39,888 bases of DNA from a virus. Below the pieces are notes generated by a model. The model saw nothing but the letters and a program-made list of their open reading frames with translations, did no database searches and was not told the DNA's origin. The position numbers and the translations under genes are program-made. Location of the stretch: positions 1 to 39,888 of IMG/VR virus record IMGVR_UViG_3300033144_003894. The stretch is one strand, 5' to 3'. Of the stretch, positions 1 through 39,888 are shown one piece after another (position 1 is the stretch's first letter; every line of letters begins with the position of its first letter).

Positions 1-157
1 AGCATCTTTGCCAGGCGCGATCACCGAGGACACGCTCTACTACGTCGTCAACCTGCGTGGGGACATCTGCGAACTGCGCCTCAGTCAAGGTGGTGCGGCG
101 GTGAACGTCACCTCTGATGGCGACTGTATCCTTGTGGGCAAGCCCGAGACTAGTTAA
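1..157 (+). CDS. C-terminal end of a phage structural protein (5' end outside window)
   Basis: An open frame enters from the left edge and ends at TAA 155-157, leaving about 51 residues. The visible part is beta-rich, with an LPGAITEDTLYYVVN stretch followed by GGAAVNVTSDGD. This resembles the short repeated modules of phage tail or appendage proteins (an LPxP...TxYYVVN pattern). The next gene starts inside the stop codon (TAATG), so the two are translationally coupled. Assignment to a structural protein is inference from pattern and position; the exact role cannot be told from a fragment. Confidence 0.6.
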   Translation, partial: ASLPGAITEDTLYYVVNLRGDICELRLSQGGAAVNVTSDGDCILVGKPETS

Positions 158-1143
158 TGGCGATTAACCCTAGGGACCCGATTCTCCGATCGCACGGAGA
201 CAAAGACGCCTCGGGCGATCCTCTCGACCCGTACCTGTATAGTCACGAGGACAAGGCACCCGAGGTAGGCGGCGCAGATATCCCGCTCGACGCTGGGCCT
301 GGTAGCTACTCTGTAACTGGCGCCGCAGCGACGTTCCTCATTGGGGTCGTACTTGCGGCAGCTGCTGGAGCCTACACTGTAAGTGGTGCAGCAGCCGGGA
401 CGACGAAGGGCTATGTGCTCAATGCGGGGCCTGGGTCCTACGCTGTCAACGGAGCAGCAGCTACTACTCTCAAGGGTCACTGTCTTAACGCTGCACCTGG
501 CTCCTACTTGGTAAGTGGGGCTGCTACTGATCTAGACGTAAATAAACTACAACCAGTAGATCCTGGTTCTTACATTGTAACAGGTGCTCCTGTAACTCTG
601 CTTCGAGGACACGTACTTGAAGCCACCGCAGGCGCGTATCTTATATCAGGTGCCCCTGTTACTGCCTTACAGACTCACATTCTTTCTGCGAATCCTGGGT
701 CCTACTTAGTAACCGGTGCAGAAGTTACGACTTCCATAACTGGAGATGTGGAGCTCTCTGCTGATCCTGGTTCTTATGCAGTTACAGGTGCTTCCATTAC
801 TACCCTCAGGGGTTACGTACTCGATGCTGCACCTGGGTCTTACTCAGTAACTGGATTTGATGTTGATCTGGATACGGGAGAGGTTCTACCGTCTAGTTCA
901 GGTTCTTATACGGTAGCTGGCGCTCCCGTTACTACCCTACAGACTCACGTTCTTTCAGCTGGTCCAGGTTCGTACTTAGTGACCGGAGCCGCTGCTGATC
1001 TTGATACTGGTGGAGAAGTTGTATCAGTATCTGTCGGTACTTATGTTGTAACTGGTGCTCCTGCTACTACATTCAAGAACCTGGAGCCAGAGGATGCTGT
1101 ATCTGAATTAATTCGGCGTCGCAGAACCTGGGTGATACTATGA
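157..1143 (+). CDS. PGSY-repeat protein, probable virion appendage
   Basis: A protein of 328 residues. A 44-residue charged head is followed by twelve tandem repeats of about 22 residues with consensus PGSYxVTGAxxTxLxxxxLxA, and then an 18-residue basic tail. Repeat spacing is regular, and the aromatic (Y) and Gly positions are nearly invariant, which suggests a stacked beta structure. Similar PGSY-type repeats occur in hypothetical proteins of environmental phages, but no function is known to me. It starts in a TAATG overlap with the preceding structural gene and lies upstream of the portal, so a virion or appendage role is inferred. No membrane segment or catalytic motif is visible. Confidence 0.8.
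   Translation: MAINPRDPILRSHGDKDASGDPLDPYLYSHEDKAPEVGGADIPLDAGPGSYSVTGAAATFLIGVVLAAAAGAYTVSGAAAGTTKGYVLNAGPGSYAVNGAAATTLKGHCLNAAPGSYLVSGAATDLDVNKLQPVDPGSYIVTGAPVTLLRGHVLEATAGAYLISGAPVTALQTHILSANPGSYLVTGAEVTTSITGDVELSADPGSYAVTGASITTLRGYVLDAAPGSYSVTGFDVDLDTGEVLPSSSGSYTVAGAPVTTLQTHVLSAGPGSYLVTGAAADLDTGGEVVSVSVGTYVVTGAPATTFKNLEPEDAVSELIRRRRTWVIL
289..1086 (+). repeat. Twelve tandem 66-bp-class coding repeats (PGSYxVTGA)
   Basis: These nucleotides encode twelve consecutive units of 21-24 residues. The DNA repeats are diverged at synonymous positions (GGGTCCTAC, GGTTCTTAT, GGCTCCTAC for the same GSY), while the G-S/A-Y-x-V/I-x-G core is kept. Unit length changes mainly by one or two residues in the linker. 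The pattern points to old internal duplication held under protein-level selection. Confidence 0.85.
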
Positions 1144-1168
1144 TCTACAACACGACTAGGAGAGTAAG

Positions 1169-1372
1169 ATGTCAAGTCCAATGGTGATCCAGAGGCCCAG
1201 TGCGAGTGTCAGCAAGGCTCCCAAGCCTCAGAGGTTCGTGAAGGACCTGAAAAAGACGAGCTACGACGATCTGCGCCAGATGGCAGACCGACTTGGTATC
1301 CGACCGAAGGCAACGGGAGAGCACGGGGATGTCATCAAGAGTGATCTGATTGCGGCGCTAAGGACGAACTAA
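1169..1372 (+). CDS. Small SAP/Rho-N-like protein
   Basis: A 67-residue basic protein. The N-terminal 30 residues are Ser/Pro/Lys-rich and probably disordered. Residues ~31-66 have the helix-turn-helix layout of Rho-N/SAP/HeH-type modules: DDLRQMADRLGI, a loop, then KSDLIAALRT. Such modules bind nucleic acid or act as small adaptors, and they often sit next to phage head genes. AGGAG lies just upstream of the ATG and supports this start. The portal start follows 2 nt after the stop. The function is inferred only. Confidence 0.65.
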   Translation: MSSPMVIQRPSASVSKAPKPQRFVKDLKKTSYDDLRQMADRLGIRPKATGEHGDVIKSDLIAALRTN

Positions 1373-1373
1373 G

Positions 1374-3479
1374 ATGCCGAATGATCTCCTAACGACAGGA
1401 GGGGCTACTCTTTTACGAGAGGCCCCTGAGAATGCGCAGGATGTTCCCCAGATGACTGCGGGGATCGTCAGGCAGATTCCCGACGAGATCTGGGAGAAGA
1501 TCAAGGACCCATTCACTATGTGGATGAGGGACCAGATCTATCTCGCTCAAGGGGAGAGAGCCGCTTTCGTGGCGAAGATCGCCAGATGGAGAGCAGCTTA
1601 CGACGCACCGCTCCCTGACCAGCCGAAGCACTTCCCAATATGGAACGCTTCGAATCTCCCAGTGCCTGTCATCAAGGAGATCGTGAATACTCTCTCGTCC
1701 CAGATCGTCCAGATGACTCTGACTGCAAGACCGTACTGGATCTTCGAGGATCTGGCCCCTGAGTGGGAGCCTTACATCGACGATCTTCAGGACTTCATGG
1801 ATGTCGCAGCTGAGCGGGATCTGGACATCGATGAGTGGGCTGTGCCCTGGATCACCGAGATGTGCAAGCTCGGTACGGGGGTGGCTGAGATCGGTCATGA
1901 TGTAGATGTTCGAGAGGTCTATGAGTATACCTCAGACGGTATGAGTGTATACCCGAAGGAGTTCGTCTACCACGACGGTCCTGCAGGATCTCACATCCCT
2001 CTGGAGATGTGGTGGATTCGTCTCTTCGAGACAGATCATCAGAAGTCGAGGTGGTGTGGCAAGGAGATTCGCTTCTCGAAGCAGCAGTTGGAAGAAGGGC
2101 TCGCTCAGGGGAAGTTTATTAAGGAGGGTGTGGATAAGGTCCTGAAAATGGAGCCTGGGACTGACGAGCATAAGACTGTCACGACCGCTGAGAAGGCGGA
2201 AGAAGCTGTACCCGTTACCAGAGAGCACTACAAGGCTATCGAGATTTGGTGTTCTTACGACATTAACGGTAAGGGGAGATACGCAGAACTGAAGATGATC
2301 TGGTCTCTGGACGCGGAGTGCTTCATCTCCCGTCAGTTCAATCCGTACTGGCATGGTCAGAGACCCTTCTTGAAGATCGGATACTCTCCCGTCGAGCACA
2401 GGTACTACGATGAAGGTCTGTGCGAGATGCTCGAAGCTCTTCAGGACGGTATTAGGACGAAGAATAACCAGAGATCGGACAACGCAACTCTGGCGAGTCT
2501 GAGAATGGTTATCAAGCGGAAGAGCTTGAGGAATATCAGGCCTGGAGATCCTTGGTATTCTGGAAAGATGCTCGAAGTGTCTGATATCTGGAACGATATT
2601 AGGGACTTCCAAATGGCTGAGATTTACCCGTCTACCGTGAACGAGGAACAGATTCTCAGAGGGTACGCTGAGCGACTCTCTGGTGTCAATGAAGCCACGT
2701 TCGGGAACGCAATGCCTGTGACGAGGACTACTGCCTTCGCCCAAGCAGCGTTGCTTCAGGAGCAAGCTAGGCGGGTGGACCTCACTGTAAGAGGAATACG
2801 AAAAGCAATGAACAAGGCAGGACAGTTTACTATGAGTCTCTACTTTCAGTTCGGTACGAACGGGAAGGGGATCGCTTGGTTTGGGTCCAAGGGGAGAATC
2901 ATAGAGGCTATCTTCAGATTGTCGAAGCGGGTCACGGATCTTGGTCTTGGGATCAGGGCGAATGTGCCTACTTCAGCACTCAATAAGCAGTCTCAGATGG
3001 AGGGCTCTCTCAGTGTCTTTAATCTGCTAATGCAGATGTACGAGAAGGTAATGCCCTTCGCACAATTCCTCGCCCCCGATAGTCTGCCGGAGGTTGCAAA
3101 TGCGATGGTTAAGAGCGCTCACAAGTATATGGGTGACGTTCTGGAGACGTTTGGTGACTCCGACCCCGAAGGTGTCCTACAAGGACTCACGGTTCTGGAA
3201 CGAGTACTTCCTTCGTCAAGAGACTTCGGAGGAATGGATTCTTTCGAAAGAGAACAGGAGCGATCTCAGGTCCTCGATGGCCTCCAAAGGCTGGAAGATC
3301 TGGCTCGAGAGGCTGAAGCTCATAAGGATGGATTCGATAGAGTGGGTCCTAGCGACAGAGGACCCCGCAGAAATGTTGCGCCGGAAGGGGTTCCTGAGGG
3401 GGGTAGAGCAAATATGCTCTTTGGCGGAGAGTCTCTCTTCATGGGAGCGGGAGGAGAACCTGGAGCTGAGGGTGGATAG
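1374..3479 (+). CDS. Portal protein
   Basis: A 701-residue protein, the usual size of podovirus portals, which form the dodecameric ring that DNA enters and leaves through. The N-terminal ~180 residues, with an IPxPVIKEIVNTLSSQIV-type stretch and a TARPYW segment, and the central region with an RTKNNQRSDN turn, match the general portal layout in which a long helical stem lies between two mixed alpha/beta parts. The C-terminus is charged and then Gly-rich (last ~40 residues). It lies upstream of scaffold and capsid genes, as expected. No motif alone proves the call, but length, order and composition agree. A second reading frame is open across its last 150 bases (see separate entry). Confidence 0.85.
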   Translation: MPNDLLTTGGATLLREAPENAQDVPQMTAGIVRQIPDEIWEKIKDPFTMWMRDQIYLAQGERAAFVAKIARWRAAYDAPLPDQPKHFPIWNASNLPVPVIKEIVNTLSSQIVQMTLTARPYWIFEDLAPEWEPYIDDLQDFMDVAAERDLDIDEWAVPWITEMCKLGTGVAEIGHDVDVREVYEYTSDGMSVYPKEFVYHDGPAGSHIPLEMWWIRLFETDHQKSRWCGKEIRFSKQQLEEGLAQGKFIKEGVDKVLKMEPGTDEHKTVTTAEKAEEAVPVTREHYKAIEIWCSYDINGKGRYAELKMIWSLDAECFISRQFNPYWHGQRPFLKIGYSPVEHRYYDEGLCEMLEALQDGIRTKNNQRSDNATLASLRMVIKRKSLRNIRPGDPWYSGKMLEVSDIWNDIRDFQMAEIYPSTVNEEQILRGYAERLSGVNEATFGNAMPVTRTTAFAQAALLQEQARRVDLTVRGIRKAMNKAGQFTMSLYFQFGTNGKGIAWFGSKGRIIEAIFRLSKRVTDLGLGIRANVPTSALNKQSQMEGSLSVFNLLMQMYEKVMPFAQFLAPDSLPEVANAMVKSAHKYMGDVLETFGDSDPEGVLQGLTVLERVLPSSRDFGGMDSFEREQERSQVLDGLQRLEDLAREAEAHKDGFDRVGPSDRGPRRNVAPEGVPEGGRANMLFGGESLFMGAGGEPGAEGG

Positions 3480-3552
3480 AGAAATGCAGGAAGTTCTTGC
3501 TCAGAGTGGAGGAACTCTTGGGCATCCTTTAGAGCAGGACCAAACTCCGTAG
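3328..3552 (+). CDS. Possible overlapping small gene at the 3' end of the portal gene
   Basis: A frame of 74 codons starts at ATG 3328 inside the portal gene and ends at 3550-3552, beyond the portal stop. The product (MDSIEWVLATEDP...) looks like a real soluble alpha-helical protein: amphipathic, Glu/Leu-rich and without low-complexity bias. It fills most of the otherwise unexplained 86-base gap before the scaffold gene. The ribosome-binding signal is weak (AAGG directly against the ATG). Alternatives are a chance open frame, or a portal C-terminus reached by frameshifting. Confidence 0.45.
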   Translation: MDSIEWVLATEDPAEMLRRKGFLRGVEQICSLAESLSSWEREENLELRVDREMQEVLAQSGGTLGHPLEQDQTP

Positions 3553-3565
3553 AGAGGAGGCAGTT

Positions 3566-4366
3566 ATGTACCTGAGCGTGATGAGGCTATTCTCCCTTTG
3601 GGATGAAGAGCCACCCCCTGAGGGTGATCCTCCGGGAGGTGGAGGTGGAGGAGACAAGGATCCTCCTCCGGAAGGCGATAAGCCTCCGAAGGAAGGTGAA
3701 GGAGAGGGAGATAAGCCTCCTGAGACCTTGCCGTTGGACGTTCTTCCAGAAGATCTGAGGAATCGTCCGGCAGCAGAGGTGAAGCTGGTTCTGGATCACA
3801 TGGTCACTTCGCTGACCAGGGCGAACGAAACCAACGAGGAGTTGAAGGCGAAGCTCACGAGGCTCGAAGAGCCGGAGAAGCCTCCGGTGGAAGATCCTCA
3901 TAAGGACAAGAGCGACGAGGAGCTGATGTTGGAGGATGCTGATGCGGCAGTGGTCAGAGTCCTCCAGCGGAGAGGGATGCTGGACCAGTTCGGGTCGATG
4001 CAGGGATCAGTCGGGGGTCTGGTGTTCGACGCAGTAGCAGCGACTCTTCCAGGCTTCGCTGAGCACAAGGACGAGGTTCAGAAGATTCTGACCGAGTCTA
4101 AGATCACGAATCCTACGAAGGAGCAGGTGACGGGTGCATTCTCGATGGCTGTTGGGAATAAGGCCATTGAGGATCTCATCAGGACTCAGAGGGCAGCAGA
4201 AAACATTACTCCTGCTGCCAAGCCCGATGATCCACCGCAGGCAGGTAAGTATGTGAAGACGCCTCTGGATGAGGAGATCCGGAAGGCATCGGATCTCTCT
4301 GAGGAGGAGTACTACGTGACTCACAAGCCTGACGCTGACTTCGACCTTGAGGTACCCACAGGATGA
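3566..4366 (+). CDS. Scaffolding-like protein
   Basis: A 266-residue acidic protein. Residues ~14-60 are Pro/Gly/Glu/Asp/Lys low-complexity (PPPEGD-type repeats), followed by a helical segment (~75-105), a central domain (~115-215) and a charged C-terminal tail. This composition and the position between portal and capsid genes are typical of scaffold proteins, which guide procapsid assembly and then leave or are degraded. AGAGGAGG precedes the ATG. The stop overlaps the next start (ATGA). The sequence itself gives no catalytic motif; a combined protease/scaffold is not supported. Confidence 0.7.
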   Translation: MYLSVMRLFSLWDEEPPPEGDPPGGGGGGDKDPPPEGDKPPKEGEGEGDKPPETLPLDVLPEDLRNRPAAEVKLVLDHMVTSLTRANETNEELKAKLTRLEEPEKPPVEDPHKDKSDEELMLEDADAAVVRVLQRRGMLDQFGSMQGSVGGLVFDAVAATLPGFAEHKDEVQKILTESKITNPTKEQVTGAFSMAVGNKAIEDLIRTQRAAENITPAAKPDDPPQAGKYVKTPLDEEIRKASDLSEEEYYVTHKPDADFDLEVPTG

Positions 4367-4935
4367 AGATCTTGGATGATCCAATTACGAAGCCGACTGA
4401 GGGTGAAGAGGCCCCGAAGGCTGCTGAGACAGTGGGACAGGAAGATGCTCGCAGGACTGCTCCAGCCAGAGTACGGACGAGGAAGAAGGGGAAGGTGGGA
4501 GGTGTTCTGGATGGTATAGCAGCTGAGTATGATGAGTTGAACCCAGGGAGAAAGAGTAGATGGATCTTCGCTCCCGAGAACAAGCCCGACGTCTCGAACA
4601 TCATGGGTCGAAGGGCCGAAGGATGGAGGATGGTCAAGGCGTCTGAGATCGGTGATGGTACCATTCCTGATCTCGAGAAGGATGAGATCGTCCGAATCTC
4701 AGACGTGGTTCTCATGTCCATCGACGTGGAGTCCTACGCAGAGCTCGTTCAGGAGAAGAGAGAGCTGGCGCAGGCTCAGATCGAGTCGGTGGAGAGGGAG
4801 TACTACGACAAGATCATGCAGGAAAGCCAGAAGGTCCCTGACAGGTATAGAATGACACCTAGAGGGGAAGTTACGGTGGAGGAGAGGTTGCACGAGTACG
4901 AAATCGAACAACCCACTGGAGAAGATATCTCCTAG
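4363..4935 (+). CDS. Head-associated hypothetical protein
   Basis: A 190-residue charged protein coupled to the scaffold gene by an ATGA overlap. The N-terminal ~50 residues are Lys/Arg/Glu-rich and probably flexible. Residues ~55-110 form a compact part (SRWIFAPENKPDVSNIMGRRAEGWRMV). The rest is helical with a long charged stretch (ELVQEKRELAQAQIESVEREY). I do not recognise a family. Its place between scaffold and decoration/capsid genes suggests a role in head assembly. Confidence 0.7.
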   Translation: MKILDDPITKPTEGEEAPKAAETVGQEDARRTAPARVRTRKKGKVGGVLDGIAAEYDELNPGRKSRWIFAPENKPDVSNIMGRRAEGWRMVKASEIGDGTIPDLEKDEIVRISDVVLMSIDVESYAELVQEKRELAQAQIESVEREYYDKIMQESQKVPDRYRMTPRGEVTVEERLHEYEIEQPTGEDIS

Positions 4936-4966
4936 TGGGGCAGGACGACTCTGAAGGGAGAACATC

Positions 4967-5389
4967 ATGGCCGCTTTGGCTGCAGTTCCCCACAGGGGTC
5001 GATGCTTGCGTCGTTATGCCATCAAGAGTGCTGAGACACTGGTTGAGGGAGAAGCTGTGGTCTTCGACACCGGGCAGATCGCTGCCTGTGGAGCAGACCC
5101 AGGGACTGTCCTTGGCTTCATGGCTCACGCGAATGGGCTGGATTTCGACCCAGATCCTGGGTACGGCTTGGTGTTCGTTGCCAAGGCGGGCTCCACGTTC
5201 TGGCTCGAGGGGGATAACGACCCTGTAGAAGGCGATATTGGTGTCCAGTACGGTATCGGAGGAGATGGTGCAGTTGCTACTGTCGATGGTACCGAAACTA
5301 GCGCCAAGGTTGTCACCGTCGAGGATATTGATCTCACGCTGTTGAGGTACGAGGTCAGCATCATCCCATCCGTTCGTAACCTGGACTGA
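4967..5389 (+). CDS. Capsid decoration-like protein
   Basis: A 140-residue, Gly/Val/Asp-rich, predicted all-beta protein directly upstream of the major capsid gene. The pattern SAETLVEGEAVVFDTGQIAAC...GFMAHA is like the small trimeric capsid decoration or fibre-base proteins of tailed phages, which bind the outside of the capsid lattice. A GGGAG-type ribosome site precedes the ATG. The call rests on fold-type pattern and position; no homologue can be proven here. Confidence 0.6.
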   Translation: MAALAAVPHRGRCLRRYAIKSAETLVEGEAVVFDTGQIAACGADPGTVLGFMAHANGLDFDPDPGYGLVFVAKAGSTFWLEGDNDPVEGDIGVQYGIGGDGAVATVDGTETSAKVVTVEDIDLTLLRYEVSIIPSVRNLD

Positions 5390-5399
5390 GGAGACTGAT

Positions 5400-6338
5400 A
5401 TGCCTGTTGTGAGAGGCCAGTTTGATCAGCTCCTCGTTCCTGGTGCGAAAAAGGTCTACGTGGATAAGTACCAGAGCCTTCCCGCTCTGTATCCTACTTA
5501 TTTCAACGTAGATACAAGTGGGCGCGCCTTCGAGGATGACCTGGTCGTAACTGGACTGCCGATCGCAGTGTCGAAGCCCGAGGGGCTTCCGATCGCCTTC
5601 GATCGACCGAAGTACCGTGGGAAGGTCCGCTATATCCACGCTGGGTATGGCCTGGGCTACGAGATCACGCGTGAGGCCGTCGCTGACGACCAGTACGCTG
5701 TTCTCAATTCGAAGGGTTCCGCCAACCTGGCGAGGTCCTTGCGGGAGGCTGAGGAGACCACCGCATGGAACGTCTTCAACAACTCCTTCTCGTCCATTCT
5801 GACCTATGATGGAGTCGCTCTCTGCAGCGATGCCCACGTAGGCGCTGGAAGTGTGACGGGAATGGCGAACGCTCCTGGTTCAGGCATCGACCTGTCCACA
5901 GCGGCCCTCAAGGCCAGCATGGAGAGGTACTGGAGTCTGACCACGGATCGTGGCCTGAAGATCACAGGGATTTCTCCGCAGTATGTGATCACGTCTCACA
6001 TGAACTACTGGGTCGCGCAGGAGATTCTTCAGACCCGTGTGGTGACTGGAGCAGCCTCGAGTGGGGAGACAGACTCCATCGTCTCCCTCGAGGCCAAGAA
6101 CGTGATCACGATGCTGGGTCTCGTCCCCATCAAGATCCAGTACATCTCGGACACCGATGCCTGGTGGACCCTGTGCTCGAAGGCTCAGCACTACCTCAAG
6201 TTCTACTGGAGGGAGAAGCCTGGGCCTGAGTCGGATACCGACAAGAGAGCCGGAATCGCTTGGTTTGCGATGTTCGCTCGTTGGTCGGTAGGCGCGACTG
6301 ACTGGAGAGGTATCGACGGGAGCGCTGGAGCAAGTTGA
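5400..6338 (+). CDS. Major capsid protein
   Basis: A 312-residue protein expected to take the HK97 fold and form the icosahedral shell. Features that fit: an N-terminal arm, a central region with YEITREAVADDQY and SLREAEETTAWNVFNNSF helices (spine-helix-like), and a C-terminal half with VKF/LKFYWREKPGPES and an AWFAMFARWSVGATDWRG strand-rich end. Position after scaffold and decoration genes is diagnostic. A strong GAGGAGA site precedes ATG 5400. Arginine codons include many CGN, as expected for a highly expressed gene. The family looks closest to Mu gpT-like/HK97-type head proteins, by pattern only. Confidence 0.85.
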   Translation: MPVVRGQFDQLLVPGAKKVYVDKYQSLPALYPTYFNVDTSGRAFEDDLVVTGLPIAVSKPEGLPIAFDRPKYRGKVRYIHAGYGLGYEITREAVADDQYAVLNSKGSANLARSLREAEETTAWNVFNNSFSSILTYDGVALCSDAHVGAGSVTGMANAPGSGIDLSTAALKASMERYWSLTTDRGLKITGISPQYVITSHMNYWVAQEILQTRVVTGAASSGETDSIVSLEAKNVITMLGLVPIKIQYISDTDAWWTLCSKAQHYLKFYWREKPGPESDTDKRAGIAWFAMFARWSVGATDWRGIDGSAGAS

Positions 6339-6357
6339 GCGCTTAGCATTCACGCTT

Positions 6358-6372
6358 GTTCAAGGATTGAAC
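6358..6372. promoter_or_regulatory. Palindrome site 1 (GTTCAA-GGA-TTGAAC)
   Basis: A perfect 6+6 inverted repeat with a 3-base centre, just downstream of the capsid stop and 3 bases before ATG 6376. It shares the exact half-sites of four other copies in the window (18992, 27130, 33079, 39238). It could be a protein operator or, in mRNA, a small hairpin next to the start codon. Confidence 0.75.
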
Positions 6373-6375
6373 GAG

Positions 6376-6627
6376 ATGAACGTCGTTATGATAGACAGTC
6401 GGAGAGTTGGATCTTCTGTTTGGGCCGCTGTCAGAGGCTCACAGAAGGTCCACGTCTCCGGTATGTCAGAAGGGGATGAGATTGAGATCCTCACAGATCT
6501 CTCTAGTATTCCTATCCTTTTTGACAGTGACGGAGAGCTGCATCTAGAAGCTCTTGGAGATCCAACGAGAGTAAAAGTAGAACATACGAAGGCGAGTGGT
6601 TCACCGGTCTCAGTCGATCTGAGGTAG
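6376..6627 (+). CDS. Small beta-rich protein after the capsid gene
   Basis: An 83-residue protein if ATG 6376 is used; a TTG nine bases upstream, inside the palindrome, would add MNE. It looks beta-strand rich (VWAAVRGSQKVHVSGMSEGDEIEILTD), like a small collar or head-fibre domain, but I do not recognise the family. There is no good Shine-Dalgarno sequence; the palindrome occupies that place, so translation may be coupled or regulated. The next gene starts 2 nt after its stop. Confidence 0.65.
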   Translation: MNVVMIDSRRVGSSVWAAVRGSQKVHVSGMSEGDEIEILTDLSSIPILFDSDGELHLEALGDPTRVKVEHTKASGSPVSVDLR

Positions 6628-6629
6628 AT

Positions 6630-7271
6630 ATGGGTGCCAAGACACTGGAGGAGTTTAGGAGCAATCTTAACTTCGCTATGGGTGGTCGAGACTTCGAGGA
6701 TCCTCAGTTGGATAACTGGCTCCACGCAGGGCTAGATGATCTGGCGAGGGGTGTGATCTTGGAGGAGTTACATTCTACTGTGACTATCCCGACTGTGGTT
6801 GATAAGGAGGACTATACTCTTCCGTCCAACGTAGACGGGGTTCTTGGTATCGAGGATACTACCAGCCTGAAGTCTCTGATCAAGATAGGTCTACAAAAGT
6901 ATAGAAGGCTTAGCCGGGCTTCAAGGGGAGCGCCAAAGTACTGGATTCTCAGAGGTAGTAAGTTCCTCATTTGGCAGATCCCGAATAGGGTATTCAGTCT
7001 GGATGTGAGTACCTATATCCAACATCCGAGGCTGGTCAGTGATGGACAGAAGACCATACTTCAAGTCACGTGGGACAGGGCGATCCACCTCCTCTCCCTA
7101 TACCACGCTTTGACCGATGTTGATGAAGCGACTAGGGCCAAGGCTATCCACAGGGAAGCTCTGAAGTATATCGTAAGTAGAGTGTCCAGTGAGGAGCTCT
7201 CTGGTGATTCTCAGAGCCTGGGGATAGAGGTGGCTATGCGTGAGGAAGATGTCCATCGTCAGGAGACCTGA
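6630..7271 (+). CDS. Head-tail adaptor protein
   Basis: A 213-residue protein. The N-terminal helices (TLEEFRSNLNFAMGGRDF, LDNWLHAGLDDLARGV) are followed by a beta part with DYTLPSNVDGVLGIE and a C-terminal helical tail (HLLSLYHALTDVDEATRAKAIHREAL). This is the arrangement of P22 gp4/T7 gp11-type adaptors, which sit under the portal and dock the nozzle. Position (after the capsid, before the nozzle) agrees. The 3' end overlaps the next start by one base. Confidence 0.7.
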   Translation: MGAKTLEEFRSNLNFAMGGRDFEDPQLDNWLHAGLDDLARGVILEELHSTVTIPTVVDKEDYTLPSNVDGVLGIEDTTSLKSLIKIGLQKYRRLSRASRGAPKYWILRGSKFLIWQIPNRVFSLDVSTYIQHPRLVSDGQKTILQVTWDRAIHLLSLYHALTDVDEATRAKAIHREALKYIVSRVSSEELSGDSQSLGIEVAMREEDVHRQET

Positions 7272-7807
7272 TGCTAGAGCGGCTCAAACTTGGTGACAGA
7301 GTACAAATCACGAAGAGGATAGTGCCTCCCTCAAGGAGAGAGACTCAGATGGAAAGCACATTGAGAATGGGCGGACGTCTCACGATCGAGAAGCGTCGCC
7401 TATGGGAAGCAGAGCCCTTCGACACGTCTGAGATCGTTCTCAATACGGTCAACGCTGAAGGGAAAGAGGACATCATTCGGCAGATCGCACAGATCGCGAG
7501 TGGTGACTTCCCGATCGCGTTAGATGATGAGGCCCTCATCACGGTCGAAGATACAGGGGATAATCCTCTGGTCACGAGACAGCAAGTGGACAGTGCTCCT
7601 ACCTACGGTGGTGCGTACTTCGCAGTCTTCGTTTTCACCGTAGTTGCAGGTGTAGGAACTGGAGCCTGGGACGACATCCTGATCGAGGCGCATGATGGAG
7701 CAAGTGCGTACAAGGAGATCTCAGAATTCCTCGCCCAGAATTCCTCTTGGGGTACGAAAGCCTCCAATGAGGAGTGGGTTGTGACATACAGCCTCTACGT
7801 ACAGTAG
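7271..7807 (+). CDS. Neck/tail-completion hypothetical protein
   Basis: A 178-residue protein whose ATG uses the last A of the adaptor stop (TGATG). It has a basic N-terminus, a central segment (~45-95) with DTSEIVLNTVNAEGKEDIIRQIAQIASGDFPIALDDE, a hydrophobic AVFVFTVVAGVG strand and a C-terminal amphipathic part. I do not recognise the family. Its place between adaptor and nozzle genes suggests a connector or completion protein. Confidence 0.65.
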   Translation: MLERLKLGDRVQITKRIVPPSRRETQMESTLRMGGRLTIEKRRLWEAEPFDTSEIVLNTVNAEGKEDIIRQIAQIASGDFPIALDDEALITVEDTGDNPLVTRQQVDSAPTYGGAYFAVFVFTVVAGVGTGAWDDILIEAHDGASAYKEISEFLAQNSSWGTKASNEEWVVTYSLYVQ

Positions 7808-7811
7808 GCTA

Positions 7812-9977
7812 ATGGGAGATTTCCGGCAGGTCTTGAGGCAACTCTCTAGAGAAGCTAGAAGTGACCCTCAGGAAGAGCAAGAACTGGAGCCTGTAGAGTT
7901 CGAGCAGTTGGATGTCTCTGAAGGCTTTAGGGGAGATATGTCTCCAAAGACGATTCCTTTGGGGGCTACGCAGTCTCTCGATCATGTGCGATTTGAGGAG
8001 GGTGCGGTTAGGAAGGACTTTGGGATCGCACCTGTAGGTGAAGTCGCTGCGAGTAGGATTCTGGCTCTGGTCGATCATCTTATGTACCAGAATGAAACAT
8101 TGGTGCAGAGGTTGGTCAGGATTGTTAGGCACACTGACCAGAAAGCTAGGATCGAGTACTGGGATGGAGATAGTTGGGTCTTTGCAATAGACTCGTCTGT
8201 TACCATCGAGGATGTATTCCTGTCAGTTCTCTCTATTCAAGGTGATCTTCTCGTTGCAGACGGAACACAGATTCTCAGGTGGGACGAGTCTGTTCCTATC
8301 GTTGAACATGAGGATGAATTCCCTACTACAAATTCTCTGGCTGAGGTAGGTGATACCACACAGATCGTAGTAGACCCTGGAGCATCAGTCTCAGGTCTCT
8401 ATGTTGTCCACTTTAGTGTGGATCTCACACTGACCTCAGCCGATAGTTTGGAGATCGAGGTATCAGTCCTGCTGAATGAGGAGGAAGTAGCTGTTAGGAC
8501 ATTCTCCGCTGAGGCGACTGAGGACTGGCCCCATGAGGAGATTGAGTTGGATGAAGATATTCTCCTCGATGATACTATCGACCTGAAGCTCAAGTCCTTG
8601 ACTGCTGTCGGGACCTCTAGGATGGCTGTCTTTGGTCCTCTGTACGGGGAGGCTCCTTCATGGGCCGCAACTAAGCACTTCGCCCCAGAGCCTCCAGACG
8701 ACAAATATACCTGGATATTTGACCTTGCTACGAACTCAGGAGATGATGAGGAGGATGATGATAGCTCAGAATACTCCTGTGTGGTGGGGTTCTATGCTAA
8801 GCCAGCAGGTAGTTGGATCTTAGTAGACTCCATGTTCTATTCTGGGCTGCATGAAGGTAGGCGGGTTGCTTTAGCGGTAGACGGTATGGGTGCTGGTGAA
8901 GACTTCGGTATAGGAATTATATCATCTTCAGGGCCTGGAGGAGGGCCGATACTGACAGGTAAGCGAGTAGAGTGGGAAGAGGCTACTGTCACTGTAGATG
9001 TTCATGGCTTCAATAAGGCGACTGACAGCGATCCGACTGCTGGGCTAACATATCCTCAGGAGGGGTCGGTAACAGAGACATTCGCTCCGATCGCTGACGC
9101 ACCAGGAGCTTCGATCCTTGCGTCGTTTGGAGATAGAGCGATAGCTCTCCAGGATGGAGCTGATCCTCAGGTCTTTTGTGCATCTGCGGATGGAGATATC
9201 ACAGAGTGGGCAGCAGGGGATTCTGTAAGTACCACTCTCCTCGATACCAGAATCCATCCGATAGATGATCTCATGTCGTTTGTCCCTCTTGGGGCTAACG
9301 TCGCAGCGCTGATTCGCAAGCGCTCGATTATGAGATCCTACGAGACAGGGAATGTAGCTCTTGCGGTTGGAACAGTTCATTGGCTTGACGGTATAGGTAC
9401 CGATACCAAGTTCTCTGCTGAGCAAGTGGAGGGCGGTGCGATGTTCCTAGGCCATGACTATATGGTCTACTACATAACAGAGGGTGGTATCAAGTCAGTA
9501 GGGGCTGCTATTCAGAAGGAGCTGATCCGTACTCTTATCGGGAATCCTGACGGAGTAGATTCGGCCTACGATAGTGTATTCCAAGATTTCATCTTGGGTA
9601 TCCCAGAGTACGGGGCGAGTCATATCACAACTCTATGGTTCTTCGATCTTGGTAGGTTCCTTGTAACAGAGGAGAAGGTTTGGAGAAGGAGAAGCGTCGA
9701 CTGTCATAGGATCGAGGCAGTATCTGGTGTTCCGAAGAGCTCCACTCCTGATCCAGAGTATATAGAGGGAGATGTAGCAACAGAAGACACTATTGTAATG
9801 GTTGACACAGCTGTCATAGATGTCACCGTGATTGATGGCTTGCTTAAGTACTTCACGGTGAAGAGCTATCTGACAGTCTCAGACCTTCTAAAGATTGCGA
9901 GAGCTAAGAAGATAGCTGATACTGTATACCTCGAAGATGGGATCTTCATAGAAGTGAATCCTGAGGGTGAAGATTGA
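7812..9977 (+). CDS. Tail nozzle-like protein (T7 gp12/P22 gp10 type)
   Basis: A 721-residue protein. Residues ~30-80 carry the typical opening of nozzle proteins: FEQLDVSEGFRGDMSPK, then a conserved-looking VRFEEGAVRKDFG. Blade-like beta repeats follow (YWDGDSWVF, LSIQGDLLVADGTQILRWDE), then later ASFGDRAIALQDGADPQVF and FVPLGANVAALIRKRSIM, fitting a beta-propeller. Residues ~175-400 look like an inserted beta-sandwich domain rich in Glu/Asp, which T7 gp12 lacks. It would form the hexameric exit tube below the adaptor. The stop overlaps the next ATG (TGATG). Confidence 0.7.
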   Translation: MGDFRQVLRQLSREARSDPQEEQELEPVEFEQLDVSEGFRGDMSPKTIPLGATQSLDHVRFEEGAVRKDFGIAPVGEVAASRILALVDHLMYQNETLVQRLVRIVRHTDQKARIEYWDGDSWVFAIDSSVTIEDVFLSVLSIQGDLLVADGTQILRWDESVPIVEHEDEFPTTNSLAEVGDTTQIVVDPGASVSGLYVVHFSVDLTLTSADSLEIEVSVLLNEEEVAVRTFSAEATEDWPHEEIELDEDILLDDTIDLKLKSLTAVGTSRMAVFGPLYGEAPSWAATKHFAPEPPDDKYTWIFDLATNSGDDEEDDDSSEYSCVVGFYAKPAGSWILVDSMFYSGLHEGRRVALAVDGMGAGEDFGIGIISSSGPGGGPILTGKRVEWEEATVTVDVHGFNKATDSDPTAGLTYPQEGSVTETFAPIADAPGASILASFGDRAIALQDGADPQVFCASADGDITEWAAGDSVSTTLLDTRIHPIDDLMSFVPLGANVAALIRKRSIMRSYETGNVALAVGTVHWLDGIGTDTKFSAEQVEGGAMFLGHDYMVYYITEGGIKSVGAAIQKELIRTLIGNPDGVDSAYDSVFQDFILGIPEYGASHITTLWFFDLGRFLVTEEKVWRRRSVDCHRIEAVSGVPKSSTPDPEYIEGDVATEDTIVMVDTAVIDVTVIDGLLKYFTVKSYLTVSDLLKIARAKKIADTVYLEDGIFIEVNPEGED

Positions 9978-10443
9978 TGCCTACTACTATTGGGCCTCCA
10001 TTTCCGTATGTTCCTACTGTAGATCAGTTGCCTATGGAGAGGGCACTGATCTTTGCAGATACTAGCAACAGAGTACAAAGGATCAAGGAGTCAGTGAGGA
10101 CTATCGGGGGATACCCTTTCGATGCGTACTGGGAGAGTCCTACACTTAATCGAGAGGATCCAGGTAGAGAGTACACGATCAGAAAACTCATGTTGTTCTA
10201 TTCTGCTGAGGAAGATAGTTCTTTCATAGTCCAAGCGTCAGGTAATGGAGGAAAGACTTGGAATCAGTGGAAGAGGGTGGGTGTTCTGAGATGTGTAGGT
10301 GAGATCAAGAGGGTTCTAGTAGGCCTGAACACGACAGGGGGTGATCTGCGCTTTCAGTTGCTCTTTGATCGGAATGGGATCATTAACGTCTTTGGGTATC
10401 TTCCTACTCTTATAAGGAGAGGCAGAAATGTCCTGGAGACTTA

Positions 10444-10444
<1 letters not shown>
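9977..10444 (+). CDS. Small nozzle-companion tail protein
   Basis: A 155-residue protein starting at ATG 9977 in a TGATG overlap. The upstream TTG at 9974 is less likely. The central sequence [20 protein letters not shown] followed by [13 protein letters not shown] and a strand-rich end matches the small beta-sandwich proteins usually encoded after the nozzle gene in podoviruses. The exact role is unknown; attachment of fibres to the tail is possible. The following collagen-like gene begins in its stop codon (TAATG). Confidence 0.65.
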
Positions 10445-14975
<4,531 letters not shown>

Positions 14976-14979
<4 letters not shown>

Positions 14980-15491
14980 CTATGCACGTTGAGACTGGCA
15001 GCTGGCAGCTAGTCGAGGGCCTCTGGGTTCACAACGGAGTCGCGCATGAGCCCATCCTCAGTGGTCTTGTTCATAACGGAGTCGGCTGGGAAGAGTTCTA
15101 TGCTCCAGCGATACCTCCAACGTGTGTCTCGCATAGTCGGGATCGTACGCAGACCAGGTCGTGCCCGCACTTCCTAGCCGCTGTCGAATATAATTGCTGG
15201 GGAACCGTAGCCGATTGGAACCCGTCTAAGTACCAGCTCGACGTCTACTACGCTCAGGCTGATTCTGGGGGGTGCTCTAGTTCCTATTACGAGATCCAGA
15301 AAGACGTGACAGTGACTGGTACGGAGTGGGGGCCATTGACTGTAAACGTACAGATGGCTGCAGATATTGGCGGAACTAGTGAAACAGAGTATTGGAGATC
15401 TGATGCAAGGATACTTCTGAGAGATCCCCCATATACCCTAATCGACAATCTGGTCTGTAGCTGTCTCACGGTTAGATACAGGTTCTGCTAA
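14976..15491 (+). CDS. Cys-rich fibre-tip or tail-associated protein
   Basis: A 171-residue protein coupled to the collagen gene by an ATGA overlap. Residues ~8-42 contain [12 protein letters not shown] and [16 protein letters not shown], the strand-turn pattern common near the ends of phage fibres. The rest holds eight cysteines (including RSCPH, YNCWG, GGCSSS, VCSC and a terminal FC), unusual for a phage virion protein and suggestive of disulfides or a metal site. There is no signal peptide. A role as a receptor-binding tip or fibre chaperone is inferred from position. Confidence 0.6.
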
Positions 15492-15505
15492 TAGGAGCAA
15501 CAGTA

Positions 15506-15766
15506 ATGTTAACAAGAGAGATGTTCCTGAAGATGGTCGCGGCGCTTGTCGCTGCGCCGTTCGTGCCGTTCGTGCTGAAGACCGAAGATCCGATGTTTGA
15601 CTCCTGCTACGCAGAACCGGGGCCGGGGCCGTATGGAGTTACCGGGGCGACTGGCGCGACAGGGGCGACTGGTCCGGTCTGTACTGGTGCGAGGGGAGCG
15701 ATGGGACCAGGACCGTGTCCGAGAGGCCACCGTGGCGCTTATAGTCCTACTGGAGTCCAAGGCTAA
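15506..15766 (+). CDS. Mini-collagen with hydrophobic N-terminus
   Basis: An 86-residue protein. Residues ~7-25 (FLKMVAALVAAPFVPFVL) are hydrophobic and could be a membrane anchor or signal peptide. After a short linker there is a small collagen-like part: GPYG, three GAT triplets, GPV, and Gly/Pro/Arg-rich triplets with two Cys. It shares the GAT idiom with the giant fibre two genes upstream. TAGGAGC precedes the ATG, and the stop overlaps the next start (TAATG). The function is unknown. Confidence 0.6.
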   Translation: MLTREMFLKMVAALVAAPFVPFVLKTEDPMFDSCYAEPGPGPYGVTGATGATGATGPVCTGARGAMGPGPCPRGHRGAYSPTGVQG

Positions 15767-17475
15767 TGTCTGTGATCACTCTACATTTGCCAGGACTGCC
15801 GCACACAGTCACCACCGAAGAGTATTCGCACTGCGCGTTTACGGCGAAGGTCCTGAAGTTCGCTGCTATGATGCAACCGCTTTCTGGCTATCGTGTGGTT
15901 CACTATGGCGTAGGGGGCGCTGAAACCGACGCAGACGAACAAGTCACCATAATGTCTAGAAAGGAGCAGAATAAGCTCCGTGGGCATGATGGATCAGATC
16001 CGACTAAGTTCGTTGGTGATGATACTGGTATTGATACACCGCTCTTCAGGAAGTTCAATAAGCGCCTTCGTAAGCAGCTCAAGAAGCGTGCCGACCCAGC
16101 TCAGGACATCATACTACTTCCGTTCGGTTGGGGTCATGCGCAAGCCGTTGACAGACTGGATCTGGTAACTGTGGAAAGCGGCATCGGCTATCCTGACACG
16201 ATCCCAAGTGTGCCTCACAAGATCTTCGAGAGCTACGCCTGGCTCCACTACCATCAGGGACGAGACAAGCGCCAGGGCAAGGCGTACGAGTGGGTCGTGC
16301 CCAACTACTTCGATGTTGACGCCTGGGACCGTTGTTCAGATCCTGACATGAACACAGTCGTTTTTCTTGGTCGTATAGGAGAGACTAAGGGGCTACGTAC
16401 TATCGTCGAGATTGCACGCTACCGTCAGGATCTTCGCTTCGTGATCTGTGGCCAGGGAGATCCAGCGCCGTGGCTAACTCAACCAAATATCGAATACTTA
16501 CCTCCTCTCGTCGGAGATGATCGTAACGCCTACCTAGCCAATGCTCGATGTGTTCTCATGCCAACCACTTTTACAGAGCCATTCGGCGGGGTGGCAGTAG
16601 AGGCGATGCTTTGTGGGACGCCTGTACTATCGAGTCCCTATGGCGCTTTCACAGAAACCATCGAAGACGAAGTCACAGGTTTCCGCTGTCATACGTTTGG
16701 TGATTATTTAGCAGCTATCGATCAAGTACCTGACCTAAATCGTAACTATATCCGTAGTCGGGCCAGACAGCTTTACGGGTATGGGACAGTGGGTAAGATG
16801 TATGATCGCGTCTTTCAGCAGATCCACGATCTGCGAGGCGAGGGTTGGTACACCCCACGGTCTACGTTCGGACCCGTGCGAATCGAGAAGGCCGACGGCT
16901 GGGAGGCCGCTCAGGAGGGAGAGCGGGAGTTCCACATGACGCCCGCCTACCGGGCACCAGAGCGTCACAAGCGGGAGCGCTACCGCTCTCTTATTGGGAT
17001 CACGGAGGCGATGCCGCCTGGTCTGTCTGTGATCGACGTTGGCGGTGGGCCTGAGTCTCTGTTGCTCGACTATCCTGACATCAATGGTACAGTGCTTGAT
17101 CCGCTCACCTTCGGCGAGGACGACGAGCTTCGCTATGCCAAGGCGGGGATCAAGCGCCTGATCACTCCAGTGGAGGAGTGGAACGCGCTAGAGTGTATAT
17201 CAGAGTTATACGATGAGGTATGGGTCTATAACTGTCTCCAGCACGTCAGGGATCTCGACGAAGCGTTCCGTCAGATTTGCCTCATGGGCAAGCGAGTTCG
17301 GCTCTTCGAGTGGTGTGAGATCCCAACTGACAAGATGCATCTTCATACGCTCACAGCTGATGGTATCAGGAAAGCGATGAGTGGCTACACGATTGAAAAT
17401 GAGGTCGAAGGAGAATGGACAATCGGGGATTACCTTTCTGGGAAGTTCTATGCAGCTGTTTTTGTAAGATCTTGA
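15766..17475 (+). CDS. Two-domain GT4 glycosyltransferase / SAM methyltransferase
   Basis: A 569-residue protein. Residues ~1-355 are a GT-B family 4 glycosyltransferase: VVFLGRIGETKGL (~198-210), a VICGQGDP turn, and EPFGGVAVEA with the donor-binding E-x7-E pair (E271, E279), then CGTPVLSS. Residues ~385-569 form a Rossmann methyltransferase: VIDVGGGPE (422-430) is the SAM-binding loop, and VWVYNCLQHVRDLDEAF is the usual post-motif. There is no signal peptide, so it acts in the cytoplasm. Known relatives add and modify sugars; the likely target here, the Thr-rich collagen fibre, is inference from neighbourhood. Arg codons are mostly CGN (about 38 to 7), unlike neighbours that favour AGG/AGA, hinting at later acquisition. 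Confidence 0.8.
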   Translation: MSVITLHLPGLPHTVTTEEYSHCAFTAKVLKFAAMMQPLSGYRVVHYGVGGAETDADEQVTIMSRKEQNKLRGHDGSDPTKFVGDDTGIDTPLFRKFNKRLRKQLKKRADPAQDIILLPFGWGHAQAVDRLDLVTVESGIGYPDTIPSVPHKIFESYAWLHYHQGRDKRQGKAYEWVVPNYFDVDAWDRCSDPDMNTVVFLGRIGETKGLRTIVEIARYRQDLRFVICGQGDPAPWLTQPNIEYLPPLVGDDRNAYLANARCVLMPTTFTEPFGGVAVEAMLCGTPVLSSPYGAFTETIEDEVTGFRCHTFGDYLAAIDQVPDLNRNYIRSRARQLYGYGTVGKMYDRVFQQIHDLRGEGWYTPRSTFGPVRIEKADGWEAAQEGEREFHMTPAYRAPERHKRERYRSLIGITEAMPPGLSVIDVGGGPESLLLDYPDINGTVLDPLTFGEDDELRYAKAGIKRLITPVEEWNALECISELYDEVWVYNCLQHVRDLDEAFRQICLMGKRVRLFEWCEIPTDKMHLHTLTADGIRKAMSGYTIENEVEGEWTIGDYLSGKFYAAVFVRS

Positions 17476-17501
17476 CTTCTACCACAAAGGTTTAAGTAGC
17501 C

Positions 17502-17777
17502 ATGAGTCCGATAACTGAACGACGTAATGAGGGGATAAGGATTCGACGAGACTTGCTTGCACTTCTCATTGCAATTATCGTACAGGTGGGTGCGTCCATC
17601 TGGTGGGCCAGCCGGACTACGACGAGAATTGATCATCTTGAGGAGAGTAAAGCTCAGGCAGTTATAGAGTACCAGGCTATTCGTGGGACTCAGGTCGAAA
17701 TGCTTCAGAAGATATCTGCTCTTACACAGGCAGTGTCTAGTGATGGGCTGACCAGTGGAAATGGAGAAGGTAGCTGA
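17502..17777 (+). CDS. Membrane-anchored lysis-cassette protein (i-spanin- or holin-like)
   Basis: A 91-residue protein with a basic N-terminus, one membrane helix (~18-36, LLALLIAIIVQVGASIWWA) and a helical, probably coiled-coil C-terminus (residues ~42-80). This N-in, C-out layout fits small inner-membrane spanins or antiholin-type proteins. It begins the lysis block and its stop overlaps the next start (TGATG). No stronger family match is visible. Confidence 0.55.
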   Translation: MSPITERRNEGIRIRRDLLALLIAIIVQVGASIWWASRTTTRIDHLEESKAQAVIEYQAIRGTQVEMLQKISALTQAVSSDGLTSGNGEGS

Positions 17778-17992
17778 TGCCTCCTATCGTTGTCCCTTGG
17801 CTAATCCGCGTCTGTGGTGGTAGGAAGTACCTCAACGGGTATATCACTGCAGCCCTGCTCACACTCATGGCGCTCGTGTTAAAGGCGTCCTTCGAGCAGT
17901 ATGCACTATTTCTCTGTCTGGCGATGGGAGTCACGACAGGGACAGCAGCCTGGGAAGATCGGGCTAAGCACCAGAATGGAGTCGTGAAGTGA
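17777..17992 (+). CDS. Holin-like protein with two membrane segments
   Basis: A 71-residue protein. Hydrophobic segments at ~20-36 (GYITAALLTLMALVL) and ~40-58 (FEQYALFLCLAMGVTTGT) are joined by a short turn, with a charged C-terminus (WEDRAKHQNG). This is the size and layout of class II holins, which open the inner membrane to time lysis. The neighbours (membrane-coil protein, spanin-like protein, peptidase) support this. The next gene starts at GTG overlapping its stop (GTGA). Confidence 0.65.
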   Translation: MPPIVVPWLIRVCGGRKYLNGYITAALLTLMALVLKASFEQYALFLCLAMGVTTGTAAWEDRAKHQNGVVK

Positions 17993-18633
17993 GTATCCGG
18001 TCTTGGGTTGAAGTGGGGGTTGCGGTGGTGGTAGTAGGGCTAATCTGGTCTACTGTCTCCTCTCTCAATGCTCGTAGCGATGCGATTGCCTCGGCGAGTG
18101 AAGCTGCAGGGAAGGCGCAGGAGGCTAGGATACGGGCTGATGAGTTGAGTGAGATAGCCAGAGCGTTGAGGGTGAGAGCAGAGGAAGCTATTGAAGAAGC
18201 TGCTCAGGCAAGGGATGAGGCTGATCAGGCCTCTGACTCGTTGGAGACGTTGGGTGATCTCATCAGTGCAGAGTCTCACGCGACAGGAGATTCGCTTCTG
18301 GACGCAATCAAGGACTCTACAGCGGCGGCTATAGCTGAGCGGCATTTGGAGGCGGATAGGCGACGCGATGAGAACTTTAGACTACAATTAGCTGAGATGG
18401 CTAGTGCGAGAGAGGCGGAGGTCTCCTTGACGGCGGCCTGGAGAGGTCGTGCTCTAGCTGCTGAGGCTGCATTAGCTGCTCGTGAGTTGGAATGTAATAG
18501 ATGCGAGGCTGAGGCAGAGCAGTGGAGAGACATTGCTCAGCCTAGCTTCTTCCGTAGCCTGCTTGGTAGTGCGAAGACGATTGTCGTCACAGCAGGAGTT
18601 ACGATTCTTACTACTCTAGTAGTGCTGAGGTAA
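17989..18633 (+). CDS. Spanin-like coiled-coil protein with both ends hydrophobic
   Basis: A 214-residue protein starting at GTG 17989. A membrane helix at ~8-24 is followed by a long Ala/Glu/Arg-rich coiled coil (~28-175, EARIRADELSEIARALRVRAEEA type), a Cys pair (ECNRC) and a second hydrophobic helix at the C-terminus (~193-213, TIVVTAGVTILTTLVVL). Spanins link the inner and outer membranes through a periplasmic coil in the last lysis step; unimolecular spanins usually have a lipobox instead of an N-terminal helix, and none is seen. The role is therefore tentative; a structural or pore-associated coil protein is possible. Confidence 0.5.
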   Translation: MSIRSWVEVGVAVVVVGLIWSTVSSLNARSDAIASASEAAGKAQEARIRADELSEIARALRVRAEEAIEEAAQARDEADQASDSLETLGDLISAESHATGDSLLDAIKDSTAAAIAERHLEADRRRDENFRLQLAEMASAREAEVSLTAAWRGRALAAEAALAARELECNRCEAEAEQWRDIAQPSFFRSLLGSAKTIVVTAGVTILTTLVVLR

Positions 18634-18635
18634 GT

Positions 18636-18986
18636 ATGGCAATCAAGATCAGGTACCTTCCAGGTACGAGGGTTGTGCCACTAGCAGTAGTATCATGGCA
18701 CCCAGCGATGGACTTTGCCTTCGAGCAGGTATACTACGTCTATCAGGAGGTTCTCGGAAGGCACCCGGTTCTTACGGGTGCTCAGGAGGATGCTCACTCA
18801 GACGGGTCGCTACACTTCGGGAGAGGTGAAGATCCGAGATGTCGTGCTGCAGACTTCGATGATGACGACATCAATGGCGGACAGAAGGTCCGGATGAGAG
18901 CCATGCTCGTTCTGCGGCTCGGTAGTCAGTTCGATGTGATCTGGGAGACACAGCATCTGCACATCGAGTATCAGTACAGGCCTTAA
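18636..18986 (+). CDS. Endolysin: M15-type peptidoglycan peptidase
   Basis: A 116-residue single-domain enzyme, short for the family but complete in its core. DGSLHFGRGEDPRCRAADFD (H60, D73) and ETQHLHIEY (E104, H107, H109) are the two zinc and catalytic blocks of Hedgehog/DD-peptidase-fold M15 peptidases, which cut peptide cross-links of peptidoglycan. There is no signal peptide, so release would depend on the holin two genes upstream. The spacing H-x12-D is longer than the H-x6-D of classical members, as in other phage variants. Confidence 0.75.
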   Translation: MAIKIRYLPGTRVVPLAVVSWHPAMDFAFEQVYYVYQEVLGRHPVLTGAQEDAHSDGSLHFGRGEDPRCRAADFDDDDINGGQKVRMRAMLVLRLGSQFDVIWETQHLHIEYQYRP

Positions 18987-18991
18987 CAGGT

Positions 18992-19006
18992 GTTCAACCA
19001 TTGAAC
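18992..19006. promoter_or_regulatory. Palindrome site 2 (GTTCAA-CCA-TTGAAC)
   Basis: A perfect inverted repeat whose right half contains the TTG used as start codon of the next gene (19001). AGGTG directly precedes it and may be part of both the ribosome site and the extended site (AGGTGTTCAA...TTGAACAACT, shared with site 3). A protein or hairpin here would block translation initiation. Confidence 0.75.
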
Positions 19007-19621
19007 AACTACGGATTAGTAAACTGGGATGATGAGGTAAAGAGAGGCCAGCCGATAGAGATTCTCCAGGTGGAGAACACGGATCGGTCTGGTACTCATA
19101 CCTATTCTATCCGAGTTCTACACGAGTTCGGTAAGGGCTCTGGTTATCTGAACCCCCAGAAGATCCAGGAGATCTGGAAGCACGCTAAGGAATTCGAGGT
19201 GCTCTTCTCTGACCACACAAGGGGCAGGTTTGAGGTATTCATGGATGTACTCTTGAATCCAGCCTCTGTGTGGCTCGAGATCTTCAGGCTATCCGATGAA
19301 CAGTCAATAGGTCTTATCGTACTTACTCACGTACTACCTCACTTCGACGCTCACGGGCACTTCACTTTTTGGGACTCCATTGCAGGAGGTAGGCAGGGTC
19401 TAGTTCTTCAGGTGGCAAAGATCCTGTTCAAGGTGTATGATCTGAGGAGGATGTCTGCTCAGGTTCCTAAGTATCAGCCTGGGGTGATTCGCTTCGTGAA
19501 GAAGTTAGGATTCAAGGAAGAAGGAGAAAAGAGGGAAGCAGTCCTATACAAAGGGGAATGGGTCCCTGCTATCCTTCTTGGTCTATTAGAGAGTGAGCTA
19601 AGGGAGGCTCTACATGGGTGA
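19001..19621 (+). CDS. GNAT acetyltransferase-like protein, T7 gp13-like position
   Basis: A 206-residue protein. No ATG is available early enough, so TTG 19001, inside the palindrome, is the best start (AGG at spacing 8). Residues ~95-190 look like a GNAT fold: strands around SVWLEIFRLSDEQSIGLIVLTHV, a helix GGRQGLVLQVAKILF, and the ending YQPGVIRFVKKLGFKEEGEKREAVLYKGEW, which is the classic GNAT C-terminal pattern. GNAT-like proteins occur at the T7 gp13 position before the internal-virion genes, as here. Whether it is catalytic is unclear. Confidence 0.65.
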   Translation: MNNYGLVNWDDEVKRGQPIEILQVENTDRSGTHTYSIRVLHEFGKGSGYLNPQKIQEIWKHAKEFEVLFSDHTRGRFEVFMDVLLNPASVWLEIFRLSDEQSIGLIVLTHVLPHFDAHGHFTFWDSIAGGRQGLVLQVAKILFKVYDLRRMSAQVPKYQPGVIRFVKKLGFKEEGEKREAVLYKGEWVPAILLGLLESELREALHG

Positions 19622-20270
19622 CTTTCTGTTGGGTAAGGAGACCTCTGGGACTCCGACGGAGACAAAGGGAGCTACCGGTCAGATGGGTGGTATTCTCGAA
19701 AAGATCCTGAGTGAGGGAGGTCTAGGTGGGCTGGCAGCCGAGTTGGAGCGAATGCAGACTGAAGGTCTGATGAGCTCCCTCGGATTCGATCCTGCTACTC
19801 TCGGACTGGAGGGGGTTATTGGTGAGCTCTTGGCCAGCCCATCAGATACTACCTCCGGTCTCTTTGCTGCGATGAAGCCCTTCGAGGAAAGGGAAACTGA
19901 GCGGCAGGTAGGAGGTATGAGAAATATGTTTGGGACGGCTGGGGGTAGATTCTCTCGCAATCTCATGACAGGTGAAGGGAGATTGCGAGGAGAACTCTCG
20001 GAGGGCTACGCGAGGACTCGTGAACAGAGTCTGCTGCAAGCAGGTGGTCAGCGTAGCCAGACTCTGATGGGCCTCTTGAATGCTATCATCGGAGCTAGGA
20101 GCGCATCAACCAACATGATGGCTCCGTTCCTTCAGTTCATGGCGCCTGGTGCTCCACAGTATCAGCAGGGAGCTCTGGGAGAGATTCTCGGGTCGGTAGG
20201 CTCGCTTGCTGGACTGAAGATCCTGACTGATACTGACAAGAGCGGTGCTGCTGCTGCTGCAGGAGGCTAA
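19614..20270 (+). CDS. Internal virion protein (gp14-like position)
   Basis: A 218-residue protein. It is Gly/Ala/Met-rich and mostly helical, with a central charged helix (FEERETERQVGGMRNMFGTAGG) followed by ARTREQSLLQAGGQRSQTLMGLLNAI and a hydrophobic Gly-rich C-terminus ending in an Ala tract. Composition and position fit the small ejection protein of T7-like phages, which enters the cell envelope with the DNA. The start overlaps the GNAT gene end by 8 bases. Confidence 0.6.
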   Translation: MGDFLLGKETSGTPTETKGATGQMGGILEKILSEGGLGGLAAELERMQTEGLMSSLGFDPATLGLEGVIGELLASPSDTTSGLFAAMKPFEERETERQVGGMRNMFGTAGGRFSRNLMTGEGRLRGELSEGYARTREQSLLQAGGQRSQTLMGLLNAIIGARSASTNMMAPFLQFMAPGAPQYQQGALGEILGSVGSLAGLKILTDTDKSGAAAAAGG

Positions 20271-20271
20271 G

Positions 20272-21606
20272 ATGCCAAGAGAAAGTGCACTAAAAGGCGC
20301 GTCGAGAGGTGCTGAGCAGCTTCTCAATGCAGTGATCGCGAGGAAGCAGCTCGATCTTGAAGGTCGAAGGGTAACTGCCTTCGAGCAAAATAGCGCTATG
20401 AGTAGGCTAGTCACGCTCTCTCCTTTCATGCCTAGGGATGTAGCAATCAAGGACCTTCCTGAGCTCCACAATACTCTCAGCACGGCTATCCCTGAGTTCG
20501 ATCTCTCGGAAGAAGGAGGTATAGGGAGTTCTGTGCTGAGAGAGAGCACGTTTGACGATCTCGTTCGTCCTCTCTTAACAGAGGGACTTGCAAATCTCAA
20601 GGGTGATGCAAGGACTGATATATCAGAGAGGATGGTGGCTAGAGTAGCTCTAGGCACACCAGAGGGGCCGCAAGAACTCGCTGCTAGAGGCGTATTGGCT
20701 GAGACCACGGTAGATGCCTTCACAGCGATGATGAAGGATCCTGAAGCCAAGCTGGATATGTATCGAAATGCAGCTGGGCTCCAGCCTATCGTGCGGTTCA
20801 CTGACCCAAGAGATGGAACTGAGCGCATGTTCAGCACGAACTCGTCTGCGAGCATCTGGGCAAGGCTCAGTGAGCAGTATGACTATATGAACTTCGAGCG
20901 AGAGAAGATGAGCTCTAAGCAAATGCTGGACGTTGCCGAGGAGCTTATGGAGCAGCTCAAGAATCATGATGTGAGCTTGGGTAGACCTCAGGCCATGAAG
21001 ATTCTCCAGATGTACGAGCAATCTGTGATGGGGGACTATGAGCCCGGCCAGAGCCCTCTCGATGCGTACTATCGAAAGATAGGACAGGACCCGGAAGTCA
21101 AGACTGCGATCGAGGTATTTACTGGTGCTGTCAGATTCGGTGATAGCGCTTTGGAGGAGTACCTAAGAGGGTCTCCTACAGGGGTGCTGTACCTCAGATT
21201 CAAAGAGTTGGCAGAGAGTGCAGTAGACTTTGTGCCGAAGGATGAAGTGCTGGACTTCCTGGAGAGTGTGTCTCCGATGTTCCCAGGGATTGCTACCTAC
21301 GAGGGTGCTGACTGGTTAGGGAGAAAGGGTAAGCTGATCTTTCCTGCAATTGGTGATGAGGCACCAGCGGCTGCAGATGCTCTGAGGATCGGAGGGGCCG
21401 AAGGTCTCGGCGATGTCGGTGGTCTTCCTTCAATGGATGAACTTGAAGCATCTATGAGGGAAGATGCGAAGTCTATGGCTAGGGGGACAATGACTCTCAG
21501 GCAGGTAAACGCGAAGTACCCTGATCTGGTTAGGAGAAGGCTCATCATCCAGGTGGCTATGGAGATGATCGCAAGCGGAGAAGATATTGGAGAGGGTGGC
21601 GAGTAA
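20272..21606 (+). CDS. Internal virion protein (gp15-like position)
   Basis: A 444-residue protein starting at ATG 20272, with AGGAGG ending 5 bases upstream; the in-frame TTG at 20245 is less likely. It is largely helical and charged, without membrane segments or catalytic motifs that I recognise. It lies between the other ejection-protein genes, and the stop overlaps the next ATG (TAATG). The role is inferred from order and composition. Confidence 0.6.
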   Translation: MPRESALKGASRGAEQLLNAVIARKQLDLEGRRVTAFEQNSAMSRLVTLSPFMPRDVAIKDLPELHNTLSTAIPEFDLSEEGGIGSSVLRESTFDDLVRPLLTEGLANLKGDARTDISERMVARVALGTPEGPQELAARGVLAETTVDAFTAMMKDPEAKLDMYRNAAGLQPIVRFTDPRDGTERMFSTNSSASIWARLSEQYDYMNFEREKMSSKQMLDVAEELMEQLKNHDVSLGRPQAMKILQMYEQSVMGDYEPGQSPLDAYYRKIGQDPEVKTAIEVFTGAVRFGDSALEEYLRGSPTGVLYLRFKELAESAVDFVPKDEVLDFLESVSPMFPGIATYEGADWLGRKGKLIFPAIGDEAPAAADALRIGGAEGLGDVGGLPSMDELEASMREDAKSMARGTMTLRQVNAKYPDLVRRRLIIQVAMEMIASGEDIGEGGE

Positions 21607-24600
21607 TGCCTCAAGAACGTCCTGACATCATAGCCGATTACGTCGCTAGACTGCAGGCTGAGGGAGGAGAAGGAGACTCTATCAGCCAGTATGTCCAAGG
21701 CCTTCAAGGCTCTCAGGAGGGTCCTGGGAATGCTTGGGGTAGATTCCTTGAGGGCGTAGGGAATATGTTCATGTCTATACCTACTCCTCAGACTATGGGG
21801 AGTGCTAAGCAGACGTTGGTCGCGGCTGGGACGTTGTCAGGAGCGCTTCTACATCCTCTCGAGGGTCTCCTACGCCTACCAGAAGTAATCCTCGCTGGCG
21901 AGCATCCAAATCTCGTCACAAATAGAGCCGCTGACTACATGGAGAGAGCAAGTCATGACTTGAGGAACCTAAGCGAGAACTTCGCTATCGTTGCAGGCCT
22001 CAGTGATAACCAGATTAAAGACGCATATATGCTCGGTGACTTCATAGGGATGGTTCTCCCTATCTCTGCTAGCGTAAAGATGGCTACGTTGATAGGTAGA
22101 GCACCTACCCTTTTGTCAAGGCATTTAGCAGGAGGTTCGATAGTCACTGATTGGGTAGCTGGTGCGATCTTCGGTGCACTCTTCGACGACTCTGATACCT
22201 TTAAGGCTCGAACCACTGCTATGGCTAGAGAGAGTGCAATCTTTGGGGTGGGTAGAATCATGCTATCTACTCTCGGATTCACTCTGCGAGCAGTGACAGG
22301 GAAGAGAGCGATCCAGCAGGAGGCTTCTAGAGAGCTTCAGGCTGTGCTTAGGAAGATGGAGAGAGGTGAGCCTGTAGAGATCAGTGAGAATGTGGCTCTA
22401 GAGTTGACCGCTCTCCTTAGCGAGGAGGGCTACATAAGCTCTTCTATCGCTGCACAGGATATTCTCGCTAAGAATATGGATGAGAGTGCTCTGGTGCAGG
22501 CCATTACAGATATGGGAGGGGCAGGAGCTCCTATGGGTATGCTAGGCATGGCAGAGAGAGACTTCGTCAAGGCTGGCATACTGATAGATGGCTTTCGCAG
22601 CCAGTTCCCTCACATGAAATTCGACATCCTCAGAAATCCTGGTGGTGGAGGGTATGACATATACTTTGGGTTGAAGGGGTTGAGTGCTAAGCAAAAGCTC
22701 CAGATCAAGAATCCTATCCACAAGGGCAGGTTCGAGGGGCAAACTATCTATAGGCTCGGCAATGAAGCACAATACGAGTATCTGGGTCGTGCGAAGCGTT
22801 CTGACTATATTCGCGTTCAGCGGAGCGATGGTACTGTTACTGAGATCATGGAGAGGAATGTCACCACCTCGCCTGTAGCAAGAGAGTTCATACCATCTAC
22901 TCCAGACATGGACGCTCTCTATCAGGACTTCTGGAGAACGATCAATGTAGAGTCTGAGTTCCAGATTACCGGCTCTATGATGTCTGAGAAGGAAATTATA
23001 CAGGGGATCAGAGATGGATCTCTGGAGATTACAAATGAGGCGAGGAGAGCCTTTGAGTCAAGTGGGATGGTATACCCTGAGGAGATGGGACTGGAAGGAT
23101 CAGTAAAGAGACTAGAGGGGGTTATAGACCAATTCGAGGATGATGCTACTGCGTTCATCGAAGGCTTCTTGCTGGATGGTGTCGATGCAGGGGGTGTCCA
23201 CGCGAGAGGTATCATTCCTACGTATAACGAGATGTTCGATGCTTGGGCTAAGCTGAGGGGCATCCCGAAGAACTCCGTGGACTATGAGGCTACCAGAGCG
23301 TACTTCGCACAGCAAGCTCGTAAGGATCTGTGGAAGTTGGTACCGGAGGAAGATAAGAAGATATTCGATGCTATACGAGCAGAGCAGGAACTCTTGATAG
23401 AGGAGGGTGAGATTCCCTTCGAGGCTGCTGCACATAGCAAGGGATTCTTCGTAGACAGAGTAGAGGGAGGGCGTGTAGAGCTGAGGGACATCAACACAGG
23501 GTTCAGGCTCTCATTCGGGTCAGAGGTAGCAGCACTGCAAGGCCTGAGGGGGATTGTGAGAACAGAGGGCGGAGGCCTGAGAGGAATCTCTGAGTTGATG
23601 GAAGGTCACGGGATGGGAGGCTTCATGGGAGGCTTCCGTGCTACTGATGGTACATGGAGATTCCCAGACAAATGGAAGGCTGCTGACTATCTCGATGACA
23701 TCCCGGCTGGATGGATTCAGAATACAAGAGATCATCTGAGGGCTATCGAGGATCTTATGGGAGGCCCTCCTCTATTCACTCAGGGCTTCAATGAGGTTGA
23801 TACAGGTCTCAGCCGTATGAGGAATCGGTATGAGCCTTGGGCTCATGAGATTGAGAAGACGTGGAAGAGACCTCCGCTCATGAGGCCAGGGAAGCATCGC
23901 GAGGCGATGGATGAGCTGATATCTCATTGGGTAGATATCGAAGGTATGAACATGGATCTGCCCACGGCTGTACTCTATCTCAAGGATAAGGGTCTCTCTA
24001 ATTGGCAGATCAACGCCTTCAGACGTTCACGCGCTATGTTCGATGCGTGGTATAAGATCCTTGGACTTCCAAGAGGTAGGTATATCAACCTGTACTTCAG
24101 CCGTATTCGTCCTTATGCTGAGAGGAATAACGGTCTGATAGATGTTCGGAAAGCTCTTGGTCTTGGGAAGGACTCCCCAGTACCTGCCGAGTTCCAGTTC
24201 TGGGCTGAGAAGCACCGAACGGGTGAGCTTGGTGTGATGGAGACTGATCCTAGGATCGTGATGCACAAGTATATACGATCACTGCTGTGGATGCAGGAAG
24301 TCAAGAAGCCATGGGATCAGATGTCTGCTTTGGTAGGGTCCAGGACTAAGGCTGGACTGCTCATTAAGGATCTACCAAAGGATCAGCAGGCGCGGATTCT
24401 TAAGCACGCTATACCTGGTACCACTAAGAACGAGCACGTTATCTCGGAGCCTCTTAGGAAGGTCATACAGGAGTACTTGGTTACTACAAGAGGTGTGCCT
24501 AACTCTGGTCTCAAGACTCTGAGAGACTTCGGAGAGAAGCTCTTTCGTAAGGTCGGAGTTGACGCTGATCCGAGAGTGTTGGAAGAGTACTACAACACCA

Positions 24601-25796
24601 TGATGTCTATGTTCTACGGTGCTGCGATGGGACTCAGAGCATCCCTCGTAGGTAGGAACGCGATGCAGAACTTGTGGACTCTGGGTTCTCGTCTCGGGTA
24701 CAGACACGCGAATACGAGTTTGCAGAGAGCAATGACTCAGGAGGGATTTGAAAGAGTCGCAGCTGCAGGATCCATCCGGTTCACTGAGGCCGGTATCCCT
24801 TACGGCGATGCTATATTCGAGCATCTATTGGATAGGGCTCCTAGAGGGATGAAGGGTCCTATGAGCCACATTATTGCAGCTCCTTTGAGGTGGGGATTGC
24901 GAGCGGGTCATGTAACACGTAAGGTAGCTCAGAAGTTCTTGATCCCTTACTCTGGTGCGGACCAAGTGAATCGAGCGTGGGCTCATCTCTGGCAGGAAGA
25001 GTTCACCTCAGAGTTTCTCACTAAGTTCGAGTCAAAGCTTATCAGTTGGGAGAAGTTCCTAGTTGATGGCTTGCCTTTCTATTCCCCGACAGTGAAGAGC
25101 GATTTCACTCGGATCTATAATAACTTGGGCACGGATGAGGCACTCAAGTTCATCGGGAAGATGGCTGCAGATGAGGCGAACTATATCTACGGAGTAGGAG
25201 CCCAGCAAGCGTGGATGCAGAAGCCCTTCGGTCGTCTCTTCGGTATGTTTGGGACGTGGCCTATGTGGGCACTCGAACTCTACAAGCGCAGAATGATGTT
25301 CGGTACTACAGGTCAGAAGATGGCATTCATGGCTAGGACTCTTAGCCTTATGGGTGCTATAGGTAATATGACAGTTCAGACAGGAGTGAACATCTGGAGC
25401 TGGATCGCTCCTACGTCTATCTTCGGTTGGTCAGGTGGTCCTACGGTAGATCATATGATCAACTTGAAGAGGATTGCAGATGCACCCCTTTCTCAAAAGG
25501 GAGCTGCACTGGCCTACTTCTCTGAGAGCGTATCACGTTTGGCTCTCCCTGGTCAGGTGTTCTTCCATGAAGCGCATAGAGCGCTGAACCAGGACAATCC
25601 TATTGATGCAGCACTTATACTCATGATGGGTAGGCCTATGGACGTAGGCCACTACGCAATGGATTATATCTTCGATCCAGAGGGAGATCCTCTCACGCTC
25701 GAGACGTTCAATCCTCAGAGCCGTCAGAAGCTGGACGTGGAAGATATGCCTTCTGTGTATCAGGGTATTCTGAGGAAGAACCAGGAGAGGCGCTAG
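21606..25796 (+). CDS. Large internal virion/ejection protein
   Basis: A 1396-residue protein, the size of the largest ejection proteins (T7 gp16 class). The N-terminal ~130 residues include a signal-like disordered part, residues ~130-220 contain several hydrophobic helices (LGDFIGMVLPISASVKMATLIG, SIVTDWVAGAIFGALF), and the rest is mixed with long helices. Near the C-terminus are aromatic and hydrophobic stretches (FGRLFGMFGTWPMWALELYKRRM, MGAIGNMTVQTGVNIWSWIAP). I see no clear lytic transglycosylase Glu motif, so enzymatic activity is not claimed. It is the last gene of the plus arm and its stop overlaps the stop of the opposite-strand gene by four bases. Confidence 0.7.
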   Translation: MPQERPDIIADYVARLQAEGGEGDSISQYVQGLQGSQEGPGNAWGRFLEGVGNMFMSIPTPQTMGSAKQTLVAAGTLSGALLHPLEGLLRLPEVILAGEHPNLVTNRAADYMERASHDLRNLSENFAIVAGLSDNQIKDAYMLGDFIGMVLPISASVKMATLIGRAPTLLSRHLAGGSIVTDWVAGAIFGALFDDSDTFKARTTAMARESAIFGVGRIMLSTLGFTLRAVTGKRAIQQEASRELQAVLRKMERGEPVEISENVALELTALLSEEGYISSSIAAQDILAKNMDESALVQAITDMGGAGAPMGMLGMAERDFVKAGILIDGFRSQFPHMKFDILRNPGGGGYDIYFGLKGLSAKQKLQIKNPIHKGRFEGQTIYRLGNEAQYEYLGRAKRSDYIRVQRSDGTVTEIMERNVTTSPVAREFIPSTPDMDALYQDFWRTINVESEFQITGSMMSEKEIIQGIRDGSLEITNEARRAFESSGMVYPEEMGLEGSVKRLEGVIDQFEDDATAFIEGFLLDGVDAGGVHARGIIPTYNEMFDAWAKLRGIPKNSVDYEATRAYFAQQARKDLWKLVPEEDKKIFDAIRAEQELLIEEGEIPFEAAAHSKGFFVDRVEGGRVELRDINTGFRLSFGSEVAALQGLRGIVRTEGGGLRGISELMEGHGMGGFMGGFRATDGTWRFPDKWKAADYLDDIPAGWIQNTRDHLRAIEDLMGGPPLFTQGFNEVDTGLSRMRNRYEPWAHEIEKTWKRPPLMRPGKHREAMDELISHWVDIEGMNMDLPTAVLYLKDKGLSNWQINAFRRSRAMFDAWYKILGLPRGRYINLYFSRIRPYAERNNGLIDVRKALGLGKDSPVPAEFQFWAEKHRTGELGVMETDPRIVMHKYIRSLLWMQEVKKPWDQMSALVGSRTKAGLLIKDLPKDQQARILKHAIPGTTKNEHVISEPLRKVIQEYLVTTRGVPNSGLKTLRDFGEKLFRKVGVDADPRVLEEYYNTMMSMFYGAAMGLRASLVGRNAMQNLWTLGSRLGYRHANTSLQRAMTQEGFERVAAAGSIRFTEAGIPYGDAIFEHLLDRAPRGMKGPMSHIIAAPLRWGLRAGHVTRKVAQKFLIPYSGADQVNRAWAHLWQEEFTSEFLTKFESKLISWEKFLVDGLPFYSPTVKSDFTRIYNNLGTDEALKFIGKMAADEANYIYGVGAQQAWMQKPFGRLFGMFGTWPMWALELYKRRMMFGTTGQKMAFMARTLSLMGAIGNMTVQTGVNIWSWIAPTSIFGWSGGPTVDHMINLKRIADAPLSQKGAALAYFSESVSRLALPGQVFFHEAHRALNQDNPIDAALILMMGRPMDVGHYAMDYIFDPEGDPLTLETFNPQSRQKLDVEDMPSVYQGILRKNQERR

Positions 25797-27013
25797 GTAG
25801 GTACGTAGATACTCTGTCCTTCTTTGTCCTTGACTCTCTTGATCTTTCCCATCGACTGCAGCATCTGAATGATCTTCCCAAGCTGGTCTACATCCCCTAC
25901 GGCATAGTTGCGCCGGTAGATCTCTTTCGGAGACATCCCTCCTTGGTCTATGATCTGAGCCAGAATCCGTTCGAGGTCTGAGGCTAGATCATACTTCCCT
26001 ACAGCGGAGAAGGCGGAGGTCATCTTAGGTTCAATAGCCATTAGTAGCTGCCATGCGGTCTCTATATCACGAGGCATGATGACGAGTTCATCGTTCTCCG
26101 CAATGGATAGAAGCATAGCCACCTTGAGTAAGTGAGTACGCTTTCTCCAGTGGAAGCCTTCGGTTCGGTAGTCAGAGGGTAGCGATGTATAGATATCATG
26201 ATATAGTTTTGCGTAGACTTCCTTCGTACCTTCTCCCCACTGGAAAGGGCCTGTAACACGCGATAGATGGTCGAGATCATTGACAAGAGCTCTTATCAGT
26301 TTCTTGTCAGGTCTACCAGGAAACGGATTCTCCTTTCGCGGCTCCTCTTCAAAGATGAAGATAGTACGTGAGGTGAAGCCGTGACCTACTACCTCTGTGG
26401 GGAATCCAGTTGCGATCCAACTAGCTGTAGTACCTGCGAGGAGATTGAGGACAGGGTGATGAACCTTGTCCTTACCTGAGTGCTTGGTAGCGTGATCAAA
26501 CTTTAGGTCACCATCATAGATCTCCGTGAGGAATTGGATCATCTTCACACCGGAAGGATCAATGAGTGATGATAGCTCAGTCGAGTGGAGGGTGACCGCA
26601 GACTGTCTCCTGTCCTTGCCAGCCTTAGCCATGTGGTGAATGAGCTCTTCGCGTGTGACAGAGTCAGGGCCAAAGGTTATCCCTTCTACGCCGTAGAGTA
26701 TTGTGCGCCCTAAGCGGATCGAAGTGCTCTTCGCTACTTTACCAGGGGGTCCCACGAGGATTACGAATAGATTAGGGTATAGGATATATACCCCTTGATC
26801 CAACCAGAGGTTGCGCCTGGTCGCAGAAGCGATAATAGACAAACCAGTCCATAGATGGAACGACTCAGGGCTTTCACTCTCGTCTGTATATTCCTGATAA
26901 GCCTTGAGCCAATTACCTAGAACTCGTTCAGTCTTCTTCTGCGGCTGCTTTTTCCCATCCTTTTCGGATGAGTCCTCTGATGAGGCTTGCGAACGTAATT
27001 TGATTTCTGGCAC
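25793..27013 (-). CDS. DUF3987-like ATPase, possible replicative helicase
   Basis: A 406-residue protein. Residues ~32-65 (NWLKAYQEYTDESESPESFHLW) and YPNLFVILVGPPGKVAKST (P-loop at 88-97) match phage DUF3987/helicase-like ATPases, which are thought to replace DnaB or primase-helicase in replication modules. The P-loop has an extra residue and AKST in place of GKST. The C-terminus (~335-406) is a winged-helix-like part (ILAQIIDQGGMSPKEIYRRN...LGKIIQMLQSMGKI). The predicted start, GTG 27013, lies inside the upstream ribbon-helix-helix gene without a clear ribosome site; the true start could be later. Confidence 0.65.
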   Translation of the reverse strand: MPEIKLRSQASSEDSSEKDGKKQPQKKTERVLGNWLKAYQEYTDESESPESFHLWTGLSIIASATRRNLWLDQGVYILYPNLFVILVGPPGKVAKSTSIRLGRTILYGVEGITFGPDSVTREELIHHMAKAGKDRRQSAVTLHSTELSSLIDPSGVKMIQFLTEIYDGDLKFDHATKHSGKDKVHHPVLNLLAGTTASWIATGFPTEVVGHGFTSRTIFIFEEEPRKENPFPGRPDKKLIRALVNDLDHLSRVTGPFQWGEGTKEVYAKLYHDIYTSLPSDYRTEGFHWRKRTHLLKVAMLLSIAENDELVIMPRDIETAWQLLMAIEPKMTSAFSAVGKYDLASDLERILAQIIDQGGMSPKEIYRRNYAVGDVDQLGKIIQMLQSMGKIKRVKDKEGQSIYVPT

Positions 27014-27125
27014 AGGCTTCTACCAATTCGGTCTCGAGGTCCTCAGGGAGGCGAATAGTTCGGGCCACCATAGGAGGAGTCTTCACGTTCTCCTCTTTGA
27101 GGGCGGCTAAGAATGCCTTGTTCAT
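26928..27125 (-). CDS. Ribbon-helix-helix regulator
   Basis: A 65-residue protein. ARTIRLPEDLETELVEACAR is the strand plus first helix and FASLIRGLIRKGWEKA the second helix of a CopG/Arc/MetJ-type ribbon-helix-helix dimer, which reads DNA with its paired N-terminal strand. The palindrome at 27130-27144 ends 5 bases before its ATG, making autoregulation likely. It overlaps the ATPase gene by 86 bases. Target sites could be the five palindromes of the window; this is inference. Confidence 0.75.
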   Translation of the reverse strand: MNKAFLAALKEENVKTPPMVARTIRLPEDLETELVEACARNQITFASLIRGLIRKGWEKAAAEED

Positions 27126-27129
27126 AGGT

Positions 27130-27144
27130 GTTCAATCCTTGAAC
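27130..27144. promoter_or_regulatory. Palindrome site 3 (GTTCAA-TCC-TTGAAC)
   Basis: A perfect inverted repeat placed exactly between two minus-strand genes: it contains the stop of the 62-residue gene and lies 5 bases upstream of the ribbon-helix-helix gene. Its flanks (AGGTG on one side, AACT on the other) match site 2. It is a candidate autoregulatory operator. Confidence 0.75.
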
Positions 27145-27320
27145 AACTGGGTGAATTCTTCAAGACTCAGACGTCTCATATCTATCTTATACCCCCCTTC
27201 AGGTTGTATTACTACCCTTGTGATAGCTCCTCCTACTCTGGTGACCACAACATAGATCGGTATTGTGGTACTCATCATAGGCTCTACAATGTCGCACTTG
27301 AACCCCTCTACTCGTTTCAT
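27132..27320 (-). CDS. Small hypothetical protein
   Basis: A 62-residue protein coupled to the polymerase gene by an ATGA overlap. It appears beta-rich in the middle (TIPIYVVVTRVGGAITRVVIQPEGG) with a short C-terminal helix (SLEEFTQLFKD). Its last three codons and stop lie inside palindrome 3. No family is recognised. Confidence 0.55.
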   Translation of the reverse strand: MKRVEGFKCDIVEPMMSTTIPIYVVVTRVGGAITRVVIQPEGGYKIDMRRLSLEEFTQLFKD

Positions 27321-29653
27321 GCTACCTTCTCCATTTCGCCCCAGCTAGGCCCAACCTTCATCTCGAAAGGCACGACGAGTTCGTGTCCATCTACAATCAG
27401 TGTTTCATCCATACAGATCCGCATCGCGTCTACAGTACGCTCCGCATCCCTCTCAAGCACCTGCACAAACCCCCCATCGTGCATATGAGTTAGAGGTATG
27501 AGCCAGTCTCGATCTTGGTTCAAGCGGACTATGGAACGGGTAGTGAGATCCGCGATGCCACTCTGCGGCTCGAACGCAATAGCATCGCGGTGAAGGTGTT
27601 GACCTTCTTGAAGCGCTCCGAGAAACTTACGCTCGCGTCCAAAGCAGTTACGAAGGAACCTGTCATTCTCTCTGAGCTTCTTAATAACTTCATCCCACCA
27701 CCACTCTAGCCCCTCTGATATATCAAGGTATGACTGTCGAAGGAGCTTCGCATTGGCAGCGTCTATTCCTACTCCAGTGTCGAGATAGTCCTTGTTGATC
27801 CGAGCCTTGAGTCCCACCCAGGTCAGATAGTAGTTCATGCCATGACGAGTGTGCTTAGCTATGACCCTCTGATCTACGTTATCCTTACCCTTCTCTGCAC
27901 ACAACGCCATGATCTCTTCATACGTCAGTCCGAAGGGGAGTTGCGCAGCGAGTTGAACGTGGATGTCAATCCCGGCTGACATAGCGTCGAGAAGTCCCCA
28001 ATCACGAGTTTTGATCGCAACGTAGCGGGCTTCCGCTTGCTCGTAGTCAAACCCCACAAAGGTATGTCCCGGATCGGCAATAAAGCAGGATCTCGCTCCT
28101 TCGGGAACGGTCTGGAGCGCGACTCCCGGCCACCAAGGGATAGTAGAAGATAGCCGACCGTTCCTAGTACCTCCGAGATTCCAGTTGCATCTAATCCTAC
28201 CATCAGTATCAATGATATCTTCATTGACGTAGCGAGAGACCATGTTCCTGTCGCGCCGTACACGGATGATAGCTGTAAGGATCTTTTTAATCTGAGGCCT
28301 ATTCTCCGAAGCAGCGATATCCATGAGGACTGCCTGCTCTGTGGTACGCTTCTTCCTGCGAATCCCGAGTTCATCATATACCAGTACTGCAACCTGTTGA
28401 GGAGATCGACAGTTGATCGTATATCCAATCTCTCGGGATAGCGCATACTCTCGCCGATCTGCGTTTCGTAGGTGCTTCTTTCGGAGTCGTCTGATCTTGT
28501 CTCGATCGGCGAGAATGCCGACCTTAGAGGCTTCGATAAAGGTATTGAGTGCTGAGATTGAGATGTCATATCCCCTTCTTCCTCGAGAGATATTGAACTC
28601 TTCGAGTATGATCTTCTCCATACTCTCATGTTGAACTACACAGTCCGTTGCGCAGTACTCTTGGCCCCTCTCATCACTTCCAGATACAAACTCCCTATCG
28701 TTCTTATAGAACGGCCAGCGAGTGAGAACTGAGCAGATAGTGGACAGGCGCTTCTCCCGTATGTCTGTATAGCAGTTATGCCAGGCCAGCATTGAGTCGT
28801 GGATGATGTTCTCGACATTGATGCCAACTCGCGAGAGAGCGACAGCATCGAACTGTGCATTCTGGAACGCCTTAGGGGTGGATGAGGAGAGGATGGTCTT
28901 GTATGCGCGGTAGGCCTGCATGGTGGAAGGTGGTATGACTACAGCATAGTTTGGAGAGTCAGAGAATCCAATATAGGCTAGAGTGTCTGGGTTGTACCAC
29001 TCAGTATCAACTGTGATGAATTCGTGAGAGGGATCGGTGAAGCGCTCAATCGCATCCTCGATCTCTTCAGGGGTAGGGTTGATGACGAAGGTAGGATCGG
29101 GAAGGATTATGTCTGGGGTTAGACTCTCTCTTCGAATCCGCTGCCAGTCCCACTCAGTGAGCGGGCTCTTATGATACTGTCTTGTTCGGATGAACCAAGC
29201 AGGGTGGATAGTAGGGATGACCTTCAGACCTGGGATGAGTGCAGACTCTAGAATAGAACCACGCCACTCGAATATCCCCCACTTCTGTGTCAGTGCCCAC
29301 AGAGCATAGTTCCCAAGAGCTACTACCACGTTCGGCTTGACTTCACGCAGCTCCTCGACCAACTCCAGGATCCCGTTCATGTAGGCCTGAGTTGGGACTC
29401 CTCCTTTGGAGAAAAAGAACTCGCTCTTGTCTTTGGTATACTGGGGATAAGTCTTGGTGGCATTAGTGAGGAAGCACTCGGACCTATTTATTCCTACACC
29501 GTGTAGGATTTTATTGAGTTTATCCCCAGCGTCACCAACGAAGGGCTTCAGAGCCGCTAGCTCTTTCCTCCCTGGACCTTCACCGACTATCGCGATGGAG
29601 GCGTTTCTAGGTCCAGTCGGAGGAACGCGGATGGAGTACCGATCGCTGTTCAA
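27317..29653 (-). CDS. Uracil-DNA glycosylase / DNA polymerase I fusion
   Basis: A 778-residue protein. Residues ~15-175 form a family-4-type uracil-DNA glycosylase (VGEGPGRKELAALKPFVGDAG and HPAWF at ~150). Residues ~190-345 hold the proofreading exonuclease: DTEWY (216-220), NAQFD (265-269) and YCATD (333-337). The polymerase palm and fingers follow, with motif A FDYEQAEAR (D536), motif B R596-K600-N607-Y609, and motif C MHDGG (H725, D726), where family A usually has HDE. It would replicate the phage genome; the glycosylase may remove or sense uracil. The start is TTG 29653, overlapping the preceding stop (TTGA). No ribosome site is obvious. Confidence 0.85.
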   Translation of the reverse strand: MNSDRYSIRVPPTGPRNASIAIVGEGPGRKELAALKPFVGDAGDKLNKILHGVGINRSECFLTNATKTYPQYTKDKSEFFFSKGGVPTQAYMNGILELVEELREVKPNVVVALGNYALWALTQKWGIFEWRGSILESALIPGLKVIPTIHPAWFIRTRQYHKSPLTEWDWQRIRRESLTPDIILPDPTFVINPTPEEIEDAIERFTDPSHEFITVDTEWYNPDTLAYIGFSDSPNYAVVIPPSTMQAYRAYKTILSSSTPKAFQNAQFDAVALSRVGINVENIIHDSMLAWHNCYTDIREKRLSTICSVLTRWPFYKNDREFVSGSDERGQEYCATDCVVQHESMEKIILEEFNISRGRRGYDISISALNTFIEASKVGILADRDKIRRLRKKHLRNADRREYALSREIGYTINCRSPQQVAVLVYDELGIRRKKRTTEQAVLMDIAASENRPQIKKILTAIIRVRRDRNMVSRYVNEDIIDTDGRIRCNWNLGGTRNGRLSSTIPWWPGVALQTVPEGARSCFIADPGHTFVGFDYEQAEARYVAIKTRDWGLLDAMSAGIDIHVQLAAQLPFGLTYEEIMALCAEKGKDNVDQRVIAKHTRHGMNYYLTWVGLKARINKDYLDTGVGIDAANAKLLRQSYLDISEGLEWWWDEVIKKLRENDRFLRNCFGRERKFLGALQEGQHLHRDAIAFEPQSGIADLTTRSIVRLNQDRDWLIPLTHMHDGGFVQVLERDAERTVDAMRICMDETLIVDGHELVVPFEMKVGPSWGEMEKVA

Positions 29654-29871
29654 GCGTCTATCATCCCTATGATAGCTTTCTTCGTGATGAGGATGAAGAT
29701 AGGCATTTGGATGACTTCAGGCATCCCAGGGACTACGACAGCCAGCTTCTTCGTCTCCACCGCGCCCATCCCAGAGAAGACAGTATCTACATACTGCCCG
29801 CCCTGCTCATCTACAGCATTGAGAGCCGCCTCGAGTCCCTCGGGCCCTTCGCAAACCATAGTCCTATACAT
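29650..29871 (-). CDS. Small hypothetical protein upstream of the polymerase
   Basis: A 73-residue protein starting at ATG 29871, which has GGGGAGG about 6 bases upstream; a longer form from 29904 is less likely. It is predicted alpha/beta (LEAALNAVDEQGGQYVDTVFSGMG then KKLAVVVPG and PIFILITKKAIIGMI). The start overlaps the HD gene stop by 8 bases, and its stop overlaps the polymerase TTG. No family is recognised. Confidence 0.6.
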   Translation of the reverse strand: MYRTMVCEGPEGLEAALNAVDEQGGQYVDTVFSGMGAVETKKLAVVVPGMPEVIQMPIFILITKKAIIGMIDA

Positions 29872-30430
29872 CGTATCCTCCCCATTCACGTTCGAAGGCA
29901 GCAAGGAAAAAGTCCTTGGCTGCCCGCTGGCTCAGGTTAGTAAAGGGTACAGACGTATCAGGCTTCTCATAGGACCAGCTCTCGGGATCAAGGGTAGGAT
30001 CTACCCCAAAGAGTCTGGATGCCTCAGTGGACAGCAACACATTATCAGCGTGCTTGATTCTCTTCCATTCTTCAGGAGCAAGAAACACCCTGAACTTCTC
30101 GTAGATGATACTCTGGATCAGAGCTTCTAGATTACTTAGCCATGCACTCATATAAGTCTTGATTAGCTCTTTCATGGGCCTAGAGATATCCCCAGTGTAT
30201 GCCTCGTGAGCATCGTGAAGTAGGCCCGCAAGTCGAAGCTCTGGAGGCAGCATCAGTGATACTAGGACAGAGTGCTGCGCGACTGAGTATGACCGTGGAA
30301 GATGCCCACCAAAGCGTTGTATGTTGCTCAGAGCGTGGGCAATGTCCTCGATGTCTACATCAGAGGTCTTCGGAAGGTTCAGGTGGAACTTCTTCCCTGT
30401 GTGTGTCCAGATCCACGGACCCTTTGGCAT
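29864..30430 (-). CDS. HD-domain phosphohydrolase, YfbR-like 5'-nucleotidase
   Basis: A 188-residue protein. SYSVAQHSVLVSLML, AGLLHDAHEAYTGDISRPMK and KHADNVLLSTEA supply the H...HD...D metal-binding set of HD-domain enzymes, and the order and spacing match YfbR-type 5'-deoxyribonucleotidases, which dephosphorylate dNMPs. In phages this adjusts nucleotide pools for replication, and the polymerase gene lies close downstream. The start is ATG 30430, within the 3' end of the methyltransferase gene (71-base overlap). Confidence 0.75.
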   Translation of the reverse strand: MPKGPWIWTHTGKKFHLNLPKTSDVDIEDIAHALSNIQRFGGHLPRSYSVAQHSVLVSLMLPPELRLAGLLHDAHEAYTGDISRPMKELIKTYMSAWLSNLEALIQSIIYEKFRVFLAPEEWKRIKHADNVLLSTEASRLFGVDPTLDPESWSYEKPDTSVPFTNLSQRAAKDFFLAAFEREWGGYDV

Positions 30431-31265
30431 GGATATGCTCCTGTAGTCTCATGTTCCCATAACGGCAGAACTCCTCATCGAGTTCAAACCCGAGGTATTC
30501 GCACTGTTGTTCGAGAGCACCGAGCCCTGTGGCTCCACTCCCAGCGAAGGGATCGAAGATTCTACCTCCACCGAGACAGATCATCGAGGTGAGGTGCTTG
30601 CAGAACTCGGTCGGCATCTGGACGGCGTGTACTCGATCCGCGCCAAGATCAACCTCAAAGGGGAAGTGATTCTGCAGGCCCTTCTTCATGAGGACAGGCT
30701 GTCCCTTGGCCATGAAGATGAACGCCTCGTAGGAGGAAATCAGACCCTTGTTCGGGTCACCTATGAGGCCTTGAGTCTTGTTCGGCTTGGTCCATATAGC
30801 GGGTACCTTACTCACCCAGTTGAAGCCAGCCTGCTCAGCCCAGAATGCGAGACCCATTGCCTTCTCTGAGTCACGTCTGGACATATTATAGAGCTCCTTA
30901 GACATGGCCTCTAGTTGAACGAGCTTCGCGGCCATCGCCTCCATTCGACTGTGAACCCTAGTCATGGGTGTGGAGTAGGTGATCTTCCTTATATCGAAGA
31001 AGGCCACCATCCACGAGTCAGGCTTGAGAACACGGTAGCAGTGAGGGAGGATCTCCATGATCAGCTCGACGATGTAGTCCTCCTCATCGTAGTATGGCTG
31101 CTCTCCTCCCTTATAGGTGAGGTCCACTCCGAATGGGAAGTTGGTGATGATCGCATCGAAGCTCTCGTCGTCGAGATCCTTGATCAGTTCTCGTGCATCT
31201 CCCTGGACGATACGAGCAGGGAAGGAAGGGCCTTCGCCAGCCGCTTTCCGCTCCATAGCCTTCAC
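30360..31265 (-). CDS. DNA N4/N6 methyltransferase (beta type)
   Basis: A 301-residue protein. The motif order is IV (TNFPFG, ~40-45) first, then a C-terminal SAM site FDPFAGSGATGLGALEQ (~250-266), as in beta-type amino-methyltransferases. Motif IV reads N-F-P-F instead of the usual N/D-P-P-Y/F; the first Pro is replaced. It would methylate adenine or cytosine amino groups of phage DNA, probably to avoid host restriction. No cognate endonuclease is encoded nearby. The start is GTG 31265, overlapping the ParB-like gene stop (GTGA). Confidence 0.75.
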   Translation of the reverse strand: MKAMERKAAGEGPSFPARIVQGDARELIKDLDDESFDAIITNFPFGVDLTYKGGEQPYYDEEDYIVELIMEILPHCYRVLKPDSWMVAFFDIRKITYSTPMTRVHSRMEAMAAKLVQLEAMSKELYNMSRRDSEKAMGLAFWAEQAGFNWVSKVPAIWTKPNKTQGLIGDPNKGLISSYEAFIFMAKGQPVLMKKGLQNHFPFEVDLGADRVHAVQMPTEFCKHLTSMICLGGGRIFDPFAGSGATGLGALEQQCEYLGFELDEEFCRYGNMRLQEHIHAKGSVDLDTHREEVPPEPSEDL

Positions 31266-31678
31266 CCGTGGGAGACGGTGCCAACGCTCTTACCTACAAC
31301 CTCAGCAGTCTTACGCATATTCCACTCAGGATCACGCTCCATGTGCATAGCGTGGATCTCAGCGACTGCGGCGGCCTCCTCGAACCATTCGAGATTCTTC
31401 CTCTCGATGTTCTCCTCAAGCTCAACTTCCTTCGCGAGGATGTCGTCGACCTTGGTATGGAGTTCGTAGCGGATCTCCTCCCAACCAAGGGAGAGCGCGG
31501 CTTGGATTCTGATGAACCCAGCCACGAGAACCAACTTCCCACCCTTCTTCCGAAGGCGAATGGGCTGGAGTTGGCCAAAGCGTTTGAACGAGTTAGCCCT
31601 CCTGGTTATGTCTTCCGCTGTCAGTTGCTTCCGCTGCCTCGGCTCGATCTCAATATCGAGGATTTTGATATTAGGCAT
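31262..31678 (-). CDS. ParB/Srx-like protein
   Basis: A 138-residue protein. Residues 1-100 match the ParB N-terminal fold: IEPRQRKQLTAEDITRRANS, then GQLQPIRLRKKGGKLVLVAGFIRIQAALSLGW and ELEENIERKNLEWFEEAA. The usual GERR/GHRR nucleotide-binding block is GFIR here, so NTPase activity may be altered. The predicted HTH begins (NMRKTAEVVGKSVGTVS) but the protein ends inside it. ParB-like proteins often sit next to phage methyltransferases, as here. A role in DNA-substrate choice or modification is inferred; classical partition is unlikely without ParA. Confidence 0.7.
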   Translation of the reverse strand: MPNIKILDIEIEPRQRKQLTAEDITRRANSFKRFGQLQPIRLRKKGGKLVLVAGFIRIQAALSLGWEEIRYELHTKVDDILAKEVELEENIERKNLEWFEEAAAVAEIHAMHMERDPEWNMRKTAEVVGKSVGTVSHG

Positions 31679-31693
31679 AAAGATCTTCTTCCT

Positions 31694-32236
31694 CTACAGG
31701 TCCATTGTGCATAGTACATTTCTCTGGTTTATGATATAGAACATATATAGAGGACCGCCCTCTTCCTTCCATGTATGGAACACGAAGGTTGGGACATAGG
31801 AGAGATAGACTCGAGGCGATGGCCTTTTTACTATCTGGAAATCAACTACCTCGTCTGTAGTGAACCTCACTCCAGTTCCAGTTATTCTATCCTCCACCGT
31901 GATCCAGTGGAATTGACCTCTGCGTCGATCAGTCTCTACGTTTTCTTTGATGACAGGCTCGATTTCAGGATCGACTAGTACTGAGCCATCGTATCGGAAG
32001 GTGATCTCAAGGAAGTCGGCGTAGGTCTCATCCCACTCGCTGCCATGGTCCTCGATCAGAACATACTGGTCTGGGGAGACGTCCTCATCTAAGGGGCCAA
32101 CAGCTAGAACCTGAGCTATGACCGGATAGCGAGGAAGCTCATAGAGAGAGGGAAGAATGGTTCCCTCCTCTGGGTCCCATAGTGGCTCAGCTAAGATCCA
32201 ACCTTTGAGTGGTTTTACTTCCTCTATGTCTATCAT
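31694..32236 (-). CDS. GroES-like (Cpn10-type) protein, tentative
   Basis: A 180-residue protein. Residues 7-95 follow the Cpn10 pattern: VKPLKGWILAEPL, then GTILPSLYE (in place of GGIVLP), PVIAQVLAVGPLDEDV and DQYVLIEDHG. This suggests a phage co-chaperonin core with an added C-terminal part (~100-180) of mixed strands. If right, it could replace host GroES in folding capsid proteins, as T4 gp31 does. Similarity is by pattern only and moderate. A 24-codon gene ends directly before its ATG (TAGATG). Confidence 0.45.
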   Translation of the reverse strand: MIDIEEVKPLKGWILAEPLWDPEEGTILPSLYELPRYPVIAQVLAVGPLDEDVSPDQYVLIEDHGSEWDETYADFLEITFRYDGSVLVDPEIEPVIKENVETDRRRGQFHWITVEDRITGTGVRFTTDEVVDFQIVKRPSPRVYLSYVPTFVFHTWKEEGGPLYMFYIINQRNVLCTMDL

Positions 32237-32311
32237 CTATACTCCGTCATCTTTCTCGTTCCATTCCTTTACTACGTGACCAAGGCTCTGTAGAAAGCGT
32301 TTTCTGTTCAT
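32237..32311 (-). CDS. Tiny 24-residue gene
   Basis: MNRKRFLQSLGHVVKEWNEK and four more residues. GGAGG sits at good spacing before ATG 32311, the start overlaps the upstream tiny gene (TGATG), and the stop touches the next ATG (TAGATG). The product is basic and helical. Perfect chaining makes it likely to be translated, even if only as a leader for coupling. Confidence 0.5.
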   Translation of the reverse strand: MNRKRFLQSLGHVVKEWNEKDDGV

Positions 32312-32427
32312 CAGTATTGCCTCCTGTCACGCCCTGTAACTACACACAGGAATAAGACGATTGCGCAACCCAGCCACCACCACCAGACCCCTTCGGGTAT
32401 CTGTTCGAAAGTTGTGATCGGCATCAT
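32311..32427 (-). CDS. Tiny membrane protein, 38 residues
   Basis: It begins MMPITTFEQIPEGV, then WWWW and a hydrophobic segment (LGCAIVLFLCVVTG), and ends in a charged RDRRQY: one membrane helix with a basic tail. AAGGAG lies upstream of the start (32427 or 32424), and the stop overlaps the next ATG. The function is unknown; small inner-membrane phage proteins often inhibit host processes or act in superinfection exclusion. Confidence 0.55.
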   Translation of the reverse strand: MMPITTFEQIPEGVWWWWLGCAIVLFLCVVTGRDRRQY

Positions 32428-32445
32428 TTTCTTCTCCTTTTTCAG

Positions 32446-32519
32446 AGCGCCCAGAGGGACTCGAACCCCCGACCTCTTGAGCCGTAATCAAGTGCTCTCT
32501 CCAACTGAGCTATAGGCGC
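32446..32519 (-). tRNA. tRNA-Arg(ACG)
   Basis: A full cloverleaf on the minus strand: acceptor GCGCCTA with TGGGCGC, D stem GCTC/GAGC, anticodon stem CTTGA/TCAAG with loop TTACGGC (anticodon ACG), variable loop AGGTC, and T arm GGGGG-TTCGAGT-CCCTC. The discriminator is T, and CCA is not encoded. It would read CGU (and CGC/CGA if the A is deaminated), while much of the phage uses AGG/AGA. Confidence 0.85.
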
Positions 32520-32532
32520 TGATGACCCCCTC

Positions 32533-32625
32533 AGCTATCCGACGTTACCCTTTAGTCGGAAGAACCGCCCCCGGTTCTTGTCACTGAGGAGGTACCTTTC
32601 GGCGTCTCAGGTTACCCCGATAGCC
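32533..32625 (-). ncRNA. Four-helix cloverleaf-like structured RNA, unknown family
   Basis: On the minus strand, GGCUAUC (from 32625) pairs with GAUAGCU (to 32533) as closing helix P1. Inside are P2 (CTGAG/CTCAG, tipped by GCC-GAAA-GGU, a GNRA tetraloop), P3 (perfect AAGAACCG/CGGTTCTT around GGGG, 32560-32579) and P4 (CGAC/GTCG around 10 bases). The outer P1 pair is G-U on the minus strand and A-C on the plus strand, favouring minus transcription. It lacks T-loop and anticodon signatures, so it is not a normal tRNA. It could be a processed small RNA or regulatory leader. I recognise no named riboswitch or ribozyme. Confidence 0.45.
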
Positions 32626-32630
32626 TTAAT

Positions 32631-32647
32631 CCCCCCGACACGGGGAG
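32631..32647 (-). other. Short GC-rich hairpin after the ssDNA-binding gene
   Basis: CTCCCCG-TGT-CGGGGGG on the minus strand folds into a 7-bp stem with one G-U pair; on the plus strand that pair is C-A. It starts 7 bases after the stop of the DUF669-like gene and is not followed by a T run, so it is at best a weak terminator or a processing/protective stem before the structured RNA. Confidence 0.4.
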
Positions 32648-32653
32648 AGTAGG

Positions 32654-33049
32654 TTATGCGTCAGCGGCCAGCAACTTCTTGATGCTGGACCGCATCTCGC
32701 CAGAGTCCTTCGGGTACTCCTCCGTCTTGGTGACGATGGCGACAGCTGCGCCGATCAGATCTTCCGGATCGACCTCAAGCTCCTCCATGTCATCCACGTC
32801 GTAGTCCGAGCCCGTGACCTTGTTGACGAAGTCCACGAAGATGCCTGCACCCTGTCCCTCGATGGGCATATTGTGGTAGAACTTCCGCCCCTCGAAATCT
32901 CCGTCGGAGATCACGATGATAGCGGTAGCGTACTTGGCCTTGTCTCCCTGATGAGGCCCGTTGAGCTCTGCCACCTCAGCCGGATAGGTGTCATCCGGTA
33001 TCGGCTTGAGACTCTGGGCATCAGAGAGGTCGAGACTGAAAATCGGCAT
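32654..33049 (-). CDS. DUF669-like ssDNA-binding/recombination accessory protein
   Basis: A 131-residue acidic protein. FSLDLSDAQSLKPIPDDTYPAEV, then VISDGDFEGRKFYHNMPIEG, and an acidic middle match the DUF669 family, found beside Sak4/Erf-type recombination genes and thought to bind ssDNA with an OB-like fold. The neighbours upstream (Sak4-like ATPase, RecB-like nuclease) agree. GGAGAAG precedes the ATG. Palindrome site 4 lies about 30 bases upstream of the start. Confidence 0.7.
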   Translation of the reverse strand: MPIFSLDLSDAQSLKPIPDDTYPAEVAELNGPHQGDKAKYATAIIVISDGDFEGRKFYHNMPIEGQGAGIFVDFVNKVTGSDYDVDDMEELEVDPEDLIGAAVAIVTKTEEYPKDSGEMRSSIKKLLAADA

Positions 33050-33078
33050 TGCCCTTCTCCTCTGTGATTTGAATAGAT

Positions 33079-33093
33079 GTTCAACGATTGAAC
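33079..33093. promoter_or_regulatory. Palindrome site 4 (GTTCAA-CGA-TTGAAC)
   Basis: A perfect inverted repeat in the 75-base gap between the 96-residue gene and the DUF669-like gene, 30 bases upstream of the latter's ATG. On the minus strand it carries the CCCAGGTG flank on its 5' side, like the AGGTG flank of sites 2 and 3. Confidence 0.75.
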
Positions 33094-33124
33094 ACCTGGG
33101 TCACTCGGCCAACGAGATCCTTCG

Positions 33125-33415
33125 CTAAAATAGTTGGTGGGGAAGCATCTCCTCGAGTAAAGTGTGGAGAGCAGGATCCTTCTTTGCGGCTACGAGAAGG
33201 CCATCCACGCCGTCTGCAATCTTGCGCAGACGCTCTGCTCTCTCAAGGAGTAGCTGGAACGGAGAGAGCTCCGGCGAGTCCTCGCTGAGAGGAGCGTTCA
33301 TCAACTTGATGGCGAAGTTGACCTCATCCCGCGCGATGTCCCTTACCGCATGCTCGTCTAGGCGGAGTTTGGCCATCTCCTCCTGGACGATCTCTCTGAT
33401 CTCTTGCTCCATCAT
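33125..33415 (-). CDS. Small helical protein between ATPase and ssDNA-binding genes
   Basis: A 96-residue Glu/Leu-rich protein starting MMEQEIREIVQEEMAKL; two adjacent ATGs (33415, 33412) overlap the ATPase stop. It is predicted to be nearly all helix with coiled-coil character at both ends, and has no recognised motif. Its place inside the recombination block suggests a partner of the ATPase or ssDNA-binding protein. Confidence 0.6.
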   Translation of the reverse strand: MMEQEIREIVQEEMAKLRLDEHAVRDIARDEVNFAIKLMNAPLSEDSPELSPFQLLLERAERLRKIADGVDGLLVAAKKDPALHTLLEEMLPHQLF

Positions 33416-34371
33416 ACGTCTGCTCCTTCTTCCTCCATCTCTTCTTCCATGACTGCAGCGACTTCTGCAGATCCATGAGCGGCAGTCCAGAGGAGGTCTT
33501 CTGGGATGCCGTAGAACTTGGATACCTTCTTCTTCATAGCATAGAAATCGAACTTCTTCTCGAGAGCATCAAAGCATCCGAGGCGAGAGCCCAAATTCCT
33601 AAGCGTATCAGGAGTGGTCTGAAGTTCATACTTCGGTTGTTGCCTAGTACCTGTCGTCCTCAGATACCAACACTCATCGAAGGAGCCAGCGAACTTCTGA
33701 CGAAGTTGGCCGATCACGAGCGGGTCGATGGAGATGAGAGTGCTGTTGCCTTCATCATCTTCTGAGTATGTATGATACTCATGGGCAAGAACGATAACAT
33801 TCTTCCCAAGCGATCTGCAGGTTGTGACGAAGTCCATGAAGAGTTGTGAGGCTGCTCCCCAGTCCTGCCGACGCATCGGGCGGACAGATCCTCTGCCTTT
33901 GAACCTTTTCCAACTCTTTGACAAGTTCAGCTTATCCATCTCCTTCAACCCCTTGATGATGGAGGCATCAGTGAGAGTGGTAGCTGAGTCGATGATGAGA
34001 GTGTCCCAGAATTGGGGATAGACCTTATCCCACTCCTCAGGAGGAATATCTTCTTCCTCAACCCACTCCTCAACCTGCTTCGCGGCTCGGTCGAGGATAG
34101 GAGTTCCGGTCTTCTCGTTGATCGGAGGAAGGATCGTCTCGTATGCGATCTCCTCCATAGTCTTCTTCAGAATTCCAGCCTTGATAGCCCACTCCACAGC
34201 CTGCATACCATCATCGAAATCGAGGGTACGAGTATTAGGCATGAAGTGTGCTAAGACTGTCTTGCCCTTCTTCGGCGGACTGTAGATCAAGGCGTGCAGA
34301 CGCTTGATCCATCCAGGAATTCGGTTCTCTGGGCTTGCACTTAGTCCACTCTGAGCGAGAGTAGTAGTCAT
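33412..34371 (-). CDS. Sak4-like RecA-type ATPase
   Basis: A 319-residue protein. Walker A is SPPKKGKT (31-38), lacking the usual first Gly, and Walker B is WDTLIIDS (122-129). FVTTCRSLGKNVIVLAHEYH and LRQKFAGSFDECWYL follow in the order of phage Sak4 proteins, the small RecA-related recombinases that anneal or exchange strands. The acidic C-terminus (EEEMEEEGADV) resembles ssDNA-binding-type tails. It lies between a RecB-like nuclease and a DUF669-like protein, a standard phage recombination set. Confidence 0.75.
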   Translation of the reverse strand: MTTTLAQSGLSASPENRIPGWIKRLHALIYSPPKKGKTVLAHFMPNTRTLDFDDGMQAVEWAIKAGILKKTMEEIAYETILPPINEKTGTPILDRAAKQVEEWVEEEDIPPEEWDKVYPQFWDTLIIDSATTLTDASIIKGLKEMDKLNLSKSWKRFKGRGSVRPMRRQDWGAASQLFMDFVTTCRSLGKNVIVLAHEYHTYSEDDEGNSTLISIDPLVIGQLRQKFAGSFDECWYLRTTGTRQQPKYELQTTPDTLRNLGSRLGCFDALEKKFDFYAMKKKVSKFYGIPEDLLWTAAHGSAEVAAVMEEEMEEEGADV

Positions 34372-34580
34372 GACTTCCTTCCTAGATATCCAGTTATCCC
34401 ACTGAACAGCCAGAACTGACCGGGAGTGAGTACGAACCCTTGAACTTCCGGTCTGTACCCAGAACAGCTCACTTGATGAGCTATTTCGAGTAGCTGTGTG
34501 ATGGCGACCTTGTAGCCCACAGTACTCTGAAGATCTACCCTTGGTACCACTTCTCCAATTCTCTGATCTGGGTCTGGCAT
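34368..34580 (-). CDS. Small hypothetical protein
   Basis: A 70-residue protein. GGGAGAG precedes ATG 34580; that sequence is also the end of the nuclease gene, which stops 2 bases upstream. The stop overlaps the ATPase start (ATGA). No motif is recognised; a hydrophobic C-terminal part (GQFWLFSGITGYLG) is notable. Confidence 0.6.
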   Translation of the reverse strand: MPDPDQRIGEVVPRVDLQSTVGYKVAITQLLEIAHQVSCSGYRPEVQGFVLTPGQFWLFSGITGYLGRKS

Positions 34581-34581
34581 T

Positions 34582-35496
34582 TTACTCTCCCATCATTGAG
34601 GGGTCCCATCTGTCCTCCATGTAGTCATTCTGGAGAAGTCTGAGACGGGTGTCTCGAGTTGGCACTACTGAGTGAACGTCAAGGAACAGGCAGGGCCCGT
34701 ACCTCGTGCACTCATTGCGATTCTGTCCCCACGCAGCTGGATCATGGAGATGATTCTCCAGCATAAAGGTGAGCTGGTCTCTCCAATACTTCACATTCTT
34801 TCGCCACTCCTTCATATGTGCAGGCTGGTATCGAAAGGTACGGCGGAAGAAGTCGAAGGAGGCTGAGAGAGTATACATAACATCTACTGTGATCTCACAC
34901 ACAGAGTCTGTCATGATATGGTCTGCTCCCCAGACATAACCGGGGAACTGGAACCCAAGTTCGTGCTGAGTGAAGTAGGATCCACCCATTACTGAGGCTG
35001 TCTTGTAGTCGAAGACTCGTACAGCCTTTGAGTGCTTATTCCGTCTGATGTTGTCCATTCTACCAGACCACTCGAAGTCCTCTTCCTCATCGTAGAGTTG
35101 GAAGAACTGCTCCGAACGTAAGATCTCCCACTCATCGTCTTGCGTTCTCCACTTCTCGACATAAGCGAAGAACTGCTTGATCATTCGCTCCTTCGAGCGG
35201 TTATGCTTATCGACTGCAGGAGTGAGATACTCGGGATAGTGTGCTTCGATGGCTTGGAGACCCGCGATAGGATCTCTTCCAGCCTTGTGGTATAGCTCAA
35301 GAACCTTGTGCCAGCAGGTACCCCAATCGAACTTGCCATGATACTGTACGTCGAATGTCTTCTTACGCTGGCCAAGGACATGGCGCAGGTAGTACATCGA
35401 AGGGCAGTCGATGAAGTCCTTGAGCATGGAGGAGTCGATGACCCCTGGGGCTCTAGCTGTAAGGTTATACTGAGCTAGTAGTTCCTCGCTCATCAT
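34582..35496 (-). CDS. RecB-like PD-(D/E)XK nuclease
   Basis: A 304-residue protein. DWGTCWHKVLELYHK (motif I His), WSGRMDNI (GRxD), VFDYKTAS (the D-x-K core) and QFPGYVWG (QxxxY) are the ordered motifs of RecB/Cas4-type exonucleases. It has FIDCP near the N-terminus and CTRYGPC near the C-terminus, which might form an iron-sulfur site, although the spacing is not the full Cas4 pattern. It would process DNA ends for the Sak4-like recombinase. AGAGAGG precedes the ATG pair at 35496/35493. Confidence 0.8.
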   Translation of the reverse strand: MMSEELLAQYNLTARAPGVIDSSMLKDFIDCPSMYYLRHVLGQRKKTFDVQYHGKFDWGTCWHKVLELYHKAGRDPIAGLQAIEAHYPEYLTPAVDKHNRSKERMIKQFFAYVEKWRTQDDEWEILRSEQFFQLYDEEEDFEWSGRMDNIRRNKHSKAVRVFDYKTASVMGGSYFTQHELGFQFPGYVWGADHIMTDSVCEITVDVMYTLSASFDFFRRTFRYQPAHMKEWRKNVKYWRDQLTFMLENHLHDPAAWGQNRNECTRYGPCLFLDVHSVVPTRDTRLRLLQNDYMEDRWDPSMMGE

Positions 35497-35507
35497 ACCT
35501 CTCTGAT

Positions 35508-35726
35508 CTAAGTCTGGGTTTGAGCCTTTGCGATTTTTACTGCAGTGTCTGCTGTCGCCTTTCTTGCGTAGTCTGAGGGCGTAGGCATCCTCCCCTCCGC
35601 AATCATGATATTGAGACTCTTGAAGCAGCCCTCGACAAACCTCTGCTTGAACCCTCGACCGAACTGGTCGTTGACCCAGTCATTGAGGTCAGCGTCTATA
35701 CGGGCTTGGACTAGTACCCTTCTCAT
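35508..35726 (-). CDS. Ribbon-helix-helix-like protein
   Basis: A 72-residue protein. RRVLVQARIDADLNDWV followed by a helix (KQRFVEGCFKSLNIMIAEG) has the strand-helix-helix order of small DNA-binding RHH proteins, with a Lys/Ala-rich C-terminal tail. The start overlaps the previous stop (ATGA). It lies directly downstream of the promoter-proximal gene and may regulate this operon. Confidence 0.6.
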   Translation of the reverse strand: MRRVLVQARIDADLNDWVNDQFGRGFKQRFVEGCFKSLNIMIAEGRMPTPSDYARKATADTAVKIAKAQTQT

Positions 35727-36127
35727 GGGGTTTCTTCTGGTGTCGCAGATATGAAGGCTGACTTATTGGCCTGTCGCTCAAGGACTCTGCGGAAGTTTTC
35801 CAGCTCGATGGTAGTAACTTCATACTCCCTGCTAATCGCGTTCCACTGGATAAGTCTCATCTCCCCCCACTGAAGGAGCCAGAGAATACCAGCCAGCATA
35901 TTGACTGTGGGAGTACCACTGACGAGAACGTAGTGGTCCCTCTGAGTATACTCAACAATCCCCTTGGCGAGGTCCCAGGTGAGACGATCGGGCCGAAGGG
36001 GGTTGATGCTGTCCTGAGTGAGTGGACGTAGCTCTGCGTTCTCGAAGCCTCTCTTATTTCTGATCTTGTCGTAGGGATGACCTGCCTCATTGACAATCCA
36101 GACTATAGGATTATTCTGGGCGGACAT
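35723..36127 (-). CDS. Hypothetical protein, first gene of the recombination operon
   Basis: A 134-residue protein. VWIVNEAGHPYDKIRNKRGF, then NPLRPDRLTWDLAKGIVEY, and DHYVLVSGTPTVNMLAGILWLLQWGEMRLIQWNA form an alpha/beta pattern that I have seen as conserved unknown proteins in phage recombination modules. There are no catalytic residues that I can assign. The ATG lies 30 bases downstream of a strong promoter -10 element. Confidence 0.65.
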   Translation of the reverse strand: MSAQNNPIVWIVNEAGHPYDKIRNKRGFENAELRPLTQDSINPLRPDRLTWDLAKGIVEYTQRDHYVLVSGTPTVNMLAGILWLLQWGEMRLIQWNAISREYEVTTIELENFRRVLERQANKSAFISATPEETP

Positions 36128-36156
36128 AGTTGCTCCCGATTCGTGGTCTGAGGGTC

Positions 36157-36185
36157 AATATAATCAATTTCATACAATCATGCAA
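36157..36185 (-). promoter_or_regulatory. sigma70-type promoter for the recombination/replication operon
   Basis: On the minus strand, TTGCAT (36185-36180), 17 bases, and TATATT (36162-36157) form a near-consensus promoter in an AT-rich gap between the 140-residue gene and the 134-residue gene. It is the clearest host-type promoter visible in the window and would start transcription about 20 bases before the ATG at 36127. Confidence 0.8.
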
Positions 36186-36195
36186 GGGTCTTGAA

Positions 36196-36618
36196 TTAAT
36201 CGCGCTTGACAGGCTTCGACTTCTTACTGAACACCTTTCTAGGGCTCATCCCAGGGGTATCCTCCTTGAGCCACTCTTCACACTCATCGCGCATAGCCTT
36301 CATCAGCTGGCGAGCTTCCTTCCATGAGAAAGCGATGAGAGGTTTCTTCAACTCGACTTGATGTCCGTAGATGATCTCTCGATAGTAGTGATGTATCTCA
36401 GCGTGGTGCTGATCGCAGATGTGAACCACATCCCCTGATCTGAACTCGAGGTAACGGTCAACGAGAACCGTGTATGTCTTACCCCTCTTAACTCCAGCCC
36501 AGACATTGACGAATAGCTTCTCATGCCCCTTGTGATGGCGATGAGTGCGCTTAAGGCGTCTGCGGCACTTGAACTTCTGACATCCTATATCCTTAGTACT
36601 AATTTTGATCTTATCCAT
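36196..36618 (-). CDS. HNH/zinc-finger-like protein
   Basis: A 140-residue protein from ATG 36618 (TGATG overlap); the longer GTG form is less likely. CQKFKCRRRLKRTHRHHKGHEKL, then VVHICDQHHAEIHHYY form a Cys/His-rich pair of blocks like zinc-binding HNH-type nucleases, separated by an inserted strand-rich part. The usual catalytic Asn is not obvious, so it may be a DNA/RNA-binding relative. It is Lys-rich at the C-terminus (KKSKPVKRD) and is the last gene before the promoter. Confidence 0.55.
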   Translation of the reverse strand: MDKIKISTKDIGCQKFKCRRRLKRTHRHHKGHEKLFVNVWAGVKRGKTYTVLVDRYLEFRSGDVVHICDQHHAEIHHYYREIIYGHQVELKKPLIAFSWKEARQLMKAMRDECEEWLKEDTPGMSPRKVFSKKSKPVKRD

Positions 36619-36818
36619 CAGCGCTGATCCCACTTCTCACGAGCTATCGTCAAAAGTCTCTCGGTCTCCTCCTCATCTAGTTCGCACTCCCTCTCACATT
36701 CGTATCTGAAATTCTCTTCTGGGGGTATGCCAGAGCCATCAGGAAGATAACGTATCCCCTCGTCGTAGTCGTAGTATACGGTCATGTCTCCTCCGCATAC
36801 TGGGCACATAGTAGGCAC
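36618..36818 (-). CDS. Small zinc-ribbon-like protein
   Basis: GTG 36818 is the most likely start, with GGGAGGGAG upstream; ATG 36809 is an alternative, and the far TTG 36836 is unlikely. CPVCGG near the N-terminus and CERECEL near residue 50 give paired cysteines with an acidic middle (YYDYDEG). It is possibly a zinc-binding adaptor; the role is unknown. The stop overlaps the next ATG. Confidence 0.6.
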   Translation of the reverse strand: MPTMCPVCGGDMTVYYDYDEGIRYLPDGSGIPPEENFRYECERECELDEEETERLLTIAREKWDQR

Positions 36819-36819
36819 C

Positions 36820-37023
36820 TTAGTCTCCCTCCCCAAAGCCTGCCAGGAAGTCGCGAGAAGCCTTGGTCAGCTTCCCCTTCTTCGTAGTAGTGAGTACGAT
36901 GACACCCTGCTCCCCCTTCCTCGTCCTGCTCGTCCAGATTGTGAGACACTGGAAGCCAGAGAAGGCAGACTTCACCATCGAGTTGATAAGTACGTAGCCT
37001 TTGAACGGCTTTAGTCTAGTCAC
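36820..37023 (-). CDS. Small basic hypothetical protein
   Basis: A 67-residue protein starting at GTG 37023, which overlaps the previous gene end. It is Lys/Arg/Thr-rich and beta-strand rich (GYVLINSMVKSAFSGF, GEQGVIVLTTTKKGK). No family is recognised. Its stop lies just before the next gene's GTG. Confidence 0.5.
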   Translation of the reverse strand: MTRLKPFKGYVLINSMVKSAFSGFQCLTIWTSRTRKGEQGVIVLTTTKKGKLTKASRDFLAGFGEGD

Positions 37024-37231
37024 CTTTAGTCTCCTTCATCTTTTTTGTGTCAAGGACCTCGCCATCCACCTCGAAGATCACTGCTGGCTCGAAGCCCTCA
37101 TTGCCCATGCGAATGCACTTCAATTCACCAGGGAAAGAGTCGTAGGCGCGGACGAAGGCTCTTACAAGGTTGTCGATGCTATCTTGTTGCTCTGCTGTGA
37201 GTATCATCTCACTCGCCATACTTCGCTTCAT
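37016..37231 (-). CDS. Small hypothetical protein
   Basis: Up to 71 residues from ATG 37231; in-frame ATGs at 37219 and 37207 are alternative starts. A helical front (TAEQQDSIDNLVRAFVRAYDSF) is followed by a strand-rich end (CIRMGNEGFEPAVIFEVDGEV). No family is recognised. Confidence 0.5.
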   Translation of the reverse strand: MKRSMASEMILTAEQQDSIDNLVRAFVRAYDSFPGELKCIRMGNEGFEPAVIFEVDGEVLDTKKMKETKGD

Positions 37232-37367
37232 CCAGAAGTTGATCAGCCTTCGCTGCCATCATATCTACCTGAGCATCGTGCGCCATCTGGCTAAGCTCCT
37301 CGTCCGACTTCTCAGGGTGCTCAGCCTCAAGGCGTTCGAACTCTCGGAACCACTCTTCCTTGCTCAC
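37209..37367 (-). CDS. Tiny acidic protein, 52 residues
   Basis: It starts at GTG 37367 overlapping the upstream stop (GTGA). The product is VSKEEWFREFERLEAEHPEK and then an acidic helix ending AKYGE; the Glu/Asp-rich helical composition contrasts with the basic protein just upstream in another frame. The frame is open further upstream but has no ATG. Confidence 0.5.
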   Translation of the reverse strand: MSKEEWFREFERLEAEHPEKSDEELSQMAHDAQVDMMAAKADQLLDEAKYGE

Positions 37368-37531
37368 CGGTTCGCCCTTCGACTCGCTCGAGTCGGGTGA
37401 GACTTCTTCTTTCTCCTCGTGTGCTTCTTCTTCGACAGTCCGTGGCCGATCTTACGCTTGCGGCCGTAGTGTCCGTCAGCGGAGATCGACGCAGCTAGTA
37501 CGCCTAAGAATGCCAGGTTGACTGGTTTCAT
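37364..37531 (-). CDS. Tiny basic protein with signal-like N-terminus, 55 residues
   Basis: MKPVNLAFLGVLAASISADG is followed by a very basic tail (GRKRKIGHG, KKKHTRRKKK). GGGAG lies before ATG 37531, which overlaps the previous stop (ATGA). The N-terminal 18 residues are hydrophobic and could be a signal or membrane anchor, or simply a short hydrophobic helix on a nucleic-acid-binding peptide. Confidence 0.5.
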   Translation of the reverse strand: MKPVNLAFLGVLAASISADGHYGRKRKIGHGLSKKKHTRRKKKSHPTRASRRANR

Positions 37532-37851
37532 TCTTCGCTCCCATCTCCCGGTAATCCTTCGACGTATTGACGTTCTACCACAGACGGTAGCTCCATCTTC
37601 CTCCCAATCCGCACGAGGTATCTGTCCAGCGCCTGTAGAGTATGCTCCTCCATAGCGATGGCATTAGGTCCAGCACAGCTCTCATCCTCAAGCCAGAGTA
37701 TGATCTGATACCCGTCGAAGCCGACGTAGACTCCATCGCCGAGGTGATCCTTGTGTTCGAGGTGCTCCATATCTGCTCGCATCTTCTCTCCTATCTCATG
37801 AATAAAGGTGATGAGGTTCAGTGCGTCTTGGGCCATCTGTTCTCCAGTCAT
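37528..37851 (-). CDS. Small hypothetical protein, 107 residues
   Basis: The start is ATG 37851 (MTGEQMAQDALNL), which overlaps the stop of the upstream small gene (ATGA); a longer TTG-started form from 37902 would overlap that gene and is unlikely. It has a helical N-terminus, a central strand-rich part (GDGVYVGFDGYQIILWLED) and a helical end. No family is recognised. Confidence 0.6.
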   Translation of the reverse strand: MTGEQMAQDALNLITFIHEIGEKMRADMEHLEHKDHLGDGVYVGFDGYQIILWLEDESCAGPNAIAMEEHTLQALDRYLVRIGRKMELPSVVERQYVEGLPGDGSEE

Positions 37852-38027
37852 GGTGCTAACTGGAATACGTAGAGCGCGATGAGGTACACCACAGTGATCC
37901 AACAGAATCCCTGGACGAGTACCCCTATGAGTATATACTGGTTTCGCTCCTTAGAATTCCGAGCGATGCTTTCCAGATGCTCCATAGCGATCTGTAGCTG
38001 CTCGTGTTGCCACTCAGTCAGTTCCAT
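37848..38027 (-). CDS. Tiny membrane protein, 59 residues
   Basis: It begins MELTEWQHEQLQIAMEHLES, then a basic linker and a hydrophobic helix (~33-55, LIGVLVQGFCWITVVYLIALY). GGAGGGGG precedes ATG 38027. It has one membrane segment and an amphipathic N-terminal helix. The function is unknown. It is chained by overlap to the next gene. Confidence 0.6.
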   Translation of the reverse strand: MELTEWQHEQLQIAMEHLESIARNSKERNQYILIGVLVQGFCWITVVYLIALYVFQLAP

Positions 38028-38028
38028 C

Positions 38029-38208
38029 TTAGCCCCCTCCGGGCCTCAGGTATTTCCTCGCCCAAGGTCTGAGAGCAATTACATCTCCGAGGAGCTTGTG
38101 GTAGTTGTCGATGTCTCCCTGTCTGAGAAGGACAGTTACCAGACACATCTCATCGACCTTGAGATCCTCAATCTCCTCCAGCAACTTCTCCACTGTCTTG
38201 CGTGCCAT
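38029..38208 (-). CDS. Tiny hypothetical protein, 59 residues
   Basis: MARKTVEKLLEEIEDLKVDE is followed by MCLVTVLLRQGDIDNYH and ends RPWARKYLRPGGG. GGAGGAG is well placed before ATG 38208. It is mostly helical, with no motif. Its first 41 bases overlap the end of the upstream gene. Confidence 0.55.
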   Translation of the reverse strand: MARKTVEKLLEEIEDLKVDEMCLVTVLLRQGDIDNYHKLLGDVIALRPWARKYLRPGGG

Positions 38209-38617
38209 TTGTAGTCTCCTCCGCTTTCCAGTACTTCACGTTGGGCAGGGACTCACGACTGATGAACCAGGTGGTCCCTGGATGACAAGAGCAACGGATA
38301 GTACCATCACTCTTGAAGAGTACATCCTCATGCTCGAGAACTAGCTGGGCGATGGCGAAGTGGCCTCGCTTCACTACTAGCTCTACCTCTATCACCTTAC
38401 CTTTGTCTGTTACCCCTTGGGATAGTACCTCCGTTGAAGTGAAGCGATGAATGCGAGTGTACCATCCGCAGAGAGTGCGGAGTAGTCCACCGCTCAGACG
38501 CTTCTCGTTTTCGAGAGCTCGGTTGAATGCAGCGCGAGGCACAGTGTAGAGTATCTTCTCGAACCCTCCACCTAGCTCGCGGGTTACATCAGCTGGCTCG
38601 AAGTAATCAATCCTCAT
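38168..38617 (-). CDS. Hypothetical protein, 149 residues
   Basis: The start is ATG 38617. Helical N-terminal part (GFEKILYTVPRAAFNRALENE), then a middle with strands (GKVIEVELVVKRGHFAIAQLVLE) and a CSCHPGT segment; its role is unknown. It overlaps both neighbours by short stretches, as usual in this arm. Confidence 0.55.
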   Translation of the reverse strand: MRIDYFEPADVTRELGGGFEKILYTVPRAAFNRALENEKRLSGGLLRTLCGWYTRIHRFTSTEVLSQGVTDKGKVIEVELVVKRGHFAIAQLVLEHEDVLFKSDGTIRCSCHPGTTWFISRESLPNVKYWKAEETTNGTQDSGEVAGGD

Positions 38618-38825
38618 TGAGCGGCTTCACCATAAGCGATCGCGCCCAGACTCTGATGTCTACCATCTCAGGGACCAAGAGGATCTCTCGAACCTCTTGG
38701 AGAACCAGTCGAGGCGCCTTCCTAAAGGTTCTAGACATATCCTCACTACCTACCCAGACACCCCGCGCTGCAGAGTTCTGGGCCATCTCAGCCATTCCAT
38801 CCATAGCTTCTTGTGAGACTGCCAT
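38607..38825 (-). CDS. Hypothetical protein, 72 residues
   Basis: Starts MAVSQEAMDGMAEMAQNSAA at ATG 38825, in a TGATG overlap with the tiny membrane gene upstream. It is helical at the N-terminus and strand-rich at the C-terminus (EILLVPEMVDIRVWARSLMV). No family is recognised. Confidence 0.55.
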   Translation of the reverse strand: MAVSQEAMDGMAEMAQNSAARGVWVGSEDMSRTFRKAPRLVLQEVREILLVPEMVDIRVWARSLMVKPLNED

Positions 38826-38914
38826 CAGATTGGTGCTCCTATTAGATGAAGGAACGTGTACAGTAAGGTCATAAGGAGAATGAACCAGAATAGCTCCTTA
38901 GTAGGCCTACTCAT
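38825..38914 (-). CDS. Tiny membrane protein, 29 residues
   Basis: MSRPTKELFWFILLMTLLYT then FLHLIGAPI: one hydrophobic helix with a basic N-terminus. It overlaps the upstream stop by 8 bases, and its own stop overlaps the next ATG. The perfect chaining and membrane profile make it a likely real micro-gene. Confidence 0.5.
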   Translation of the reverse strand: MSRPTKELFWFILLMTLLYTFLHLIGAPI

Positions 38915-39203
38915 CAGGCTTACCGTTATAGTGGGTATATACCACTACACGGGAAGCCTCTTGTGTGTTCTGAACTGTCTCCTTGACATTCAAGCCAATG
39001 AGGGTCAGGAATAGAAGTTGTATACGCTCCCTTCGCTTCTCTGAGGAGAAGGCTGGCGTCTTGTAGGGGAACAGATAGCGGGCAGGTAGATCGTATAACT
39101 CGTCGTTGATGACGACGTGAGTGACCCTTGTTGGGTCTAATTTATGCTCTATGGCTGGATGAACTCTAGGCCGACTGGCCCTACGCCCTTGTGCGTGGCT
39201 CAT
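38907..39203 (-). CDS. Hypothetical protein, 98 residues
   Basis: It has a basic N-terminus (SHAQGRRASRPRVHPA), a middle with VTHVVINDELYDLPARYLFPYK, and a helical part (EKRRERIQLLFLTLIGLN). No family is recognised. It starts 2 bases after the upstream stop. Confidence 0.55.
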   Translation of the reverse strand: MSHAQGRRASRPRVHPAIEHKLDPTRVTHVVINDELYDLPARYLFPYKTPAFSSEKRRERIQLLFLTLIGLNVKETVQNTQEASRVVVYTHYNGKPDE

Positions 39204-39204
39204 C

Positions 39205-39471
39205 TCAGTTCTCCAGGATCTTGCGGAGATCCAAGTCGTTCAATCCTTGAACACCTTCGTTGCGTCGAATCTTCAGGTTGAGGTAGACTTCCGCGTGTAT
39301 ACGATCCAACGCCTCAGCGGAATCTGTAGACGCTATAAGTATCGCCATCTTGATCGCCGCGCAGATATCCTCACTGTCATCAATGAGGAGTATGAGAGAC
39401 TTCCACTCCTCCTGTAACCTCAAGGCCTGAATATGATAGTCCTCTAGGAACCTCTCCTCATTCACGCACAT
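39205..39471 (-). CDS. Hypothetical helical protein, 88 residues
   Basis: Starts MCVNEERFLEDYHIQALRLQ; it is helical and acidic. The fifth palindrome copy lies inside its 3' end and encodes GVQGLN there, so the site may act on the next gene's expression or be read as DNA. No family is recognised. Confidence 0.55.
   Translation of the reverse strand: MCVNEERFLEDYHIQALRLQEEWKSLILLIDDSEDICAAIKMAILIASTDSAEALDRIHAEVYLNLKIRRNEGVQGLNDLDLRKILEN
39238..39252. promoter_or_regulatory. Palindrome site 5 (GTTCAA-TCC-TTGAAC), inside a gene
   Basis: The same perfect 15-base site as at 27130, here within the coding sequence near the end of the 88-residue gene, about 35 bases upstream of the ATG of the 98-residue gene (39203). 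That distance is comparable to site 4. Confidence 0.7.
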
Positions 39472-39483
39472 AGAGTACCTCCT

Positions 39484-39720
39484 CTATCCCATGAAGATTT
39501 TGTATAGAAGGACCGCTACGATGGCACCGAATACCGCAAAGAAGAATACATCTTGTATCAGATTCCTTCTTATCCTTACCCAGTGCAGTTTTCGTGCGCG
39601 CTTGACGAACTCCTCAAGCTCTCTTTCTTCTTGATCCCTCGGATCTTGTAGAAGGAACTTATAGATCTTACGTTTCAGGCGTTCCTTCTCCTTCTGGTTT
39701 GTGACTAGAGGCTCTTTCAT
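39484..39720 (-). CDS. Small membrane protein, 78 residues
   Basis: ATG 39720 overlaps the stop of the edge gene (ATGA); GTG 39729 is an alternative. The N-terminal ~50 residues are highly charged (KEKERLKRKIYKFLLQDP), followed by one membrane helix near the C-terminus (~56-75, DVFFFAVFGAIVAVLLYKI). Possibly a membrane-tethered host-takeover protein; the role is unknown. Confidence 0.6.
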   Translation of the reverse strand: MKEPLVTNQKEKERLKRKIYKFLLQDPRDQEERELEEFVKRARKLHWVRIRRNLIQDVFFFAVFGAIVAVLLYKIFMG

Positions 39721-39888
39721 CGTGCCCACCTTAGTAGTGAGTTATGCACAAGAATCTCACAGTCCTTGGATACTCCAAGGCCTGAGGTGTGACGGAAGAG
39801 ATGGTAGTCTGCTTCCGCGTCATCGTAGTCTAGATCGAACGTGGTGTCTGTGGCCTGGCAAGTAACTACCAGACAGACGTCATTCGCC
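39717..39888 (-). CDS. C-terminal part of a small gene cut by the window edge
   Basis: An open minus-strand frame runs from the right edge to a TGA at 39719-39717 that overlaps the next ATG. It encodes about 56 residues (...CQATDTTFDLDYDDAEADYH...NSLLRWAR), acidic in the middle. The start lies outside the window. No family is recognised. Confidence 0.55.
   Translation of the reverse strand, partial: ANDVCLVVTCQATDTTFDLDYDDAEADYHLFRHTSGLGVSKDCEILVHNSLLRWAR

Follow-up and report, generated by a model that had tools for sequence, protein, structure and literature searches.

Dispersed palindromes were reported in 2015 in the non-temperate Cluster O mycobacteriophages (Corndog, Firecracker), which exhibit 17-bp dyad repeats of the form TGTTCGG-N3-CCGAACA; no binder or function was given, and deletions between the repeats were noted occasionally (PMC4351075). 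Cluster A phages possess 20-30 dispersed repressor sites, the stoperators, whose motifs are specific to the lineage and change along with the repressor (PMC6550527). In phage SPbeta, an element called SPBRE is repeated in several intergenic regions and bound by one master repressor, MrpR (PMC10516654). The Start-Associated Sequences of Cluster K are repeats beside start codons, some of them with inverted repeats differing between subclusters (PMC3203893). Among plasmid systems, KorB of RK2 is a ParB-family sliding clamp, which acts on promoters as a repressor from O_B sites lying at a distance (PMC11790492).

We analysed a stretch of viral DNA of 39,888 nucleotides (IMG/VR record IMGVR_UViG_3300033144_003894, hereafter the window) carrying dispersed copies of the palindrome GTTCAA-N3-TTGAAC. 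The closest precedent is the Cluster O repeat. The two systems share the 7-3-7 geometry, a half-site starting with TGTTC, a dispersal over the genome that is largely not linked to promoters, and the apparent lack of an integrase, and Firecracker gp94 is a ParB-like protein with an HTH. They differ in that TGTTCGG-N3-CCGAACA has GG in place of the AA of the window motif, is present in 34 copies against five, and is intragenic in about one third of them; moreover gp94 carries no fused methylase and belongs to a different phage lineage. KorB/O_B and ParB/parS resemble the present case in combining a ParB_N plus HTH protein with dispersed short palindromes. The methylase fusion, the phage setting, the lineage-variable core and a partly degenerate CTP motif, as predicted from sequence, set our system apart from them. 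The site of one related phage (G002), GTTTCAC-S-GTGAAAC, resembles parS. The stoperators are likewise dispersed sites with lineage-specific motifs, but are asymmetric (13-14 bp), transcription-oriented and found in temperate phages, whereas the sites described here are palindromic, unoriented, and occur where no integrase was found. SPBRE shares the repetition in several intergenic regions; its MrpR is, in contrast, a repressor with a recombinase fold whose targets are prophage promoters. The Cluster K element also adjoins start codons, with inverted repeats that in some cases depend on the subcluster, but it is asymmetric, 13 bp long and linked to translation starts, while the present sites are palindromic and not restricted to starts.

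Palindromes of the window and of related phages

A previous sequence-only reading of the window had pointed out five exact copies of GTTCAA-N3-TTGAAC with partly conserved flanks. All five were recovered at the same positions (Table 1), far above chance. Allowing up to two mismatches adds a single match in the window (21428), against 1.0 expected, and six matches were reached in none of 100 dinucleotide shuffles. In an unbiased palindrome search (halves of 4-7 bases, gaps of 0-11) this family ranks top among all gapped palindromes of the window, with a corrected p of about 1e-12. A chance repeat is rejected by the shuffles and by this p value. The flanks are symmetric about the dyad, giving a full site of about 23 bp (AGNYGTTCA-N5-TGAACRNCT), in which the arms are 6 bp in all five copies and a complete 7 bp in three of them. 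The capsid-like gene (5400-6338) ends in a stop 19 nt before the core of site 1, which is followed after 3 nt by an ATG. Site 2 lies 5 nt past a stop (18986) and overlaps a TTG start (19001). Site 3, 4 nt upstream of the ATG at 27125 (minus strand), overlaps the 3' end of the ORF 27132-27320, and site 4 lies 29 nt upstream of the SSB-like gene.

Table 1. Palindromic sites and candidate binding proteins in the window
Feature	Position	Core	Strand	Context or basis of assignment
Site 1	6354-6376	6358-6372 GTTCAAGGATTGAAC	.	Between the capsid-like gene and the gene starting at 6376
Site 2	18988-19010	18992-19006 GTTCAACCATTGAAC	.	Start of the GNAT-like gene 19001-19621
Site 3	27126-27148	27130-27144 GTTCAATCCTTGAAC	.	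Upstream of the RHH65/primase genes
Site 4	33075-33097	33079-33093 GTTCAACGATTGAAC	.	Upstream of the SSB-like gene 32654-33049
Site 5	39234-39256	39238-39252 GTTCAATCCTTGAAC	.	Within the ORF 39205-39471, near its 3' end
65-residue Arc-like RHH protein	26928-27125		-	PHROG Arc-like repressor, 5e-4
N6/N4-type DNA methylase domain	30360-31265		-	PHROG DNA methyltransferase; fused homologues in relatives
ParB-like protein (ParB_N and start of HTH)	31262-31678		-	Pfam ParB_N, 1.3e-7; alignment with relatives
72-residue RHH-like protein, rival candidate binder	35508-35726		-	Profile among close relatives; AlphaFold2

Related phages exhibit dispersed copies of the same 15-bp geometry, with a core changed by lineage: GTTCAA in the window, G003 and G050; GTTCAW in G001, G004, G006 and about ten fragments; GTTTCAC in G002; GTMCAAT in G043; and GTGCAA in G048. 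Positions and flanks are kept across lineages while the core varies. The post-capsid junction carries a site with a lineage-specific core in 13 of the 15 records showing that junction. At the junction of site 3 the diverged sequences GTTTAACCGTGAAAC and GTTCATTCGTTGAAC are found in G002 and G004, respectively, and the junction of site 4 is conserved in G043 and, with one mismatch, in G003. The outcomes that the sequence-only reading had named as contrary to it were not borne out, the relatives bearing sites at equivalent junctions. The spacing of the sites is more even than that of random junctions (combined p 6e-6 for ten records; p 1e-5 by lineage, six lineages). To judge from these comparisons, the sites belong to a fast-changing, position-conserved family of DNA sites in related phages. 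Across these phages 76 of the 96 sites are intergenic, against 9 expected; intergenic placement may simply come from coding constraint.

The proposal of a phage-wide regulatory site is supported as far as a position-conserved, phage-wide and probably protein-binding DNA site is concerned. Promoter-type regulation is not supported: no enrichment of sigma70-like promoters was found at the sites. As another possibility, the palindrome would act as a short mRNA stem-loop masking or presenting ribosome binding sites. Start codons do abut many copies, and in two window copies the loop is AAGGA at ribosome-binding distance. However, bases facing each other across the dyad pair no more often than by chance, which argues for a DNA site rather than an mRNA hairpin. 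Of the 50 sites of the GTTCAW lineage, 32 have A-A or T-T at the stem-extending position, where the bases pair 9 times against 23 expected, leaving no covariation. The sites show no preference of orientation to transcription (13 same, 13 opposite) and also occur in divergent and long non-coding regions. We regard the stem-loop as very improbable. A directional core was also considered: the centre of GTTCAW is asymmetric, yet unrelated to the direction of transcription.

Candidate readers of the sites

The sequence-only reading had proposed two small proteins as binders. The 65-residue RHH protein is present in only four of the seven site-bearing relatives (homologues in G002, G003 and G043 only), a distribution by which it is rejected; it is probably a neighbour of site 3, not its binder. 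The 72-residue protein fared better in the close clade, where it is the sole non-structural family present in seven of seven phages with sites and in none of the eight without. Its N-terminal strand residues vary by operator lineage, and its operon in G002 is preceded by a site at a distance of 80 nt. The AlphaFold2 model (pLDDT 79) exhibits helices at residues 12-22, 26-43 and 52-71. It had been the leading candidate, but no homologue was found in G050 or the Desulfofustis phage, both of which bear sites, nor in Firecracker. Its assignment as RHH comes from pattern and a weak, non-significant Foldseek match to DinJ/RelB (E-value 2-5); no sequence library confirms it, with no significant match in Pfam or PHROG, and hhalign to Arc led nowhere, as did portal and RHH72-alignment scans and a capsid scan of cellular genomes. 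That this conserved protein is a phage-wide repressor reading the sites is therefore improbable in our view.

A ParB-like protein is a better supported reader, by sequence comparison, than either RHH candidate. The ParB part and the methylase form one protein in relatives, and separate ORFs in the window. The ParB_N match of the window ORF (31.9 bits) exceeds the cut-off of 26.3, as do those of G002, G050 and Firecracker gp94, while G004 (23.6 bits) and G043 (13.2 bits) fall under it. Of the CTP motifs, GxRR and ENxxR are both present in G050, the Desulfofustis phage, G007 and G043; in the window clade ENxxR is kept and GxRR is degenerate (GFTR/GFIR/GFCR). All site-bearing phages in which the gene was seen have a compact, canonical HTH following ENxxR. 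In seven site-less polymerase relatives, it is degenerate or longer, though all have the ParB-methylase protein. With Firecracker, Desulfofustis, Microcystis and ctMlz233 phages included, a canonical HTH accompanies sites in 10/11 against 0/9 (Fisher p 1e-4), counts which are not independent because the phages are related. The HTH classes were recognised after the first operators had been seen, and only the later phages are true tests. Among these, Desulfofustis phage MD01, a distant phage expected from its HTH to bear sites, exhibits six copies of GTCCCA-N3-TGGGAC (p about 1e-19); its ParB-methylase is encoded at 10342-11634 of OP947158. No palindromes of the 15-bp geometry were found in the Microcystis phage and ctMlz233, with degenerate HTHs, or in five further polymerase relatives without a canonical HTH. 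G007 has a canonical HTH but just two copies of GTTCAC-N3-GTGAAC, which is not significant.

The HTH residues appear to track the half-site. In S-x2-x3 of the helix, a T at base 3 of the half-site goes with Gly or Ala at x3, A/C with Gln (G043), and G with Arg (G048). Both phages having C as base 5 (G002, Desulfofustis) carry Lys at x2. This residue-to-base pattern (Arg-G, Gln-A) is provisional. From the HTH correlation and the one out-of-sample prediction, we consider it likely that the ParB-like HTH protein, usually methylase-fused, binds the palindromes. The window itself is peculiar: its ParB frame runs into a stop codon within the predicted recognition helix (after GKSVGTVSHG), interrupting the HTH, so either there is an assembly error, or the loss happened recently, or the sites are read by a different protein.

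Possible purpose of the sites

Our preferred reading, which we hold somewhat less firmly than the binding itself, is that the palindromes are parS/O_B-like candidate sites for the phage's own ParB-type HTH protein, acting genome-wide. A dimer would read one half-site (GTTCAA or a lineage variant) with each HTH. With sites every few kb in both arms, mostly between genes, the protein could load genome-wide and then spread over, organise or methylate the phage DNA, rather than act by classical promoter repression; where bound, it may block or tune read-through.

Loading for spreading or methylation as the main purpose is a tentative choice, and KorB-like gene control a more doubtful one. The latter would make the binder ParB-like and the sites KorB- or stoperator-like operators, silencing or attenuating transcription between genes and tuning dosage along long operons. 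It is consistent with the many short gaps in which a site lies 2-9 nt past a stop and 3-15 nt before the next start, with 65 of the 96 sites lying between co-oriented genes, with the recurrence of the capsid, primase and SSB junctions, and with the action of the KorB clamp on promoters from distal O_B (PMC11790492). Against it stand the lack of promoter association, the even spacing, the sites within genes and in long non-coding gaps, and an indifference to the direction of transcription that is unlike Cluster A stoperators (PMC6550527). These points leave it unlikely. Equally speculative is a specific form of the loading model, a ParB-methylase clamp that would enter at the evenly spread parS-like sites, spread, and carry the fused methylase genome-wide to modify phage DNA; the site sequence would change genome-wide with the HTH, and the same class would explain the Cluster O repeats. 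Far less credible are recombination junctions for module swapping between phages. The sites do lie at gene boundaries and deletions occasionally occur between Cluster O repeats (PMC4351075), but the post-capsid site, the most conserved, has no inserted cargo, the cores change together across the genome, and no integrase- or resolvase-family recombinase was found.

The comparison names one protein class for dispersed phage palindromes, the ParB-like proteins with an HTH and, often, a fused DNA methylase. Together with the residue-to-base pattern and the prediction that held in MD01, this opens the question to direct tests by DNA binding and methylome mapping. Here a set of sites resembling a regulon would be rewritten along with its candidate reader. 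Such a reader would take ParB biology beyond partition and the control of plasmid genes, to action across whole genomes of lytic-looking phages, and would also account for the similar unexplained repeats of known mycobacteriophages.

Ordinary temperate control of the integrase/CI type was also considered and set aside. No tyrosine or serine integrase was found, the window and several records being incomplete, and HTH_3 matches are weak, below cut-off, and confined to G004 and G006. An HTH protein found where the late arm starts is read, from its place ahead of the large terminase, as a small terminase subunit.

Sites and their counterparts in relatives

In the window's 39,888 bases, GTTCAA-N3-TTGAAC occurs just five times, at the positions claimed in the sequence-only reading (see table); no further match has one mismatch and only one has two. 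An unbiased search of all gapped palindromes ranked it as the window's top repeated palindrome. Flank conservation, previously noted as partial, is borne out on both sides (AGNYGTTCA-N5-TGAACRNCT), so the full site spans about 23 bp.

No close annotated phage was found for the window. Environmental relatives (core proteins 45-67% identical) came from scans using alignments of polymerase, exonuclease, capsid, primase and Sak4; their records are metagenomic and in several cases incomplete. The relaxed GTTCA-N5-TGAAC has 1-10 copies in relatives G001, G003, G004, G006 and G007 (reversed control, 0-1) and 1-7 in eleven additional records. It has no copies in G002, the window's nearest relative by polymerase, primase and capsid (tree analysis). 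Sites of G002 read GTTTCAC-N-GTGAAAC (two exact, six with one or two mismatches), one lying upstream of the gene for the Arc-like protein RHH65, as in the window. Unbiased palindrome searches gave GTMCAAT (G043), GTGCAA (G048) and TTCAAT (G035), all in the register of the window site. These sequences point to a single site family, its geometry and position kept and its core rewritten genome-wide in each lineage.

With genes called by a simple script, 76 of 96 site midpoints in 18 records fall outside genes, against 9.4 expected. Sixty-five sites separate genes of the same orientation, as a rule 2-9 nt past the stop codon and 3-15 nt ahead of the next start. The motif, which the sequence-only reading proposed to seek at equivalent junctions, is indeed there: 13 of the 15 site-bearing records showing the junction 3' of the capsid gene have it, although the flanking proteins share only about 50-67% identity. 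Sites also precede the primase (window, G002, G004) and the SSB (window, G043; G003 with one mismatch). Some copies, those tabulated for G004, G036 and G040 among them, stop exactly 4 nt short of ATG (TGAACaactATG), and no Shine-Dalgarno sequence intervenes; others end 11 nt before ATG, AAGGTGG following immediately.

Coordinates of sites and other features
Sequence	Position	Feature
Window	6358, 18992, 27130, 33079, 39238	exact sites 1-5
Window	21428	two-mismatch match
Window	26928-27125 (-)	RHH65, 65 residues
Window	35508-35726 (-)	RHH72, 72 residues, RHH-like
Window	31200-31330	methylase continues in a frame other than that of the ParB-like ORF
Window	157-1143	328-residue protein, repeats of about 22 residues
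Window	10444-14979	1511-residue collagen-like protein, Gly-x-y repeat
Window	15766-17475	glycosyltransferase
G002	6807, 35576	GTTTCAC-S-GTGAAAC, resembling bacterial parS half-sites plus one extra central base
G003 (L066)	4051-4090	TATATA repeats, early arm
G004	21113, 6259	site ending 4 nt before ATG
G036	10545	same
G040	5623	same
MD01 (L175)	249, 15474, 29970, 41281	palindrome extended outward, GCTAT-GTCCCAA-N-TTGGGAC-ATAGC, about 25 bp

Candidate readers

A working mRNA hairpin, the alternative offered earlier, should show covariation of paired columns. Among 50 distinct GTTCAW-lineage sites, complementarity of the pair adjoining the fixed stem is seen in 9 where 23 would be expected, and the outer pairs do not exceed chance. 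The asymmetric centre ACGAA shows no relation to the direction of transcription (13 to 13). Because paired columns do not covary, we reject the hairpin and read the palindrome as a putative DNA site for a symmetric protein.

RHH65, adjoining site 3 and proposed earlier as a natural candidate binder, was not found in G004, G006 and G048, which hold 7-10 sites each, and is rejected. RHH72, our initial preference, does track sites in close relatives (7/7 with sites, 0/8 without). Searching with the full 23-bp pattern turned up 3-5 GTTCAA sites each in distant contigs G049-G051 and G053; G050 encodes a ParB-methylase (ParB_N and HTH fused to an N6/N4 DNA methylase) and no detected RHH72, which displaces the latter. 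The 16-kb G053 (L170), with three GTTCAA-N3-TTGAAC sites, has no detectable homologues of window genes.

In the ParB-methylase alignment, site-bearing phages have a compact canonical HTH, and seven site-less relatives a degenerate or longer region, a grouping drawn up once the first operators had been identified. Helix residues appear to follow the half-site across lineages: S-[VL]-G with GTTCAA, A-L-G with GTTCAW, S-K-A with GTTTCAC, S-R-Q with GTMCAAT and S-R-R with GTGCAA. From HTH chemistry, Gln-A and Arg-G would be the expected pairings. The CTP motifs are degenerate in part. The main point against ParB as reader is that the window's perfect sites stand beside a broken one: its ParB frame breaks off within the recognition helix and a separate ORF after it encodes the methylase, whereas relatives have one intact fused gene (about 440-480 aa). 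The interruption may be an assembly error or recent loss.

Among annotated phages, Desulfofustis phage MD01 has six copies of GTCCCA-N3-TGGGAC (nine with up to two mismatches) and a ParB-methylase fusion whose HTH is canonical (GSSKSSIS). As in G002, Lys at x2, the second residue of the helix triplet S-x2-x3, accompanies C at half-site base 5. Microcystis phage Mel-JY34 and ctMlz233 retain ParB_N, not the recognition helix, and lack such palindromes. Such palindromes are also absent from Kuura, MD02, vir526 and Tiera, where no ParB-methylase-type protein was found, and from ctLwi270, which has only a weak one. Overall, palindromes accompany a canonical HTH in 10/11 cases against 0/9 (p 1e-4, relatedness of phages not corrected for), G007 being the exception. 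G013, a phage in which the HTH of the ParB-methylase is degenerate, has ten dispersed, even-centred GAAC-N8-GTTC palindromes (p 4e-5), perhaps a separate site system.

Role of the sites and minor observations

ParB-family proteins are partition proteins and also regulators, among them KorB, a sliding clamp that depends on CTP and silences distant promoters (PMC11790492). A transcription role would suit the placement of sites in short gaps between genes and their constancy 3' of the capsid gene. A loading role with genome-wide action is favoured by spacing more even than that of randomly chosen gene junctions (combined p 6e-6), by the lack of enrichment of promoter-like sequences around sites, by the lack of orientation and by the fused methylase; candidate loading sites are slightly ahead.

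Elements of this type are already known (Cluster O repeats, stoperators, O_B/parS). The Cluster O phage Firecracker resembles the window lineage in combining dispersed palindromes (34 copies of TGTTCGG-N3-CCGAACA) with a ParB-like protein, gp94, whose HTH lies in the same place as in ParB-methylases. New are a core that appears to be rewritten across each lineage while positions stay fixed, the proposed link to the ParB-methylase HTH, and a prediction borne out in a distant phage.

The window is missing the terminase region known from relatives, and its 328-residue repeat protein has no family match. The TATATA run of G003 is a possible origin or promoter region. The collagen-like protein, whose gene precedes that of the glycosyltransferase, is probably a fibre.
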